A program made the position numbers and the translations under genes. From positions 1-64,000 of the forward strand of contig SUTV01000003.1 of assembly GCA_015152515.1 (NCBI GenBank): a stretch of DNA of 64,000 nucleotides, given 5' to 3'. This DNA comes from Cyanobacteria bacterium SIG29. GTDB taxonomy: Bacteria; Cyanobacteriota; Vampirovibrionia; Gastranaerophilales; Gastranaerophilaceae. The notes beneath the pieces were generated by a model. The model did no database searches. It was not told where the DNA came from and saw only the letters and a list, made by a program, of their open reading frames with translations. Shown here piece after piece: positions 1-64,000 of the stretch. How positions within the stretch are numbered: the stretch's first letter is position 1; every line of letters starts with the position of its first letter.

Positions 1-624
1 TCAATAATAGTAGCTGGTGGTGATAATGATAAATTAGCTCAAGTACAAAAATTAATTAATGATAATAATTTAATCGATAAAATCAATACTAGCAAAATTG
101 AAAATAATATTAAAACTTCACTAGTAGAAAAATTAAATGAAATTAAAGGTAAAGAAGTATCTACCGTTGGTAATTATAACGGCATACCATATGATGCTGA
201 AACCGGCGAAGAACTTTATAACGCAGCACAAGCAATGTTAAAGAAATATGGCAGTTCAACAGGTCTTTGTGCAACTGGTGTAAGCAGAACCTTTGCAATT
301 GCATTTGATATACAAATGGGTGGACACGGCTATCAATGGACCGGTAATATGAACAAATTAGTAGAACAAGGTTCATTTATTGATGTTACATCTGAATTTA
401 AAACATCTGCAGACTTAGCAAACTTACCAGCTGGTGCAGTAGTAACTTGGGATGAAACAGGCGGTAGCAGTGGCGGAGCAAAATATGGTCACGTTTGCGT
501 AGCAGACGGTAAAGGTGGCGAAATTTCAGACCACGCACAATCAAGCATTTACAAGAGCGTTGGTGGAAGTAGCACAACCTATCATGTATATTTCCCAATT
601 GAAAGACCAGTAATAGCAGTTTAA
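1..624 (+). CDS. Papain-like (CHAP-type) domain protein, 5'-truncated by window edge
   Basis: The frame is open from base 1 to the stop at 624, so the gene starts upstream; at least 207 residues are present. The C-terminal 125 residues look like a papain-fold amidase/peptidase of the CHAP or NlpC/P60 type. A candidate nucleophile Cys lies in GLCATGVSR, a His in KYGHVCVADG, and a second His in GGEISDHAQ. LPAGAVVTWD before the His is typical of CHAP domains. Such enzymes cut peptidoglycan cross-links. The visible N-terminal part is polar and Lys/Asn-rich. The next gene, 31 bases on, also ends in a CHAP domain but is clearly divergent, so this may be a small wall-hydrolase cluster. The substrate cannot be read from sequence. 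Confidence 0.7.
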   Translation, partial: SIIVAGGDNDKLAQVQKLINDNNLIDKINTSKIENNIKTSLVEKLNEIKGKEVSTVGNYNGIPYDAETGEELYNAAQAMLKKYGSSTGLCATGVSRTFAIAFDIQMGGHGYQWTGNMNKLVEQGSFIDVTSEFKTSADLANLPAGAVVTWDETGGSSGGAKYGHVCVADGKGGEISDHAQSSIYKSVGGSSTTYHVYFPIERPVIAV

Positions 625-655
625 TACAAATATTTCACAACATAGGAAACTTTTA

Positions 656-2725
656 TTGAATTTTGAATCACTAAAAATTGGATTTGTCCAATACATAAAA
701 GAAAAAAATCAATCAGAAATGTCAAACTTACCTAATGACATTTCTGATATTAGTATTTTTATGTATGCTAGTGAATTCAAAGAATATATTGCAGAAGAAC
801 TAAACATTGATACTTCAATATTAAATAAAAGTATTAATGAAATTCTTAGTATGGAAATCGAAAATGGTAAATTAGTAGATCCTAACGAAGAAAATACAAA
901 ATCACTAGTAAATAATGATGAAAATGGAGACATTAATCAACAACCAATTATAGCTCCTGACACACAAGAAGGTTTACCTACAGGAGCACCAACTAGTGAA
1001 AATGCACAACCAATGATTCCTTCTGAAGGAAATCCACCTATTGATGCAAGCGAGTTAATCACAGGTTTATTAAATAATCTATTTAATGATGAAAACTTTA
1101 TGAACTTTGTTGATAACGATAAAAATGGCGAATTAAATAAAGATGAAATGATAAATTTCTTCAATAGCATAAAAAATAATGATTACAACGAAGAAAATAT
1201 TTCTCTAGAAGATATTTTAATTGCAACAGACGAAATTAAAGAAAATAGTTTTAAAATTACAACACCAGAAACTGTAAAAGAAAGTGTTCAAGCTGAAGTT
1301 CCAATTACAAAAGCTCCAAGTTCTAGTGGATATTCAAATGGTGGCGGTTCTTCATATAATAATTATTCTTCAAGTGATACATCATCAAAAACTGAAGAAA
1401 AAAACATTTCAAATATGTCAGAATCTGACCTAAAAAATGAATTAAAAATATCTGAAGGCGATTTAGAAAAAAATCAAAAAGCTTTATCTAGTCTATATGA
1501 TGGCTCAGATGAAAAATTAAAATCAATGAACGAAAATGCTGAAAGTCTTTATACAACATATCAAGAAAAACTAAAACTTGTAGATGTTGAAATGGCAGAA
1601 CAAGTTGATACTCTAAAAACAAATATAACCAATAAGGAAACTGAACTAAATAATAAAGACCAAGAAATTTCAACACAAGAAAACACAATTTCAAAAGCAG
1701 AAAATACATATAAAAATGCAACTGCTTCAAAAGAAAATTTAAAAGCTACAAAAGAATCACTTGAAAATGTTGATAAAAGTGAAATGAGTAGTGAAAAATC
1801 TGCTGATTTAAGTAATAAAATCAACACAATTAGTGAACAAATAACTCAAGCTGAAGAAGCAGAAAAAGCTGCACTTGAAGTACTTAATGAAGAAAAAGAA
1901 AAATTAAATACATTAAATGAACAACGAAAAACTATAGAAACTGATTTAAATACATTAAAAACTGAAATGAGTGGATTAGAAGAACAAATTTCTACAGAAT
2001 ATCCAGAAATTGCAGAATATATGAATCAGTATAATAAAGCAAAACAAGATGCTGATAAATATAAAGAAGAACAAATATCAGTAGAAAAAGGAAATATTCA
2101 AACCACTCAAAATAGAATAAACGAAATTAATAGTGCATTAAGCAAAATAAAAGACAGAGACACTGTCAAAGATTATATGCTTGATGGCTTAACAGAAGAA
2201 ACCAGAAAAGCTATTGAGCTAGCATATTCTCAATTAGGAGTATATGAAGACAAAGGCGACAATAGAGGAACTATGGAAAAATATGGCGGACGCGCTGGAG
2301 ATCCTTGGTGTGCTTCATTCGTATCTTGGTTATATGGAAAAGGCCAAGAAGGAAGCGATTCTCCAATAACATACACTGCTGCCGTTTCCGGATTAAGAGA
2401 CCAGGCACAAAAAGCTGGTTACTATTCTAAAGTTGGAACATATACACCAGTTCCTGGTGATATTATGATTCAAAAAAGCAATGGAGCTTCACATACAGGT
2501 ATAGTTGTTGGAGTTGATGATAAATACATTTACACAATTGAAGGCAACTCTGGCGATGCTGTTAGAGAAAGAAAATATGAAATTGGAAGCAGTGCATATA
2601 GCAAAATTTCAGGATGGATTAGAATGAACGAATGGACTGGCGGTTCTTCTGACATTCCAAGAGATACATATCTAGCTAACAATAATAGTGAAGATGCAGA
2701 AAAGAAAAACCGTTCAACTGTATAA
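656..2725 (+). CDS. Coiled-coil protein with EF-hand-like loop and C-terminal CHAP amidase domain
   Basis: 689 residues from a TTG start with AGGAAA about 9 bases upstream; an in-frame ATG at 719 is the alternative but has no ribosome site. Around residues 152-163 is a textbook EF-hand loop (DNDKNGELNKDE). Residues 215-240 are Ser/Gly/Tyr-rich, and 245-500 form a long Glu/Lys/Asn coiled coil. Residues 519-660 are a CHAP domain: nucleophile Cys552 in DPWCASFVSW, His613 in ASHTGIVVG, and polar residue in TIEGNSG. The layout resembles secreted wall hydrolases whose coiled coil restrains the catalytic domain, as in PcsB- or EnvC-type regulation (family knowledge). No classical signal peptide is visible, so the export route is unknown. 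The gene ends at a strong bidirectional terminator. Confidence 0.8.
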   Translation: MNFESLKIGFVQYIKEKNQSEMSNLPNDISDISIFMYASEFKEYIAEELNIDTSILNKSINEILSMEIENGKLVDPNEENTKSLVNNDENGDINQQPIIAPDTQEGLPTGAPTSENAQPMIPSEGNPPIDASELITGLLNNLFNDENFMNFVDNDKNGELNKDEMINFFNSIKNNDYNEENISLEDILIATDEIKENSFKITTPETVKESVQAEVPITKAPSSSGYSNGGGSSYNNYSSSDTSSKTEEKNISNMSESDLKNELKISEGDLEKNQKALSSLYDGSDEKLKSMNENAESLYTTYQEKLKLVDVEMAEQVDTLKTNITNKETELNNKDQEISTQENTISKAENTYKNATASKENLKATKESLENVDKSEMSSEKSADLSNKINTISEQITQAEEAEKAALEVLNEEKEKLNTLNEQRKTIETDLNTLKTEMSGLEEQISTEYPEIAEYMNQYNKAKQDADKYKEEQISVEKGNIQTTQNRINEINSALSKIKDRDTVKDYMLDGLTEETRKAIELAYSQLGVYEDKGDNRGTMEKYGGRAGDPWCASFVSWLYGKGQEGSDSPITYTAAVSGLRDQAQKAGYYSKVGTYTPVPGDIMIQKSNGASHTGIVVGVDDKYIYTIEGNSGDAVRERKYEIGSSAYSKISGWIRMNEWTGGSSDIPRDTYLANNNSEDAEKKNRSTV

Positions 2726-2757
2726 AAAAAGACCTTACTCGTCAGTAAGGTCTTTTT
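2724..2757. terminator. Bidirectional intrinsic terminator
   Basis: GACCTTACT and AGTAAGGTC pair around a short loop, with an A-run before and a T-run after. It separates the CHAP gene from the convergent pckA operon and can serve both. Confidence 0.9.
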
Positions 2758-2791
2758 CTTTGTTGACTAACGTCTTAGTCTTCAAAATTTA

Positions 2792-4453
2792 TTAAACAGC
2801 AACTGCACCTTTAGCTTGTTCAACAACTTTTTGTAATGCTTCTAAAGCATCAGCAGGAAGTTTGTCGATACCAGCTTTTTCAGTTTCTCTAGATTCAACG
2901 AATGCAATTCTGTCATTCATACGAGCAACAAATTCTGCAGCATATTCTTTATTTTCGAAAGAAGCATCAAAACCTTCAACATCCATAATTTCGATATCAG
3001 AGAAGTTACCCCATTTATGGAAGTTAGCTGTTCCTTCCACGATAGCTTCAATAACACCTAATGTATGAGCAGGTTTTACTTTTGTGCCCATAAAGTCACC
3101 TGTATTTAAGATATAGCAATCTACACCATCTTCAATCAACTGTTTAAATCTAGAATAATCAGTTGCAAGTGGGTAAACTCTGAATGGGTTTGCATATGGT
3201 TCAACTACTAACGCGTTAGGGTCAACACCTTTAGCAAGTCTTTCAGCTGATGAACGTTTTGTTGCTAAAGTAGCACCCATAGCAGAACCTAATGAAGCAC
3301 CTGATAATTTTAATACAGGAGGAATTGTAGGGTCTTTCATTAACCAGAAAATAGCGTTGATAGGTTGATCGATTCTATCAACTCTGTTTGGTGACCATAA
3401 TTTTGATTTAACAGCACGACCATTACCGTTTCTGATATCTTCAGTTACAGAAACTAATTTGCCGTCTGCCATAGCAATAACACCATTATTTTGTTGAGTT
3501 AAAATATATTTGTTGTCATCACAACCAATTGGATAGTCTGCAGTTTTATCAAAATAAGCTGGTTCTAATGCAATAGTATATTTATCTTCAACATTAATAA
3601 TAAATGCGTCATCGTGAAGAACTGTGATGTCATATTTATTATTGTGTTTTGCGTGAGTAATTGTAGATTTACCAGAACCTGATAAACCGAATACAGCTAC
3701 TTGGAATGATTTGTTATCAGCTAAATTATAACGTTTCATACCACCGTGGCAAGATGCATAACCATTTCTTGCAGCAGCGCCCCAAGCAAGAGTTAATGTA
3801 CCTTTTTTATGTTCACCGAAGTATCTCATACCTAAGATAGCAGCACAGTTGTGTTCTGGATCAAAGAATGTTAAACCATATGGGAAGTCTGGGTGAGTCC
3901 AATCTGGATCAGAGAATACATAGATATCACCTTCATTGATTTTTCTAGATTCACCATACATTTGAGCGTAAGTTTCGCTTACATATTGGAAGTTTAACAT
4001 CCAAGAATACATAACATTTTCGAAGCCTTCTGGAATTAATAAGTGAGCTTTAATCATAAAGTCATTATCTAAACCAACAACAGCTTCTGTTGAATACATT
4101 AATTTGTCACGTGTACCATAAACAGCTTCTCTAATGATAGGTAATAAATAACCCATATCACAGTTTGGTTCACCAACAATTTTTCTAGCAGCAGCACAAC
4201 GACCTACTACTGTACCATCATTGAATAACAATTGATTTGCACCTGATGGTAAGCCTAATTTTTCAGGCATATAAACTGGCATACCTGTTAATTCAACAGT
4301 ACCAGGACTATTTTTAGCTAATTTGTATGCTTCAGCTACTGATTTTACATTTTCTACATTATTTCCGAAGAATGGAGCAGTTAATGTTGCTCTTGCAGGA
4401 GACATTATTTTATGCAATTCTTCTGAGTTTGAAAAATATTCAATAGTACTCAT
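2792..4453 (-). CDS. pckA: ATP-dependent phosphoenolpyruvate carboxykinase
   Basis: 553 residues; interconverts PEP + CO2 + ADP and oxaloacetate + ATP in the cytosol. The P-loop is GLSGSGKST near residue 256, followed by LHDDAF, matching kinase-1a and the metal-binding Asp region of the ATP-type family. It is slightly longer than the E. coli enzyme and looks like the clostridial-type branch. The ATG is preceded by GAAAGGAG. It is the last gene of the birA-oadG-oadA-oadB-pckA run, 92 bases after oadB. Placement beside a Na+-pumping oxaloacetate decarboxylase suggests operation in the carboxylating, ATP-forming direction (inference); gluconeogenic use remains possible. Confidence 0.93.
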   Translation of the reverse strand: MSTIEYFSNSEELHKIMSPARATLTAPFFGNNVENVKSVAEAYKLAKNSPGTVELTGMPVYMPEKLGLPSGANQLLFNDGTVVGRCAAARKIVGEPNCDMGYLLPIIREAVYGTRDKLMYSTEAVVGLDNDFMIKAHLLIPEGFENVMYSWMLNFQYVSETYAQMYGESRKINEGDIYVFSDPDWTHPDFPYGLTFFDPEHNCAAILGMRYFGEHKKGTLTLAWGAAARNGYASCHGGMKRYNLADNKSFQVAVFGLSGSGKSTITHAKHNNKYDITVLHDDAFIINVEDKYTIALEPAYFDKTADYPIGCDDNKYILTQQNNGVIAMADGKLVSVTEDIRNGNGRAVKSKLWSPNRVDRIDQPINAIFWLMKDPTIPPVLKLSGASLGSAMGATLATKRSSAERLAKGVDPNALVVEPYANPFRVYPLATDYSRFKQLIEDGVDCYILNTGDFMGTKVKPAHTLGVIEAIVEGTANFHKWGNFSDIEIMDVEGFDASFENKEYAAEFVARMNDRIAFVESRETEKAGIDKLPADALEALQKVVEQAKGAVAV

Positions 4454-4545
4454 TTTTTTCTCCTTTCTTAATTGAGTATTTATATTTTCACAAATAATAT
4501 TCTATTTAATAATCTCAGATGGGATAACCTCCGAGAATAGTATTT

Positions 4546-5733
4546 TTAGTGTGGGATTAACGCAAGTAATACACCAGCAGCAACAGCTGAACCGATTACA
4601 CCAGCAACATTTGGTCCCATAGCGTGCATTAACAAGAAGTTTTGAGGATTAGCCTCTAAACCAACCTTGTTAGAAACACGTGCAGCCATTGGAACTGCTG
4701 ATACACCAGCTGAACCAATAAGCGGATTGATTTTTTCTTTTAAGAATAAATTCATTATTTTTGCCATTATTAAGCCTGCAGCAGTCGCTAATGAGAATGC
4801 TAAAATACCTAATAATAAGATTTTTAATGTTTCTATGGTTAAGAAATGATCAGCTTGTAATTTTGAACCAACTGTCAAACCTAAGAAAATAGTTACAATG
4901 TTGATTAAAGCATTTTGCATTGTATCAGATAATCTATCAACTACACCACATTCTTTACATAAGTTACCGAATGTCAAAGCACCAACTAATGGACAAGCTG
5001 ATGGTAAGAAGATTAAACAAAGAACTAAAACTGCAATTGGGAATACAATTTTTTCTCTTTTTGAAACTTCTCTAGCTTGTTTCATAACAATTTTACGTTC
5101 AGCTTCTGTAGTTAATAACTTCATAATTGGTGGTTGAATAACAGGAACCAATGCCATATATGAATAAGCAGCAACTGCGATTGAACCTAATAATTCTTGT
5201 TTTAATTTAGATGTTACATAGATTGATGTAGGACCATCAGCACCACCAATGATACCGATTGAACCAGCTGCTTGCATATCAAAACCAAGTACAATAGCTA
5301 AAAGTAATGCACCAAAGATACCAAACTGAGCAGCACCACCTAATAACAATGTTTTAGGATTAGCAATCAATGGTCCAAAGTCTGTCATCGCACCTACGCC
5401 CATAAAAATAATCAATGGAAATAAGCCTTTATCAATACCAGCTGCAAAGATAATTCCTAAAAATCCATTTGGACCTGCAATTTCTTCACCTAAAGGCATT
5501 GGAATATTTGATAAAATACCACCAAAAGCAATCGGAACTAATAATAATGGTTCATATTGTTTTTTAATACCAAGCCATAGTAAGAAACAACAAATAAGAA
5601 TCATAAGTGGTTGACCAAAATGTACTAAAAATTGATCAACACAAGTGCCTTCAACTGTTGCTCTAGCTGATTGTATAAAGTTATAAATACCAGTTGATTG
5701 CCAAAGTTGTGTTAAACCATCTGTTAATTGCAT
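4546..5733 (-). CDS. oadB: Sodium-pumping oxaloacetate decarboxylase, beta subunit
   Basis: 395 residues and strongly hydrophobic, with about nine to eleven membrane segments. It carries family motifs such as [15 protein letters not shown] and a late [15 protein letters not shown]. This is the membrane subunit of the biotin-dependent decarboxylases (OadB/GcdB/MmdB): it decarboxylates carboxybiotin and couples this to Na+ export. The start follows a clear GGAGGT, only 10 bases after the oadA stop. The subunit alone cannot separate oxaloacetate, glutaconyl-CoA or methylmalonyl-CoA systems; the adjacent alpha subunit assigns it to oxaloacetate. Confidence 0.93.
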
Positions 5734-5743
5734 ATTTAACCTC

Positions 5744-7552
5744 CTAGCCTACTGTTGCCATTACTTGACCAGAAGCAATTTTATCACCTTGTGCTACTGA
5801 TAAAGAAGTAATTGTACCAGCAACAGGAGCTTTGATTGGTGTTTCCATTTTCATAGCTTCAATAACTAAAATTTCTTCGTTTTCTTCAACACTATCGCCA
5901 ACAGATTTTAATACTCTTAATACAGCACCTGGCATTGGAGCTTTAACTTCTGTACCCTCACCTGTTGAAGCGGCAGATGATGTTTCTTCAATACCATCTT
6001 TAACATCAACACTGTATTCTTTACCATTAACAATAGCTTTTCCATTTTCAAATTTAACGCCATATTTTTTACCATTAACAGTAACTGTACAAGCATTTGA
6101 ATTTGAAGCTGTAGGAGCAGCAGCTTGAGTTTGTTGAGCTGATTTATTAACAGAAACTTGACCTTTACCAAGTAAGAAATCAATACCTTTATCAACATTG
6201 CCATCTTTACAAGCAGCAGCGATGAATAAGTTTTCATCTGTTACAGGAAGACCTGCAGCAACTAATCTAGCTTCAGCAGCTTTTAAACCTTTTTCTGGGT
6301 CTTTTTCATTTAAATCAACAACTTTTTCAGTGGTTGGTTCCATATTTAATTTTTCACTTGCCCATTTTACTAATTCTGCATCAGGTTCACATGGAGTTTT
6401 ACCAAAGTAACCTAATAACATTTTTGCATAACCTGGGTTAGCTTGTACCCAAGGACCTTGAACAGCATTTAAGAATGCTTGTTGAGCATAGAATTGAGAA
6501 ACTGGAGTTACTGATGTTGCAAATCCACCTCTTTCAACACATTCTTTCATTGCAGAAATAAGTTCTGGGAATTTATCTAACATACCCATATCTTTTAATT
6601 GGTTAACAGTTGTAGCTGTAGCACCACCAGGTAATGGAGCTTGAATTAAAATTGGGTTAACAGCTAATGAAATTGGATCAAGAGCATAATCTTTCATACA
6701 TTCTTTGAAGATTTCTTCTGTTTCCATAACTTTAGCGATATCAATACCTAAATCATAATCAGTACCTTTTAATGCGTGCCACATAGAAATAATATCAGGT
6801 TGACCTGTACCACCAGAAACTGGTTTCATAGCCAAATCGATACCATCTGCGCCACCATCTAAAGCAGCTAAGTATGCAGCTAAACCTGTACCTGCTGTTT
6901 CGTGAGAGTGGAATCTAATATGAGCATCTTGACCTAAGATTTCTCTAGCCATTTTTACTGTTTCATATACTTTTCTTGGATTTGAAGTACCAGAAGCATC
7001 TTTGAATGCTAATGAATCAAATGGGATACCAGCATCTAAGATATTTCTTAAAACTTTTTCATAGAATGCTACATCATGAGCACCTTCACAACCAAATGGA
7101 AGTTCCATCATTGTAATTGTAACTTCATGTTGAAGTCCGTGTTTTTTAATACTATTTGCAGAATCAATTAAGTTGTTAACATCATTTAAAGCATCAAAGT
7201 TTCTGATAACATTAACGCCATGTTTTGCAAACATTTTAGCGTGTAAATCGATAACGTCACGAGGTTGAGAGTTCAAACCAACAACATTAACGCCACGAGA
7301 TAATGATTGTAATTTTACATCAGGACCAACAGCAGCTCTGATTTTATCCATCGTTTCAAATGCATTTTCATTGCAAAAGAAAATTGGAGCCTGAAATCTA
7401 GCACCACCAGCAGTTTCAAAATGTTTAATGCCTGCATTAACAGCGGCTTGAAGAGCTGGAATAAAGTCATCTACAAGAACTTTAGCGCCATAAATAGATT
7501 GGAATCCATCTCTAAAAGAAGTATCCATAACTTTAATTAATTTTTTTGCCAT
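5744..7552 (-). CDS. oadA: Oxaloacetate decarboxylase, alpha subunit with biotinyl domain
   Basis: 602 residues. Residues 1-300 form the HMG-CoA-lyase-like TIM barrel of carboxyltransferases: [10 protein letters not shown] at the start, the carbamate-type Lys in AFKDASG, and metal ligands in FHSHETAG. The conserved carboxylase domain follows to about 460. A Thr/Ala/Gln linker leads to a C-terminal biotin carrier domain with the biotinylated Lys in EAMKMET. It transfers CO2 from oxaloacetate to biotin, releasing pyruvate. Length and domain order match OadA. A second small all-beta stretch ([13 protein letters not shown]) precedes the biotinyl domain. The partner biotin ligase is in the same operon. 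Confidence 0.95.
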
Positions 7553-7583
7553 TTTCTTTCCCTCTTATAATATGTCTATCTAA

Positions 7584-7802
7584 TTATTTTCTTAATTTTG
7601 CTGCAGCAAGAGCAATCGCAACTTCAACATCACCTGCAACTTTTTTTACAGTTGTTGTTACTGCTTGTACTTCTGCAGGGAATATTTTATTTAAATAACC
7701 AACAACTACCCCTAAAAATGCAACAACTGCCCATAATATTAATAAGAAACTAAAAACAGTTCCCATACCAACAGCCATTGTTGCAATACCTTCGTTTAGC
7801 AT
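7584..7802 (-). CDS. oadG: Oxaloacetate decarboxylase, gamma subunit
   Basis: 72 residues: one N-terminal membrane helix (residues 9-36) followed by a short polar tail. That is the OadG size and layout; the subunit holds alpha and beta together at the membrane. The start codon lies inside the end of birA (7-base overlap), with GGAGA inside the birA reading frame, so translation is probably coupled. It is followed 31 bases later by oadA. The sequence is short and variable in this family, so the assignment rests largely on context. Confidence 0.85.
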   Translation of the reverse strand: MLNEGIATMAVGMGTVFSFLLILWAVVAFLGVVVGYLNKIFPAEVQAVTTTVKKVAGDVEVAIALAAAKLRK

Positions 7803-8545
7803 AAAACGTCTCCTGTTATTATCTTACATTCATTATTTAATTCATCAATTGCAACCAATAATCCTTCATCATCTATTGATTTTGCAAAATACGGTTTTCT
7901 TTCTCCAGACTCTCTAATTAAAATATCTTTTCCTAGAAAACCACATCTATTGATGTATTCAGTCTTAATATATTCAAAACCGCCTTTTATAAAAGCGTCA
8001 TAATTTTCAAAAAATTCATCACAAATTTTGCGTAAAATCACTTCAACATCATATTGTTTTTCTGTTAAAACGCCTATAGATGTTGCTCTTTGGTCAATTT
8101 TATCCAATGTTTCTTTTTTCATATTAACATTTAAACCAAGACCTAAAACCAATCCAATTATTTGATTTTTTTCAACACAAGATTCAGCTAAAATCCCAGA
8201 TATTTTGGCATTTTCAACCAAAATATCATTTGGCCATTTTATACTTGGTTTTAATGAAAATTCTTTTTCAAGAACCTTACAAACCACAACTGATAAATAT
8301 TGAGTTAAATTTGGGAAAGGGTAATTGGTAACATTTTCTGGTTTTAAAATTATCGACATAAACAAGTTTTCAGAATTATCGCAAACCCAATGTCTATCAA
8401 ATCTCCCACGACCCGAAGTTTGATGGGATGTAAATACAATGTTTTTATCTTCATAAAAACGAATATGTTCAAGTGCATAACTATTCGTTGAATGTACTTC
8501 TTCTAGTGTTACTATAGTATATTTCGACATGTCATTTGTTACCAT
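7796..8545 (-). CDS. birA: Biotin--[carboxylase/decarboxylase] ligase
   Basis: About 249 residues from ATG at 8545; a TTG at 8551 and an ATG at 8530 are alternatives, none with a good ribosome site. It activates biotin with ATP and attaches it to the Lys of the OadA biotinyl domain. Motifs are HQTSGRGRFDRHW (biotin/AMP loop) and KWPNDILVENAKISGIL (catalytic Lys), then a small C-terminal SH3-like domain. There is no N-terminal helix-turn-helix, so it is a catalytic ligase only and not a BirA-type repressor. Overlap with oadG ties it to the enzyme it modifies. Confidence 0.93.
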   Translation of the reverse strand: MVTNDMSKYTIVTLEEVHSTNSYALEHIRFYEDKNIVFTSHQTSGRGRFDRHWVCDNSENLFMSIILKPENVTNYPFPNLTQYLSVVVCKVLEKEFSLKPSIKWPNDILVENAKISGILAESCVEKNQIIGLVLGLGLNVNMKKETLDKIDQRATSIGVLTEKQYDVEVILRKICDEFFENYDAFIKGGFEYIKTEYINRCGFLGKDILIRESGERKPYFAKSIDDEGLLVAIDELNNECKIITGDVLC

Positions 8546-8592
8546 AATCAAATTTATACTAACACAAACAAATTATTTTTTACATTTTTCTA

Positions 8593-9006
8593 CTAGATTT
8601 TTGTTAAAAAAGGCATCAATTGTTCAAACATAAATTTCAAGGCTAATTTATTATAAATTAAGAAGGTTTTAGGGATATATTTTACCCCATATTTACTAGC
8701 TATATATTCAATATTGCTCATAGAAGAAATTAAAATTATATTCGTTTTATTATAAGCCTTTATTTTTTGGATATTTTCAACCAACCATTCTCCTGCAAGC
8801 AACGGTTCATAATCCATTTCCATTTGCAAATCCGAAATTACAACATCAAAAGGTATTTCTAAATTATGTCTTACAATATCGATAGCCTCTGTTGCCGAAG
8901 AAGAAACAGTTATTTCAAACAAATCACCATATAACTGAGTAATAAGTTCTTTATGAAATGCTAGCCATGCATTTGTATCATCAACAATTAAAATTTTCTT
9001 ACTCAT
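8593..9006 (-). CDS. Stand-alone receiver-domain response regulator
   Basis: 137 residues from the ATG at 9006 (in-frame start at 9021 less likely). It is a single REC domain with no output domain: acidic pair in LIVDD, phospho-acceptor Asp in VVISDLQM, Ser in LISS, and Lys in IPKTFL. Such CheY/Spo0F-like proteins act by binding partners. No histidine kinase is in the window. It lies 47 bases upstream of birA on the same strand, so it probably heads the decarboxylase operon. A promoter-like TATAAT ends 6 bases before the ATG and there is no ribosome site, which suggests a leaderless message. Confidence 0.85.
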   Translation of the reverse strand: MSKKILIVDDTNAWLAFHKELITQLYGDLFEITVSSSATEAIDIVRHNLEIPFDVVISDLQMEMDYEPLLAGEWLVENIQKIKAYNKTNIILISSMSNIEYIASKYGVKYIPKTFLIYNKLALKFMFEQLMPFLTKI

Positions 9007-9012
9007 AATTAA

Positions 9013-9040
9013 ATTATACACAAGTAGAATGTTTTAACAA
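9013..9040 (-). promoter_or_regulatory. Candidate promoter of the REC-birA-oad-pckA operon
   Basis: On the minus strand, TTGTTA (9040-9035), a 16-base spacer, then TATAAT (9018-9013). The expected start point falls on or beside the ATG at 9006, so the transcript would be leaderless. Confidence 0.5.
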
Positions 9041-9078
9041 AAAAATAATTCTATAATAAAAATAAAGTTGGAAAAATT

Positions 9079-9237
9079 ATGAAAATATTTAATTACTTCA
9101 CTCAAATAAAAGAGCGAATTAATCGCATTAACAAATATACAACGAACCCAATGAATTACAAAGATTTAAACAATCCTTTTGCTTCTACAATGCCAAAAAC
9201 ATATGTTTGGATTGATGAAGAAAAACAAAATAAATAA
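9079..9237 (+). CDS. Small hypothetical protein, 52 residues
   Basis: An ATG-to-TAA frame of 52 codons, beginning MKIFNYFTQIKERINRIN. It has a basic N-terminal helix and an acidic C-terminus, with no membrane segment or known motif. A TATAAT at 9052-9057 lies about 22 bases before the ATG, and a strong terminator follows the stop directly, so the unit is framed like a real monocistronic gene. The ribosome site is poor. It diverges from the REC-birA operon. No function is proposed. Confidence 0.5.
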   Translation: MKIFNYFTQIKERINRINKYTTNPMNYKDLNNPFASTMPKTYVWIDEEKQNK

Positions 9238-9270
9238 AACCCGAATTTTAAAATAAAATTCGGGTATTCC
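9236..9270. terminator. Bidirectional intrinsic terminator
   Basis: ACCCGAATTTT pairs with AAAATTCGGGT around a short A-rich loop. It sits between the 52-residue gene and the convergent giant repeat gene. Confidence 0.85.
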
Positions 9271-9287
9271 TAATCTACAACAAAGAA

Positions 9288-12200
9288 CTAGTCTTTTTTC
9301 GTAAGAACATTCAATATTTCTTCTTTTGAAGATTTTGTTTCAACCATTGAAAGAAAAGTATTTATCTTTTTATCGTCAATAAAGCCATCATCATCTCTAC
9401 AAGAATCTAATACTTGTTTTACTTCGTCAAATGATGCACCTAGAACATACATATCCCATAAAACTTGTGCCATCTTTTCATCAACTTTATTATTTCCATC
9501 AAAACAAGCTATCAAAGCTTCTTTTACCTTAGAAATACTTTCATTTGATTTAGTCATTATTGCACAAATTCCAGCAGAATCATCTGAAATTTCACCATGT
9601 TCATTTTTTGCTATCAACATAATTTCCTCTGCAAGTTTAAGGAAATCATCATCTTTTCCATAATTATCTTTTTCAGAGAAGAAGGTTGATGCTAAATCAT
9701 AGAAAAATTCCATTTCATTTTCACCATATTCACCATCAGGTTTTTTCATTAAAGCCAATGCTTCAAATAAATTTTCATTCCTATCAAAATATGGTGCACA
9801 AAGCATAATGATATCTTTTATTTCATCATTAGCTTTCATTACAGGGAGAAGAGAACAAACTTCATTACCGCCAATAATACAAGAGGTTAAATCACTAATT
9901 AATTGTACATCTACAGGGTCATAGTCACCATTTTCATTTCTTGAACATGCATCAAGCAACATAGGAATATCAAATGCTAATGCACCAGCGTCTTTAAATG
10001 TTTTTAAAGTTTTTAATTTTTTCGCATCTATTGAACCGTCTTCTTTTATGCAAGAATCAATTGCATTTAAGAAACCATCATAAACCATTCCTGCATTTCT
10101 TAAGAAAGTTGCAACTCTAATGTATTTACTGTCTATAGAACCATCTTTACTTTTATATTTTTCAGCAAATTCTAATAACATTTCATTTTCTATAGATTCA
10201 ACTAAATCATCATATCTTTGTTTTTGAGTTTCATAATCATCTTCAAAGAACGAAGATACATGTATTACTTTTCCATTTTTAGTATGCATTGAAAAATCAC
10301 CAGCAGAGAATATTTTAACGCCAAGTTGATTTATAGGATTTTTTCTTTCTGCTGTTTCATTTTTACGATTTGAAGCTAAAATTTTTCTAAATGTTAAAAC
10401 TGTATCAACGCTTTCAGGAACAACATTAAATTTTCCATCTTCATTTTTAACCAATAAAGTCTTCATTAATTTAATAGAAGAATCTACATCTAATCCATCA
10501 CCTGTAAGCTTAAATAAAGAATTTTTTACTGAAGCTTTATCTACAAAATTAGCAGATAAAAATTTAGACAATTTTAATGCAGAATCTTGAGATACACCTT
10601 TAGATAGAAAATCCATATATTGAGATACAGCATCAACATCAACATGTTTTTTGCTTGAATTTTTCACATCTTCTGTGAATAAATTCATTATTTCAAAAGA
10701 TGAATCTACATCATATCCAGCTTTTAATAATTTATTCAAAAGTGTTTTTGCGTCATCATTATTTTCAACATCTGAAGACAAATATTGCATAATAAATTTC
10801 ACATCATCTTCAGGGATACCATCTGCAACCATACCCATATATTGGTGCACAGAATCAGTATCAACATGTTTTTTACTTGTAATTTCATCGACTTCAGTAA
10901 ATAAACTCATTATACCTAATGATGCAGCTACATTATGCCCTGTTTCTAATAATTCATCTAAAACAATTTTTACATCAGCTTTATTATCAATATCATCAGA
11001 CAAATATTGCATAATAATTTTTACATCATCTTCAGCAATACCATCTGCTAGCATACCTATATATTGATTAACAGCATCAATATCAACATGTTTTTTGCTT
11101 GTAATTTCATCAACTTGAGTAAATGAATTCATTATTCCTAATGATTCATCTACATTATGCCCTGTTTCTAATAATTTATTTAAAGCTATTTTTACATCAG
11201 CTTTATTATCAATATCATCAGATAAATATTGCATAATGATTTTTACATCATCTTCAGAAATACCATCTGCTAGCATTTCTATATATTGATATACAGCTTC
11301 AGTATCAACATGTTTTTTATTTGTACTAGTATCAACTTTAGTAAATGAACCCATTATTCCTAATGATGTATCAACATCACGACCAGTTTCTAATAATTTG
11401 TTCAAAACTTTTTTTGCATCAGCTTTATTATCAATATCATCAGATAAATATTGCATAATAACTTTTACATCTTTTTCTGAAATTCCTTCTGCAACCATAT
11501 CAATATATTGATATACAGCATCAATATCAATACGTTTTTTGTTTGTATTAGCATCAACCTGTGCAAATGAATTTAATATATTTAAAGAAGCACTAAGATC
11601 ACGACCTGTATCAAACAACTCATAAAAAATATCTCTTACTTCAAGTTTATCCTCAACTACATCAGATAAATATTGAACAACAATTTTTGCATCATTTTCA
11701 TCTACACCATCTGAAACAAAGCCAGTAAATGTAGAGAAAGCTTCAATATCAATAACTTTATCAGATGAAGAAGATTCTTTCGTATATTCAGTTAAATAAC
11801 CACCAATTTTTGGAACAGGAATTCCACTTTTTATCAATTTATTAGAAATATCATCTTCAAATTTTGATAATTCATCAAAATCAACAGATTTTTTATGTCC
11901 AGCTGGTTTAGGTGCAACAAATGAATTAACTATATTGAAAGAAGTGTCTAAATTAAAACCAATACCAACTAAATCTGTCAATTTCTTTTCAACAGAAGAT
12001 GTTTCTTCAAAATCACTTGAATATTGCATAATACTCAACGCATCTGTATCAGATAAGCCACCTGATACTAATCCAGCCAAGTGATTAATTGAAGCCATAT
12101 CAATAGAATCTCTTCCAAGACTAGAATCATGACTTGTGAAAGATTCAATATAGCTTGGAATTTTATCAACAGGAACACCAACCTTTGATAATGTAATCAC

Positions 12201-12734
12201 AGGTTGCATTTTTTCTTTATCAAATGTTCCATCAGGTAATCTACAAAAATCCACGACTTGAGAAATATGAGAAAATTCACTACCTTGAACATTTAAAGAA
12301 GCCAATAAAATCTCAGCATTAGGATCTAAAAATCCATCTTTAGTTTTGCAAGAATTTAGTAAACCAACTAATTGAACATCAGGTCTTTCTTGCTTTTTCT
12401 TCTTTTTAGGAACAACACTAACTGGTTGATAATAAGCATTAACAATATTATTTATTTTAGAAGCAGTTAATTGTTCTTTTACCGCAGATAATTCTTTTTC
12501 TATACTTCTAACTTCAGCTGTAAGTTTTTCTTTTTCAGCCAACTTTTTCAATTCAATAAGCATGTCATATTTTTTCTGACAAGTTGTAGGTGCATTTGCA
12601 AAATCAGTACCAGCTACTTGCGCTTCAAAACGCATATACTCAGTTTTTAAACGAGTAAATGGACTAGTTCTACCAGATGGGAACTTATACTCTATTTGCT
12701 GTGAAGCCTTGTTTATTGATGAAAATTTCTCCAT
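9288..12734 (-). CDS. Giant helical-repeat protein (37-residue units), unknown function
   Basis: 1148 residues from ATG at 12734 (MEKFSSINK; AAAGG about 8 bases upstream); the frame is open 9 codons further but without a ribosome site. There is no signal peptide or membrane segment. After a coiled-coil stretch (residues 70-110) the protein is almost wholly repeats. Many units start with Cys-x3/4-Asp-Gly-x-hydrophobic-Asp (SCKTKDGFLD, SCIKEDGSID, SCRDDDGFID), spaced about 36-37 residues. The central part is a 74-residue double unit repeated four to five times almost exactly, with MQYLSDDIDNKAD in three copies. It is predicted to be an all-alpha solenoid, probably a scaffold. The family was not recognised. 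Confidence 0.8.
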   Translation of the reverse strand: MEKFSSINKASQQIEYKFPSGRTSPFTRLKTEYMRFEAQVAGTDFANAPTTCQKKYDMLIELKKLAEKEKLTAEVRSIEKELSAVKEQLTASKINNIVNAYYQPVSVVPKKKKKQERPDVQLVGLLNSCKTKDGFLDPNAEILLASLNVQGSEFSHISQVVDFCRLPDGTFDKEKMQPVITLSKVGVPVDKIPSYIESFTSHDSSLGRDSIDMASINHLAGLVSGGLSDTDALSIMQYSSDFEETSSVEKKLTDLVGIGFNLDTSFNIVNSFVAPKPAGHKKSVDFDELSKFEDDISNKLIKSGIPVPKIGGYLTEYTKESSSSDKVIDIEAFSTFTGFVSDGVDENDAKIVVQYLSDVVEDKLEVRDIFYELFDTGRDLSASLNILNSFAQVDANTNKKRIDIDAVYQYIDMVAEGISEKDVKVIMQYLSDDIDNKADAKKVLNKLLETGRDVDTSLGIMGSFTKVDTSTNKKHVDTEAVYQYIEMLADGISEDDVKIIMQYLSDDIDNKADVKIALNKLLETGHNVDESLGIMNSFTQVDEITSKKHVDIDAVNQYIGMLADGIAEDDVKIIMQYLSDDIDNKADVKIVLDELLETGHNVAASLGIMSLFTEVDEITSKKHVDTDSVHQYMGMVADGIPEDDVKFIMQYLSSDVENNDDAKTLLNKLLKAGYDVDSSFEIMNLFTEDVKNSSKKHVDVDAVSQYMDFLSKGVSQDSALKLSKFLSANFVDKASVKNSLFKLTGDGLDVDSSIKLMKTLLVKNEDGKFNVVPESVDTVLTFRKILASNRKNETAERKNPINQLGVKIFSAGDFSMHTKNGKVIHVSSFFEDDYETQKQRYDDLVESIENEMLLEFAEKYKSKDGSIDSKYIRVATFLRNAGMVYDGFLNAIDSCIKEDGSIDAKKLKTLKTFKDAGALAFDIPMLLDACSRNENGDYDPVDVQLISDLTSCIIGGNEVCSLLPVMKANDEIKDIIMLCAPYFDRNENLFEALALMKKPDGEYGENEMEFFYDLASTFFSEKDNYGKDDDFLKLAEEIMLIAKNEHGEISDDSAGICAIMTKSNESISKVKEALIACFDGNNKVDEKMAQVLWDMYVLGASFDEVKQVLDSCRDDDGFIDDKKINTFLSMVETKSSKEEILNVLTKKD
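10600..11660 (-). repeat. Tandem 222-base repeats inside the giant protein gene
   Basis: Near-identical 222-base copies encode 74-residue double units. For example, TTATTATCAATATCATCAGA recurs near 10980, 11202 and 11424. Edges are approximate; outer copies are diverged. Near-identity suggests recent duplication or gene conversion. Confidence 0.8.
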
Positions 12735-12966
12735 ACAAAATACCTTTATGCGAACACGCACACTCCTATTATTCCGAATTAATAATTATATTTACGGATA
12801 AAAACGGAAAAACTTTAGTATTATTTCTTATATTTAAAACTATATTTACATTTATTTACAGAATTTATGTTAAGAAAAGTAAAACATTAAATGTTTTTTG
12901 TAAATTCAAAATCTTGAGGTTTCTTTTTTCACTCGGAGTATGAATACAAATTTAAGGTAAGAAACA

Positions 12967-13290
12967 ATGTTAAAATCAAGCAAAAAAGTAACAGTAGAAG
13001 TAATCGACAGAGCACATGAAAATAAAAATAACATGTCTAATTCGATTAAAATTAACGAAGCTAATAGAAATAAAATATCGTTAATGATTAATGATATTTT
13101 AAGCAAAGAATTCCCTCATTTAAAAAATAATTCTTTGTTAAAAGACTTGGTTTTATACTCATTAGCAGAGAAGATGAGCACTGTACAAACAATGGAAAAT
13201 GTTTTATCATATATAAAAGGAAGCAATGCAAAGGTAGTGCAAGATGTTTCTTTCAAGAATGGAGAAATTCGAATCAAATGTTCAACTTAA
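12967..13290 (+). CDS. Small hypothetical protein, first of a paralogous pair
   Basis: 107 residues; ATG preceded by AAGGTAAG. Soluble, no signal. The middle reads INDILSKEFPHLKNNSLLKD and then LVLYSLAEKM. The next gene has the same spacing of Lys-Glu-Phe-Pro, Leu, Asn and Leu-Val, so the two are probably diverged copies of one helical domain. It overlaps the next gene by 13 bases, which implies coupled translation. It diverges from the giant repeat gene across about 230 bases. The function is not recognised; the paired arrangement could mean a heterodimer. Confidence 0.65.
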   Translation: MLKSSKKVTVEVIDRAHENKNNMSNSIKINEANRNKISLMINDILSKEFPHLKNNSLLKDLVLYSLAEKMSTVQTMENVLSYIKGSNAKVVQDVSFKNGEIRIKCST

Positions 13291-13586
13291 AACAATTTAA
13301 ACTTGTAAAACAACTAAAAGAAACAAACCTACAAAATGCTTGGGTTAGATTTTCAGCGCTAAGCAAAAATCAAACTAGAAATGATTTTATGAGCTCTGTA
13401 ATTTCTGATAACAAATTTGTGCAAGAAGACTTAAAACTTCGTGCTATGGTTGAAGAAATGATTAAAAAAGAATTCCCAGAAAGATTACAAAATAAAGAAT
13501 CTTATGAGTTTCTTGTTGATTCTGTTGTTAGCAAACTTAAACAAAAACAGCTTGGTAATTTATCTGTTGAAGATAGTTTAAATTAG
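13278..13586 (+). CDS. Small hypothetical protein, second of a paralogous pair
   Basis: 102 residues, starting inside the previous gene. The middle (MVEEMIKKEFPERLQNKE, then LVDSVVSKLKQ) aligns by eye with the preceding protein around Lys-Glu-Phe-Pro and Leu-Val. The N-terminal 35 residues are basic and unlike the partner. No membrane segment or known motif is visible. The shared core and overlap favour a two-subunit unit; a toxin-antitoxin reading was considered but nothing specific supports it. Confidence 0.65.
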   Translation: MFNLKQFKLVKQLKETNLQNAWVRFSALSKNQTRNDFMSSVISDNKFVQEDLKLRAMVEEMIKKEFPERLQNKESYEFLVDSVVSKLKQKQLGNLSVEDSLN

Positions 13587-13621
13587 TATACCCATCAGTC
13601 CTAGACGATTTGGGAATGTAA

Positions 13622-13670
13622 TATAATTTTTTTAATGAAAACATATCGAGTAACAAATGTTACTCGATAT
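13622..13670 (+). promoter_or_regulatory. hsp20 upstream element: -10 box and perfect inverted repeat
   Basis: TATAAT at 13622-13627 is followed by a perfect 12-base inverted repeat (ATATCGAGTAAC, loop AAAT, GTTACTCGATAT; 13643-13670), then ATTTTTATAGGAG and the hsp20 start. It could be an operator, a terminator/attenuator, or an RNA thermometer stem next to the ribosome site. It is not the CIRCE sequence. Confidence 0.55.
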
Positions 13671-13689
13671 ATTTTTATAGGAGAATTAT

Positions 13690-14148
13690 ATGAAATATTT
13701 ACTAAAAAAACCTGATACTTTTTTAAGCACATTAAATGATGATATCAATGCTATTTTACAAAAAAGTTTTGATAATATGTTTCCTGAATACATCTTTCAC
13801 AAAGAATTAAATGGTATGGCAATGCCTGTAGATGTAAAAGAATATGATAATCATTACTGCGTTAAAATCGAACTTCCAGGTATTAACAAAGAAGATATTA
13901 ATGTTGATATTAATAAATCATATGTAAAAATCGAAGCAAAAAAAGAAATAGAAAAAGAAGAAAACCAATCTCATAAATATCATAAATCAGAATTCAGATA
14001 TGGAAATTATTCAAGAACATTATATTTCCCTTATGAAATCGACATTGAAAATTCAAAAGCAGAATTAAAAAGTGGTATTTTAAAACTTCATTTACCTAAA
14101 AAGAAAAACGAAAATGAAGAAACTAAAAAAATAGAAATTAAAGACTAA
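13690..14148 (+). CDS. Small heat shock protein, Hsp20/alpha-crystallin family
   Basis: 152 residues; AGGAG about 7 bases before ATG. Residues 48-150 are an alpha-crystallin domain: PVDVKEYDNHYCVKIELPGI opens it, FRYGNYSRTLYFP is the conserved beta region, and SGILKLHLPKK carries the G-x-L motif. These are ATP-independent holdases that oligomerise and keep unfolding proteins soluble. A perfect inverted repeat in the leader suggests stress control. It is followed 2 bases later by the next small gene. Confidence 0.93.
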   Translation: MKYLLKKPDTFLSTLNDDINAILQKSFDNMFPEYIFHKELNGMAMPVDVKEYDNHYCVKIELPGINKEDINVDINKSYVKIEAKKEIEKEENQSHKYHKSEFRYGNYSRTLYFPYEIDIENSKAELKSGILKLHLPKKKNENEETKKIEIKD

Positions 14149-14150
14149 TT

Positions 14151-14387
14151 ATGACCATTTTCATAGGAATAAAAATTCCTGATAAAGAAATTCAAGCTGT
14201 TGAATTGCAAAAAATACTTACTAAATTCAACTGTGTAATAAAATTAAGAATCGGAATAAATTCTTCAATTTTTTGTTCAAAAACAGGAATAATAATTTTG
14301 CAAATTGATTCAAACAATGACGCTATTTTATTAGAAAAAGAATTAATCGAAATTAGCGAAATAGAATTACAAAAAATGATTTTTTAA
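14151..14387 (+). CDS. Small ACT-like protein, possibly TM1266/hydrogenase-regulator type
   Basis: 78 residues. The pattern is a leading beta strand, ELQKILTKFNCVIKLRIGI, an Ile-rich strand (GIIILQID), then a helix ending EIELQKMIF. This resembles the small ferredoxin-fold proteins of the TM1266 family, sometimes annotated as iron-only hydrogenase system regulators. The resemblance is from memory of pattern and is tentative. It lies between hsp20 and the flavoprotein gene with gaps of 2 and 9 bases, so the three are probably one transcript. No hydrogenase is in the window. Confidence 0.5.
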   Translation: MTIFIGIKIPDKEIQAVELQKILTKFNCVIKLRIGINSSIFCSKTGIIILQIDSNNDAILLEKELIEISEIELQKMIF

Positions 14388-14396
14388 GGAAATAAA

Positions 14397-15761
14397 ATGC
14401 CAGAAAAAGTTGTAATTATTGGCGGAGGAGCAGCCGGACCCAAAACGGCTGCTAAACTGCGCAGAGAAAACAAAAAAATTCAAATTGATTTATACACGCA
14501 AGAAGATATAATCTCATATTCTGCTTGTGGTTTACCATATTACATTGAAGACATAATAAAAGACAGTAAAACATTAATTGTTAGAACCCCAGCTGATTTT
14601 GAAAAAGAAAATATCAATATTCACTTAAAGCAAAAATGCATAAAAGTTGATACTGATAATAAAAAAGTAATACTAGAAGATTTAACATCCAATCACAAAT
14701 ACGAAGTTTATTATGACATTTTAGTTCTAGCGACAGGAGCAATACCAATAATTCCTGATATAAAAGGAATTAACTTAAAAAATATTTTTTCCTTAAGAAC
14801 GATTGAAGATGGCATAAAAATCAAACAGAAAATGCGAACATCTCAAAATGCTGTTTTATTAGGTGGTGGTTACATTTCAATTGAAGTTATGGAAGCTTTA
14901 GTACACAACAAATTAAATGTAACACTAATTGAAAAAAACAACCAAATTTTAAAAATGTTTGATGAAGATTTTTCGCAAATGATAACCGACTACATAATTG
15001 GACACAACATCGGCAAAGTTAATATCTTTACGAATGAAGAAGTTATTGAATTTGTAGGAAACGAAAACAATGAAATAACAAAAGTAATAACAAAATCAGG
15101 AAAAGAAATTGAAACCGACTTTGTTGTTTTAGGAACAGGAGTTAGACCAAATACCGATTTTCTTGCTGGTAGCAATATAAAATTAAGCATAAACAATAGT
15201 ATAAAAGTAAACAAAACAATGGGAACATCAAAAACCAACGTATATGCAGTTGGTGATTGTACAGATAATTTTAATTTGATTACAAATAAAGAAACTTGGC
15301 TCCCTATGGGGTCAACTGCAAACAAAGAAGGACGATGTGCCGCAATAAATATAGCAGGAGGGGATTGTTCTTTTGATGGAATTCTAAATTCTACAATTAC
15401 AAAATATTTTAACTATACAATTTCTATAATTGGAATTAGTTATAAAGAAGCCCTTATACAAGGTTTTCAACCAGAATTTGCCATAGTTACAAAAAGAGAT
15501 AAAGCAGGCTACATGCCAGATACAGGGACTGTAACTTTAAAACTGATTGTTGATAAAAACACCCATAATATTTTAGGGATACAAGGAATAGGAGAAGGTG
15601 ATGTAAACCAACGCATAAACACTGTAATTCCTGCAATATTAGAAAAAACAAAACTTGAATCTTTTATGAATTTAGATTTACCTTATTCCCCACCATATTC
15701 ACCAGCAATAGACCCTGTGCTAAATGCAGCACAAATAATCTACCAAAAAATTTGCAATTAA
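14397..15761 (+). CDS. CoA-disulfide reductase / NADH oxidase family flavoprotein
   Basis: 454 residues. N-terminal FAD-binding VVIIGGGAAGPKTAAKLR, then Cys44 in YSACGLPYYIED, the single redox Cys of the CoADR/NADH oxidase/peroxidase group. A second dinucleotide motif (AVLLGGGYISIEVMEAL, ~156) binds NAD(P)H, and VYAVGDCTD closes the FAD site. The C-terminal dimerisation domain runs from about 330. Family members reduce CoA disulfide, O2 or peroxide; the exact substrate cannot be read. In an anaerobe an oxygen or thiol-stress role is likely. The upstream neighbour Hsp20 fits a stress operon. Confidence 0.88.
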   Translation: MPEKVVIIGGGAAGPKTAAKLRRENKKIQIDLYTQEDIISYSACGLPYYIEDIIKDSKTLIVRTPADFEKENINIHLKQKCIKVDTDNKKVILEDLTSNHKYEVYYDILVLATGAIPIIPDIKGINLKNIFSLRTIEDGIKIKQKMRTSQNAVLLGGGYISIEVMEALVHNKLNVTLIEKNNQILKMFDEDFSQMITDYIIGHNIGKVNIFTNEEVIEFVGNENNEITKVITKSGKEIETDFVVLGTGVRPNTDFLAGSNIKLSINNSIKVNKTMGTSKTNVYAVGDCTDNFNLITNKETWLPMGSTANKEGRCAAINIAGGDCSFDGILNSTITKYFNYTISIIGISYKEALIQGFQPEFAIVTKRDKAGYMPDTGTVTLKLIVDKNTHNILGIQGIGEGDVNQRINTVIPAILEKTKLESFMNLDLPYSPPYSPAIDPVLNAAQIIYQKICN

Positions 15762-15788
15762 AAACCGAAGATTAACTTCGGTTTTTAA
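15758..15788. terminator. Bidirectional intrinsic terminator
   Basis: AAAAACCGAAG pairs with CTTCGGTTTTT around ATTAA, between the flavoprotein gene and the convergent ctp gene. Confidence 0.88.
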
Positions 15789-15790
15789 TT

Positions 15791-17020
15791 TTAATTTACT
15801 GACATTTTATCATTTTGTATCATCTGTAATAAAACTTCTTGAGCTTTCTTTAATTGAACATCATCTTTATTTTTTATATTTTCCTCAGAAAACTTAACTT
15901 CGATATCAGGAGCAATACCTTTCTTATTTATGTCAGTACCATTTGGAGTCAAATATTTTTGAACCGTAATATTTATACCAGCACCAAAAGGTAATAAACT
16001 TTTAACTTCTTGAACAAGGCCTTTTCCAAATGTATTTTCACCGATTAAAATTGCTCTTTGATTATCTTTTAAAGCACCTGATAAAATTTCACTAGCAGAA
16101 GCACTTGCACCATTAATCAAAACAACCAACTGTTGATCAGAAGAATATCTTTTTGTTGAACGAGATGTATCTTTATAACCATCTCTATCAACAGTACTAA
16201 CAATAATATCATCATCTAAAAACATATCAGCAATTGAAATGGCATTAGATAAAAGTCCACCAGTATTTGCTCTAAGGTCAAGGATAATACCTTCTTTATT
16301 TTTATAATCCAATAATACTTCTCTAAAATCAGTTGCAAGATTTTTCCCCATAAAAGAACTCAATCTTACATAACCAATTTTTTCATCTAAAGTAATATTT
16401 TCTGGAACTTTAACAGAAATAGATTTTATTTTAATTTCATCTCTAACAATTCTATATGTTTTATTTTCAGCAACACCTTTACGCTTAATAACAAGTTCAA
16501 CTGTAGTTCCTTTTTCACCACGAATAGCATCTGCCGCTTTTTCAATTGACATATCTTTTGTTAAAGCACCATCAATAGAAATGATTTCATCCTCAGGTAA
16601 AAGACCAGCTTTTTCCCCTGGAGTATTTTCAATAGGAGAGATAACAAGAATTTTTCCATCTCTTAAGCCAATATGAACCCCAATTCCAAATAAAGACGCT
16701 TTTATAGCATTCTTTTCTTCATCAAAATCTTTTGGTGGCAAAAACCTAGTATATCTATCATTTAAACTTGCAATCATAGTATTAATTGCAACATAAGAAT
16801 CTTCAGGCGTCTTAATTTTATCATCATACTTATTGCGCCATCTTGACCAATCTTGACCATTGTTAGTTTGATCAATATATTTAGAATTTACTAATTTCCA
16901 AACCATATCATATAATTCTGTATCACTTTGAGCTAAAGCAGTATTACTACGACAACAGAATAAACTAACTACTAAAAGAGACAAGGTTATTAATGCAATA
17001 TTTTTAATAAATTTTTTCAC
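15791..17020 (-). CDS. Carboxyl-terminal processing protease (S41 family)
   Basis: 409 residues with a signal peptide (basic start, hydrophobic to about residue 30), so periplasmic. A PDZ domain spans roughly 95-170 (GIGVHIGLRDG, GEKAGLLPEDEIISIDG). The S41 protease domain follows, with the catalytic Ser in INGASASASEIL and Lys in NTFGKGLVQE, a Ser-Lys dyad. It cleaves substrates at their C-termini; in the cyanobacterial group these are the CtpA/B/C proteins. In a non-photosynthetic organism it more likely acts in envelope protein turnover than D1 processing (inference). Confidence 0.92.
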   Translation of the reverse strand: MKKFIKNIALITLSLLVVSLFCCRSNTALAQSDTELYDMVWKLVNSKYIDQTNNGQDWSRWRNKYDDKIKTPEDSYVAINTMIASLNDRYTRFLPPKDFDEEKNAIKASLFGIGVHIGLRDGKILVISPIENTPGEKAGLLPEDEIISIDGALTKDMSIEKAADAIRGEKGTTVELVIKRKGVAENKTYRIVRDEIKIKSISVKVPENITLDEKIGYVRLSSFMGKNLATDFREVLLDYKNKEGIILDLRANTGGLLSNAISIADMFLDDDIIVSTVDRDGYKDTSRSTKRYSSDQQLVVLINGASASASEILSGALKDNQRAILIGENTFGKGLVQEVKSLLPFGAGINITVQKYLTPNGTDINKKGIAPDIEVKFSEENIKNKDDVQLKKAQEVLLQMIQNDKMSVN

Positions 17021-17166
17021 AACTCTCTCCTTATTCTTCCTTATTATAATATAAAATCACACTTTGTAGAATAAGACTGAGTTTAAAAAATAAAGTTTCA
17101 TCTATAATCATTTAGGGAATAAATCTTCTTTAATTTACTAATAGTATATAAATAAAGGAGGTTTAT

Positions 17167-17616
17167 ATGAATTACTTAAATATATTAATCAAAGGGATAA
17201 ACGAGAATGGTGAAGAAAAAGAATATAAATTAAAAGACTTTATAGGGAATAATTTAATTCTTTATTTTTACCCTAGTGATGACACCCCTGTTTGCACACA
17301 AGAAGCTCAATCTTTTAGAGATTCTATACAAGAACTTAATAAATACGCAAAAATTATTGGCGTAAGTAATAACGATATTCAAGACCATATAGACTTTCAT
17401 AACAAACACAACCTCAATTTTATAATGCTTTCAGACATAAAAGAAGAACTAAAAAACAATTTTAAAAAATACCTAAAAACTTTTTCTACAATACATAGGG
17501 CAACCTTCATTTTAAATAGAGATGGTGAAATAATCAAAGCTTGGGAAAAAGTTGATGTAAATGACCAAATTGATGAAATAATTTCTTTTTTTAAAACAAA
17601 AAACAAAACATTTTGA
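17167..17616 (+). CDS. bcp: Peroxiredoxin, BCP/PrxQ-like, single cysteine
   Basis: 149 residues, strong AAGGAGG ribosome site. Peroxidatic Cys43 in TPVCTQEAQSF, matching the Prx T-x2-C motif. BCP/PrxQ enzymes usually have a resolving Cys five residues later; here it is Gln, and no other Cys exists in the protein, so it must work as a 1-Cys enzyme with an external thiol. It reduces hydrogen or organic peroxides. The next gene has its own promoter starting just after this stop. Confidence 0.85.
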   Translation: MNYLNILIKGINENGEEKEYKLKDFIGNNLILYFYPSDDTPVCTQEAQSFRDSIQELNKYAKIIGVSNNDIQDHIDFHNKHNLNFIMLSDIKEELKNNFKKYLKTFSTIHRATFILNRDGEIIKAWEKVDVNDQIDEIISFFKTKNKTF

Positions 17617-17623
17617 TTTTGTA

Positions 17624-17652
17624 TTGACATTATCAAATTGCAAAACTATAAT
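17624..17652 (+). promoter_or_regulatory. Consensus sigma-70-type promoter
   Basis: TTGACA (17624-17629), exactly 17 bases, TATAAT (17647-17652). A perfect match to consensus; so strong a core usually implies tight repression. It drives the NifX-like fusion gene. TTGA and TCAA flank the -35 region as a partial palindrome. Confidence 0.85.
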
Positions 17653-17681
17653 TTTATTAAAAGTTTTAAGGATATTTTTTG

Positions 17682-18290
17682 ATGCAAAATAAATGTAAAT
17701 GGGGTGGAAAAAGAAAAGATGCAGGTAGAAAGAAAACCTGTTTAAAGAAAGTCCCATTCAATAGAAGAATTGATGAGAATATTTTAAATATTTTAAAAGA
17801 ATACGCTCAAAAGCACAATTTAACAGAAACACAAGCATTAGAAAGCGCAATATTATTACAAACAAATATAGATAAAAGAGGAGGAACTCAAATGAAAATA
17901 GCTATTCCAACATTAGAAGGAAATTTATGTGCCCACTTTGGACATTGTGAAACATTTTCTTTTGTAGATGTTAATTTAGAAACAAAAGAAATTTTAAACA
18001 TAGAAGAAAAATGTCCTGAAGAAGGGATTTCTTGCCAAAGCGCTAGCTGGCTAGCAGCACAAGGTGTAAATTTAGTTTTAGCAGGAGGAATGGGCGGAAG
18101 ACCAGTTGGAATTTTAGCTCAAAACGGAGTTGAAGTTGTTCTAGGCTGTCCAGAAATTGAAATCAAAGAAATTGTTAAATTATTTTTAGAAAACAGTATT
18201 GAATCAGGGGAAAATCCTTGTGGTGGAGAACATCATCATTGTGGCGGACACGATCATGAGCACCATCACCATTGCGGTGGACACCACTAA
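17682..18290 (+). CDS. Fusion: DNA-binding-like N-terminus, NifX-like cluster-binding domain, His-rich tail
   Basis: 202 residues from ATG 17682 (AAGGA upstream; TTG 17679 also possible). Residues 1-65 are basic: GGKRKDAGRKKT is AT-hook-like, then a likely helix-turn or ribbon-helix segment. Residues 71-170 are a dinitrogenase-cofactor (NifX/NifB C-terminal-like, PF02579-type) domain: MKIAIPTLEG, CAHFGHCETF, LAGGMGGRPVGIL. The last 25 residues are His/Cys/Gly-rich. Met71 is preceded by GAGGAGG 7 bases upstream, so a short 132-residue form is likely also made. No nitrogenase genes are present. Inference: a metal or Fe-S-responsive autoregulator. Confidence 0.8.
   Translation: MQNKCKWGGKRKDAGRKKTCLKKVPFNRRIDENILNILKEYAQKHNLTETQALESAILLQTNIDKRGGTQMKIAIPTLEGNLCAHFGHCETFSFVDVNLETKEILNIEEKCPEEGISCQSASWLAAQGVNLVLAGGMGGRPVGILAQNGVEVVLGCPEIEIKEIVKLFLENSIESGENPCGGEHHHCGGHDHEHHHHCGGHH
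17878..17894 (+). promoter_or_regulatory. Internal ribosome site and ATG in the NifX-like fusion
   Basis: GAGGAGG at 17878-17884, 7 bases before the in-frame ATG at 17892. It is better than the ribosome site of the upstream start. It would yield the NifX-like domain without the DNA-binding part. Confidence 0.7.
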
Positions 18291-18299
18291 ATAAAAATT

Positions 18300-18328
18300 A
18301 AACCCTGCATTTTGCAGGGTTTTTTTTA
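18300..18328 (+). terminator. Intrinsic terminator
   Basis: AACCCTGCA and TGCAGGGTT pair around TTT and are followed by eight T. Ends the NifX-like fusion gene. Confidence 0.9.
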
Positions 18329-18377
18329 TTAGGAGGGGGATTTTCGAGAGAACGAAAGGATATTTGTGAGAGACTAT

Positions 18378-18512
18378 TTAAAAAATTCCAGTTATTCCAT
18401 TAAAACCAACTATTAATAGAACCAATATTGTTAAAGCTAAAATATATTTGAATAACAATACAAAAAGTACAATTCCAATGCTTGTATAAAGTGTTTTTGA
18501 TATAGCTGTCAT
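18378..18512 (-). CDS. Small membrane protein, 44 residues
   Basis: A 44-codon frame on the minus strand (MTAISKTLYTSIGIVLFVLL...). One long hydrophobic stretch, perhaps two short helices broken by FKY, covers residues 11-36. TAGGAG sits 8 bases before the ATG, a better ribosome site than most genes here. It diverges from the secreted-repeat gene at 18685 across a short region holding an inverted repeat. It is the only gene candidate in 18291-18684. The function is unknown; size and hydrophobicity would also fit a small regulatory or toxin-like membrane peptide. Confidence 0.55.
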   Translation of the reverse strand: MTAISKTLYTSIGIVLFVLLFKYILALTILVLLIVGFNGITGIF

Positions 18513-18564
18513 ATTAATTTTCTCCTACCTTTTTTCTTGACAAAATTATTATATTTTTTAATTA

Positions 18565-18614
18565 TGACATTTTCGGTCGTATAAAATATTTTTTTCTTAC
18601 GACCATTTTTGACA
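18565..18614. promoter_or_regulatory. Inverted repeat between divergent small genes
   Basis: GGTCGTA (18575-18581) and TACGACC (18598-18604) are 16 bases apart. Both arms continue outwards as TGACA-type sequences (TGACATTTTC and ATTTTTGACA). A TATAAT at 18626-18631 lies downstream with no good -35 box, so this could be an activator or repressor site. Confidence 0.4.
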
Positions 18615-18684
18615 CAAACATTTTTTATAATATGAACAATAATTTAATTGATTCGTTATATTAATTAAGATGAAGGGACGTGTT

Positions 18685-18918
18685 ATGAAAAAGATTTTAG
18701 TATTATTAATGTTATTTGTTTTTGCAGGAAATGCTTTTGCAATAAATGTATATGATAAAAATGGGCACAAAACTGGCAGTTACAGAAAAACTTCAAGTGG
18801 CTATGACATAATAGATAGAAATGGACACAAAACAGGTTCATTAAGAAAAGATTTTTCTGGCAGAATTACAGAATATGACAGAAATGGGCACAGAGTAAAA
18901 ACTTATAGATATCCATAA
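18685..18918 (+). CDS. Small secreted protein with repeated YDxNGHKTG units
   Basis: 77 residues from ATG 18685 (AAGGG upstream; an in-frame ATG at 18670 is less likely). Signal peptide MKKILVLLMLFVFAGNAFA. The mature 58 residues hold three copies of a roughly 19-residue unit: YDKNGHKTGSYRK, IDRNGHKTGSLRK, YDRNGHRVKTYRY. The protein is very basic. The units look like short beta hairpins, reminiscent of YD-type or toxin_YwqK/MORN-like repeats, but they are not assigned. It has its own transcription unit ahead of the WYL regulator. Confidence 0.75.
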   Translation: MKKILVLLMLFVFAGNAFAINVYDKNGHKTGSYRKTSSGYDIIDRNGHKTGSLRKDFSGRITEYDRNGHRVKTYRYP

Positions 18919-18955
18919 ATAATATGCTAGAATATAAAAAAAAGGAAATGCAAAG

Positions 18956-19921
18956 ATGGAAAATAAACCTCGTTACTCTAGACTTTCAGACATAATAGAT
19001 TTAGCTACATTTATGCAAGCAAGCCCTATGGGTGTAACAATAAACGAAATAGCTCAAAGGTACGATGTATCAAGAAGAACAGCTGAAAGAATGAGAGATA
19101 GTTTAACTGCAATTTTTCCAACTGTGGATGAAATAGAATGTAACGACAACCAAAAGCACTGGGGATTTATAAATTACTCTATTAGCCACCTTATTTCCTT
19201 TGACGCAAAAGAAATCGGCAATCTTGAACAACTTTCAAGAAGAACAACAAATGCAGAATTAAAAGAAGAATTAAATAAAACAATTGAAAAATTAAAAGCA
19301 CTAAATCATAAAAATAAAACAACAATTGAAGAAAATATTGAAACTTATATGAAAACTGAAGGCTATGCTGTAAGACAAATGCCAAAGTTTAAAATAGATA
19401 TTAAAATTTTAGATATAATGCGAATAGCTTTGCAACAATCTAAAATGGTAGAATGTACATATCACGATAAACCTAGATTATTAGAGCCACTAGGGCTTAT
19501 TTATGGCGACAAAATCTATTTAGTTGCAAGAGAAAAAGCGAAAGGTGATGAAATTTATAATTATTACCTACACAAAATTACCGATTTAAAACTTACAGAT
19601 AAAGTCTTTGATAAATCAGATTTTAATTTGCAAGAATATACAAACCAATCTTTTGGCGTGTACCATGGTGAAATTTTAAATGTCAAACTGTCTTTTTCTC
19701 CTGAAATAGCACAAACAGCAAAAACATATAATTTCCATCCAACTCAAAAAATGAAAGAAGAAAATGATGGTTCTTTAACAGTTACTTTCAGAGCAAGTGG
19801 TGATAAAGAAATAATTTGGCATATATTTAAATGGGGTGCTGGTTGCAAAATTTTAGCACCTAAATCTCTTCAAGATGAATATCGAAAATATCTTCAAGAA
19901 AACATTAATAATTATAATTAA
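18956..19921 (+). CDS. WYL-domain transcriptional regulator
   Basis: 321 residues; AAGGAAA upstream. N-terminal helix-turn-helix of the DeoR/YafY type (ITINEIAQ-like VTINEIAQRYDVSRRTAER), then a linker and a WYL domain from about residue 150 (MVECTYHDKPRLLEPLGLIY, then DKIYLVARE). A WCX-like C-terminal extension follows. WYL proteins sense ligands or nucleic acids and control metabolism, DNA damage or defence genes. Its stop overlaps that of cstA, convergent. No target can be named. Confidence 0.88.
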   Translation: MENKPRYSRLSDIIDLATFMQASPMGVTINEIAQRYDVSRRTAERMRDSLTAIFPTVDEIECNDNQKHWGFINYSISHLISFDAKEIGNLEQLSRRTTNAELKEELNKTIEKLKALNHKNKTTIEENIETYMKTEGYAVRQMPKFKIDIKILDIMRIALQQSKMVECTYHDKPRLLEPLGLIYGDKIYLVAREKAKGDEIYNYYLHKITDLKLTDKVFDKSDFNLQEYTNQSFGVYHGEILNVKLSFSPEIAQTAKTYNFHPTQKMKEENDGSLTVTFRASGDKEIIWHIFKWGAGCKILAPKSLQDEYRKYLQENINNYN

Positions 19922-21354
19922 TTATTTTCTTTTGTATATTTCTTATAAAAAGCAACTATTACTATGATAGACATAGCTATTGCAAAAATAGTTGATATTT
20001 GAGCATTTAAATTCAAACCAACCTTTGCATTTGCAATAAAATTCATTGTTATAAAAGTCATAAACAATGCTGGCAAAAATGCCAATAAATAATTTTTCTT
20101 CTTTTTATATAAATATACTGAAGCTATTAAAAGAACTGGAACCGAAATTAGTTGATTGCAAAAAGTAAAATATCGCCAAACTATAAAGAACTTTTCATTA
20201 TCTAACTTTGCATAAACTAAAACACACAAAACTAAAATGATTAATGGAAAAGCAACTAAAATTCTATTTTTAATTTTCTTTTGTTCTATATTAAACGCTT
20301 CGGCAATAATCATTCTAGCCCCACGAAGAGCGGTATCTCCAGAAGTTATAGGTAAAACAATAACAGCCAAAACTACAATGATAGTGAGATATTCCGGCAC
20401 AAAAGTATCAGCAATAATATTCACAACATTAACTTTTCCAATCAAATTTTCAGGAACCAATCCATTTGAATATACATGCATAGCACCAGCCGCCCAAATC
20501 ATAGCAATTAATGATTCTAAACACATAGAACCATAAAATACAGTTTTAGCATCTTTTTCATTATTCAATGTTCTAGAAATAATAGTTGATTGTGTAGAAT
20601 GAAAACCAGATAATAAACCACAACTAACCGTCATAAAGAACATTGGAATCAACGCCATTTTATCTGGATGTTTGTTTAATTGTGAAAAATCAATTTCTTG
20701 TAACGCTACACCTTTAACTAAAAATCCACATAAAATCAAACCTGTACCAATTATTAATAATGCACCAAAAAACGGATATAATTTACCAATAATTTTATCA
20801 ACAGGAAACATAGTTGCAGTAATAAAATATATTAAAACTAAAGAATAAAGCATAACCATAATAGGATTAGAAAGTGAAAAATCAGTCACATTAAAACATT
20901 CATCTGCAATAACATCACCAGAAGAAAATAAAAATACGCCAGCCAACATCAATAACATAATAACTATTAGAACCAAGAAAAACTTATTAACATTTTTTCC
21001 TAGATATTTTTCAATCATGCCGGTAACTTGCGCACCTTTTGTACGAACAGAAATAATACCAGTTGCAAAATCATGAACACCACCCATCAAAACACAGCCA
21101 ATAGGAATTAATAAAAATGCAATTGGACCAAATAAAATACCCTGAATAGCCCCTAATATTGGTCCCATTCCAGCAATATTTAAAAGTTGAATAAGAAAAT
21201 TACGCCATTTTGACAAAGGAACATAATCAAATCCATCATAATTTGAATTTGCAGGAGTTGGTTCATCAGATATTTCAAAATTTTTAACTACAAATTTAGA
21301 ATAAAAGATATAACCAATTAATAAAATTAAAAGACCACTCAAAAAAGTAAACAT
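19918..21354 (-). CDS. cstA: CstA-family carbon starvation / peptide-pyruvate transporter
   Basis: 478 residues, about 12-13 membrane segments, GAGGAG before the ATG. Family features: FVPLSKW-like DYVPLSKWRNFLIQLLNIAG near residue 45, GPILGAIQGILFGP, GGVHDFATG and FHSTQSTIISR. It is shorter than E. coli CstA (about 700) but fits the short anaerobe-type branch. Members import pyruvate or peptides during starvation. Tail-to-tail with the WYL regulator gene, which is not evidence of regulation. Confidence 0.9.
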   Translation of the reverse strand: MFTFLSGLLILLIGYIFYSKFVVKNFEISDEPTPANSNYDGFDYVPLSKWRNFLIQLLNIAGMGPILGAIQGILFGPIAFLLIPIGCVLMGGVHDFATGIISVRTKGAQVTGMIEKYLGKNVNKFFLVLIVIMLLMLAGVFLFSSGDVIADECFNVTDFSLSNPIMVMLYSLVLIYFITATMFPVDKIIGKLYPFFGALLIIGTGLILCGFLVKGVALQEIDFSQLNKHPDKMALIPMFFMTVSCGLLSGFHSTQSTIISRTLNNEKDAKTVFYGSMCLESLIAMIWAAGAMHVYSNGLVPENLIGKVNVVNIIADTFVPEYLTIIVVLAVIVLPITSGDTALRGARMIIAEAFNIEQKKIKNRILVAFPLIILVLCVLVYAKLDNEKFFIVWRYFTFCNQLISVPVLLIASVYLYKKKKNYLLAFLPALFMTFITMNFIANAKVGLNLNAQISTIFAIAMSIIVIVAFYKKYTKENN

Positions 21355-21451
21355 AATTTTCTCCTCATAAAAAAATTATACAACTTTTTTGAAAATTCCA
21401 AATAAAAAGCAAGACTTTATTTTGCCATTCTTACAAAATAAATTATTATAT

Positions 21452-22426
21452 TTATTCTTGGCTAATATTTTTCATCACTTCAATAGATTTTTTATATAAT
21501 TGTATGCGAGTCAAAGAACGAGGACTATCAAGACCAAGACACATTTTAAACGCTTTATTTTCATTTTGATATGCTTCTATCTCTTTTTCAAAATTATTTA
21601 TTGCTATATCAAAGAATAATTTCTTATCTATTTGAATACCTTGCTCTTCTTCAATATTTTTAATTCCAACTGCTATTTTTTCGTTAATATATTCTTCAAA
21701 GTCCGTAATTTTATTTTTTCTACACAACCAATCAAACATATCATTTTTGCCCATTTGCAAACGATTAAACGCAAGCTCTTCATACTGAGCTAAAGTATCT
21801 ATGAATGGTCTAGCTATGCTTTCTTCCAGAGCATGAACAGTAGCAGAAACAACACTTACCTGATTTAACGCTTCATCAATATCAGATTTATTTTTTTGAA
21901 TATAAGAATTAAATATGCCTAATTGAGTTGCATTTTCACAATCATATTGAAGAACATGAGTAAACTCATGAACAGAGTTAACAAATACCCATATATTTCC
22001 AAGCTCTTCTTTTAAAGTTTCAGTTCTAACATAGAAATTTCTATTTTGTTTTGGAATAAAAAGTTTATTTTCAGAACTATTATATGTTAATTCAACAGAA
22101 TAAAGTCCTTGAAGACTTTTTGAAAATAACAATTCTTTTGGTGCTTGATTTAAAGGTTTAACTTTTACATTTTTAGAATATTTTGAAATCGAACTTGAAA
22201 TATCTGAAATTGAAAATTTTGGAGAATTTAATTTTGTACTTAAATCCTTCATAAAAGAATCAACTTTTTGCTGACGAAGTTCAGCATTTGATAAAGCAGT
22301 AAAAGAAACATTTTTGGATTTTATAAAACAATCAGAAGCAGGTTGATTAAAAATAAAGCCTACTTCAGCTTTATTATTTGAACTTACTTGATTTTGACTA
22401 TAAAAATTTATGGGATTAATGTTCAT
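21452..22426 (-). CDS. Predicted zinc metalloprotease-like protein (HEFTH) with N-terminal tag
   Basis: 324 residues. It begins MNINPINFYSQNQ and has SFTAL near residue 41, like the N-termini of two other proteins in this window. Near residue 155 is VHEFTHVLQY, a HExxH zinc motif followed by ATVHALEES, a possible source of a third ligand. The rest is helical with no signal peptide or membrane segment. Glu and both His are intact, so activity is plausible. The family was not recognised. It may be exported by a non-Sec route, but that is inference. Ribosome site weak. Confidence 0.65.
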   Translation of the reverse strand: MNINPINFYSQNQVSSNNKAEVGFIFNQPASDCFIKSKNVSFTALSNAELRQQKVDSFMKDLSTKLNSPKFSISDISSSISKYSKNVKVKPLNQAPKELLFSKSLQGLYSVELTYNSSENKLFIPKQNRNFYVRTETLKEELGNIWVFVNSVHEFTHVLQYDCENATQLGIFNSYIQKNKSDIDEALNQVSVVSATVHALEESIARPFIDTLAQYEELAFNRLQMGKNDMFDWLCRKNKITDFEEYINEKIAVGIKNIEEEQGIQIDKKLFFDIAINNFEKEIEAYQNENKAFKMCLGLDSPRSLTRIQLYKKSIEVMKNISQE

Positions 22427-22484
22427 ATATACAACTCCAATTGTATAAAGCCCATAATTTATTTTTTTGCTGATTTAAAATTTT

Positions 22485-23372
22485 CTATTTTTTAACAAAC
22501 CTATCTCTTAAAATTATAAGCAAAACACCTGTAATTATTAAGATAATACCTAAAGCGCTATTTAATGATAAAACCTCACCAAATAACAACAAGCCAAAGA
22601 AAATTGCAGTTAATGGTTCCAATGCGCCTAAAATAGCTGTTGTTGTTGGACCAATTAATCTTATAGCCACATTAATTGTTTCAATAGAAATTATTGTTGG
22701 GAATATCGCAAGCCCTATTGTACAAGCTAAAACTTGCCAGTTATTTATAGATTGCAATTTTGTACAAAAATCAAGATTAAAAGCAAAAACTAAAACTCCA
22801 AATGACATTACATAAAAAGTCAGTTTTTCATATTTAATTTTCTTAATTGGTTCTAAATTCTTCACTAAAATAATATAAATCGCATACACTAAAGCCGAAG
22901 CCAATACCCATAAAACACCTGTTAAATTCAAAATCCCATTTATTCCACCATTAAGTAAAAATATTCCCAATAAGGCTATAAACATTGCAGATATTGAAGT
23001 TTTATTCAATTTTTCTTTAAAAAATATTGTAGAAATCAAAGCCACCATTATTGGATAAACAAACAAAATAGTACACGCTATTCCAGAATCTAAATATTTA
23101 AAAGACTCAAATAATGTAATAGAAGATAACGAGAATAATACAGCCATCACCGCTATACAAAAAAATTCTTTTAAAGTTAATTTTAAACTAACTTTTTTAA
23201 AAAATTTTAAACAAAACCCATAGATTATAGCTGCAAAAAGGTATCGATAAAATAGAATTGAATTTGTTTCCATACCCAATTTATACATTGGCAAGGCAAA
23301 AAGAGGATTTGTTCCATAGCTAATTGAGGCTAGTGCACCGTTTATAAAACCTTTAAACTTGTATTTTTTCAT
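22485..23372 (-). CDS. DMT-superfamily transporter (EamA)
   Basis: 295 residues in ten membrane segments made of two EamA halves, with LEPLTAIFFGLLLFGE in the second half as in most EamA proteins. These export amino acids, sugars or other metabolites; the substrate cannot be told. The start is at MKKYKFKGF with no clear ribosome site. It lies on the same strand as crcB upstream, 59 bases apart. Confidence 0.87.
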   Translation of the reverse strand: MKKYKFKGFINGALASISYGTNPLFALPMYKLGMETNSILFYRYLFAAIIYGFCLKFFKKVSLKLTLKEFFCIAVMAVLFSLSSITLFESFKYLDSGIACTILFVYPIMVALISTIFFKEKLNKTSISAMFIALLGIFLLNGGINGILNLTGVLWVLASALVYAIYIILVKNLEPIKKIKYEKLTFYVMSFGVLVFAFNLDFCTKLQSINNWQVLACTIGLAIFPTIISIETINVAIRLIGPTTTAILGALEPLTAIFFGLLLFGEVLSLNSALGIILIITGVLLIILRDRFVKK

Positions 23373-23431
23373 AGAAAAATTATATTACAAAAATCTACTT
23401 TAATAGGTATGTTTAATTTTAGCTTGAGACA

Positions 23432-23800
23432 CTAAAACATACGACCAAGCCCAATTCCCAAAAGCACAGCAACAACAGATAATACAACAGAAAGTATTGC
23501 ATAAACTATTGCAGTAATAGGAAAAGATTCTTGAATTAAAACAACTTCAAGAGCCAAAGCTGATAATGTTGAAAGCCCACCACAAAAACCACAAGTTAAA
23601 GCAAGTTTTATGTGAGGAGGAATACTTGTTTTACTTTGAAAATACGCATAACAAATACCAATAATAAAACACGCGACCATATTAACAGCCAATGTCGCAA
23701 AAGGCATATGGTGTAATTTAAAACCACAAAGTAATCCTGCAAAATATCTCAATACAGAACCAATTCCACCACCAATAAATATCGCTATTACATTTAACAT
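23432..23800 (-). CDS. crcB: Fluoride channel FluC/CrcB
   Basis: About 122 residues from the ATG at 23800 (MLNVIAIFIGGGIGSVLRYF); an in-frame ATG at 23818 lacks support. Four membrane helices, with the family signature GFCGGLSTLSAL and GGxxGxxxRY near the start. It exports F- as an antiparallel dimer. There is one copy only, so it would be a homodimer. No fluoride riboswitch was visible in the short upstream gap. Confidence 0.9.
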   Translation of the reverse strand: MLNVIAIFIGGGIGSVLRYFAGLLCGFKLHHMPFATLAVNMVACFIIGICYAYFQSKTSIPPHIKLALTCGFCGGLSTLSALALEVVLIQESFPITAIVYAILSVVLSVVAVLLGIGLGRMF

Positions 23801-23872
23801 AACCAAATTATAATACAAAATCTTTTTTAAGATAAATACAATATGGTATTATTAAAAAAAGAGGAGCGTGTT

Positions 23873-25210
23873 ATGAACAAGATAATAAAACTATTAATTT
23901 TATTCCTAATATTTGCAATCAGTAATATGCAAAGTTATGCGCTAGATAATATTCAAAAAGAAGAATTTGTAAAACAATTAATGGAATATTCATTAATTCT
24001 TTCCAAAGATAATAAAGTTACAACAAGCAAAGAACATGATTTAAAACCGTTATTAAATAACTTGGATAATTCTAACTTAGAAAACGCTTATGCATTTGAC
24101 AAAACAGTAGGTAGAGCAGCAGCGTGGCTTTATGTTTATGGAAATGCAAAATATGTTTATGCTGATACAATTTCAAAACCAGCAATTAAAATTTTAGAAA
24201 AACATAATATTAAATATGAATACAAAAATTTAGTTTCAGAAATTCCAAATAAAAATAAAACCGATATTTGTCCATTTGAAAAATTAATTAAAAATGTAAA
24301 AGATGAAACAACTGCTTATGGTTTAATTTATGCAAAAACATATCCTGATACTTCTATTGTTTATTTCACTCCGAATATAACAGAAGAAAATCTAGTTAAA
24401 ATATATAAAACTCTAAATAGAGATTTAGCTGGAAATGTTGCAATAAAAGTTCATTCTGGCGAACCAAACGGGAAACACTTTTTACAACCTGAATTTATGA
24501 AAGATTTAGTTCATTATGTAAAAGGAACAATTGTAGAATGCAACACTGCATACGCAGGCAGAAGAATAAAAACTGAAGACCATAAAAAAGTTATGGAAGA
24601 ACACGGTTTTACTAAAATCGCCAAAACTGACATTATGGACGAAGATGGAGAAATGGAATTGTTAATTCCAGATGGAAAACAAATAAAAGTGAATTATGTA
24701 GGTTCACACTTAAAAAATTATGATTCAATGCTTGTTTTATCACACTTTAAAGGACATCAAATGGGTGGTTTTGGCGGAGCGTTGAAAAATATTTCAATAG
24801 GTATCGCTTCATCACACGGCAAAGCATATATTCATGGTGCTGGCGAAGTTGAAAAATTGTGGACTTGCGAACAAAATAAATTCTTAGAAGCTATGGCAGA
24901 TGCGTCAAAATCAATAGTTGACTTTTTCAAAAACAACATTGCATACATTAATGTAATGGCTAATTTATCAATAGATTGTGATTGTAATGGTCACCCAACA
25001 CCTCCTGAAATGGCAGATATAGGTATTTTAGCCTCTTTAGACCCAGTAGCACTTGATAAAGCTTGTGTTGACTTGGTTTACAACTCAAACGACGAAGGCA
25101 AAAAATCATTAATAAAAAGAATAGAATCAAGAAATGGCACTCATATTCTAACAAGTGCTGAAGATTTAAAAATTGGTACAACAAAATATAAACTTATAGA
25201 ATTAAAATAA
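23873..25210 (+). CDS. Secreted DUF1893-DUF362 fusion protein
   Basis: 445 residues from ATG 23873 (GAGGAG upstream; a frame extension to 23843 is not needed). Signal peptide to about residue 25. Residues 30-135 match DUF1893: FDKTVGRAAAWLYVYG, YADTISKPAIKILEKH and KTDICPFEKLI, normally a stand-alone cytosolic protein. Residues 145-440 match DUF362 (FKGHQMGGFGGALKNISIG, ASLDPVALDKACVDLVY), often found with Fe-S domains; here Cys occurs in SIDCDCNGH. Function is unknown for both. The export signal on a DUF1893-DUF362 fusion is unusual. Ends at an intrinsic terminator. Confidence 0.82.
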   Translation: MNKIIKLLILFLIFAISNMQSYALDNIQKEEFVKQLMEYSLILSKDNKVTTSKEHDLKPLLNNLDNSNLENAYAFDKTVGRAAAWLYVYGNAKYVYADTISKPAIKILEKHNIKYEYKNLVSEIPNKNKTDICPFEKLIKNVKDETTAYGLIYAKTYPDTSIVYFTPNITEENLVKIYKTLNRDLAGNVAIKVHSGEPNGKHFLQPEFMKDLVHYVKGTIVECNTAYAGRRIKTEDHKKVMEEHGFTKIAKTDIMDEDGEMELLIPDGKQIKVNYVGSHLKNYDSMLVLSHFKGHQMGGFGGALKNISIGIASSHGKAYIHGAGEVEKLWTCEQNKFLEAMADASKSIVDFFKNNIAYINVMANLSIDCDCNGHPTPPEMADIGILASLDPVALDKACVDLVYNSNDEGKKSLIKRIESRNGTHILTSAEDLKIGTTKYKLIELK

Positions 25211-25228
25211 ACCTTTTTATGTTCATAC

Positions 25229-25272
25229 TAAAAGCTTTAGACACTTTTTACTCGTGTTTAAAGCTTTTTTAA
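25229..25272 (+). terminator. Intrinsic terminator
   Basis: AAAGCTTTAGACAC pairs with GTGTTTAAAGCTTT (one mismatch) and is followed by a T-run, after the DUF1893-DUF362 gene. Confidence 0.75.
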
Positions 25273-25352
25273 TTTTCAATTGAATATTATGTCCATTTTT
25301 GTCGCACTTATATTTCATAATAAAAATATTGAAATAAGATAGGAGCAAAAAA

Positions 25353-25940
25353 ATGGACGAAGTTAGATTACTAATTAAAGGCAAAGAACGTGAAACATAT
25401 TCAATTCACTATTCTTGTAATGGTTTTTATTATGGAGATTCAGTAGCACCAACTATTTGTGCTATTGCTATGACAAATTTAAAAACTTTAGATAAACACG
25501 TTTTTGCCTTGCATAATTACATAAATGAAGGCAAATGTTTGATAGAGGCAGAAAAACAGCTTTTAACAGATTTTGCAAATTTCTTTAATAAACTGAAAAA
25601 TCCAATACTTATGCACTGGAAAATGGATAATTTAGAATATGGGTTTAAAGCAATTGTAGCAAGATGTGAAAACTATGGCATTTACGACATTTCTTTCAGC
25701 GAAACTAAAAATATAAACCTAGATAATTATTTTTACAGAGGTTTACATGCGACATTGGAATTTTATAAATGCAGTTCTTTAGATATTTTAGGTGGCAAAG
25801 ATGAAATCATTTGTTTTAATAAAAGAAATTTTAATGCTGTTAAATTATCAACTATTGCAAAGTCCGTAGGACTTGTAAACTTAATAAATTATGCAATAAA
25901 AAATGGCATTGATTTTAATACAAAAGAAGAGGATGAATAA
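25353..25940 (+). CDS. Conserved-looking hypothetical protein, 195 residues
   Basis: 195 residues, AGGAGC before the ATG. Soluble alpha/beta protein with no signal. A mid segment (LLTDFANFFNKLKNPILMHW then YGFKAI) faintly resembles RNase H-fold proteins that predict a strand ending in HW, but catalytic acids were not identified and this is only a hint. It has its own leader and is followed by tdk after 150 bases. No function is proposed. Confidence 0.7.
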   Translation: MDEVRLLIKGKERETYSIHYSCNGFYYGDSVAPTICAIAMTNLKTLDKHVFALHNYINEGKCLIEAEKQLLTDFANFFNKLKNPILMHWKMDNLEYGFKAIVARCENYGIYDISFSETKNINLDNYFYRGLHATLEFYKCSSLDILGGKDEIICFNKRNFNAVKLSTIAKSVGLVNLINYAIKNGIDFNTKEEDE

Positions 25941-26017
25941 AGATTTCCTTTATTAAAAAACCTATAAATAAATCAGTTTATATAAATACACACTTGCACG
26001 CAAAAGCATTCAAACCA

Positions 26018-26026
26018 TGTTATAAT
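26018..26026 (+). promoter_or_regulatory. Extended -10 promoter for tdk
   Basis: TGTTATAAT, an extended -10 element, about 65 bases before the GTG of tdk. No good -35 box. The leader holds a small hairpin (TTGCAT / ATGCAA). Confidence 0.5.
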
Positions 26027-26090
26027 CGTGGTCGAAGGTTGCATTTTAAGTTATGCAATAAATATATAGAAATTATCGGGGAAGAGAATA

Positions 26091-26708
26091 GTGCAGGGAT
26101 ATTGTTTTGAATTAATTACAGGACCAATGAGTTGCGGTAAAACAGAAGAACTTTTAAGACGAATAAAAAGATGCATTATTGCTCGTAAAAAAGTAAAAGT
26201 TATTTCTCCTCAAATTGATACAAGAGAACAAGGTGACTATATAAAATCTAGAAATGGTTTATGGCTAGACGCTGTAAAAGTAAAAGATTCTATGCAAATT
26301 TTAAGCGTAGTTAGTGACGACGATACAATTGTAGCCATAGACGAATTACAGTTTTTTGACTCTAATATAGTAAAAGTTATTGAAACATTAATGGCACAAG
26401 GCAAAAAGGTTATTGGAACAGGATTAGAACTAGATTTCAAAGGTGATACATTTGGTTCAATGCCACAATTAATGTGTATAGCAACAACAGTAGATAAACT
26501 TCACGCAGTTTGTATGAAATGCGGTTCAGACCACGCAACAAGAACTCAACGTTTAATTGACGGCAAACCTGCAGATAAAAATTCACCATTAATTATGATT
26601 GGTGGAGATGAAACATACGAAGCTCGTTGTATAAAATGCTGGGAACTTCCAGACGCAAAATCAGAAGAGAAAAAATCTAACGTTCTTAAATTTTTATCAA
26701 GAAGTTAA
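26091..26708 (+). CDS. tdk: Thymidine kinase (type II)
   Basis: 205 residues from a GTG start (GGGGAAGAG upstream). Phosphorylates thymidine for salvage. P-loop GPMSCGKTEELLRR at residue 11, Walker B/catalytic AIDELQFF near 85, and two Cys pairs (CMKCG, CIKCW) of the zinc lasso domain. Length and order match bacterial TK1-like enzymes. Confidence 0.93.
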   Translation: MQGYCFELITGPMSCGKTEELLRRIKRCIIARKKVKVISPQIDTREQGDYIKSRNGLWLDAVKVKDSMQILSVVSDDDTIVAIDELQFFDSNIVKVIETLMAQGKKVIGTGLELDFKGDTFGSMPQLMCIATTVDKLHAVCMKCGSDHATRTQRLIDGKPADKNSPLIMIGGDETYEARCIKCWELPDAKSEEKKSNVLKFLSRS

Positions 26709-26741
26709 ATATAAATTTTTAATACATCAATTTTCAAAATT

Positions 26742-27062
26742 ATGAAAAAAGAATTAGAAAAAATAAAAGAAAAGTGTTTATTATGTCAAAAATGTTCTTT
26801 AGCTAAGACTAGAACAAATATAGTTTTTGATGATGGATTACCTAATCCAAAATTGATGTTGATAGGTGAAGCACCTGGTTTTTATGAAGATAAACAAGGT
26901 AAGCCTTTTGTTGGTAAAGCAGGACAACTCTTGGATAAGATTTTTGCTTCAGTAGGTCTAACAAGAGAAAAACACGTGTATATTTGTAATACAATAAAAT
27001 GTCGAGGCTTTCACACCTACGCACTTAGTGCTTCGGATACAGGCTCACTCATTTCACTTTAG
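26742..27062 (+). pseudogene. Truncated type-4/5 uracil-DNA glycosylase
   Basis: Residues 1-88 match the N-terminal half of Fe-S uracil-DNA glycosylases: Cys cluster [30 protein letters not shown] (active-site motif), and ICNTIKCR. Homology stops at about base 27005, exactly where the family continues with PPGNR-like sequence. The frame then runs 18 unrelated codons to a stop at 27062. The last cluster Cys and the catalytic C-terminal HPS motif are lost, and the rest of the gene is not found downstream. It is therefore a 3'-deleted remnant, joined to GC-richer DNA at 27006-27118. An intact copy may exist elsewhere. Confidence 0.8.
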
Positions 27063-27118
27063 TTCAATGGTTCACTTTGTATCGCGACCAAGGTCGCTCG
27101 TTTAAAACACCCAAATTC
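27006..27118. other. GC-richer sequence of unknown origin at the glycosylase break
   Basis: Base composition is clearly less AT-rich than neighbours. GATACA (near 27036) and TGTATC (near 27078) form an inverted pair, followed by GCGACCAAGGTCGC. No coding potential beyond the read-through tail. It could be a degenerate mobile or REP-like element. Confidence 0.5.
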
Positions 27119-27119
27119 A

Positions 27120-27160
27120 GCCATTAAAAAAGAGTCCTTAACGGACTCTTTTTTAATGGC
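27120..27160. terminator. Long bidirectional terminator hairpin
   Basis: A perfect 18-base stem (27120-27137 with 27143-27160) around TTAAC; the core is AAAAAAGAGTCC / GGACTCTTTTTT. It can stop transcription from either side. Confidence 0.88.
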
Positions 27161-27268
27161 GGGAACGCCAAATAGGGACCTCTCCTCTACGGCTCATTCT
27201 TCGCCTAGAGTATTGGTCACGAGGCTCTTCACCAAGTTCTCGCCTCTTGAAAATCCTATCTTTTGACA
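27161..27268. other. Structured, GC-richer intergenic stretch
   Basis: Between two terminators and with no gene. It holds CTCTA-GGC / GCC-TAGAG and GAGGC / GCCTC inverted repeats. On the minus strand it ends in CGTTCCCGCCA, like a tRNA 3' end, just before the 27120-27160 terminator. It could be a small RNA or tRNA remnant; no known RNA family was recognised. Confidence 0.4.
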
Positions 27269-27269
27269 A

Positions 27270-27302
27270 TAAAAAAACAGACCCTAAGGTCTGTTTCTTA
27301 TT
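27270..27302 (-). terminator. Terminator of tRNA-Asp
   Basis: On the minus strand AAACAGACC pairs with GGTCTGTTT and is followed by a T-run, directly after the tRNA-Asp CCA end. Confidence 0.85.
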
Positions 27303-27307
27303 GTAAA

Positions 27308-27385
27308 TGGCGGGACCGACGAGGCTCGAACTCGCGACCTCCTGCGTGACAGGCAGGCACTCTAACCAAACTGAGCTACGATCCC
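27308..27385 (-). tRNA. tRNA-Asp (GTC)
   Basis: Full cloverleaf on the minus strand: acceptor GGGATCG / CGGTCCC, anticodon stem CCTGC with loop CTGTCAC (anticodon GTC), T-arm with GTTCGAG, discriminator G, and an encoded CCA (27308-27310). Confidence 0.96.
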
Positions 27386-27397
27386 AACTGCAAAATT

Positions 27398-27426
27398 ATT
27401 ATAAGCAGAACAAAAAAAAATTGCAA
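27398..27426 (-). promoter_or_regulatory. Promoter of tRNA-Asp
   Basis: Minus strand TTGCAA (27426-27421), 17-base spacer, TATAAT (27403-27398), ending 12 bases before the mature 5' end. Confidence 0.8.
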
Positions 27427-27445
27427 GCAATAAAATCAAATTTAT

Positions 27446-27473
27446 TTTACTAATATTTTTTTTACACTATAAT
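27446..27473 (+). promoter_or_regulatory. Promoter of glyS
   Basis: TTTACT (27446-27451), 16-base spacer, TATAAT (27468-27473), about 33 bases before the glyS start; divergent from the tRNA-Asp promoter. Confidence 0.65.
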
Positions 27474-27505
27474 TTTCTTATACACACAATATTCAAGAGG
27501 GAATT

Positions 27506-29533
27506 ATGAATAAATATTTGTTAGAAATAGGTACTGAAGAACTTGCTTATAAATTTATTCCATCTGCTATGGAACAACTTAAAGCCGAATTTACTAAAGC
27601 ACTAGAAGAAAATGAAATCAAATTTTCTGATATTAAAATCTACGCAACTCCAAGAAGATTAACTGTTGTTGTTGAAGATTTACCAGAAAAGCAAGAAGAT
27701 GTTTTAAAAACAGTTAAAGGACCTATTGCCACAGTTGCTTATGATGAAAATGGTAATTTAACAAAAGCAGCACTTGGTTTTGCTAACAAAAACAACATTG
27801 CCCCAGAAAATTTATTCAAACAAGACAACTATGTTTGGGCAAAAATCGAACAAAAAGGTAAAGATACTAAAGAACTTTTAAAATCTATCGTTCCAAGTAT
27901 CATTACAAAATTAAAAGGTACTCACTTCATGCGTTGGGCTGACCTTGATATTAAATTCCAACGCCCAATTAGATGGATTGTTTCTTTATTCAACAACGAA
28001 GTTATTGAGTTTGAAATTGCAGATGTTAAAGCCTCAAATATAACTAGAGGTCATCGTTTCTCTAAAACTGAATTAAAAATTGACAATCCAGATGTTTATT
28101 TAACAGAGCTCGAAAAAGCAAATGTTATTGCTGATGTAGAAAAAAGAAAAGCTACTATCGTTAAATTAGCTACTGAAAAAGCAAAAGAAATTAATGCTGA
28201 TATCGTTATGGATGATGGTTTACTTGATGAAGTTACTTTCATCACTGAATGGCCAATCCCAGTTATTTGTTCGTTTGAAGAAAAATATCTTGAAATTCCA
28301 GAAAAAGTTGCTGTTACAGTTATGGCTGTTCACCAAAGATATTTCCCTCTTTATAAAGATGGAAAACTTTTAAATAAATTTATCACAATCAGCAACTATG
28401 TTGGTGATGTATTTGAAAACATTCAAGCTGGTAACGAAAGAGTTGTTAGAGCTAGACTTGAAGACGCTATTTTCTTCGTAAAAGAAGACACCCAAAAGCC
28501 ACTTGTTAGCTATTTAGAAGATTTAAAAGGTGTAACCTTCCAAAAAGGATTTGGTAGCGTTTACGATAAAACTCAAAGAATTTGTACACTTTCAAAATCT
28601 ATTGCGAAAGAACTAAATGCACCAATGGCAGATGTTGAAAGAACTGCTCTACTTTGTAAAGCAGATCTAGTAACAAAATTAGTTTTTGAATTTACTGAAC
28701 TTCAAGGTTATATCGGCGCAGACTACGCAAAAAGAAGTGGCGAAACAGAAGAAGTTGTAAAAGGTATTGAAGAACACTATTTGCCACTTAACGCTGATTC
28801 AGATGTTGCATCAGGCATTGAAGGTCAAATTGTTGGTATCGCAGATAAAATGGATACAGTTGTTACTGTTTTTGCTGATGGCAAAAAGATTTCAGGTTCT
28901 AATGACCCATTAGGTGTTAGAAGAGCAACTCTTGGTATCTTAAAAACTGTTTTACAAAAAGGTTTAGATATTAATTTAACTGAACTTTTAAAACAAACTA
29001 TTGAATTATTACCAGTTCAAGTTGAAGATAAAACAGCTCTATTTAACACAGTAAAAGACTTCTTTGAACAAAGATTAATCGTTTTACTTTCTGATAAATA
29101 TAAACACGATGTTTTAGAAGCTTGTATTAGCGAAAAAGATGTTCTTTCAGACTTAAAAGATTTCATTAATCGTCTAAACATTGTTTCTGAAATCATTAAG
29201 AAAGAAAATTATGCACAATTCCACGAAGCAATTAATAGAATCATCAGAATCATTAAAAATGAAAAAGAATTTGGTTCTGTAAATACTGCTCTATTCAACA
29301 ACAATAGCGAAAAAGAACTATGGAATGCAGCATTAATTATAAACGAAAACCAATTAACATACAAAGAACTTGAAGATAAACTAATAACAATAATTCCATA
29401 TATTTCTGATTTCTTTGAAAATGTTCTTGTTATGGATAAAGACGAAGCAATTAAACAAAATAGAATAAATATGTTAAACTCAATCAAACAAAAATTCTCA
29501 AAAATTGCAGACTTTAGTAAAATCGTATTTTAG
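27506..29533 (+). CDS. glyS: Glycyl-tRNA synthetase, beta subunit
   Basis: 675 residues, AGAGGG before the ATG. Starts YLLEIGTEELAYKFIPSAM, the hallmark of the beta subunit of the alpha2-beta2 bacterial enzyme, and holds TRGHRF and the HD-type region. The subunit binds tRNA-Gly; the catalytic alpha subunit (glyQ) must be elsewhere, since it is not adjacent here, which is a little unusual. Length is normal. Ends at a bidirectional terminator. Confidence 0.95.
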   Translation: MNKYLLEIGTEELAYKFIPSAMEQLKAEFTKALEENEIKFSDIKIYATPRRLTVVVEDLPEKQEDVLKTVKGPIATVAYDENGNLTKAALGFANKNNIAPENLFKQDNYVWAKIEQKGKDTKELLKSIVPSIITKLKGTHFMRWADLDIKFQRPIRWIVSLFNNEVIEFEIADVKASNITRGHRFSKTELKIDNPDVYLTELEKANVIADVEKRKATIVKLATEKAKEINADIVMDDGLLDEVTFITEWPIPVICSFEEKYLEIPEKVAVTVMAVHQRYFPLYKDGKLLNKFITISNYVGDVFENIQAGNERVVRARLEDAIFFVKEDTQKPLVSYLEDLKGVTFQKGFGSVYDKTQRICTLSKSIAKELNAPMADVERTALLCKADLVTKLVFEFTELQGYIGADYAKRSGETEEVVKGIEEHYLPLNADSDVASGIEGQIVGIADKMDTVVTVFADGKKISGSNDPLGVRRATLGILKTVLQKGLDINLTELLKQTIELLPVQVEDKTALFNTVKDFFEQRLIVLLSDKYKHDVLEACISEKDVLSDLKDFINRLNIVSEIIKKENYAQFHEAINRIIRIIKNEKEFGSVNTALFNNNSEKELWNAALIINENQLTYKELEDKLITIIPYISDFFENVLVMDKDEAIKQNRINMLNSIKQKFSKIADFSKIVF

Positions 29534-29551
29534 ATAATATTCAATAATAAT

Positions 29552-29583
29552 AAAAAGGCTGATTATTAAATCAGCCTTTTATA
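29552..29583. terminator. Bidirectional intrinsic terminator
   Basis: AAAAGGCTGATT pairs with AATCAGCCTTTT around ATTA; overlaps the last codons of the convergent HEAT-like gene. Confidence 0.85.
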
Positions 29584-30800
29584 TTTTCAATAATTGCTTT
29601 TATATTTTCATTTTGAATTTTTTTCAAAATTTCATCAATATTAATACCATCTAACGAATCAAGCTGTTTTAAAGTCGATAAAGCCTCACAAACAATAATT
29701 TCATCAGTATTAACAACTAATTCTTTAATTTTATCAACAGCAGTCATTATTTTATATTCACAAATAATAGACAAAGCTTCTAATATTCTATCTTTTGAAG
29801 AATCCAACTCACTTAACACAAAGCCTTTTTGCTTTTTCCAAAAATCACCATTTTGAGCTTGCAATAACTTATAAATAGAATTAATTTCATATTTTGTGTC
29901 TTTATCTTCATCAAAAATATATTCTTGATTTTCAGTAAATAACTTAAACTTAGAAAATGCTTTTAATAATACTTCTGCAATTTTACCTGAATATTGATTT
30001 TCTAATTTATTTTTATTAATCAAAAACTCAAGGATTTCATAAAGTTCAAATTGGAAAACATCAGAGAATGGTAATATTTCACCAAGTCCAGATAAAATAT
30101 TATCAACAACCAATAATGCATTTAATTCATAATCAGAACGCAATAATTCACACAAGCTAACCATATATGGAATTTGTCCTGCAATATTTTCTGGCATTTT
30201 TGAAGTTTTTAATGCTTCAAATATTTCTTTAAATGGATAATTTCTACCATAAGCAACAAAGAATTTAACAGCTTTTAATTTTTCAAAATCATCTTCGCTA
30301 GATAAATTACTTAAAGCAATGTCAAAAGAAACATCATCTTGCATTTGACCTAATGCTTCAGCAGAATTATAACTTAAAGCTTCATCATCGCTAAACGCAT
30401 ATTTACTTAAGACTTCCAATGCAACAGTATCAGGAATATACAAAAAATATTTTGCCGCATATGTCTTTTGAGCAATTGTTCCTTTTTCTAAAAGTTCAAA
30501 AATATCATCAGTCAAATTTTGGTCTGCATTTTTTGCAAGGCAAGAAGCGAACAAATCATCATAATATGAAGAATGAACATCAAAAAACTTTAATAAATTC
30601 AACACATTATCTTTATTAATGGCTTTTTCAATTCTTTTAATAACATTAGCTCTAACAAAATCAAATAAATAATCTGACTTATCAACAAGTGCCTTATAAA
30701 GGTCTACATCAGCATTATCAATCATATAACAAGCAGCTTCTTGTGCTTTTTTTTCGTCTTTAGCTATTAAATTTTTCAAATATAATTCAGTATTTTGCAT
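29571..30800 (-). CDS. HEAT-repeat-like alpha-solenoid protein
   Basis: 409 residues, no signal or membrane segment. Repeated helical pairs of roughly 30-35 residues, such as VALEVLSKYAFSDDEALSYN then SAEALGQMQDD, give a HEAT/armadillo-like solenoid across residues 10-215; the rest is helical. Such proteins act as binding scaffolds. Its stop lies within the glyS terminator, and there is a separate terminator upstream, so it is monocistronic. No partner can be inferred. Confidence 0.75.
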   Translation of the reverse strand: MQNTELYLKNLIAKDEKKAQEAACYMIDNADVDLYKALVDKSDYLFDFVRANVIKRIEKAINKDNVLNLLKFFDVHSSYYDDLFASCLAKNADQNLTDDIFELLEKGTIAQKTYAAKYFLYIPDTVALEVLSKYAFSDDEALSYNSAEALGQMQDDVSFDIALSNLSSEDDFEKLKAVKFFVAYGRNYPFKEIFEALKTSKMPENIAGQIPYMVSLCELLRSDYELNALLVVDNILSGLGEILPFSDVFQFELYEILEFLINKNKLENQYSGKIAEVLLKAFSKFKLFTENQEYIFDEDKDTKYEINSIYKLLQAQNGDFWKKQKGFVLSELDSSKDRILEALSIICEYKIMTAVDKIKELVVNTDEIIVCEALSTLKQLDSLDGINIDEILKKIQNENIKAIIENIKG

Positions 30801-30834
30801 ACAGATATTATAAATGGATTTAAGGAGTTTTACA

Positions 30835-30869
30835 AGAAAAAAACCTCGAATTTCTTCGAGGTTTTTTAT
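30835..30869. terminator. Intrinsic terminator (bidirectional)
   Basis: AAACCTCGAA pairs with TTCGAGGTTT around TTTC with flanking A- and T-runs. Ends the SLH-domain gene on the minus strand. Confidence 0.87.
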
Positions 30870-30883
30870 CTGAATTTTGTAAA

Positions 30884-32230
30884 TTATTCAACTACTGTAG
30901 TTGTTGTAGTAACTTGTTGAGTATAGTCATTGTATAAGCTACAATCAACTTTTAATTCAACTAAAACATCTTCATCAGCACCAGCTTTGAAGTTTACACC
31001 AGGAGTTAACCAACCTGTTAATAAACCAACACCAGCACCAGTTGGGAAACCAATTGCCATACCGTCACCAGAACGATGATTAGCTTCACCAATAGGAAGA
31101 CCAATAGCAGCACCACCGATAGCAGCACCTGCGATTGTGTATTCTAATGGTTTTAACCATTTATTTTCGCTTAAAACACCTTCTTGGTTATTTAAAACTC
31201 TAGCAATAAATGGATATTCATTACCATTTGGGAATACCATTTTTTCAAAGTGTAAATAAACTTCAGCGTTTTTGTTAATCCAATCTTTATCTCTTAATTC
31301 TGCTACTGTTGCATACAATTTTGTATTAGCAGGGATAACAAGAGTTCCTTCAACAGTTCTAACATCTTTTTTGAAGTAGAAAGGAACAACATCACCGATA
31401 TTAGCTTTTTTAGAATTGAATTTTTCTACGAAAGAAACTTCAAATACGTTTTTCGCTAAAATAATTCTTCTTAAATTTGTAATAGAAACTCTATCAACGA
31501 TAGCGATATCATAATCATCTAAATGTTCAACTGAAAGAACATATTCAGCTGGTTCAGCTGGTTCTTCTTCAACAGGAGCTTGAGCTTTTTTATCATCTTG
31601 AACTAAGTCTAATGCTTTCATTAATCTAGCTAATAAAACAGCTGCTTCAGCTCTGTTTAAATCTCTATTAGGATTTAATTCTGTTTCTAAAGGATAGTTA
31701 ACATATAAACCATATTTAACTGCTTTAGAGAATGGTTTCATACCCCAATTTGGAATTTGTTGATAGTCAGCAAATTGAGTCAAATTAGTAGTATCAACAT
31801 CTGTATCTTTTGTAATATGGCTCATGATAGAAGCTGTTTCTACTTTAGTGATAAATCTTTGAGGTTTAAATTCACCATCAGTATAACCATAAATCAAACC
31901 AAATTGGTCTGATCTAGCAATATCTTGATAACCATATGTATTCTGATTAACATCTGAATAATTTGGTTCAGATGTAATAGGAGCTTGGCTTAAACCTAAA
32001 GCTCTTAATAACATACCAGTCCATTCAACCCTAGTAACTTTTTCTAGTGGTCGATAAGTATTGTCTCCAAAAATAGGAACGATGTTTTTAGTAACAACGT
32101 CTTCAATTTCTTCTGCTGCCCAATAATCCTCTGGGATATCTGTGTAATCTTTAGCGAATGCAGAAGAGATACCTGTCATAAGCAAAGTTACACTAAGGAA
32201 AACTGTTGCTAAGTTCTTTTTAAAATTCAT
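30884..32230 (-). CDS. Secreted three-SLH-domain envelope protein (paralogue A)
   Basis: 448 residues, GAGGT before ATG. Signal peptide ending near SSAFA-K. Three S-layer-homology domains (residues 28-205): DIPEDYWAAEEIEDVV, GLIYGYTDGEFKPQRFITK and LNPNRDLNRAEAAVLLARL. An acidic/Pro linker follows, then a beta-rich domain (GTLVIPANTKLYATV) and a Gly-zipper hydrophobic segment (AGAAIGGAAIGLPIG) near residue 370. SLH domains bind wall-linked polymers, so this probably tethers an outer layer to peptidoglycan. The same architecture recurs at 35492, about 3.3 kb away on the other strand. Confidence 0.85.
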   Translation of the reverse strand: MNFKKNLATVFLSVTLLMTGISSAFAKDYTDIPEDYWAAEEIEDVVTKNIVPIFGDNTYRPLEKVTRVEWTGMLLRALGLSQAPITSEPNYSDVNQNTYGYQDIARSDQFGLIYGYTDGEFKPQRFITKVETASIMSHITKDTDVDTTNLTQFADYQQIPNWGMKPFSKAVKYGLYVNYPLETELNPNRDLNRAEAAVLLARLMKALDLVQDDKKAQAPVEEEPAEPAEYVLSVEHLDDYDIAIVDRVSITNLRRIILAKNVFEVSFVEKFNSKKANIGDVVPFYFKKDVRTVEGTLVIPANTKLYATVAELRDKDWINKNAEVYLHFEKMVFPNGNEYPFIARVLNNQEGVLSENKWLKPLEYTIAGAAIGGAAIGLPIGEANHRSGDGMAIGFPTGAGVGLLTGWLTPGVNFKAGADEDVLVELKVDCSLYNDYTQQVTTTTTVVE

Positions 32231-32434
32231 TTGTACCTCACTTAATTTATTTATATTTACATACTATTCCACAATATATAGAAATTATAAGTCAAAGCCC
32301 ATAATTACGCAACAAAAGTAATACTAATAATGTAGAAAAATTAAATGTTTATATACTTTTTATGTAAAATAATTTTATATATGAAATATTTTTTTATTTT
32401 ACGCGCAATAAAGACAAAAACTTATATAAATTTT

Positions 32435-33241
32435 TTAATTTACAGATCTTATATTTAAAATAGAATCTGGATTAAATACAGCAAAACAAGATTCAAATCT
32501 TCCTGTTGAACCATACGCCATATCAATACCTAAATCATTTACAAGATAGTTACGAGCATATTCATTAATAATGCGAGTAGAAACCTCTGATTCTGCCATT
32601 CCAGTAGCATAATCACGAGAATTCAAACCAATAAAATTTGACAATTTAGTAACGATTCCAGACTCCATTATTTTTTCAAAAAATGACTGTTTCATTCTTG
32701 CACATTTGCCTGTACAATCAGCCATTAAAACGGCTGAAGAATATTCTCTAGCACCACCTTCAGATGGTGAAAAATAAAAACCTGGTCCAAGTTTTGTTCT
32801 AGAAATTTTTTCTGGATTAAATCCATTTTGTCTGATTTGTTCAATTGTTTCTGTACCAAAAGTTGCGTGGTAAAGAGATAAAGAAACATCATCAACACCA
32901 TTTATAGAAGAATTAATAGCCTCTTTAACTGTCATATTTTGTTTTTCACCACGAACATCAGTTTCAATATTAAATTTAGTATTATCTAAATATTCAACAA
33001 TTTGCGGATTTAATTTTCCATCTTTATCAAAACAAGCCGCTAAAACTTTACTTTTATATTCATTTTTTAACTCATCTTGTTTCTGCCAAGGAATACAAAA
33101 ATTAGAAGCATCTGCATAATCACGAGGATCAGGCAATCCTTGAATCACACCTTTAAAACTAGTTTTTGTAGGCATTATAGAATTATTTTTAAAATGTGCA
33201 TTTGAAGAATAGCTTCTAAAACTTATTGGAGAAATGTTCAT
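32435..33241 (-). CDS. ADP-ribosyltransferase-like (PARP/ART fold) protein with N-terminal tag
   Basis: 268 residues. It starts MNISPISFRSYSS with TSFKGVI near residue 27, like two other proteins here. ACFDKDGKLNPQ near residue 70 matches one unit of the giant repeat protein. From residue 120: LYHATFGTETIEQIRQNGF and LGPGFYFSPSEGGAREYS recall the ART fold (His in YH-T, Tyr in GFYFS). The C-terminal strand (CFAVFNPDSI) sits where PARPs have E-Y-I-V-Y; Cys or Ser replaces the catalytic Glu, as in some mono-ADP-ribosyltransferases and inactive members. No signal peptide. The assignment is by pattern only; it could be an effector, toxin or degenerate enzyme. Confidence 0.55.
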   Translation of the reverse strand: MNISPISFRSYSSNAHFKNNSIMPTKTSFKGVIQGLPDPRDYADASNFCIPWQKQDELKNEYKSKVLAACFDKDGKLNPQIVEYLDNTKFNIETDVRGEKQNMTVKEAINSSINGVDDVSLSLYHATFGTETIEQIRQNGFNPEKISRTKLGPGFYFSPSEGGAREYSSAVLMADCTGKCARMKQSFFEKIMESGIVTKLSNFIGLNSRDYATGMAESEVSTRIINEYARNYLVNDLGIDMAYGSTGRFESCFAVFNPDSILNIRSVN

Positions 33242-33376
33242 TTTATTACCTTTTCATTTATCAACACAGATGAAAAAACTGCTGAAGATTAAAATTTGCC
33301 AAAATTGTAAACATAAATAAAATTTAAAATAGTAGAAAAAATCGAAATATATTTATACATTTAATTTAAGTTTTAA

Positions 33377-33405
33377 TTGACGAATTAAAATTAGGAAGTT
33401 AAGAT
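33377..33405 (+). promoter_or_regulatory. Promoter of the 95-residue secreted protein gene
   Basis: TTGACG (33377-33382), 17-base spacer, TAAGAT (33400-33405). Confidence 0.65.
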
Positions 33406-33434
33406 TATTTCGGAATATAAGAAGGGAGAATTTC

Positions 33435-33722
33435 ATGAAAAAATTATGTTCATTGTTGATTTTATCAGCATTTTTAGCAGCAGCTACACCTGCATTTGCA
33501 AAAGGAACTCATGGAACAGATGGTGAAGTATCAGGAAAAAGCGTTGGCGCAGCAGTATGTTCATTATTAATTTGGCCTGGTATTGGACAAGCAATTAATA
33601 AACAAAGCAAAGAAAAAAATATTACACACGCTGTATTAGGATTAACTGGTGTATTTAGATTATGGTCATTCTATGATGCACTTGTTGACCGTGATGGCGG
33701 TGTTTGGAACAATAGAATTTAG
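33435..33722 (+). CDS. Small secreted/membrane hypothetical protein
   Basis: 95 residues, GAAGGGAG before ATG. Signal peptide MKKLCSLLILSAFLAAATPAFA. The mature part has a hydrophobic segment (VGAAVCSLLIWPGIGQAI) and ends VRDGGVWNNRI-like. The pattern of a Gly/Pro-containing short helix with conserved-looking WPGIGQ and polar loops resembles small TM2-like or surface proteins, but none is assigned. It has its own promoter and terminator. Confidence 0.72.
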   Translation: MKKLCSLLILSAFLAAATPAFAKGTHGTDGEVSGKSVGAAVCSLLIWPGIGQAINKQSKEKNITHAVLGLTGVFRLWSFYDALVDRDGGVWNNRI

Positions 33723-33733
33723 TTAATTTTTAA

Positions 33734-33766
33734 AAAAAGACTGGTCAAAAGCCAGTCTTTTTTATT
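33734..33766 (+). terminator. Intrinsic terminator
   Basis: AAAAAGACTGG pairs with CCAGTCTTTTT; ends the 95-residue gene. Confidence 0.87.
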
Positions 33767-33826
33767 TGTAATTTAATTAACAAAATCTACATACTAAACT
33801 GTATAAAACAAAATAATGATTTTTTA

Positions 33827-33854
33827 TTGACCTTTGATTTTTTTATGTTAAATT
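33827..33854 (+). promoter_or_regulatory. Candidate promoter of the tRNA-Leu unit
   Basis: TTGACC (33827-33832), 16 bases, TAAATT (33849-33854). No convincing promoter lies closer to tRNA-Leu, so the 33870-34007 stretch is probably a transcribed leader. Confidence 0.5.
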
Positions 33855-33869
33855 AAAAATATAAGCAAT

Positions 33870-33990
33870 GGGCGTGTGGCACTCTGCCGAAGAAAAATGA
33901 TTAAGTATCATTTTTCGAGAGGGGAGGTAGACGCATCAGCCGATAAAACAAAAGACATTGACAATTGAATAAAAACAGCTCAAAGGCTGA
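33870..33990 (+). other. tRNA-Leu-like fragment with inserted hairpin (leader of tRNA-Leu)
   Basis: GGGCGTGTGGC (33870-33880) and GGTAGACGCA (33926-33935) repeat the 5' third of the downstream tRNA-Leu. Between them 45 bases replace the normal six and contain a perfect 10-base hairpin (33892-33901 with 33907-33916). TCAGCC (33936-33941) and GGCTGA (33985-33990) form a further inverted pair. It is either a decayed tRNA copy or a structured leader RNA. Confidence 0.55.
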
Positions 33991-34007
33991 TAAAATCGTT
34001 AAACTAT

Positions 34008-34091
34008 GGGCGTGTGGCGAAATTGGTAGACGCACTTGACTTAGGATCAAGCGCCTTCGGCATGGGAGTTCGAGTCTCTTCACGCCCACCA
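34008..34091 (+). tRNA. tRNA-Leu (TAG)
   Basis: Acceptor GGGCGTG / CACGCCC, D-loop with TTGGTAGA, anticodon stem CTTGA/TCAAG with loop CTTAGGA (anticodon TAG at 34042-34044), long variable arm (CGCCTTCGGCAT), T-arm with GTTCGAGTC, discriminator A and encoded CCA. Confidence 0.96.
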
Positions 34092-34096
34092 TATAC

Positions 34097-34130
34097 AAAA
34101 AAGACAGATTAGATAATCTGTCTTTTTTTT
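34097..34130 (+). terminator. Terminator of tRNA-Leu
   Basis: AAGACAGATT pairs with AATCTGTCTT around AGAT, followed by eight T. A 9-base copy of the tRNA end (CACGCCCAC) recurs just beyond at 34165-34173. Confidence 0.9.
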
Positions 34131-34231
34131 GTTTATCATATTTAGATTTACAGTTGATTTTTCGCACGCCCACTATTTAGGTGATGTTTCAATAAACAAC
34201 TTGAAATAAAATCATAATAAAGAGGTATATT

Positions 34232-34423
34232 ATGATTATAAGAATTTTACTATTATTCATTGCTTTTATAGTTTTCATCAATTTAATCATTACAACCCTA
34301 TGTTTTATCACAGGTGAAAATCTATATCAAAAATATGGAAAACAAATGATTATAGCTTTTTCTATATTTGTATTTTTAGTTGCAATTGGATATTCAATAA
34401 TTGCATTAATCGGACTAAATTAA
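34232..34423 (+). CDS. Small two-helix membrane protein
   Basis: 63 residues, AGAGG before ATG. Two hydrophobic helices (residues 3-27 and 41-61) around a polar loop ENLYQKYGKQ. It is 14 bases upstream of the SPFH/prohibitin gene, so the two are probably co-translated and may interact in the membrane, as small partners often do with SPFH proteins. Not recognised. Confidence 0.72.
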   Translation: MIIRILLLFIAFIVFINLIITTLCFITGENLYQKYGKQMIIAFSIFVFLVAIGYSIIALIGLN

Positions 34424-34437
34424 GATAGGAGATATAA

Positions 34438-35244
34438 ATGACACAACTTAACAACAAAGCGAACTTAATAAGTATTCCATTACTACTTTTAGTTCTATTA
34501 GCATTTTTTATTGTATTTTGCAATCCTTTTGTTATGGTCGGACCTGGAGAAAGAGGCATTAAAATAAGATTAGGTGAAGTTCAACAAGAAAGCTACGGCG
34601 AAGGCTTGCACATAATCTTCCCCTTTATCCACCAATTCAAGACAATGGATGTAAAAACTCAAAAAAATACATATACAACTGCGGTTTATACAAAAGACAT
34701 TCAACAAGCAAAAATAACTTATGTAATTAACTATAATGTGCAACCTGAAAATGTAAACAAACTATTTCAAGAAGTTGGTTTAGATTATTCAAGCAAAATT
34801 CTTATGCCAGTAGTTGAAGGCACTATCAAAGATATTATTGGTAAATGGAACGCACAAGATTTAATTGCAAACAGAGAAAAAGCGACTGGAGATATATTAT
34901 TCAAACTTCAAACTCAATTATCAGACAATTATCTAAACATTACAGATTTTCAAATGGTTGAGATTAATTATTCAGAAGTGTTTGAAAGAGCAATTGAAAG
35001 CAAAGTAACAGCTGAACAAGAAGCATTAAAAGCAAAAAATAAAACTGTTCAAGTTGAAGAAGAAGCAAAACAAAAAGTTATTGCTGCAGAAGCTGAAGCA
35101 AAATCAATGTCAATAAGAGCACAAGCTTTAAGTCAAAACAAATCATTAGTAGAATATGAAGCAGTACAAAAATGGGATGGAAAAATGCCTCAATATATGA
35201 TGGGAAATTCAGTTCCATTTATAAATATTCAAAGTAAAAAATAA
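34438..35244 (+). CDS. SPFH/prohibitin-family membrane protein
   Basis: 268 residues, AGGAG before ATG. N-terminal membrane anchor (residues 11-32), then an SPFH domain (VGPGERGIKIRLGEV to about 200) and a coiled coil rich in Ala/Glu/Lys (EEEAKQKVIAAEAEAKS). It is most like prohibitin/HflC-type proteins, which form large ring or cage assemblies that organise membranes and restrain FtsH-type proteases. No hflK or ftsH is adjacent, only a small membrane protein upstream. Followed by a terminator. Confidence 0.9.
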   Translation: MTQLNNKANLISIPLLLLVLLAFFIVFCNPFVMVGPGERGIKIRLGEVQQESYGEGLHIIFPFIHQFKTMDVKTQKNTYTTAVYTKDIQQAKITYVINYNVQPENVNKLFQEVGLDYSSKILMPVVEGTIKDIIGKWNAQDLIANREKATGDILFKLQTQLSDNYLNITDFQMVEINYSEVFERAIESKVTAEQEALKAKNKTVQVEEEAKQKVIAAEAEAKSMSIRAQALSQNKSLVEYEAVQKWDGKMPQYMMGNSVPFINIQSKK

Positions 35245-35250
35245 GAAAAT

Positions 35251-35283
35251 AAAAAGCCTCTTTTAAAAAGAGGCTTTTTTAAT
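35251..35283. terminator. Intrinsic terminator (bidirectional)
   Basis: AAAAAGCCTCTTT pairs with AAAGAGGCTTTTT. It lies between the SPFH gene and tRNA-Lys, which is on the opposite strand, and can serve both. Confidence 0.87.
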
Positions 35284-35290
35284 AAACTTT

Positions 35291-35363
<73 letters not shown>

Positions 35364-35374
35364 ATTTCGATTTG

Positions 35375-35403
35375 ATTATAATACAAAAAATTTTTTCATA
35401 CAA
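35375..35403 (-). promoter_or_regulatory. Promoter of tRNA-Lys
   Basis: Minus strand TTGTAT (35403-35398), 17 bases, TATAAT (35380-35375), ending 12 bases before the tRNA. Confidence 0.75.
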
Positions 35404-35417
35404 TCTTTGTTTTATTA

Positions 35418-35446
35418 TTGCAATCAGAAAACGATTATTATATAAT
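35418..35446 (+). promoter_or_regulatory. Promoter of SLH gene B
   Basis: TTGCAA (35418-35423), 17 bases, TATAAT (35441-35446); back-to-back with the tRNA-Lys promoter. Confidence 0.75.
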
Positions 35447-35491
35447 CCAGTTAAACAGTTTAGATTTTTATTTTACAAGTGGAGAAAAAAA

Positions 35492-36751
35492 ATGAAAAAA
35501 ATTTTAGCTATGTTTGCTGTATTTTTCATGTTAGTTTCTTTCAATGCTGCAAATGCTGACGTTTATAAAGATGTTCCAGCAGATTATTGGGCTAACAAAG
35601 AAATCACAGCAGTTGTAAACGATGGCATCCTTTCTTTGGATAAAAAATCTTTTTATCCTGAAAAAGATGTTACAAGATCAGATTTCAACACAGCTCTTTT
35701 AAAAACATTAGGTCATAGAACAGCTACTATTTCTGAAGAAAATCCATTCTCTGATGTATGTTCACAAAGAGCAGATTATGGTGACATTTTATTATCTTCT
35801 AAATTAGGTTTAATTTATGGTTACAACGATGGTACATTCAAACCTGATAGAATTATGACAAAAGCAGAAGCTGCTTCTGTAATCAGCCATATTACAAAAG
35901 ATTATAAAGGTAATGTAAAAGCATTAGACCCATATACAGATAAAGCTGATATTCCATCATGGGCTACACGTCAATATGCAAAAACTATTGACCTTGGCGT
36001 ATATGTAAATTACCCAGATCCTGATGAATTATTACCAAATAAAAACTTAAACAGAGCTGAAGCTGCTGTTTTATTACACAAATTAAAACAACAAATCGGT
36101 ACTGTTAAAGAACAATATGTAAGCAAAGAAACTCTTCTTTCTACTGAACACTTAGATGTTACAGACAAAGCTGAAGTTGATACAGTTAAAGTTACAAGCG
36201 CTAACAAAATTGTTCTAGCTAAAAACATCATTAAAGGTTATTTCTATACATACTTCTCTTCTAAAGATGCTCAAGTAGGCGATGAAGTTATCTTTACAGC
36301 TAAAAAAGACATCTATACAGAAGAAGGCACATTAGTAATTCCTGCATCTACAACAATGAAAGCTAGAATTACATCAATCGAACCTAAAAAATGGTGGAAC
36401 AAAAACGATAAAGTTACTGTAGAATTTGAAACAATGACTTTACCAAACGGCGTAACAGTTCCATTCCAAGCAAAAGTTTTAAACAACAACGGTGTTTTAA
36501 CTGAAAACAGATGGGCAAAACCAGTTGGCTATACTTTTGGTGGTGCTGTAGTTGGTATGGGCGCTGGTATCGGTATTGCAAATATGAGAGGTCATGATGA
36601 TAGCACAGACTCTGGTATTGCAATCGGTGCTCCTGTTGGTGCTGGTGTTGGTTTATTAACAGGTTTAGCAACAAAAGGTAGAACATACAAAGCTAACGAT
36701 GGCGACTATGTTTGGTTAGAACTAACTCAAGATTTAGTAATTCCTAACTAA
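35492..36751 (+). CDS. Secreted three-SLH-domain envelope protein (paralogue B)
   Basis: 419 residues from ATG 35492 (GTGGAG upstream, signal peptide MKKILAMFAVFFMLVSFNAA); the frame is open to 35372 but that would pass through the promoter. Three SLH domains (residues 23-205: DVPADYWANKEITAVV, GLIYGYNDGTFKPDRIMTK, NKNLNRAEAAVLLHKL), then the same beta domain (GTLVIPASTTMKARI) and Gly-rich segment (GGAVVGMGAGIGIA) as paralogue A. The linker is shorter, without the Glu/Pro stretch. Likely an abundant envelope tether; codon use is regular, and promoter and terminator are strong. Confidence 0.87.
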   Translation: MKKILAMFAVFFMLVSFNAANADVYKDVPADYWANKEITAVVNDGILSLDKKSFYPEKDVTRSDFNTALLKTLGHRTATISEENPFSDVCSQRADYGDILLSSKLGLIYGYNDGTFKPDRIMTKAEAASVISHITKDYKGNVKALDPYTDKADIPSWATRQYAKTIDLGVYVNYPDPDELLPNKNLNRAEAAVLLHKLKQQIGTVKEQYVSKETLLSTEHLDVTDKAEVDTVKVTSANKIVLAKNIIKGYFYTYFSSKDAQVGDEVIFTAKKDIYTEEGTLVIPASTTMKARITSIEPKKWWNKNDKVTVEFETMTLPNGVTVPFQAKVLNNNGVLTENRWAKPVGYTFGGAVVGMGAGIGIANMRGHDDSTDSGIAIGAPVGAGVGLLTGLATKGRTYKANDGDYVWLELTQDLVIPN

Positions 36752-36770
36752 TCCAAGTCAAACAAAAATT

Positions 36771-36804
36771 AAAAGCCTCTTGATTCAATCAGGGGGCTTT
36801 TTTT
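36771..36804 (+). terminator. Intrinsic terminator
   Basis: AAAGCCTCTTGAT pairs with ATCAGGGGGCTTT (with wobble pairs), then a T-run; ends SLH gene B. Confidence 0.8.
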
Positions 36805-36811
36805 CATGGGG

Positions 36812-36840
36812 TTGAAATCTTTTTTTGTTCTTGTTATATT
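36812..36840 (+). promoter_or_regulatory. Promoter of rpsU
   Basis: TTGAAA (36812-36817), 17 bases, TATATT (36835-36840). Confidence 0.7.
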
Positions 36841-36885
36841 TCTATCATAAAGATAATTAAAATTAATGAAGGTGGTGAAAAGCTA

Positions 36886-37059
36886 ATGCCAGAAGTAAGA
36901 GTAGGAGATAACGAAAGTATCGAAAGCGCTTTAAAAAGATTTAAAAAGAAAATCCAAAAAGCAGGTATCCTTTCTGAAATTAAACGTCGTGAACGTTACG
37001 AAAAACCTAGCATTAAGAAAAAACGCAAATCTGAAGCAGCACGCAAAAGACGCGTTTAG
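36886..37059 (+). CDS. rpsU: 30S ribosomal protein S21
   Basis: 57 residues, GAAGGTGGTG before ATG. Sequence [19 protein letters not shown], then basic [10 protein letters not shown] and a terminal [13 protein letters not shown] tail: unmistakable bS21. It joins the small subunit near the anti-Shine-Dalgarno region. Monocistronic here, with its own promoter and terminator, rather than in the rpsU-dnaG-rpoD operon of E. coli. Confidence 0.97.
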
Positions 37060-37068
37060 AATAAATTT

Positions 37069-37096
37069 AAAAGGAGCTTAATAGCTCCTTTTTTTA
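37069..37096. terminator. Intrinsic terminator (bidirectional)
   Basis: AAAAGGAGCT pairs with AGCTCCTTTT around TAAT, followed by T-run; between rpsU and the convergent repeat gene. Confidence 0.88.
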
Positions 37097-37099
37097 ATA

Positions 37100-38542
37100 C
37101 TAATTTTGTTTAAATAAACCGTAAATATTCATAAAATTTTTAAATCTAGATACCATTGATGGATTAACATCACGGCTTATTGTTGTATTTGTTTCAACTC
37201 CAACAGGTTTTACAGTACTTGGTGAAGTTCTCCAAAATGGAGTAGCCGTTGTATCATCAATATTAATTATTTTTCCATCCGGTGTTATAATCTGTTTTTT
37301 CTTAGAAGCAGATGTTTTTAAACGACCTTCTGGCTTTACTTCAGGTTCAACTGCTGGTTTTGGAGCAGGTTTTACTTCTGGATTCACTGTTTGCTCAACT
37401 ACTGGTTGCACTTCAGGTTCAACAGTTGGTTTCACAGCAGGTTTCACTTCTGGATTTACTGTTTGTTCAACTACCGGTTGTGTTTCGGATTCAACTACTG
37501 TAGTTGTTTCTGATTTAGCTTTTGGTTTAACAGCTGGTTGTGCCTCAGCTTCAACTGTTGGTTTAGCTTCAGATTTTGGTTTTGATTTTTTTATTGATTT
37601 TATTTTCTTTTTAGCACCTGGTTTTGTTTCTATTTTTCTTTTTGGCGGAGCAATCGGTTGCGCTTCAGGTTCAACTACAGAAGCTGTTTCAGGTTTTACT
37701 TCTGGTTGAACAGCCGGTTGTGTTTCAGATTTAACAGCCGGTTTTGCCTCAGCTTCAACTGCTGGTTTTGGAGCAGGTTTTACTTCTGGATTCACTGTTT
37801 GTTCAACCACAGGTTGCACTTCAGGTTCAACAGTTGGTTTTGCTTCAGATTTAACAACTGGTTTTGCTTCAGGTTCAACTGTTGGTTTAACAGCCTTTTT
37901 CTTTAATGCAGGAAACCAACCAGAAACTTTTGTACCTATAGAAGAAAAACTATTTGCTATATTTTTAGGAGCAGATGTCACACATTTTGCACTTGCTTTT
38001 AAAGCAGACATTCCTTCAACATTAACTCCATTAGCTTTTAAAGCAGATTTTGCACCAGCAACAGAAGCACCAACTGCGAAAGTACCTGTGCCCATTTGTT
38101 GCCAAGCTTGTTTTGCTTGGTCATCTGTTGTTGCTTTTGCTTGTTTATAAATACCTTTTCCTATTTGGATACCGCCACCAATCAAGCCAGCAGCAACCAT
38201 AACAGGAGCAGCAGCACCACCAGTCACAGCAATTAAAGCAGCACTCGCCGCAACTGCCACAGCTGTTATTGCCATATTTTTTGGCGATGCAAATATATTT
38301 TTTATTGGAGCAATAAGCCCTTTTCCGAAATTGACAACTTTTTCTTTAAAGCTTATTTTACCATCATCTGATGAATTTTTATTTTGCACATTATTAGCTT
38401 CAACTGGTGTTTTTGCATAAGTGTCTTTTGATTCACCAGCCAAAACAGAATATCCAAACGCTTTTCTTTCTGCTTGAACGCCCTTCATTCTTTGCAAAAT
38501 AGCTTCTTTGTTATTCATTAAATTATAATCTGAAAAAGGCAT
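37100..38542 (-). CDS. Pro/Val/Glu/Lys-repeat protein with Gly/Ala hydrophobic region
   Basis: 480 residues. Residues 1-85 are polar, 86-130 are hydrophobic Ala/Gly-rich (AITAVAVAASAALIAVTGGA, then GLIGGGIQIGKGIY), perhaps a hairpin in the membrane. Residues 218-425 are degenerate repeats of x-Pro-Glu-Val/Ala-Lys/Gln-Pro-x-Val (EPEVQPVVEQTVNPEVKP), an extended, periplasm- or wall-spanning type of sequence, as in TonB-like linkers. The C-terminus is basic with TPDGKIINIDDTTATPFW. No signal peptide. Function unknown; an envelope-spanning or adhesin-like role is only a guess. Confidence 0.72.
   Translation of the reverse strand: MPFSDYNLMNNKEAILQRMKGVQAERKAFGYSVLAGESKDTYAKTPVEANNVQNKNSSDDGKISFKEKVVNFGKGLIAPIKNIFASPKNMAITAVAVAASAALIAVTGGAAAPVMVAAGLIGGGIQIGKGIYKQAKATTDDQAKQAWQQMGTGTFAVGASVAGAKSALKANGVNVEGMSALKASAKCVTSAPKNIANSFSSIGTKVSGWFPALKKKAVKPTVEPEAKPVVKSEAKPTVEPEVQPVVEQTVNPEVKPAPKPAVEAEAKPAVKSETQPAVQPEVKPETASVVEPEAQPIAPPKRKIETKPGAKKKIKSIKKSKPKSEAKPTVEAEAQPAVKPKAKSETTTVVESETQPVVEQTVNPEVKPAVKPTVEPEVQPVVEQTVNPEVKPAPKPAVEPEVKPEGRLKTSASKKKQIITPDGKIINIDDTTATPFWRTSPSTVKPVGVETNTTISRDVNPSMVSRFKNFMNIYGLFKQN
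37340..37900 (-). repeat. Direct repeats encoding the Pro-Glu-Val-Lys-Pro segment
   Basis: A stretch of about 80 bases near 37350 recurs near 37758 almost unchanged (both include GGTTTTGGAGCAGGTTTTAC), with many shorter copies between. Copy number is likely to vary between strains. Confidence 0.75.
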
Positions 38543-38674
38543 AAAAATCCTCGCAATTTTTACTATATTAAAATAAAGGATTTTTAACTAAAAAAATTGA
38601 CTTTTTGAAGCATATTTATACAATTTATTTACTTTTTTGTTGCGTGCATATATCTGATTTAGTAAAATATACTT

Positions 38675-40141
38675 ATGAATTCAAAGACAATAATCACCAT
38701 AATAACGACTTTAATATATGCGCTAATAACATTAATAGCCGTATTAAATCACGAAATATGGGCAGATGAAGCACAAGTTTGGCTATTATGTAAACACTTA
38801 TCCATTCCAGAATTATTTACACACCTTCATAATGAAGGACATCCATCATTAATGTACTTAATAACTATGCCTTTTGCAAAAATATTTCCAGATATTATTG
38901 CTATGCAAATTATCTGTTGGTTTATAATGTGCATTAGCGTATTTGTACTATTTCAAAAGTCACCATTTCCATTAATAGTAAAATACGCAATTATTTCTAG
39001 TGCTGGATTTTTATATTTTTTCCCTGTTATAGCAAGAAGTTATTCTATAATTCCAATATTAGTATTTTTAACTGCAATTCTATATTCTAAAAGAAAAGAA
39101 AATCCAATTTTATATGCTACAATTCTTTTTTTACTAGCAAATACGCACATTATAATGCTTGGATTTGTTGGAATTCTAACTTTATTTCATATTATTGAAA
39201 ACATCAAAGAAAAAAGTTTTTCAAAAAAAAACATCATATCACTTGTTATTATGATATTAGGAATATTAGCTGTAATTTTCCAATTACACGATTCCATTTC
39301 AAGTAATTCTTGTATTAATACAAAAGGACAAGACATTATAGCTAATATTTTTAAAATAGTAACTCTATTTTTTGTAAATACATATAACTATCAAATAATT
39401 GCAACCGATACAATTCCAAATCCTATAATAGATTTATCAGCAATAATTTTATTAATTATAAGTTTTGTATTATTAACAATAAATTTATTTGTAAGCAATA
39501 AAAAATTATTTATTATTCTTCTTTTAAGTATTGGATTTCAATTTTCCATCTACATTTTTGCATACAATGCATACATTTATGTAACTAGAATTTTTTCAGC
39601 ATACATTATTTTACTATTTTGTTTTTGGATTTTATACAAAGATAATTCTTTTAATGAAAACAACACAATTTCTAAAAAAAGAACAACTACAATTCTACTT
39701 TCTATATTTTTATTTTTAAGCACTTTTAATGGAATAAACTACTATATTCTAGATTTAAAAGGCAATTATAGTAGTGCTAAAGATACTGCAAATTTTATAA
39801 GAAAAAATATAGATATTAATTCTTCAATATTATTAATTAGAAACGAAGCATATTCTATTTCATTGGCTTACGAACTAGGTAATGATGCAAATCTATATTC
39901 AATTACAAGAGATAACCATTTAAAATATGTAACTTGGGATGAAAAAGTAAGCAAAAAAATGTCGTGCGAAGATTGGTTAGAATATTGCAAAAAAATATCT
40001 AATAATTATGAAAATATCTATATTATAAGTACCAAAAGAACAATGAATGAAGAACTAGATAATGATTTTGAGCACATTTATACTGCACCAAAAACATTTG
40101 ATAGTGGCGAACAACACTTTATTCATCGCTACAAAAAATAA
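38675..40141 (+). CDS. GT-C-type membrane glycosyltransferase-like protein
   Basis: 488 residues with about 11 membrane segments. After the first helix comes IWADEAQVWLL, the acidic (D-E) loop motif of GT-C/PMT/ArnT-type enzymes that use polyprenyl-phosphate sugars, then NEGHPSLMYLI. The C-terminal 110 residues are soluble. No SD of note; the start is chosen at the first ATG. It probably adds a sugar to an envelope polymer or protein. No partner genes are adjacent; the acceptor is unknown. Confidence 0.8.
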   Translation: MNSKTIITIITTLIYALITLIAVLNHEIWADEAQVWLLCKHLSIPELFTHLHNEGHPSLMYLITMPFAKIFPDIIAMQIICWFIMCISVFVLFQKSPFPLIVKYAIISSAGFLYFFPVIARSYSIIPILVFLTAILYSKRKENPILYATILFLLANTHIIMLGFVGILTLFHIIENIKEKSFSKKNIISLVIMILGILAVIFQLHDSISSNSCINTKGQDIIANIFKIVTLFFVNTYNYQIIATDTIPNPIIDLSAIILLIISFVLLTINLFVSNKKLFIILLLSIGFQFSIYIFAYNAYIYVTRIFSAYIILLFCFWILYKDNSFNENNTISKKRTTTILLSIFLFLSTFNGINYYILDLKGNYSSAKDTANFIRKNIDINSSILLIRNEAYSISLAYELGNDANLYSITRDNHLKYVTWDEKVSKKMSCEDWLEYCKKISNNYENIYIISTKRTMNEELDNDFEHIYTAPKTFDSGEQHFIHRYKK

Positions 40142-40145
40142 TTAA

Positions 40146-40763
40146 TTAAATATGGTTTACAGTAAATTGAAGGAAATTACCAATCAAATTTTCATTCCAA
40201 ACTTGTACTTTATTAGGAACAGATAAAACACAAGGTGTAAAATTCCAAATATATTCAATTCCTGATTGAACAAGGAAATCAGTAACTTCTTGCGCAAATG
40301 TTCTTGGAACAGTTAAAATTGCTATTTTAACGTCATATTTTCCTACCATATGAGGAATTTCATTCAAATGATAAACTTCAACACCATTAACCTTTAACCC
40401 AATTTTTGAAGGAGCATTATCAAACAAAGCAGAAATCTTAAAACCATAAGCTTCAAAATTATCATATTTTGCAAGAGCCATACCTAAATTACCAGCACCA
40501 ACGATAAAAGCTCTTTTTACAGTTTTGAATTTTAAAGTTTCTTCGATTAAAATTTTTAATTCTTTAACTTTATAACCTACTTTACACTTTCCTTTGTAAT
40601 TTAAAAGTGCAATGTCTTTTCTAACCTGTGTATTATCAATATGCAGTAAATCAGCAATCTGCGGACTTGAAATATATTCAATGTCTTTTTCAATATAATC
40701 AGCCAAAATACTATGATACAAAGTTAATCTATTAATTACTTTATCCGAAAGAATTTCTACCAT
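40146..40763 (-). CDS. rex: Redox-sensing transcriptional repressor Rex
   Basis: 205 residues. N-terminal winged helix (residues 1-75: VINRLTLYHSILADYI, SSPQIADLLHIDNTQVRKD), then a Rossmann domain with FIVGAGNLGMALAKY near 86 and a C-terminal swapped helix. It senses NADH/NAD+ and represses fermentation genes. It lies just downstream of adhE, a classic Rex target, but an intrinsic terminator separates them. No clear TTGTGA-n8-type site was found upstream of adhE. Confidence 0.95.
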   Translation of the reverse strand: MVEILSDKVINRLTLYHSILADYIEKDIEYISSPQIADLLHIDNTQVRKDIALLNYKGKCKVGYKVKELKILIEETLKFKTVKRAFIVGAGNLGMALAKYDNFEAYGFKISALFDNAPSKIGLKVNGVEVYHLNEIPHMVGKYDVKIAILTVPRTFAQEVTDFLVQSGIEYIWNFTPCVLSVPNKVQVWNENLIGNFLQFTVNHI

Positions 40764-40776
40764 TTAATCAAAACCT

Positions 40777-40811
40777 CAAAAAAGAAGAGGAACGAGTTTT
40801 CGTTCCTCTTC
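40777..40811 (-). terminator. Terminator of adhE
   Basis: GAAGAGGAACGA (40784-40795) pairs perfectly with TCGTTCCTCTTC (40800-40811) around GTTT; on the minus strand a T-run follows. Lies between adhE and rex. Confidence 0.9.
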
Positions 40812-40824
40812 AACTTTTTTATAA

Positions 40825-43476
40825 CTACACTACACCGTTAAATGCATCAATGTAGATTTTCTTAATATCAGCTAAGAATGGATATACTGGATTTGCACCG
40901 GTACATTGGTCATCATAAGCCAATTCAACTAGCTCATCTAAATTGTCCATGAAAGTTTGTTCATCAACACCAAATTCTTTAATAGAATTTGGAAGATTAA
41001 TAGCTTTCATTAAACGATCAACAGAAGCTAATAACAATTCGACTTTTTCATCGTCATTTTTACCACCTAAACCAAGTTCATCAGCAATTTGACCAAATTT
41101 AATTTTAGCACATGGGAACTTGTATTGAGGGAAGGTTGCTTGTTTCTTAGGAGCATCAGAAGCATTATATTTCATAATTTGTCTGATTAATAATGCATTA
41201 GCTACACCGTGAGGAATGTGATACATTGCACCAAGTTTGTGAGCCATAGAGTGACATAAACCTAAGAATGAGTTAGAGAATGCCATACCAGCAATAGTTG
41301 CTGCATAGTGCATTTTTTCTCTAGCAATAGGATCGTTAGCACCTTCATTATATGATCTTTCTAAGTATTTGAAGATTAATTTAATAGCTTCTAATGCATT
41401 AGAATTTGTAAAGTTTGTAGCCATACAAGAAACATATGCTTCAATTGAGTGAACTAATGCGTCGATACCTGAAGCAGAAGTTAAACCTTTTGGCATACTA
41501 TCAACATAATTAGGGTCTACAATTGCCATATTAGGAGTTAAAGCATAATCTGCAATTGCGTATTTAACTTGAGTTTCATCATCAGTGATAATAGCAAATG
41601 GAGTTACTTCTGAACCTGTACCTGAAGTTGTAGGAATAGCAACCATAATTGCTTTTTTACCCAATTCAGGAATAGCACAAATTCTTTTTCTGATATCCAT
41701 AAATCTCATTGCAATATCTTCAAAATTTGTTTCTGGTTGTTCATACATTAACCACATAATTTTTGCTGCGTCCATTGGAGAACCACCACCTAAAGAAATA
41801 ATTACATCTGGTTCAAATGGTCTTAATACAGCCATTGCTTGATTAATTGTAGATAAAGTTGGATCTGGTTTTACATCAAAGAATACTTCGTGTTCAATAT
41901 CAATTTCATCTAAAACTTTAGTGATTTGTTCAACTGCGCCAGAATTAAATAAGAATCTATCTGTTACGATAAATGCACGTTTTTTACCTGCTAATTCACG
42001 AAGAGCTAAATCTGTAGCGCCTCTTTTAAAGTAAATTTTAGATGGAACCTTGAACCATAACATATTTTCTCTCCTTTCAGCAACGGTTTTGTAGTTCAAT
42101 AAATTTTCAACGCCTACGTTACCTGAAACAGCATTTTTGCCCCAAGAACCGCAGCCAAGAGTTAAAGATGGTTCTAACTTAAAGTTATATAAATCACCAA
42201 TACCACCTTGTGAAGATGGAGAGTTAATTAAAACTCTGCATGCTGGCATTTTTTCAGCATAATGATCAATTCTTGTTTTAGAACGTTCGTCTGTATAAAG
42301 AACTGCAGTATGGCCAGCACCACCTTTAGAAACTAATTGATATGCCATTTCAGCTGCTTCATCATAATCAGCTGCTCTGTACATAGATAAGATTGGAGAT
42401 AATTTTTCTCTTGAGAAAGGATCTTCCCAATCAACAACAGGTCTTTCTGCCAATAAAACTTTTGCATCAACTGGAGTTTCAAATCCTGCTAATTTAGCAA
42501 TTGTATGAGCAGTTTGACCAACAATATCTGGGTGAGCTGTACCACGTTTTGGATCGATAAATGGTAAATCAATCATTTTTTGTTGTTCAGCTTCATTTAC
42601 TAGATAAGCACCTCTGTATTCAAATTCTCTTTTAACTTCTTCATATACGCTATCAACAACGATAACTGATTGTTCAGAAGCACAAATCATACCATTATCA
42701 AATGTTTTAGACATAAGAATTGAAGATACAGCCATTTTAATATCTGCTGTTTCATCAATAACTGCTGATGTATTACCAGGACCAACACCTAATGCTGGAT
42801 TACCAGATGAATAAGCAGCTTTAACCATGCCAGGACCACCAGTAGCTAAAATACAATCAATAGAAGCTGATGTCATTAAACCATTAGTTAATTCTAATGA
42901 TGGAACGTCAATCCAACCAATAATACCTTCTGGAGCACCAGCTTTAACAGCTGCATCTAAAACCAATTTAGCAGCAGCAATTGTACATTTTTTTGCTCTT
43001 GGGTGTGGAGAGAATATAATACCATTTCTAGTTTTTAAAGCTAATAAAGCTTTAAAAATAGCAGTTGATGTTGGGTTTGTTGTTGGAATAACACCAGCAA
43101 TAACACCTAAAGGTTCTGCTACGATTTTAATACCATTTGGTTTATCTTCTCTAATAATACCGCATGTTTTAGCATTTTTATGTTTATTATAAATATATTC
43201 GGAAGCAAAGTGATTTTTAATAATTTTATCTTCTAATACACCCATGCCTGTTTCTTCTACAGCCATTCTAGCAAGAGGAATACGAGCTTTGTCTGCTGCT
43301 GTTGCTGCAGCTTTAAAAATAGCATCAACTTGTTCTTGAGTAAAAGCTTCATATTGTTTTTGAGCATTTTTAACTCTAGAAATCAATGCTTCTAATTGTT
43401 CCAATGTTTCTACAACACCAGAATTGTTGTAAGCCTTTTCCAAGTCTTCAATTTGTTTTGAACTTTTAGTTGTCAT
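40825..43476 (-). CDS. adhE: Bifunctional acetaldehyde-CoA / alcohol dehydrogenase
   Basis: 883 residues. N-terminal aldehyde dehydrogenase (1-440) with Cys in NGMICASEQS and EPLGVIAGVIPTTNPTS; C-terminal iron-dependent alcohol dehydrogenase (455-883) with GGGSPMDAAK, ATTSGTGSEVTPF-like IPTTSGTGSEV and His ligands in GLCHSMAHKLG and IPHGVANALL. It turns acetyl-CoA into ethanol using two NADH, and forms spirosomes. Length matches the family. It marks a fermentative metabolism; rex, its likely regulator, follows. Confidence 0.97.
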   Translation of the reverse strand: MTTKSSKQIEDLEKAYNNSGVVETLEQLEALISRVKNAQKQYEAFTQEQVDAIFKAAATAADKARIPLARMAVEETGMGVLEDKIIKNHFASEYIYNKHKNAKTCGIIREDKPNGIKIVAEPLGVIAGVIPTTNPTSTAIFKALLALKTRNGIIFSPHPRAKKCTIAAAKLVLDAAVKAGAPEGIIGWIDVPSLELTNGLMTSASIDCILATGGPGMVKAAYSSGNPALGVGPGNTSAVIDETADIKMAVSSILMSKTFDNGMICASEQSVIVVDSVYEEVKREFEYRGAYLVNEAEQQKMIDLPFIDPKRGTAHPDIVGQTAHTIAKLAGFETPVDAKVLLAERPVVDWEDPFSREKLSPILSMYRAADYDEAAEMAYQLVSKGGAGHTAVLYTDERSKTRIDHYAEKMPACRVLINSPSSQGGIGDLYNFKLEPSLTLGCGSWGKNAVSGNVGVENLLNYKTVAERRENMLWFKVPSKIYFKRGATDLALRELAGKKRAFIVTDRFLFNSGAVEQITKVLDEIDIEHEVFFDVKPDPTLSTINQAMAVLRPFEPDVIISLGGGSPMDAAKIMWLMYEQPETNFEDIAMRFMDIRKRICAIPELGKKAIMVAIPTTSGTGSEVTPFAIITDDETQVKYAIADYALTPNMAIVDPNYVDSMPKGLTSASGIDALVHSIEAYVSCMATNFTNSNALEAIKLIFKYLERSYNEGANDPIAREKMHYAATIAGMAFSNSFLGLCHSMAHKLGAMYHIPHGVANALLIRQIMKYNASDAPKKQATFPQYKFPCAKIKFGQIADELGLGGKNDDEKVELLLASVDRLMKAINLPNSIKEFGVDEQTFMDNLDELVELAYDDQCTGANPVYPFLADIKKIYIDAFNGVV

Positions 43477-43575
43477 AATGTTCGGCGTTCCTTTCGTGAA
43501 TAAAATCTCTATTTACAATAGACCATAAAATTGCATGAAAGTCAATTAAATCAGATATTAAAAATTTATAAAGAT

Positions 43576-43612
43576 AAGAGCCACCACATACAAAGATGTG
43601 ATGGCTCTTTCT
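43576..43612 (-). terminator. Likely terminator of the GH77 gene
   Basis: AAGAGCCA-CACAT pairs with ATGTG-TGGCTCTT (one mismatch); T-content follows on the minus strand but is not a clean run. Confidence 0.6.
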
Positions 43613-43627
43613 CTTAAATACTATAAT

Positions 43628-45487
43628 TTATGCGTTACCCAAAACTCTATCTGCATCCTTTGTTGTCATAGGACCATCTTGTTTTAAAATATTTGCATAA
43701 TAATCTAATCTATTTGTTAATACAGAACCTCTGCCATATTGTTTAGCTTTTAAAGCTTTACTTAATGCATCAGCACTATTTAAGCCTCTACCTTTTGCCA
43801 AGTTTTGATGATATTGTTTTTCAAAATCTTGAGGTGCACGATATGACCAATTGCCTTCTTTTGTATTTGGAGTATTTATTCTACGTCTTGAACCAAAAAT
43901 ATCTGGCAATGTAGCAAATTGATTTTTAGTTGTAAACATTTCTGCATATATAGCTTCTGATAATTTAGAATCAGATTGTTCTAGTTCATATTGAGGAAGA
44001 TATAAATCATGTGCTAAATACCAAGCACGATTTTTACCATTTTCAACTTGTTCAAGCAAACTATAATCATCATGTGTTCCAGGTCCGATTGTATAATCAC
44101 CAGGTTTCATGTTTTGATATTTATTGTCGCTTTTTGATTCATAATATCTTACACGACCCCAGCTATCACTACCATATCTTGTAATATGAATTAATGTGGT
44201 ACCTAAACCTTTAACTGCGTCTAATGAATCATAAGAGTTACCACCTAATAATTCCAAGAAAATTTTATCATGTGGAACTTTATTTTTATCAGCTGCACTT
44301 AAAACAATATCTTTAATGATTTTTCTACCATTGTTAGGAACATATGGTTGATAATCAATTTTATGACCTAATTTATTACCATTATTATCAAAAGTTGGTT
44401 TACCTTTATTTGTCCAAGGTTCACAAATTAATGGATTTATTAATTGCCAAGCAGCATCAATTCTTACACCATTGTAACGTTTAAAGAATAAATCAAATTT
44501 ATTATATAAAAGATCACCTGCATCACCATCTAATTTTGAAAAATCAATAGCTGGTGACCAACAAGAATATTTACCATCGCCAATATCACAACCAAATTCA
44601 TAAGTTGGATAGAATGCTGATTTATGAGCCCAAAAATCTTTTTGAGAAAAACCGATTTGGCAATCGCCATAAATATCAATTCCTTTAGAATTAAAATTAG
44701 CTTTAGATTCTTTTTGTTGTTTATCTGCTATAAATTGAACAAATTGTTCAAAATCAACTACATTATGACCTTTTTCATTTTTAACTTGTTTTAATTCCGC
44801 AATTCTAGCTTTGTCGCCTTCTTTTGTTGCGAATACATTTTGATCGCGTTGTGGCCAAGATTTAATTTCATAAGAACCATTAGCGGTAGCAACAGCTTCA
44901 TATAAAGCATCTTTTTCTACCCAGTAAGCATTTTCTTTTTTGAATGTTTCAAAATCTTTCTTTAATTGTGAACTTGGTGGAAGTTCCATAAAACGATCAA
45001 ACGCTTTTGCTAACATAGCCTTTTGTCCATCTTGTGCGAAAACATTATCATAATCTACACTGTCATGGTTTGAAACTCTTGTCATATAAGAAGATTTCAA
45101 ATCAGCAGCACTTAGTAATTGACCATATTCTTTATCTTGAAGTTTATTCAAATCAATAATATGCATACCTAAAGAAAAAGCAGTACCTGAATATGGTGAA
45201 CGAACATAATTTGAAATTTCACCTTGTGGTTGTAATTGGATAGAATTTACACCACACATTGTTTTTAATAATTCAGCCATTTTCTGTGCATCTACAGAAA
45301 AACTTGTACCAATACCTGTATCATTTTTTGAACTAGGAACACTAAAATCAAAAATTGTTGCAGTAGTTTTATCTGTTCCTAATTGTTTTCTAGCTTCAGA
45401 TTGAAGCTTTTCATATTCTTTTTTTTCTTTTGTTGTAAGTGCTCTACCAAAAGACAACGATGATTGAATGCTTGCAATTTTCATCAC
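43628..45487 (-). CDS. Divergent GH77 4-alpha-glucanotransferase with N-terminal tag
   Basis: 619 residues. Its core matches amylomaltase motifs: FKRYNGVRIDAAWQLINP (nucleophile Asp), KIFLELLGG (acid/base Glu), IGPGTHDDYS (TGTHDN-like) and RINTPNTKEGNWSYR. Such enzymes transfer alpha-1,4-glucan chains in glycogen or maltodextrin use. It begins MMKIASIQSSLSFGRAL, with the SF-G tag seen in two other proteins here. The N-terminal half holds large insertions. No glycogen genes are next to it. Some motif residues differ from MalQ, so specificity is uncertain. Confidence 0.78.
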   Translation of the reverse strand: MMKIASIQSSLSFGRALTTKEKKEYEKLQSEARKQLGTDKTTATIFDFSVPSSKNDTGIGTSFSVDAQKMAELLKTMCGVNSIQLQPQGEISNYVRSPYSGTAFSLGMHIIDLNKLQDKEYGQLLSAADLKSSYMTRVSNHDSVDYDNVFAQDGQKAMLAKAFDRFMELPPSSQLKKDFETFKKENAYWVEKDALYEAVATANGSYEIKSWPQRDQNVFATKEGDKARIAELKQVKNEKGHNVVDFEQFVQFIADKQQKESKANFNSKGIDIYGDCQIGFSQKDFWAHKSAFYPTYEFGCDIGDGKYSCWSPAIDFSKLDGDAGDLLYNKFDLFFKRYNGVRIDAAWQLINPLICEPWTNKGKPTFDNNGNKLGHKIDYQPYVPNNGRKIIKDIVLSAADKNKVPHDKIFLELLGGNSYDSLDAVKGLGTTLIHITRYGSDSWGRVRYYESKSDNKYQNMKPGDYTIGPGTHDDYSLLEQVENGKNRAWYLAHDLYLPQYELEQSDSKLSEAIYAEMFTTKNQFATLPDIFGSRRRINTPNTKEGNWSYRAPQDFEKQYHQNLAKGRGLNSADALSKALKAKQYGRGSVLTNRLDYYANILKQDGPMTTKDADRVLGNA

Positions 45488-45582
45488 ATACTCCTAAACT
45501 ATAAAGACCTGCATATATAATACCTGTAAAAAAATTTTTTGCTAGTGATTTTAATATAAATTTTCATGATTAATTTAACAAA

Positions 45583-45612
45583 AAAAGAGAGCCAAAATAT
45601 TGACTCTCTTTT
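45583..45612 (-). terminator. Terminator of the GGGtGRT gene
   Basis: AAAAGAGAG-CA pairs with TG-CTCTCTTTT; on the minus strand it lies 20 bases after the stop at 45632 and is followed by a T-run. Confidence 0.8.
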
Positions 45613-45631
45613 AATTTATAAAACTATTAAA

Positions 45632-46630
45632 CTAGTTCATAGCTTTTTCAACAGCAACTGCAACAGCAACTGTAGCACCTACCATTGGGTTGTTACCCAT
45701 ACCGATTACACCCATCATTTCTACGTGAGCAGGAACTGAAGATGAACCAGCGAATTGAGCATCACCATGCATTCTACCCATAGTATCTGTCATACCATAA
45801 GAAGCTGGACCAGCAGCAACGTTATCTGGGTGAAGTGTTCTACCTGTACCACCACCTGAAGCTACTGAGAAGTATTTTCTGTTATTTTCAAAACACCATT
45901 TTTTGTATGTACCAGCTACTGGGTGTTGGAATCTTGTTGGGTTAGTTGAGTTACCTGTAATAGAAACATCAACACCTTCTTTAATCATAATAGCAACACC
46001 TTCAGATACATCATCAGCACCATAGCATTTTACTTTTGCTCTTTCACCATCTGAGAATGGAGTTTCTTTAACAACTTTTAATTCGCCAGTTTTGAAATCA
46101 TATGCTGTTTCAACAGCTGTGAAACCATTGATTCTAGCAATAATATAAGCTGCATCTTTACCTAAACCATTTAAAATAACTCTTAAAGGTTCTTTTCTAA
46201 CTTTATTAGCATTTCTAGCAATACCAATAGCACCTTCAGCAGCAGCGAATGATTCGTGACCAGCTAAAAAGCAGAAACATTTTGTTTCTTCTCTTAATAA
46301 CATAGCACCTAAGTTACCGTGTCCGATACCTACTTTTCTTGTATCACCAACTGAACCAGGAACAGCGAATGCTTGTAAGCCTTCTCCAATTGCTTCAGCA
46401 GCATCAGCAGCAACTTTAATACCTTTTTTAAGTGCAATTGCACAACCTAAAGTATAAGCCCAAGATGCGTTATCAAACGCGATTGGTTGAATACCTTTAA
46501 CTATTTCATCAACATTTATACCTTTTGATAGACATAATTCATTAGCTTCATCTAAAGATTTAAAACCATATTCTTTTAGAACTTTTTCTATCGATTTTTG
46601 ACGTCTATCTTGTCCTTCAAATTTTGCCAT
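45632..46630 (-). CDS. GGGtGRT family protein
   Basis: 332 residues. It carries the signature SVASGGGTGRTLHPDN that names this family, plus GHGNLGAMLLREETKCFCFL and many Gly/Ala stretches. The family's function is not established; it is nearly always found beside the Fe-S scaffold-like protein encoded just upstream here, so the two likely form one system. No membrane segment. Its C-terminus (GMGNNPMVGATVAVAVAVEKAM) is hydrophobic but not a clear helix. Ends at a terminator, so the operon has just the two genes. Confidence 0.9.
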   Translation of the reverse strand: MAKFEGQDRRQKSIEKVLKEYGFKSLDEANELCLSKGINVDEIVKGIQPIAFDNASWAYTLGCAIALKKGIKVAADAAEAIGEGLQAFAVPGSVGDTRKVGIGHGNLGAMLLREETKCFCFLAGHESFAAAEGAIGIARNANKVRKEPLRVILNGLGKDAAYIIARINGFTAVETAYDFKTGELKVVKETPFSDGERAKVKCYGADDVSEGVAIMIKEGVDVSITGNSTNPTRFQHPVAGTYKKWCFENNRKYFSVASGGGTGRTLHPDNVAAGPASYGMTDTMGRMHGDAQFAGSSSVPAHVEMMGVIGMGNNPMVGATVAVAVAVEKAMN

Positions 46631-46663
46631 AATCTTATTTCCTTTTAATTAATAGTTACACTC

Positions 46664-47356
46664 TTATTGTTTTCTTGGGTCAATAGTTTTAACCGCATCA
46701 GCAAATCTGCCATAAGTACCGATATTATTATCGAATGCTTCTTTAGCATCTTTACCAGCTTTAATAGCATCCATAACTTTACCCATATTTACGAACTTGT
46801 AACCAATAACTTCATCATTTTTATCTAAACCAAGTTCAAGGATATAACCTTCAGTTAATGAAAGATATCTAACGCCTTTTTCTTTTGTTGAGTGAATTGT
46901 ACCAACCATTGAGCATAAGCCTTTACCTAAATCTTCTAGACCAGCACCGATTGGAAGTCCGCCTTCTGAGAACGCTGTTTGAGTTCTACCATAAACGATT
47001 TGTAAGAATAATTCTCTCATAGCTACGTTAATAGCATCACAAACTAAGTCTGTATTTAATGCTTCTAAAATTGTTTTACCAGGAAGAATTTCACCTGCCA
47101 TAGCAGCAGAGTGAGTCATACCTGAACAACCTAAAGTTTCAACTAATGCTTCTTGGATAACGCCTTCTTTAACGTTTAAAGTTAATTTACAAGTACCTTG
47201 TTGAGGAGCACAACATCCGCAACCGTGAGTTAAACCAGAAATATCTTTGATTTCTTTACACTTTGTCCATTCGCCTTCTTGAGGAATTGGAGCAGGAACA
47301 CCTTTTACACCTCTTCTTACACGACATTGATTTTCTATTTCATGTGTAACTTGCAT
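46664..47356 (-). CDS. Fe-S cluster assembly scaffold-like protein, partner of GGGtGRT
   Basis: 230 residues from ATG 47356, preceded by AGGAGGT. The open frame extends to 47560 but that extension overlaps the SNF2 gene end and is not coding. Cys motifs GCGCCAPQQGTC (~54) and ETLGCSGMTHS recall NifU/IscU-like scaffolds of the branch found next to GGGtGRT in Clostridia. Probably binds an Fe-S cluster; target unknown. 33 bases separate it from the GGGtGRT gene. Confidence 0.85.
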   Translation of the reverse strand: MQVTHEIENQCRVRRGVKGVPAPIPQEGEWTKCKEIKDISGLTHGCGCCAPQQGTCKLTLNVKEGVIQEALVETLGCSGMTHSAAMAGEILPGKTILEALNTDLVCDAINVAMRELFLQIVYGRTQTAFSEGGLPIGAGLEDLGKGLCSMVGTIHSTKEKGVRYLSLTEGYILELGLDKNDEVIGYKFVNMGKVMDAIKAGKDAKEAFDNNIGTYGRFADAVKTIDPRKQ

Positions 47357-47486
47357 ATTACCTCCTGTTTCTATATCTATAATCTGTAAATTACTACACA
47401 TTAAACCTATCAAAAAAATTATATTCCAAACATAAAAAATGTACATTGAATTTATAATGTTTTTGTTGAAATTATAAAAATAATTC

Positions 47487-50400
47487 CTACGAATTACCCA
47501 AACTAAATATTTTATAAATTTCATCATCAGAAAGTTCTGTAATAACTTTTTCACCCTCAAATACAGCTAAATTTACAAGTTCTTTCTTTTGTTTAATCAT
47601 TTCATCAATTTTTTCTTCAAAAGTGCCCAAGGTCACAAGTCTATGAACCATAACATTCTTATCTTGACCAATACGATAGCTTCTGTCGGTTGCTTGTTCT
47701 TCAACAGCTGGATTCCACCACAAATCATAGTGAATAACATTTGTTGCTGAAGTTAAATTCAAACCAGTACCACCAGCTTTTAAAGACAACAACATGATTT
47801 TTTGTTCTGGGTTTGATTCAAACTCTTGAAGCATTTTTTGGCGTTGTGTTGTATTTAAAGAACCGTGGAAAAATAATGGAGATACATTCAACTCATTTTG
47901 AATAATTGTTGAAAGAATATTTCCCATTTCTTTATATTGAGTAAATGCAATAACTTTTTCATCATTTTCTAAAATTTGAGATAATAATGAAATGAATTTT
48001 TCTGTTTTACCAGAAACATCTTTTGTCATTTCCCCATATTTTAAATATTGGAATGGGTGGTTACAAATTTGTTTTAATGCAGTAATCAATTTGAAAATTA
48101 CACCACGCCTATTAATACCTTTTTGACCAGAAACTTCTGTCATTAAAGAATTTAAAGTTTTTTCGTATAAAGCTGCCTGTGGTTTTGTTAAATAACAATA
48201 TTCATCAAGAACCATTTTTTCTGGAAGATCGTCAATAATTGTTTTATCTGTTTTTAATCTTCTCAATACAAATGGAGAAATTGATAATTTCAATTTATCA
48301 GCTTGTTCATATTGTTTAAATCTTTCAATTGGAATTGCATAACATTTTTGGAAATCTCTAATAGAGCCAAGGTATCCTTTATTTATAAAATCAAAAATAC
48401 TCCAAAGCTCTGTTAGTTTATTTTCAACAGGAGTACCAGTCATTGCAATCTTAATATCAGATTTTAAAGATTTAACGGCGGCTGTTTGAGAAGTATCTGG
48501 ATTTTTAATATTTTGAGCTTCATCAATAACAACCATACCCCAAGTTGTCTTTTTAATTTCTTCTATATCGATACGAAGAATAGCAAAGGTTGTTATAATA
48601 ACATCTGCTTTTAAATCAAGTTCACGTTCTGGACCGTGATAAGCACTTGTTTTAATTGAAGGAGCAAACATATTAAGCTCTTTTATCCAATTCCCCATCA
48701 AAGTTGTTGGACAAATAACAATTACCGGTGCTTTTAGTTTGTTTTCTTCTTTTAATTTTAAAATCAAACTAATAACTTGAATTGTTTTACCAAGCCCCAT
48801 ATCATCAGCAATACAAGAACCAAATCCCTTTGTTGTATTTGTATAAAGCCATTTTAAGCCACCCAATTGATATGGTCTTAATTCACCTTTTAAGCCTTCT
48901 GGCGCTGTAACTTCTACACTCTTTCCAATATCTTTTACAATGTTTGCAAATGCTTCATCATAATCAAATTCATAATCACTCAAGTGACCAGAAAAAGCCG
49001 CATGCAACATTTCCATTCTTGTAATTTTATCAATTTTTGGATTTTTTAATTTATTAATAATTGCTTGCGCTTCATTTTGATCAATTAAAATATATTTATT
49101 TTTAAATTCAATAATTCCATTAGCATCTTTAATAAGTTTTTCAAATTCATCAACACTAACTTTTTCATCTCCAATAGCAACTTGGAAAGAAAAATCAAAA
49201 ATACTAGATAAACTAATACTTCCTGATTTTCCATTTAAAATATCAGCAACATCTTGTTCTCTTGATGTTTTAACTTTTGCATTAATTGAAGCTCTTGGAA
49301 CAACAATATTTCCAAAGTTAGGTGGGAAATTAATATTAATACCAGCCTTATTCAAATAATAAGCAGTATGAATCATTAATTTATAAACATCATTTAAAGA
49401 CAAATACATTTTCAAGTTATCTTCATCTTCAAATAAAGTTTCTAAATCTTTATAATAACGAAGAGTATAATTCAATTGTTTTTCAACAATATTTACTAAA
49501 TATGTATTTTGATAACCCCAATAAATACCATCCTCATAGATTTCTAATAATTTTTTAGGTGGTTCTTTTTCGTTCAACTGTTCATTATTTGCTTTAACAG
49601 AAATAGTTAAACAGAATTTATCCTCATCAATTTTTTCAATATCTAATTGAGGGCTAACTGGATATTTACCAATATGAATTTCATCAAGCCACTCACTAAT
49701 TGCTTCAGCTAAATCTAATGAACGAATATAACGTTTGTTACTAGCTGGTTTAATAAAATAAACTGAAGATACAATATCTTTAAATCTATATGCTTTAAAT
49801 TTTAAGAATAAGAAAATAACATAATTCAAATATTCTTCAATCAATTTATCAGCGATATGTTTTTGTTTTGAAACTTTAGAAAAATCTAAAGTATAAATTT
49901 CATCAATAGAATCTTGCAACAAATCATTAATTGCAAACATTTCATAAGTTATAGTAAATAGATTATCTGTTTTATTAACTTTCGGAAGAAAATAAAGTTT
50001 TTCAACAACCTTTTTTACAAATTGAGTAACAATATTAAATACCTTAAAAGACTCAGTAATATTCGGATGTTCTACTATAGAATCAAAACCAGAAAAATAT
50101 TCCCAAATCAATTCTAATGGAACTTTATACCCTATTTTATCAACTTCTTGTCCATCTATTTCGACAGTTTGTACCACAGAAGAAAATCTATACAAAGAAC
50201 CTTTAGATTTTAAATAAAAATCAAAGTTATTTGTAGGAGTAACAAACACTTCATTCTTTTTGCCATCATTAATAAGAAAAAATTCAGTATTTTTAATAAC
50301 ATTACTAGAATTTTGAAATGTATTTTCAAATTCATCTTCCACTAATTGATAGATTGTACTAATCATCAATCTAAAGTCTTTTTTTTCACAACCAACCGGA

Positions 50401-50489
50401 TTTTCAGTTAAATTATGAAACATCTCATCTATATTATTTTTCTTAAAAGAAAATGCAAATTTATTATCAATAACCGCTTCAGCTGTCAT
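47487..50489 (-). CDS. SNF2-family DEAD/DEAH helicase
   Basis: 1000 residues. N-terminal 500 residues are the variable bacterial part, without a SWIM zinc motif. The Swi2/Snf2 motor follows: motif I DDMGLGKTIQV, motif II VIDEAQNIKNP, LTGTPVENK-like AMTGTPVENKLTE, and C-terminal LSLKAGGTGLNL, WWNPAVEEQATDR and RIGQDKNVMVHR. These ATP-driven translocases remodel nucleoprotein or displace RNA polymerase (HepA-like), and some serve in defence. No methylase or nuclease is adjacent to suggest a defence island. Confidence 0.93.
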   Translation of the reverse strand: MTAEAVIDNKFAFSFKKNNIDEMFHNLTENPVGCEKKDFRLMISTIYQLVEDEFENTFQNSSNVIKNTEFFLINDGKKNEVFVTPTNNFDFYLKSKGSLYRFSSVVQTVEIDGQEVDKIGYKVPLELIWEYFSGFDSIVEHPNITESFKVFNIVTQFVKKVVEKLYFLPKVNKTDNLFTITYEMFAINDLLQDSIDEIYTLDFSKVSKQKHIADKLIEEYLNYVIFLFLKFKAYRFKDIVSSVYFIKPASNKRYIRSLDLAEAISEWLDEIHIGKYPVSPQLDIEKIDEDKFCLTISVKANNEQLNEKEPPKKLLEIYEDGIYWGYQNTYLVNIVEKQLNYTLRYYKDLETLFEDEDNLKMYLSLNDVYKLMIHTAYYLNKAGININFPPNFGNIVVPRASINAKVKTSREQDVADILNGKSGSISLSSIFDFSFQVAIGDEKVSVDEFEKLIKDANGIIEFKNKYILIDQNEAQAIINKLKNPKIDKITRMEMLHAAFSGHLSDYEFDYDEAFANIVKDIGKSVEVTAPEGLKGELRPYQLGGLKWLYTNTTKGFGSCIADDMGLGKTIQVISLILKLKEENKLKAPVIVICPTTLMGNWIKELNMFAPSIKTSAYHGPERELDLKADVIITTFAILRIDIEEIKKTTWGMVVIDEAQNIKNPDTSQTAAVKSLKSDIKIAMTGTPVENKLTELWSIFDFINKGYLGSIRDFQKCYAIPIERFKQYEQADKLKLSISPFVLRRLKTDKTIIDDLPEKMVLDEYCYLTKPQAALYEKTLNSLMTEVSGQKGINRRGVIFKLITALKQICNHPFQYLKYGEMTKDVSGKTEKFISLLSQILENDEKVIAFTQYKEMGNILSTIIQNELNVSPLFFHGSLNTTQRQKMLQEFESNPEQKIMLLSLKAGGTGLNLTSATNVIHYDLWWNPAVEEQATDRSYRIGQDKNVMVHRLVTLGTFEEKIDEMIKQKKELVNLAVFEGEKVITELSDDEIYKIFSLGNS

Positions 50490-50592
50490 GTACTTCCCTC
50501 AAAATAACCTTATTTAAATATTATACATTAAAAACTTTAAACCTTTACCTATTTAGTAATATTATATAAAATAAAAATATACGGAGAAAGTA

Positions 50593-51633
50593 ATGAAATA
50601 TAAAAGCTGTCATTTAATAGAACACGGCATTTCAATTGATGTTGACTCAATAAAAGCTTGTTGTTTATCTCGAGAATTTGATAAAGGACAATTAGGAATT
50701 GTACCAAAATATGAAAATGGTAAAATCAATTGGTCTGAATTATTTCAAATAAAAAAAGAACAACGAAAATTTCAACAACAAAAAGACTTACCAGCTTGCG
50801 AAGGCTGTTACAATTTAAGAGAAGAAAATTGGGACGAAGAAGATTATATTTCTTACATAAATTTTGACCATTGGAGTCAATGTAACTCTAATTGCATTTA
50901 TTGTGGAGTTCAAACAAATAAACCTAAAGCAAAAAATAATATTTTTAATGCTATAAAAGAATTAATAAAACAAGGCAAATTCAAGAATAATGGCGAAATC
51001 ACTTTTCAAGGTGGCGAGCCAACTGTTTTAAAAGAATTTGATTCTCTATTAAATTTATTTATTAAAGAAGGTTCAAAAGTAAGAATTCACTCTTCTGGAA
51101 TTTTATTTAATAGAGCCATAAGAAAAGGACTTAAAAAAGGTGTTGTAACAGTTGTTATATCACCAGATGCTGCTTACAAAGAAACCTATAAAAAAGTAAA
51201 AAGAGTAGATAAATTTAACAAAGTTTGGGATAACATCAAACACTATCGTAAAAATTTAAAACTAGAATTTCAGGAACTTGTTAAAGTTAAATACATAATT
51301 ATTCCTTCAGTTAATGATACTTTTGAAGAAATAACTGAGTTTTTAAACAAAATAAAATCACTTGATATAAAAAGTGTAATTGTTGATGTTGAATATACAT
51401 ATGCAAACCAAAATTTAAACAATATTTCACCACACATTTATATTTTGATGGACTATATTGAAAACTTCTGTAAAGAAAACAATATTAATTATGCGCTATA
51501 TGATTCAGCTACATACGCAAATCAAAACAGAACTTTTGAAAAAACTACAAATTTTTCTAATGAAATAATCAAATCTGATATAGAAAAATATCAAAAAGAA
51601 AATATTAATCTAAACATAAATTATCACAATTAG
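50593..51633 (+). CDS. Radical SAM protein with extra N-terminal Cys motifs
   Basis: 346 residues, CGGAG before ATG. SAM-cluster motif CNSNCIYC (Cys97, 101, 104), then FQGGEPTVLKEF as the SAM-binding GGEP. Extra Cys residues at 6, 22-23, 69 and 72 (CEGC) suggest a second cluster or a metal site before the barrel. This resembles radical SAM/SPASM-like peptide or sugar maturases but no precursor peptide is adjacent. It stands alone before gatC. Substrate unknown. Confidence 0.85.
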   Translation: MKYKSCHLIEHGISIDVDSIKACCLSREFDKGQLGIVPKYENGKINWSELFQIKKEQRKFQQQKDLPACEGCYNLREENWDEEDYISYINFDHWSQCNSNCIYCGVQTNKPKAKNNIFNAIKELIKQGKFKNNGEITFQGGEPTVLKEFDSLLNLFIKEGSKVRIHSSGILFNRAIRKGLKKGVVTVVISPDAAYKETYKKVKRVDKFNKVWDNIKHYRKNLKLEFQELVKVKYIIIPSVNDTFEEITEFLNKIKSLDIKSVIVDVEYTYANQNLNNISPHIYILMDYIENFCKENNINYALYDSATYANQNRTFEKTTNFSNEIIKSDIEKYQKENINLNINYHN

Positions 51634-51682
51634 TCATAAACGCATGCTTATGCTAAAATTTTAATTATATTTGGAGGAAAGC

Positions 51683-51964
51683 ATGATAGGAATAGATGAC
51701 GTAAAACACGTTGCCAAATTAGCAAGATTAGAATTAACAGACGAAGAAACAGAAAAATATTCTAATCAACTTGGTAGCATTTTAGAATATGTAGAACAAA
51801 TGAACGAAATTGACACAACAAATATTGAGCCAATGCCACACGCAATTCCTGTATATAATGTAATGCGCGAAGACGTAGTAAAATACGAACAAACAAAAGA
51901 AGAAATGATTGCAAATGCTCCGTTTGAAGAAGACGGATTTTTCAGAGTACCAAAAATTAATTAG
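51683..51964 (+). CDS. gatC: Glutamyl/aspartyl-tRNA amidotransferase subunit C
   Basis: 93 residues from ATG 51683 with GGAGG 7 bases upstream (a TTG at 51671 lies inside that site). HVAKLARLELTDEE and the C-terminal EDGFFRVPKI match GatC. It holds GatA and GatB together for Gln- and Asn-tRNA formation. gatA/gatB are not adjacent. pyrG follows 15 bases on. Confidence 0.93.
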   Translation: MIGIDDVKHVAKLARLELTDEETEKYSNQLGSILEYVEQMNEIDTTNIEPMPHAIPVYNVMREDVVKYEQTKEEMIANAPFEEDGFFRVPKIN

Positions 51965-51979
51965 AGAATTGAGGACTGA

Positions 51980-53608
51980 ATGAGTACAAAATATATTTTC
52001 GTAACAGGCGGTGTTGTATCTTCCTTAGGAAAGGGGATTGTAGCAGCGTCTCTTGGTCGATTGTTAAAAGCAAGAGGTTACAGCGTAGTAATTCAAAAAT
52101 TTGACCCATATATAAATGTTGACCCTGGAACAATGAGCCCATTTCAACATGGTGAAGTTTTTGTAACAGATGATGGAGCGGAAACTGACTTAGACTTAGG
52201 TCACTATGAAAGATTTACAGATACAAATCTTGGTCAAATTAATAATGTGACATCTGGTAACATCTACCAAACTGTTATTAACAAAGAAAGACGTGGTGAT
52301 TATTTAGGCGCAACTGTTCAAACAATTCCGCATATCACAAACGAAATTAAATCAAGAATTAAAATGGCAACTCAACAATTTAAACCTGATTTTCTAATTG
52401 CAGAAATCGGCGGTACAATTGGTGACATTGAAAGTTTACCATTTATTGAATCTATTAGACAATTTAGAAGTGAAGCTGGTTTTGGAAATAGCATTTCTAT
52501 CCACGTTACACTTTGTCCATATTTACCAACTTCAGGCGAATTAAAGACAAAACCTTCTCAACACAGTGTTACAAACTTAAGAAGCTATGGTATTCAACCT
52601 GAAATTTTAGTTTGCAGAACTGCAAAACCTATTCCTAAAAAAGAAAAAGAAAAATTAGCACTATTCTGTTCTGTACCAAAAGATGCAGTTATTGAATGTC
52701 GTGATATGAAAAGTATTTATGAAGTTCCTCTTGCACTTGAAGAACAAAATATGGCTAGCGTTGTATTACAAAGATTATTTATGCAAGATGTTAAACCTGA
52801 TTTAGAGTCTTGGAAAAATCTTGTTCAAAAAATTAAGAACCCAGAAAAAACAATTAGAATTGCAATTGCAGGTAAATATACAAAATTATCAGATGCATAT
52901 ATTTCTGTTGTTGAATCGTTAAAACACGCTGGTTACAAAAACAATGCAAATATTGATATAAAATGGATTAATTCAGAAGAATGCGTTGATTTTGAAAAAG
53001 CAAAAGAAGCGTTAGCTGATGTTGATGGTTTAGTTGTTCCAGGTGGATTTGGCGTAAGAGGTATTGAAGGCAAATTAAATGTTATTAGATACGCAAGAGA
53101 AAATAACCTTCCATTCTTAGGATTATGTTTAGGTATGCAATGCGCAGTAATTGAATATGCTAGAAATGTAGTTGGTTTAAAAGACGCAAACTCTATGGAA
53201 TTCAACGAAAATACCCCATATCCAGTTATCGATTTAATGGTTGAACAAAAACATGTTGAAGGATACGGCGGAACAATGCGTTTAGGCAAATATGAATGCC
53301 ATATTGCAAAAGATACAAAAGCACACAAAGCCTACGGTAGTGATGTAATCTTTGAACGTCATAGACATAGATACGAAGTAAACAACGAATATCGTAGACA
53401 AATTGCAGATAAAGGTTTAGTATTCTCTGGATTATCACCAGATGGTATGCTTTGTGAAATGGTTGAAATTCCTCAAAACGATTGGTTCGTGGCTTGTCAA
53501 TTCCACCCAGAATTCAAATCAAGACCTGAACATCCACATCCATTATTTGCAGGCTTAGTTGATACTATTTGCAAACGAATTGATAAAAAACAATTAGCGA
53601 AAGTATAA
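51980..53608 (+). CDS. pyrG: CTP synthase
   Basis: 542 residues. N-terminal synthetase ([18 protein letters not shown]-loop like) and C-terminal class I glutamine amidotransferase with Cys in [12 protein letters not shown] and His in [10 protein letters not shown]. It makes CTP from UTP and Gln. Start ATG 51980 with GAGGAC upstream. Length and order are normal. The terminator follows at once. Confidence 0.97.
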
Positions 53609-53638
53609 AAAAAGCCCTCATTTAAGAGGGCTTTTTTA
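53607..53638 (+). terminator. Terminator of pyrG
   Basis: AAAGCCCTC pairs with GAGGGCTTT followed by a T-run. Confidence 0.9.
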
Positions 53639-53649
53639 TTAGATAATGA

Positions 53650-53831
53650 ATATTTTCGACCATAACGAAATCGAATGTAATTTCTGGTCGAGAGTTGTCT
53701 TTAAATTCTTTTCGCTCGTTGCTGTCGTTTCTGTCGGCTTCGCCTGTCGTCACTTCACACTCGCTAACCAAGTTTCACTTGTTCAGAATTTCGCTTCTTT
53801 GGATACTTTCTTGTCGGAACAAGAAAGTATC
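53650..53831. repeat. Structured GC-richer intergenic element
   Basis: No credible gene in 53639-53920. Two inverted repeats: TCGACCA / TGGTCGA with an inner GAAAT / ATTTC (53656-53691), and a perfect 13-base stem GATACTTTCTTGT / ACAAGAAAGTATC (53802-53831). Between them the base composition is richer in G and C and in TCG steps than the surroundings. Could be a REP/MITE-like remnant or small RNA. A frame at 53646-53897 lacks a ribosome site. Confidence 0.5.
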
Positions 53832-53920
53832 ATTATAAAAATAACTTTCTTTTATATTAATAATATTCATTATGTAACTTTAAAATCACTAAAATAAAAG
53901 ATAAAAAAACAAACTAATTT

Positions 53921-54808
53921 TTAATACATTTTATCCATATCTTTAGACTTTTTACGCCAATCTTTAACAACTTTAACCTGCAAATCTAAAAATACTTTTT
54001 TATCGGCAGTTTCTTCAATTTCTTTTCTAGCTTCTGTACCGATTTTCTTCAACATTGAAGCATTTTTTCCAATTATAATACCTTTTTGTGTTTCTTGTTC
54101 TACAATAATTTTTGCTTCAATTCTATCTATATTTTCTTTTTCTTCATAATTTTCAATAATAACAGCAACACTATGTGGAACTTCATCATGTGTATATAAA
54201 AGAATTTTTTCTCTAATCAATTCACGAGCAATATTTCTCATTGTTTCATCAGTAATTTGCTCATCATCATATACTTTTTCGCCAGCTGGTAATTTTCTTG
54301 TGATATTAGTAATTAAAGTATCAAAATTTCTACCAGTTTTTGCAGAAATTTTTATACAAGAATAATTTTGTTGAAATAATGTTTTATATGTTAATAAATT
54401 TTCTTCTCTTTTTTGAAGATTTTTTTCTAAATCATACTTATTAGCAACAATAAGCATTTCGCCTTTATAATCTTTTAAAACATTTTCAACAATCCATTTA
54501 TCACCGCGCCCTGCTGTTGTTGAACCATCTACAACAAACAACACTAAATCAACATCAGGAATAGAACTTTTAGCCTCATCAACTAAACACTCACCCAATT
54601 TATCAACAGGTTTATGAATACCTGGAGTATCAACAAACACTATTTGAGCCTCATCAGTAGTCAATATACCATTTATTCTACGCCTTGTTGTTTGGGCTTT
54701 ATTTGTTGTAATAGCAATTTTCTGTCCAATCAACCTATTTAAAATTGTTGATTTCCCAACATTAGGACGACCAATTATAGCGACATAACCAAATTTATAG
54801 TGTTTCAT
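53921..54808 (-). CDS. era: GTPase Era
   Basis: 295 residues. G1 GRPNVGKST, G2/G3 DTPGIHKP, G4 NKYD, then a KH RNA-binding domain with GIIIGKNASMLKKIGTEAR. It binds 16S rRNA in 30S assembly. Overlaps the upstream CDF-CorC gene by 14 bases, so the two are translationally coupled. Length is normal. Confidence 0.96.
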   Translation of the reverse strand: MKHYKFGYVAIIGRPNVGKSTILNRLIGQKIAITTNKAQTTRRRINGILTTDEAQIVFVDTPGIHKPVDKLGECLVDEAKSSIPDVDLVLFVVDGSTTAGRGDKWIVENVLKDYKGEMLIVANKYDLEKNLQKREENLLTYKTLFQQNYSCIKISAKTGRNFDTLITNITRKLPAGEKVYDDEQITDETMRNIARELIREKILLYTHDEVPHSVAVIIENYEEKENIDRIEAKIIVEQETQKGIIIGKNASMLKKIGTEARKEIEETADKKVFLDLQVKVVKDWRKKSKDMDKMY

Positions 54809-56645
54809 CTTCTTTTTCTATTTCTTCTTTTTCTTCTTTATCAGCAAAAGGAGTATCTTTTTTCATAATTACTCTTGAAATTCTAATACCATCAAGCTCT
54901 ATAACTTCAAAAGAAAGATTTCTATCTTCAACCTTATCGCCAATTTCTGGTTCTCTACCTAACAAACCAAAAACATATCCACCCAATGTTTGGAAGTCTT
55001 CATTTGGAATATCTAAATCATATTTTTCGTTAATGTCTTCAATATCCATTTGAGATGAAACATTTAAAGTATAATCATCAATCTTAATTAATTCAGGAAT
55101 TGGTGCTTCATCAAATTCATCATAAATTTCACCAACAATTTCTTCAATAATATCTTCAACAGTAACTATACCAGCTATGCCACCATGTTCATCAACAACT
55201 GCAGCTATTTGATTTTTTGCCGAAGTAAAATCATTTAACAAATCACTTATGAACTTATTTTCTGGAATAATCATAATTTCGCGTGCTAATGATTTTATTT
55301 GGAAATTTTCTTGTTCATTAACTTTATCTCTCAACGCTCTTAACGCATCTTTTGCATTAATCACGCCAATAATATTATCAACTGTATCTTCATATAATGG
55401 AATACGAGTATGTCCTGTTTCAATAATCAAATCAATTAAAGTATCTAAATTATCCTCTGCATCCATAAAAGTAACTTTTGGTCTTGGAATCATAATTTCT
55501 TTTACAACTGTTTGAGAAAAAGAATAGAAATTAGATAACATATCAGCTTCTTTATCATCAAAAACTTCTATTTTTTCAGCTTCTTCAATGATTTTATCAA
55601 ACTTATTTTCCCAATTTTCTTCAGCATCATCAGAATCAATTTCAACAGAAACGTGAGAAATATTATTAAAATGTTCTCTTATTTTTCGCTCAACCATTTC
55701 AGAAATATCATCAGCTTCTTTAACTTGCATTTCTGGGTCAACTTCAATTTTAATATTAACAATTAATCCAGAAGTACCCATATTCATTGTTTTTAATTCT
55801 TTTACACAACTTACACAATGCAGATTTTCAGCTATTTGTTTAATAACTTCTTCAACTTGAGGTTCAGCAGATAAACCAGTTAAAAGGTTTACATTATTTT
55901 TAAGCATATATCCTGCCAAGAATAAAAGCATTAAAGCAATAACACCAGATGCTATACCATCAGGAATATGTGCTAAACTTTGAGGCAAAATAAATTTTGA
56001 AATACTTACAGCAATAAAAGCAACCACTACACCAGTTAAAGCAACAACATCTTCGTACCAAACAAATTTTGTTGTTGGTGTATTAATTTTATGCACATAT
56101 TTCATTGATTTAAAAAAGTCTATAACAGGATTTATATGTTTAACTTTCGATTCATCCAAAACTGCGTTAACTGCACTATTAACGGCCCAAGATTCAAATA
56201 AAATACTAGCAACTAAAATAATAGCCAATATTTCATAATTATTAATCATAATCATAACTTCTTCATAATCATTATGAAATAACTTATTATATGCGCTCAA
56301 TAAAGAAACTGCAGAACCTAAAAACATTAATATACAAGCAATGATAGTCCAAATATTAGTTTCTAAACCGTGTCCAAAAGGGTGAACGCCATCAGCAGGT
56401 CTTGAACCACGTTTTAAACCAATCATCAAACAAATACTATTAAACGAATCAACAGCACTATGAACAGCTTCTGCGAACATAGCAGAAGATTTGGTAAAAT
56501 ACCAGGAAATTAATTTTATCAAAGCTATTGAAATATTAGCTAAAAATGCACGAATAACAGCACTAAATTTTAAATGATTACTTTTTTCTTTTGAAGTTAT
56601 ATTTGTTTCTAGAACATCTTGTTCTGAAATACTGTCTGATACCAT
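54795..56645 (-). CDS. Fusion of cation diffusion facilitator and CBS-CorC_HlyC domains
   Basis: 616 residues. Residues 30-260 are a CDF transporter: six hydrophobic segments, AEAVHSAVDSFN in TM2 (His/Asp metal ligands) and WYEDVVALTGVVVAF in TM5 (Asp). A cytosolic CDF-type dimer domain with CVSC follows to about 345. Residues 375-600 are two CBS domains and a CorC_HlyC domain (MIPRPKVTFMDAE, VVDEHGGIAGIVTVEDIIEE, LGGYVFGLLGREPEIGD), normally attached to a CNNM/DUF21 membrane domain. Here the CDF part takes its place. Predicted metal (Zn/Fe/Mn or Mg) exporter gated by nucleotides. Overlaps era. Confidence 0.85.
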   Translation of the reverse strand: MVSDSISEQDVLETNITSKEKSNHLKFSAVIRAFLANISIALIKLISWYFTKSSAMFAEAVHSAVDSFNSICLMIGLKRGSRPADGVHPFGHGLETNIWTIIACILMFLGSAVSLLSAYNKLFHNDYEEVMIMINNYEILAIILVASILFESWAVNSAVNAVLDESKVKHINPVIDFFKSMKYVHKINTPTTKFVWYEDVVALTGVVVAFIAVSISKFILPQSLAHIPDGIASGVIALMLLFLAGYMLKNNVNLLTGLSAEPQVEEVIKQIAENLHCVSCVKELKTMNMGTSGLIVNIKIEVDPEMQVKEADDISEMVERKIREHFNNISHVSVEIDSDDAEENWENKFDKIIEEAEKIEVFDDKEADMLSNFYSFSQTVVKEIMIPRPKVTFMDAEDNLDTLIDLIIETGHTRIPLYEDTVDNIIGVINAKDALRALRDKVNEQENFQIKSLAREIMIIPENKFISDLLNDFTSAKNQIAAVVDEHGGIAGIVTVEDIIEEIVGEIYDEFDEAPIPELIKIDDYTLNVSSQMDIEDINEKYDLDIPNEDFQTLGGYVFGLLGREPEIGDKVEDRNLSFEVIELDGIRISRVIMKKDTPFADKEEKEEIEKEDETL

Positions 56646-56714
56646 CTCTATCCTTATTTGTTAGTTACTAACAGAACAATTATAAAATAAAGCATATTAA
56701 AAGTCCAACATATT

Positions 56715-56739
56715 AAAAAGAGGGTTCAATTGAACCCTC
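56715..56739 (-). terminator. Terminator of alaS
   Basis: A perfect palindrome GAGGGTTCAATTGAACCCTC (56720-56739), followed on the minus strand by TTTTT, 7 bases after the alaS stop. Confidence 0.87.
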
Positions 56740-56746
56740 AATATAT

Positions 56747-59362
56747 TTAAACTGATTGTTTGATTTCTTTTTCTACTTCTTCTAACACAGTTCTCAAATT
56801 TGTTTTATCTTTGCCAGCACCTTGAGCAAATTGAGGACGACCGCCACCTTTACCACCAGTCGCTTGCGCCAACTTACTAACTATTTGACCTGCGTTAATT
56901 CCTTTTTTAACAAAAGAATCATCAACTTTAACAACAAAAGTAATTTTATCTTCATCCACTGAAGCAAGAACTACAATTGCTTCACCTAATTTAGCTGAAA
57001 GCATTTCACTTCCAAGTTTTACTAAATTAGCAGGGAATGCCTCAACTTCACTAATAAATAATTTACCACCATTAATATCTTGTGCTTTAGATACAAATGA
57101 TTGGAATTTATTTTTAGCTTGTTCTGCTTTTAAATTTTCAATTTCAATTTGCAAGTTTTTATTATCAACAGCAAGTTTCATAATTCTTTCGCCTAATTCA
57201 GAAACAGGACATTTAAAAGACTGAGTCATTTTATCAATAATATTTGCTTTATCACTTAAAAGTTTAAGTGCTGTTTTACCACAAACTGCTTCAATTCTTC
57301 TTGTTCCGGCTGCAACAGCAGACTCAGAAACAATTTTTACTAATCTAATTTGACCTGTTGAAGCTGCGTGAGTACCACCACATAATTCTGATGAAATATT
57401 GCCAAATTTTACAACACGAACATCATCATCATATTTTTCACCGAATAATGCCATTGCGCCTGATTTTTTAGCCATTTCAATATTCATAACTTCAGTATTT
57501 TGAGCAATGTCTTCACACACCCAATTGTTAATGATATCTTCAACTTCTTGAACTTCATCTTTAGTCATAGCTCTTGGGAAAGTAAAGTCAAAACGAGTTC
57601 TATTATCTTCAACAAACGAACCTGCTTGATGAACTTCTTCACCTAAAACTTTTCTTAAAGCTGCTTGAATTAAGTGTGCATTAGAGTGGTGAATTGTAAT
57701 TTCTTTTCTCTTTTCAACATCTATTTGAGAACATACTTCATCACCAACTTTAGCTTCACCATTAATCATTTGTACACGATGAACAAATAATTTATTTACC
57801 TTAAATGTGTTTAAAACTTCAGCTTTAAACTCTTTTCCTTCAATAATACCAGTATCACCAACTTGACCACCAGATTCAGCATAAAATGGTGTTTTATCTA
57901 GCATAATGTCAATGAAATCACCAGCTTCAATAATAGCTATAATTTTACCTTCAGAAGCTGTTTTATCATAACCAACAAAATTTGTTGAACCAAATTTGTT
58001 TTCTACATCAACATAAACAAGGTCATCAGTTAAACTGATTTTATGAGCAGCAGCTTTAGCTTTCTCTTTTTGTTTTTGCATTTCTTCTTTATAACCATCA
58101 ACATCAACGCTAACACCTTTTTCTGCAGCGATTTCAACTGTTAACTCTAAAGGAAAACCAAAAGTGTCATATAATTTGAAAGCATTTTCACCGTCAATTA
58201 CTTTTGAAGCTTGCATTAAATCTTCTAATAATTTATAGCCTCTATCTAAAGTAATTTTAAATCTTTCTTCTTCTTGTTTAATTGTCGCTTTAATTTTTTC
58301 AGCATTTTTTTCTAAATCAGGATATTGACCTTTATATAAAGAAATAACTGTATCAACAATTTCACTTAAGAAAGGTAATTCCAATCCTAATAATTTACCA
58401 TGTCTTAAAGCACGGCGCATAATCATTCTTAAAACATAGCTTCTACCTTCATTACCAGGAGTTACCCCATCATTTATCATAAAAGATACGCATCTTGCGT
58501 GGTCTGTAATAATACGAAGTGAAATATCAGATTTTTTATCTTGTTTATATGGAACCTTACTCATTTCAGAAACTTTGTCTAAAATAGGTTTCAAAAGATC
58601 AGTTTCAAAAGTAGAATCCTTACCTTGAACAACCATTGTAATACGTTCTAAGCCCATACCTGTATCAACATTTTTCTTTTCCAATGGAGATTGATTACCT
58701 TCTTCATCTTGGAAAAGTTCTGTAAATACCAAGTTCCAAATTTCAACCCAACGGTCACATTCACAAGTAGCAATTGAACAATCATCACTACACTTTAAAT
58801 GTTCACCCAAGTCATAATGAATTTCACTACAAGGACCGCAAGAACCAGTAGCACCTGGAGGACCCCAAAAATTATCTTTTTTACCTTTTCTTAAAACGCG
58901 TTCAGGAGCAACACCAACATCTTTAGTCCAAATGTCAAAAGCTTCATCATCTGTTTCAAAAATAGTAATCCACAAACGACTTGGATCTAATTTTAAATAA
59001 TTAGTAACAAAATCCCAACTCCAAGGAATAACTTCTTTTTTGTAGTAATCACCAAAAGCAAAATTACCTAACATTTCAAAAAAGGTATGATGACGAGGTG
59101 TTCTACCAACATTTTCTATATCTGAATCTTTACCACCAGCTCTTGCACATTTTTGACAAGATACAGCTCTTGCTGGGTCAAACGGCGGTTTTTCTAAGCC
59201 CAAATAATATGGCAAAAATTGCAACATGCCTGCTGTTGTCAACAAAACAGTAGGATTATCTGGTACTAAACTAGAGCTAGCAACCTCTGTAGAATTATGT
59301 TTATCTCTAAAAAATTCAATAAACTTTTGTCTTATTTCATTTCCTGTTAATGGAGTTGTCAT
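56747..59362 (-). CDS. alaS: Alanyl-tRNA synthetase
   Basis: 871 residues. Catalytic core from IRQKFIEFFRDKHN, RTPRHHTFFEMLGNFAFGD, anticodon-independent tRNA-recognition region, then the editing domain with HHSNAHLIQAAL (HxxxH) and CGGTHAASTG (Cys/His zinc ligands), and a C-terminal DHHA1-like domain. It charges tRNA-Ala. Length is normal, all motifs intact. Upstream gap to the pseudopilin gene is 66 bases with no terminator seen. Confidence 0.97.
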   Translation of the reverse strand: MTTPLTGNEIRQKFIEFFRDKHNSTEVASSSLVPDNPTVLLTTAGMLQFLPYYLGLEKPPFDPARAVSCQKCARAGGKDSDIENVGRTPRHHTFFEMLGNFAFGDYYKKEVIPWSWDFVTNYLKLDPSRLWITIFETDDEAFDIWTKDVGVAPERVLRKGKKDNFWGPPGATGSCGPCSEIHYDLGEHLKCSDDCSIATCECDRWVEIWNLVFTELFQDEEGNQSPLEKKNVDTGMGLERITMVVQGKDSTFETDLLKPILDKVSEMSKVPYKQDKKSDISLRIITDHARCVSFMINDGVTPGNEGRSYVLRMIMRRALRHGKLLGLELPFLSEIVDTVISLYKGQYPDLEKNAEKIKATIKQEEERFKITLDRGYKLLEDLMQASKVIDGENAFKLYDTFGFPLELTVEIAAEKGVSVDVDGYKEEMQKQKEKAKAAAHKISLTDDLVYVDVENKFGSTNFVGYDKTASEGKIIAIIEAGDFIDIMLDKTPFYAESGGQVGDTGIIEGKEFKAEVLNTFKVNKLFVHRVQMINGEAKVGDEVCSQIDVEKRKEITIHHSNAHLIQAALRKVLGEEVHQAGSFVEDNRTRFDFTFPRAMTKDEVQEVEDIINNWVCEDIAQNTEVMNIEMAKKSGAMALFGEKYDDDVRVVKFGNISSELCGGTHAASTGQIRLVKIVSESAVAAGTRRIEAVCGKTALKLLSDKANIIDKMTQSFKCPVSELGERIMKLAVDNKNLQIEIENLKAEQAKNKFQSFVSKAQDINGGKLFISEVEAFPANLVKLGSEMLSAKLGEAIVVLASVDEDKITFVVKVDDSFVKKGINAGQIVSKLAQATGGKGGGRPQFAQGAGKDKTNLRTVLEEVEKEIKQSV

Positions 59363-59428
59363 TTTATATTCCTTTTTGTTTTTTCTTTTAGGAATATTTT
59401 ACAACAAAAATACAATGAAATATTAATA

Positions 59429-60109
59429 CTAATATTTTTTATTTGCTAAAACATCATTCAAACAAGAATAACCTTGTCCTTTTTTAGAGCAATCTTTTTC
59501 TTTTTCAGCAAGAGACTTATCCCTATAAGCAGGCATAACACCATTTTCAGAAAAAATTGCTACAAAAATATCTTTACCTAAAACATTTGGTTTTTTAGCA
59601 CCATTTACATCAAAAAAGATTACAAGTCCAGAATTTGAAGTAATTCTTGTTCCAAAATAATTATAAATACTTGCTTTACCATATGCATCGATATTAATAA
59701 AAGAACCATCATTTAAAACAGCAGTAATAATATTAGCACCAACACCAACTTGTGGTCTATTATAATAAACTACTTTACCATCCAAACCCTTTGTATCACC
59801 TTCATGCCAACAGCCCATCTTATCATAACAAGTTTTCATAGTGATTAAAGCTTTTAAATATTTATCATACCAATCTTTCATATTTTGATTGGAATCATTA
59901 GCAACTTCAAATTCAAAATCAGCACCACGAGATTTTGCAATAGTCATAGCATTAGTCAAAGTAGAATATACTTTTCTAGCTCTTGCCTCAAACGTTTTTT
60001 GATTAGAATCAGCAACAACTGTAGGAACAGTAATCGCAGCTATAACACCAATAATAACAAGGGTAATTAATACTTCTGCAAGAGTGAATGCTTTTTTAAA
60101 ATTAATCAT
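59429..60109 (-). CDS. Type IV pilin / pseudopilin-like protein
   Basis: 226 residues, AAGGA before ATG. Short basic leader MINFKKA then FTLAEVLITLVIIGVIAAI, the class III prepilin signal with Glu5 intact; the residue before the cut is Ala rather than the usual Gly. C-terminal globular domain with Cys pairs (TCYDKMGC, DCSKKGQGYSC) that may form disulfides. Probably a minor pilin or pseudopilin assembled in the envelope. No prepilin peptidase or assembly ATPase is nearby; such single pilin genes are common in this lineage. Confidence 0.88.
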   Translation of the reverse strand: MINFKKAFTLAEVLITLVIIGVIAAITVPTVVADSNQKTFEARARKVYSTLTNAMTIAKSRGADFEFEVANDSNQNMKDWYDKYLKALITMKTCYDKMGCWHEGDTKGLDGKVVYYNRPQVGVGANIITAVLNDGSFINIDAYGKASIYNYFGTRITSNSGLVIFFDVNGAKKPNVLGKDIFVAIFSENGVMPAYRDKSLAEKEKDCSKKGQGYSCLNDVLANKKY

Positions 60110-60165
60110 ATAATAAATCCTTTTTCTTATCGTTTTATTTTAACATTTCATTGGAAATAAAGCAA

Positions 60166-60194
60166 AAAAAATGCTTACAATAGTAAGCATTTTT
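60166..60194 (-). terminator. Terminator of the RHH gene
   Basis: AAAAATGCTTAC pairs with GTAAGCATTTTT around AATA; T-run on the minus strand. Confidence 0.85.
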
Positions 60195-60245
60195 ATTATT
60201 TCCCCAATTCTTTTCCCTAGTCTGTAGTTCGCCCTTTAGTTGAAA

Positions 60246-60434
60246 TTAATCCAACAATGTTTCTAATATGCTTGCATTTTTTATAGCCAATGCATTTTCT
60301 TTAACTTTTTGTTTATGAATATATGTTCTCAAAGCTTCACGAATCAATTCGCTTCTTGTACGATTTTCACCTTCTGCCACTTGGTCAATTCTTGATAAAA
60401 ATTCTTCGGGCATTGAAATCAAAACTCTAGCCAT
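60246..60434 (-). CDS. Ribbon-helix-helix (CopG/MetJ-type) DNA-binding protein
   Basis: 62 residues. ARVLISMPEEFLSRIDQVA (strand and helix A), then RTRSELIREALRTYI (helix B) is a textbook RHH fold. Such proteins act as dimeric repressors, often as antitoxins. No toxin gene is adjacent on either side, so it may be an orphan antitoxin or an ordinary regulator. It has its own terminator. Confidence 0.87.
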   Translation of the reverse strand: MARVLISMPEEFLSRIDQVAEGENRTRSELIREALRTYIHKQKVKENALAIKNASILETLLD

Positions 60435-60629
60435 TTGTATAATCCTCTTAATTATTGCTCTCTTGTATATATAAAAACAATCTTCAAAAAATTATTGCAT
60501 ATTTTGTATATACATTTTATAGAAACTCATTATTTACAAGCCTTTTCATGCTTTACATTTGTTTACATTTGTGTAAAGTTTTAATTTTTTATGTCGATAA
60601 AAACTATATAGGGCTGTAGAAAGGATGCT

Positions 60630-60938
60630 ATGTCTAATTTTTTTAATGATAAAAATTTTAATTTAGAAGGGATAACGCAAGAAGAATTAGCCGCATTTTT
60701 AGCCGCACAACAACCACAAGAAGCCCCCAAACACGACATAAGTGTGTTTGTTACAAATGGAGAGATTTATGAAAATTCAATGAATAACATTTGCAATTTT
60801 CTAACGAACCAAACATATTGTGCTGAAGCAGAACAAGAGAAAAAAAATATAATGTATGAACTCGGTGGTTTTGATGAATACGAACTAATGCAATACAATT
60901 TAATGGAACCACAAAAAAGATTAAATAGCAGCGGATAA
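60630..60938 (+). CDS. Hypothetical acidic protein, 102 residues
   Basis: 102 residues, AAAGG before ATG, divergent from the RHH gene. Acidic, soluble; ITQEELAAFLAAQQPQEA is an amphipathic helix, then a strand (HDISVFVTNGEIYEN) and helices with two Cys. Not recognised. Closed by a bidirectional terminator. Its upstream 195 bases are AT-rich with no clear promoter match. Confidence 0.68.
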   Translation: MSNFFNDKNFNLEGITQEELAAFLAAQQPQEAPKHDISVFVTNGEIYENSMNNICNFLTNQTYCAEAEQEKKNIMYELGGFDEYELMQYNLMEPQKRLNSSG

Positions 60939-60965
60939 AAAACAGGGCTTATGCCCTGTTTTTTA
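60937..60965. terminator. Bidirectional intrinsic terminator
   Basis: AAAAACAGGGC pairs with GCCCTGTTTTT around TTAT; between the 102-residue gene and the convergent HExxH gene. Confidence 0.9.
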
Positions 60966-61673
60966 CTATAAATCCTCATCTTCAAAACCTGGTGAACGCG
61001 TTGGCAAGTTCTTATATCCTGGATTTGTATATACAGCCCTTTTTATGTATTTTTTAGAATAATCACCTTTAACAAATAATTTTTCAAGCATTATTTCACG
61101 CTCAACAAGACTTGATACACTTTTTTCAACAGATGGATTTTGCTCAGATAATTTCATCCAAACAGCAGCTTCTAATGCCCAAGCATAAGTTTCTTCATTT
61201 AAAGATGCAAATTCATCTTGGTGAATAGCCTCGTGAGCCAATAAAGCAGCCAATGCTTCTGGTGGAGCATTTCTGTGTTTTTCATTTATGTAAATGTATA
61301 ATCTATCTTTTTTCTTCCAACCAAGAGCGTCAAACGCACCATACTCTTCACGAATTTCAGCGATATTTTTAAATTCAATTTTAAATGGTTTTTCTGTTAA
61401 ATTATTCCCCATTAATGCATCATACGAATACTTCGCAATATTAACTGTTTGCATCAATTCCATAGCCTGCATAACAACACCATCTTTTGTAACTTTTTTA
61501 TACTTTTTAGCATAAGCATCAGTATCAAATTCAGGTTTATAAACACTAACCCCTTCCGCCATTTGAGTTGATTTCATTTTACTTTCATCAATTCCAGCTG
61601 GAGTATTGTCAAAGGCAAAAGAACCAATTGATGTTAAACATATAAAACTAATTATAAAAATTATCTTTTTCAT
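60966..61673 (-). CDS. Secreted HExxH metallopeptidase-like protein
   Basis: 235 residues from ATG 61673 (GGAAG upstream; the frame is open to 61703). Signal peptide to about residue 20 (MKKIIFIISFICLTSIGSFA). Near residue 150 is ALLAHEAIHQDEFASLNEE: HEAIH is a zinc motif, with Glu/Glu-Thr-Tyr-Ala 12-16 residues on as a likely third ligand. The rest is helical. Probably a periplasmic protease or protease-like protein. Substrate and family are unknown. Its stop overlaps a terminator. Confidence 0.75.
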   Translation of the reverse strand: MKKIIFIISFICLTSIGSFAFDNTPAGIDESKMKSTQMAEGVSVYKPEFDTDAYAKKYKKVTKDGVVMQAMELMQTVNIAKYSYDALMGNNLTEKPFKIEFKNIAEIREEYGAFDALGWKKKDRLYIYINEKHRNAPPEALAALLAHEAIHQDEFASLNEETYAWALEAAVWMKLSEQNPSVEKSVSSLVEREIMLEKLFVKGDYSKKYIKRAVYTNPGYKNLPTRSPGFEDEDL

Positions 61674-61860
61674 AAATATCTTCCATATTAACCCTAAAAA
61701 CATTATTACCTATTTATGTTTTAAGGACAAATTTTTTAAATTCAATAATTTATTTACCCTCCATTTTTCGAACATTATCAAGCCATTTAAGCTTTTGTAA
61801 ATTTAATTTAAGCAAATTAAGTTATAAAACTAAACAAAATAATAAATTTTGTTTGAAATC

Positions 61861-62940
61861 ATGGCTAAATTAATATATTCTTTTCATGTAGATTGGGTGG
61901 AAAAAGAGAAGATTATGGAACAATTCCAAAATGATAATATTTATGTAATAGACTTAGGTGAAGTTAATACAGCTCCAGAGATTATATTTCAACTAAGTTC
62001 TATCTTAGATAAAGATGAAGCAAAAAATAGAAGAGTTTGTTTAAAGCTTGGGAAAGTTATATTAAATCAAGCGCAATTATTAAGCATAAAATCATTAATT
62101 AATGGAATTGATTCAACACTTTCAAGCATAGATACAAAATCTACTGAAACAGAAAAAGTTGCCCTATCTTTAGGAATAATTGTTTCTAATATTTCTGCAG
62201 ATAATACTTTAGAAGTTGCACCAGCTATGCCTTATAAATTAGCTGAAGAATTAAAAGAAGAACAAAACGAAGATTATAATATCATCGAAGAAGTTGAAGC
62301 AGAATTACAAAAAGAAAATGTAGTTCAACAAGAACCTACAGAAGAACAAACTGAACAAGTAGAACAAGAAATTCAAACTGAATCAACTATTGAAGAAGTT
62401 GAAGCAGAAATAGTTGTTGATGAACGAAATGATATGCAAGATGAACTTGATGTTATTTTTGGAACAAACCCAGCTCAATCAAGTATTTTTAATATAGAAA
62501 CTCCACGAGATTTATATGAAGAAAAAGAAGCACTTGCAGATATAATCGTACCAGAACAAGAATACACAAAAGAAGATATTGAACTTGAAAGTTTTCCAAC
62601 AAAATATATAAAACAAACCATACGTTCTGGACAAGTAATAAACTTTGAAGGAAATGTAGTAATAATTGGGGATTGTCACCCTGGTTGTGAAATCACAGCC
62701 TTTGGTGATATTACAGTATGGGGTGTATTAAGTGGTATAGCTCACGCAGGCGCTAGCGGAAACCAAAAAGCTAGAGTTCGCGCATTAAAAATGAACGCTA
62801 TTCAACTAAGAATTGCAAATTGTTATTCAAGAAGACCAGATTCTTTGAATACAGTTTATATTGAAAAAACAAATTCCTTCACTCCAGAAGAAGCAAGAAT
62901 AATAAACAACGAGATAGTAGTATTTAAAATAAACGATTAG
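61861..62940 (+). CDS. minC: Septum site-determining protein MinC (long acidic linker)
   Basis: About 359 residues from ATG 61861; TTG 61849 is the alternative and neither has a clear ribosome site. C-terminal 105 residues are the MinC beta-helix (QTIRSGQVINFEGNVVIIGD, GDITVWGVLSGIAHAGASGN, RIAN), which binds MinD and FtsZ. The N-terminal 110 residues are a divergent FtsZ-inhibiting domain. Between them is an unusually long Glu/Gln-rich linker (about 140 residues); usual MinC is 220-270. It blocks Z-rings away from midcell. minD follows after 11 bases. Confidence 0.9.
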   Translation: MAKLIYSFHVDWVEKEKIMEQFQNDNIYVIDLGEVNTAPEIIFQLSSILDKDEAKNRRVCLKLGKVILNQAQLLSIKSLINGIDSTLSSIDTKSTETEKVALSLGIIVSNISADNTLEVAPAMPYKLAEELKEEQNEDYNIIEEVEAELQKENVVQQEPTEEQTEQVEQEIQTESTIEEVEAEIVVDERNDMQDELDVIFGTNPAQSSIFNIETPRDLYEEKEALADIIVPEQEYTKEDIELESFPTKYIKQTIRSGQVINFEGNVVIIGDCHPGCEITAFGDITVWGVLSGIAHAGASGNQKARVRALKMNAIQLRIANCYSRRPDSLNTVYIEKTNSFTPEEARIINNEIVVFKIND

Positions 62941-62951
62941 GAGCAGATTAA

Positions 62952-63770
62952 ATGGCAGGGAGAGTTATAGTAATTACCTCTGGTAAAGGCGGAGTAGGTA
63001 AAACTACAACAAGCGCTAATATCGGTACGGCACTTGCTAAAAATGGACACAGTGTTGTTCTTATTGATACAGATATCGGTCTTAGAAATTTAGACCTTTT
63101 ACTAGGATTAGAAAACAGAATTGTTTACACTTTAGTTGACGTTGTTGAAGAACGTTGTAAATTAAAGCAAGCACTTGTAAAAGACAAGAAAAATCCTAAC
63201 TTATGTTTATTAGCAGCAGCACAAACTCGTGATAAATCATCAGTAAGTGCTGAACAACTTAAAAAAATTACAGAAAAACTTAAAAAAGATTATGAATTTA
63301 TTTTAGTTGATTGTCCTGCTGGTATTGAGCAAGGATTCCAAACAGCTATAGCAGGCGCTTCTGAAGCTATTGTTGTAACTACTCCAGAAATGTCAGCTGT
63401 AAGAGACGCTGATAGAATTATCGGTTTATTAGAAGCAGCTGAAAATGTAGAAAGCTACAAATTATTGCTTAACAGAGTTAGACCAAATATGATTAAATCT
63501 AACGATATGATGAGCGTTGAAGATGTAGAAAACATTCTTTCTTGTCAAAAAATTGGTGTAATTCCAGAAGATACAGGAATTATTACTTCTACAAACAGAG
63601 GTGAACCAATTGTTAATAATGAAAAATCATTAGCAGGTAAGGCTTACTTAAATGTTGCTAGAAGAATAAATGGGGAAAATATTCCATTTTTAGATATTGA
63701 TGAACCAAAAGATATTGTAGGAAAAATCAAAAAATTCTTTTCCGGCTTATCTAAACAAGGAAAGGAGTAA
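62952..63770 (+). CDS. minD: Septum site-determining ATPase MinD
   Basis: 272 residues, AGGAG before ATG. Deviant Walker A GKGGVGKTTTSAN, switch DTDIGLRNLDL, ILVDCPAGIE, and C-terminal amphipathic membrane helix (DIVGKIKKFFSGL). Recruits MinC and oscillates with MinE. Length and motifs normal. Confidence 0.97.
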   Translation: MAGRVIVITSGKGGVGKTTTSANIGTALAKNGHSVVLIDTDIGLRNLDLLLGLENRIVYTLVDVVEERCKLKQALVKDKKNPNLCLLAAAQTRDKSSVSAEQLKKITEKLKKDYEFILVDCPAGIEQGFQTAIAGASEAIVVTTPEMSAVRDADRIIGLLEAAENVESYKLLLNRVRPNMIKSNDMMSVEDVENILSCQKIGVIPEDTGIITSTNRGEPIVNNEKSLAGKAYLNVARRINGENIPFLDIDEPKDIVGKIKKFFSGLSKQGKE

Positions 63771-63773
63771 AAA

Positions 63774-64000
63774 ATGAAAACACTTTTTTCTGATATTTAC
63801 AATAAAATAATGGAATTATTCCAAATAGAAAGATCTGAAAACACAAGCGAATGCGCTACTAATAGATTACAAGTTATTCTTATGCATGATAGAACAAAAT
63901 TAGACCCTATCATTATGAATAAAATGAGAGAAGAGCTAATTGATGTTTTTTCTAAATATGTTGTAATAGACAAAGAAGAACTTGAAATTGGATTAAAAAA
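63774..64000 (+). CDS. minE: Cell division topological factor MinE (3'-truncated by window edge)
   Basis: 75 codons visible from ATG 63774 (AAAGGAG upstream), frame open at the window end. A membrane-binding N-terminus (MKTLFSDIYNKIMELF), then RLQVILMHDRTKLDP and MREELIDVFSKYVVID match MinE. It drives MinD off the membrane and so places the division site. Four bases separate it from minD. Confidence 0.93.
   Translation, partial: MKTLFSDIYNKIMELFQIERSENTSECATNRLQVILMHDRTKLDPIIMNKMREELIDVFSKYVVIDKEELEIGLK

Follow-up and report, generated by a model that had tools for sequence, protein, structure and literature searches.

Tagged proteins in the window

The window analysed here, a stretch of 64,000 nucleotides at the start of contig SUTV01000003.1 from Cyanobacteria bacterium SIG29 (a Gastranaerophilales genome, hereafter G000), contains three predicted genes on the minus strand whose products begin with a similar short stretch of residues. 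This tag consists of a hydrophobic start, M-K/N-I/V-S/N-x-I/V, and, a few to about 55 residues further on, of S/T-F with G, A or S within two residues. For genome scans we used a tag rule that combines a hydrophobic M-x-I-x-x-I-like start, an acid-poor Asn/Ser-rich spacer and [ST]F[x][G/A/S]. Gene starts are the predictions of a simple custom gene caller, their sole source.

21452..22426, minus strand: HExxH protein, 324 aa (translation; HExxH by eye)
22292..22426, minus strand: tag of the HExxH protein, residues 1-45, MNINPINF ... SFTAL (passes the tag rule)
32435..33241, minus strand: ART-like protein, 268 aa (ART-PolyVal, E = 0.064, below cut-off)
33149..33241, minus strand: tag of the ART-like protein, residues 1-31, MNISPISF ... 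SFKG (passes the tag rule)
43628..45484, minus strand: GH77 4-alpha-glucanotransferase, tagged copy (Pfam PF02446, E = 7e-35)
45440..45484, minus strand: tag of the GH77 enzyme, residues 1-15, MKIASIQSSLSFGRA (translation, model, orthologue conservation)

All three tagged proteins, which an earlier note had placed at these positions, were confirmed there by translation. The second half of the tag occupies residues 41-45 in the HExxH protein (SFTAL), 28-31 in the ART-like protein (SFKG) and 11-12 in the GH77 enzyme (SF), whose ATG at 45484 stands one codon inside the listed GTG and whose tag fails the rule because the second residue after the Phe is Arg. Of the enzyme identities predicted in the note, GH77 is firm: the Pfam profile and the fold match agree that 43628-45484 encodes a GH77 enzyme, the best 33 matches in a Foldseek search of the PDB with its AlphaFold2 model (mean pLDDT 83.9) being GH77-type enzymes (TM 0.55-0.67 by query length). 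The ART assignment comes from a weak Pfam match, with no sequence relatives in the PDB at E up to 1, and HExxH was recognised by eye in a protein for which no Pfam family exceeded the cut-off (best E 0.05).

The note's further statement that the three lack a Sec signal agrees with what we see, as a hydrophobic core is absent by eye from all three window tags. The tag rule excludes hydrophobic stretches by design and is therefore no independent Sec test for the whole set. In the GH77 model, tag residues 1-12 have pLDDT below 50 and helix is absent from residues 1-17; an unstructured N-terminal signal without a Sec core fits both the pLDDT of this one protein and the spacer composition given below.

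Frequency, range and conservation of the tag

The tag is more frequent at protein starts in G000 than chance allows. There, 32 of 823 predicted proteins begin with M.I..I, a pattern found at 22 of the 4415 Met residues inside proteins, and this start co-occurs with the second half (odds ratio 4.25, p = 5.7e-5; 2.06, p = 0.01 for a looser start), an association lost if the search for the second half is moved to residues 69-133 (odds ratios 0.78 and 1.08). The joint motif is found in 18 of 746 proteins and 6 of 3137 internal-Met segments (p = 4.5e-9). Across 872 kb of G000, the tag rule matches 42 of 793 proteins and 18 of 2989 internal-Met segments (p = 2.4e-16), where shuffling predicts 8.8 matches. 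Proteins under 60-100 aa, a limit that varies by analysis, were left out of the gene calls, as were loci L083 and L094 from the sequence listing, their gene starts not being covered. The shared N-terminus is real and more widespread than the earlier note described. Tagged genes cluster weakly (p 0.025-0.10). A further pattern near the second half, D[TE]F[VTS], is 4.3-fold enriched in G000 (p = 0.001, uncorrected for the six patterns tried) and not significant at 0.05 in four other sets; we treat it as a lead to a third tag element.

The tag rule was written after viewing G000, and the SFxG lists for G018, G120, G013 and the opening 100 kb of G045; 400 kb of G045 were unseen until then. Two genomes of the same family carry the tag, G018 with 11 of 225 proteins (3 of 901 internal-Met segments) and G045 with 17 of 455 (15 of 1694). 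The excess is not significant in two further members of the order, G120 (3 of 175) and G013 (2 of 217), and class relatives outside the order show none in a small sample (2 of 119, neither convincing by eye). For the joint motif no significant excess was seen in other members of the order (G018 2 of 211, G045 1 of 89, G120 0 of 158, G013 1 of 203), nor outside it (class relatives 0 of 109; phototrophs 0 of 84 and 1 of 83). A position-specific model trained and scored on G000 placed 60 of 823 proteins over threshold against 3 of 2551 internal segments, a result that is in-sample; the same model gave 4 of 197 against 4 of 544 in G013 and 3 of 165 against 3 of 522 in G120, and was likewise unremarkable in G349, G489, G455 and G406. 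As it was in-sample and stood out in none of these six genomes, our conclusions draw on conservation and the simpler rule. A DNA pattern for the first half, tried as a range map over 386 genomes (25 against 5 for control in G000), was dropped as evidence because some phototrophs were equally lopsided (13 against 1 in G287).

Conservation among orthologues is seen in GH77. The sequences compared come from two families of the order and reach down to 38% identity; 30 of 30 retain the I/V and F anchors, with variable residues in between. In the second GAPDH (GAPDH2) the anchors are kept in 4 of 4 and a 5-residue gap falls between the tag halves. The Phe of the second half ranges from residue 8 to 66 among 38 motif-chosen proteins, and in some carriers the motif sits at residues 4-8, leaving hardly any spacer; spacers are enriched in Asn and Ser and depleted in Asp, Leu and Ile. 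Both Ser codon families are used in 22 rule matches (9 AGY, 13 TCN), which argues that the motif is selected as protein. The tag stands before complete, ordinary domains, and unrelated carriers have only the short anchors in common, so the common descent of the N-terminus proposed in the note is not borne out; the tag has more the look of a short linear motif acquired repeatedly than of a single N-terminal domain handed down. Judged from these sequences, it behaves as a two-part address signal distinct from Sec, with a presumed role in localisation. The note's interpretation is supported in part: the tag is non-Sec, apparently lineage-limited, found before unrelated domains and conserved in orthologues, with secretion as one putative outcome.

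A chance resemblance in an AT-rich proteome rich in Asn, Lys and Ile would draw on the weakness of three proteins taken alone, on the failure of the G000-trained model to stand out in G013 and G120, and on the 16 of 41 G000 rule matches of at least 80 aa that we judged ordinary or unclear, above the 5-9 that controls predict. Against this stand the joint motif, the rule with its excess over shuffled sequence, and the conservation of the tag in GH77 and GAPDH2 orthologues. We regard chance as refuted for G000 by the joint motif, the rule and GH77 conservation, and give it a negligible probability overall.

Carriers and the flagellar-type apparatus

The carrier set comprises 61 proteins picked by eye, of which 50 come from 86 rule matches and 11 fail the rule; the other 36 matches (16 of 41 in G000) looked ordinary or unclear and were excluded. 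Among the carriers are many orphans, along with diverged second copies of GAPDH, adenylate kinase (Adk), glycogen synthase and GH77 that coexist with an untagged copy: untagged GAPDH and Adk are present in nine of nine genomes and untagged GlgA in eight of nine, and the untagged GH77 of G000 lies at 13049-14965 of locus L059 (C11). By eye, the active-site residues of GAPDH2 and of the second adenylate kinase (Adk2) are intact. Five annotated carriers in G000 belong to alpha-glucan metabolism (GlgC-like, GlgA-like, GlgB/TreZ-like, GH77 and alpha-amylase-like), the GH77 and GlgB-like ones having SFGR and being carriers by eye rather than by rule. Further well-annotated carriers are GAPDH, adenylate kinase, a helicase, a DHH phosphoesterase and an M16-type peptidase, and a NUMOD-endonuclease-like protein is also among them. 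The note had suggested a set of effectors, which the carriers do not bear out: few look like effectors (ART-like, HExxH, weak kinase-like, weak C39-peptidase-like), and the best annotated are alpha-glucan and other metabolic enzymes, a helicase and a peptidase.

One carrier has a borderline LysM domain, and in another a lipobox-like stretch follows the tag. Transmembrane stretches are predicted in 11 of 62 carriers, a count that used one protein more than the 61-protein set; as the N-side is richer in Lys/Arg in only 4 of the 11, an inside N-terminus is not evident. For the untagged comparison set, 61 proteins were taken by hand from a list of 100 drawn at random from G000, G018 and G045, with very short proteins and two deemed carriers passed over, so that it is not a clean random sample. 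A link to defence was rejected, the 25 PADLOC families listed each matching one of the 61 carriers, mostly through generic helicase models.

FHIPEP (FlhA/SctV) was found in 286 of 286 order genomes searched, flagellin-less ones included, and flagellin in 39 of 107. The presence of this FlhA-family gene throughout makes a flagellar-type export apparatus the leading candidate route. In G000 an operon encodes FliI, FlhA, FliH, FliF, FliE and rod proteins; none of its genes has a clear tag, a transglycosylase scoring in the in-sample model alone. FliP was absent from the G000 search, in an assembly 82.5% complete, and present in eight of eight other genomes. Full-length FlhA is absent from G045, G122, G219 and G239. 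We had taken this loss to refute a type III route and withdrew that conclusion, FliP being present in all four, with FliO, FliQ and FliR adjoining it in G045 (by eye). A solitary FlhA-C-like protein, its identity suggested by profiles (model pTM 0.38, low), occurs in every one of the 13 order genomes tested and in none of 10 class relatives; in G000 its gene adjoins two tagged genes.

Possible readers and destinations

We tentatively favour, at rather less than an even chance, the reading of the shared N-terminus as an unstructured address tag in two parts that belongs to Gastranaerophilales and is most likely read by a type III apparatus. Placed before complete enzyme domains, the tag would withdraw a second set of proteins from the common cytosolic pool; it would act as an export signal for the flagellar-type apparatus kept without flagellin, and the receptor could be the order's own soluble FlhA-C-like protein. 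A fuller version, unlikely in its entirety, is that some 4-5% of proteins, in genomes with an excess, go to a separate place by the bipartite tag, among them a parallel alpha-glucan pathway of GlgC-, GlgA- and GlgB-like proteins and GH77, served by a separate GAPDH and adenylate kinase. The tag would then be read by a soluble protein descended from the cytoplasmic domain of FlhA and linked to a flagellar apparatus turned secretion or sorting machine, and the destination would be another cell or a membraneless body within the bacterium. Since GlgC, GlgA, Adk, GAPDH and the helicase need nucleotides, they fit a cytosol, the bacterium's or a host's, rather than the gut lumen, which counts against the export reading.

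Several known systems offer parallels. Early flagellar export substrates carry a two-part signal, an extreme N-terminal hydrophobic element and a docking motif, as described in one study (PMC8983047), which the tag resembles in being split into two short parts, a hydrophobic one lying right at the N-terminus; the apparatus genes are also present in Gastranaerophilales. The tag differs in its cargo, enzymes and orphans rather than rod and hook proteins, for which export is a candidate fate, and in its second element, [ST]F near G/A/S with the Phe at residue 8 to 66, where the early flagellar signal has a gate recognition motif. Chlamydial glycogen enzymes such as GlgA are sent into the host cell, according to two reports (PMC3722199; PMC7935935), a likeness in that glycogen-metabolism enzymes have a putative role beyond the ordinary cytosolic pool; unlike the chlamydial enzymes so described, the Gastranaerophilales carriers are second, diverged copies with a visible common N-terminal motif. 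No report of glycogen-enzyme secretion in Gastranaerophilales was found in the literature searched. Microcompartment encapsulation peptides likewise sit on core metabolic enzymes, joined by a disordered linker, but are short helices (PMC12339742), whereas the GH77 tag, one protein, is modelled without helix. A Sec signal peptide shares the N-terminal position and M-K or M-N start and differs from the three window tags in its hydrophobic core and from the tag generally in the latter's Asn/Ser-rich spacer.

An intracellular destination is nearly as likely as flagellar-type export. The tag could be a sorting signal whose I/V and F anchors are bound by a scaffold that gathers a second set of enzymes, several of them for alpha-glucans, together with certain membrane proteins, at an internal body such as a glycogen body or at a patch of membrane, with export not involved; we take this as a serious possibility. 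The five annotated alpha-glucan carriers of G000 form a set, the substrates of these enzymes, GAPDH and Adk are cytosolic, and the active sites of GAPDH2 and Adk2 are apparently intact. The LysM and lipobox-like carriers, odd as type III cargo, would suit a tag whose N-terminus remains in the cell. The tag also persists in G045 without a full FlhA, a point against the type III route, although G045 keeps FliP; other such points are class relatives that have FlhA in 10 of 10 but no tag excess, and G120 and G013, which have two full FlhA genes each yet no significant excess. The weak clustering of tagged genes, the lack of a clear tag in the G000 export operon and the failure to find FliP in G000 weigh on that side too. 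Against a scaffold are the carriers outside one pathway (helicase, DHH, NUMOD-endonuclease-like, peptidase, ART-like) and the transmembrane carriers, of which only 4 of 11 have an N-side richer in Lys/Arg. N-terminal motifs that control proteolysis are known, and the stretch might act on the protein itself, as a protease-adaptor or chaperone handle or a regulatory or solubility leader; its short, polar character, disordered in the GH77 model, and the nearly missing spacer in some carriers suit this, but GH77 anchors are kept across two families, and a tag on one copy of a pair and absent from the other fits targeting better, so that we think it rather improbable. Export by a different machine, for example a contractile injection system, is less probable still, even with the precedent of Photorhabdus virulence cassette cargo loaded through N-terminal signal peptides (PMC11495950).

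To our knowledge, little is known of the cell biology of the Gastranaerophilales, a common gut order, and no publication on such a tag appeared in the literature searched, which lay largely outside most subscription journals. Flagellar genes in flagellum-less members have so far been taken, in two papers, as function loss or genome reduction (PMC4040986; PMC3787301). If the tag is an address signal, dozens of proteins per genome would be named as having one destination, such members would have a reason to retain flagellar export genes, and storage-glucan enzymes would have another case of a second location.

The shared N-terminus and its conservation

The window covers the initial 64 kb of contig C1 (190 kb) in the SIG29 genome, hereafter G000 (1.54 Mb in 13 contigs, 82.5% complete), a member of the Gastranaerophilales, a gut order of non-photosynthetic relatives of the Cyanobacteria. 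Translation of the window bears out the common N-terminal tag that the earlier note had described on three otherwise different predicted proteins, with one start corrected:

21452-22426, minus strand: HExxH protein
32435-33241, minus strand: ART-like protein
43628-45484, minus strand: GH77 enzyme, start corrected to the ATG at 45484

A Pro/Glu/Val/Lys-repeat protein at 37100-38542 carries ISFKEKV near residue 63, a possible variant of the tag. The portions of the literature searched yielded no account of the tag.

The tag has two parts, M-[KNR]-[IV]-[SNQ]-x-[IV] at the start and [ST]-F with a G, A or S no more than two residues further on. In 38 proteins selected by motif alone from G000 and two other genomes of its family (G018 and G045), the F falls at residues 8-66. 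Relative to 1081 untagged proteins, the spacer between the two parts is raised in Asn (14.3 vs 6.1%) and Ser and depleted in Asp, Leu and Ile. Serine codons in 22 rule matches are drawn from both families (9 AGY, 13 TCN), so it is the protein sequence that is selected. AlphaFold2 modelled the GH77 enzyme with pLDDT below 50 at residues 1-12 (mean 83.9).

Among 38 named loci matched by the window GH77, the closest is 79% identical and the next ones are nearly all Candidatus Gastranaerophilales MAGs. We aligned it with 29 relatives that share 38-77% identity across the matched region and represent two families of the order; these are the best-scoring places retrieved, a subset of all matches. 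Residue 3 is I or V in 30/30 and residue 6 is I, V, L or M in 28/30 (A and K in the remaining two); the F, at residues 11-15, is followed in all 30 by Arg at F+2 and Ala or Ser at F+3, while residues between the anchors vary freely. The residues at F+2 and F+3 could be part of the enzyme itself and not of the tag. The tag is on each of the 21 tagged-type named relatives that were read; it is absent from 11 more distant relatives (L096-L106, titled mostly Gastranaerophilales or Melainabacteria) and from the other GH77 of G000. A small tagged protein of unknown family (L059:15038-15481) adjoins this untagged second GH77.

Frequency of the tag across genomes

Among proteins predicted with a simple gene caller over 864-873 kb of G000, M.I..I stands at the start of 32/823, against 22/4415 internal Met residues. 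This start co-occurs with [STAN]F[KGSTQR][GAS] within 68 residues (odds ratio 4.25, p = 5.7e-5); moving the search for the second part to residues 69-133 gave no association. The joint motif is found in 18/746 G000 proteins versus 6/3137 internal-Met segments (p = 4.5e-9); in smaller samples from other genomes it showed no significant excess. We also applied a looser rule: an early hydrophobic residue, no acid at residues 2-7, an acid-poor polar spacer, no hydrophobic core, and [STNA]F[KGTSQRN][GASN] within 75 residues.

Matches to the looser rule (genome; proteins; internal)
G000; 42/793; 18/2989 (shuffled mean 8.8)
G018, same family; 11/225; 3/901
G045, same family; 17/455; 15/1694
G120, same order; 3/175; 4/598
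G013, same order; 2/217; 7/706
Two class relatives outside the order, small samples; 2/119; 1/296
Phototroph 1, small sample; 0/89; 2/198
Phototroph 2, small sample; 1/91; 4/212

The enrichment that the earlier note proposed testing in related genomes is significant in G000, G018 and G045 and not in G120, G013 or the samples outside the order; the p-values are optimistic, since the rule was tuned on G000 with portions of the other order genomes already inspected. A few tags in G120 and G013 are convincing by eye, so the tag extends to another family of the order, where it is rarer as sampled. The rule is loose: of 41 G000 matches of at least 80 aa, 25 were accepted by eye, and 11 rule-failing proteins, including the window GH77 (SFGR), were added by eye to give 36 carriers.

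Tagged second copies and other carriers

Several carriers duplicate ordinary enzymes. An untagged GAPDH occurs in 9/9 genomes; an additional longer copy, present in 4/9, is tagged at its start in all four. These copies keep M[KN][VI]S[AS][VI] and F[RKS]G, a gap of five residues falling between the two halves, and retain the catalytic Cys and His of the active site. Adenylate kinase is likewise present in ordinary form in 9/9 genomes, with a second copy in G000 only, whose roughly 50 additional N-terminal residues bear the tag. Ordinary glycogen synthase occurs in 8/9 genomes; clearly tagged long versions are present in G000, G128 and G013. In six other long copies a polar N-terminus precedes a transmembrane-like stretch; the one from G000, the only one of the six scored, passes the tag rule. 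Long glycogen-synthase relatives with such a stretch near the N-terminus (L219-L224, frames of 823-987 aa) were seen in 6/9 order genomes. A short extension that only one member of an enzyme pair bears, and whose anchors are conserved while their spacing varies, looks like a targeting signal, and we consider that the tag probably is one in some form.

Further G000 carriers are GlgC-like, GlgB/TreZ-like and alpha-amylase-like proteins, a DEAD/DSHCT helicase, a DHH phosphoesterase, a weakly kinase-like protein and a borderline LysM protein; those scanned against NCBIfam fall below its cut-offs. G045 contributes a GH77-like protein and an M16-type peptidase. Locus L089 holds a pair of NUMOD-endonuclease-like carriers, adjoining at 16925-20411, to which the NUMOD/I-HmuI-like domains matched in 2/61 carriers were assigned by eye. 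At L033:11192-14080 and L048:15663-16475 the tag is followed by a lipobox-like or hydrophobic stretch, the L048 protein also being a borderline LysM match, and an aldose 1-epimerase-like protein (by eye; L248:4878-6089) has a tag-like N-terminal extension with DTFTKS. Pfam families numbered 54 in 61 chosen carriers versus 126 in 61 untagged proteins, a comparison set that was not a clean random draw; known domains thus seem to be scarcer among carriers.

Retained flagellar-type apparatus and possible destinations

FHIPEP (FlhA/SctV family) is found in 286/286 order genomes and flagellin in 39/107; flagellin was not found in G000. A G000 operon stretch encodes FliI, FlhA, FliH, FliF, FliE, a lytic transglycosylase and rod proteins, with 1/10 genes unmatched. 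FHIPEP types were told apart by score in 23 chosen genomes, 13 of the order (four picked for absence of full FlhA) and 10 class relatives: proteins of ~870-890 bits occur in 7/13 and 1/10, those of 661-747 bits in 9/13 and 10/10, and a solitary C-terminal domain, within a 486-519-aa frame, in 13/13 and 0/10, respectively. The solitary protein matches the FlhA cytoplasmic domain and has an extra N-terminal region (L052:16488-17951 on contig C13 of G000; also L299, L148 and L273-L275), and its G000 gene adjoins two tagged genes. FliP occurs in 8/9 genomes tested, including all four without full FlhA, and was not found in G000, the only such genome of the nine and 82.5% complete. A shortened FlhA relative comprising part of the cytoplasmic domain lies at L302:10178-11035 in G045, which lacks full FlhA and has FliP and its neighbours. 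The ranges of apparatus and tag thus overlap; as far as sampled, the tag's range is matched best by the solitary FlhA-C-like protein, a link by association only.

Earlier accounts ascribe the incomplete flagellar gene sets of the gut representatives to function loss or genome reduction (PMC4040986; PMC3787301). The leading, though tentative, reading is that the tag is an export signal for a flagellar-type apparatus. In its favour are the two-part form, known from early flagellar export substrates (PMC8983047), the retained apparatus, and the export of GlgA by Chlamydia, a precedent for glycogen enzymes (PMC3722199; PMC7935935). Against this, G045 retains the tag without full FlhA, some carriers are LysM or lipobox-like proteins, and others are enzymes that require nucleotides. 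That the tag instead directs proteins to an intracellular site is only slightly less likely, and that it serves another export route appears quite improbable. For export through the flagellar-type apparatus, the nucleotide requirement would be no obstacle if the destination were the cytosol of another cell.
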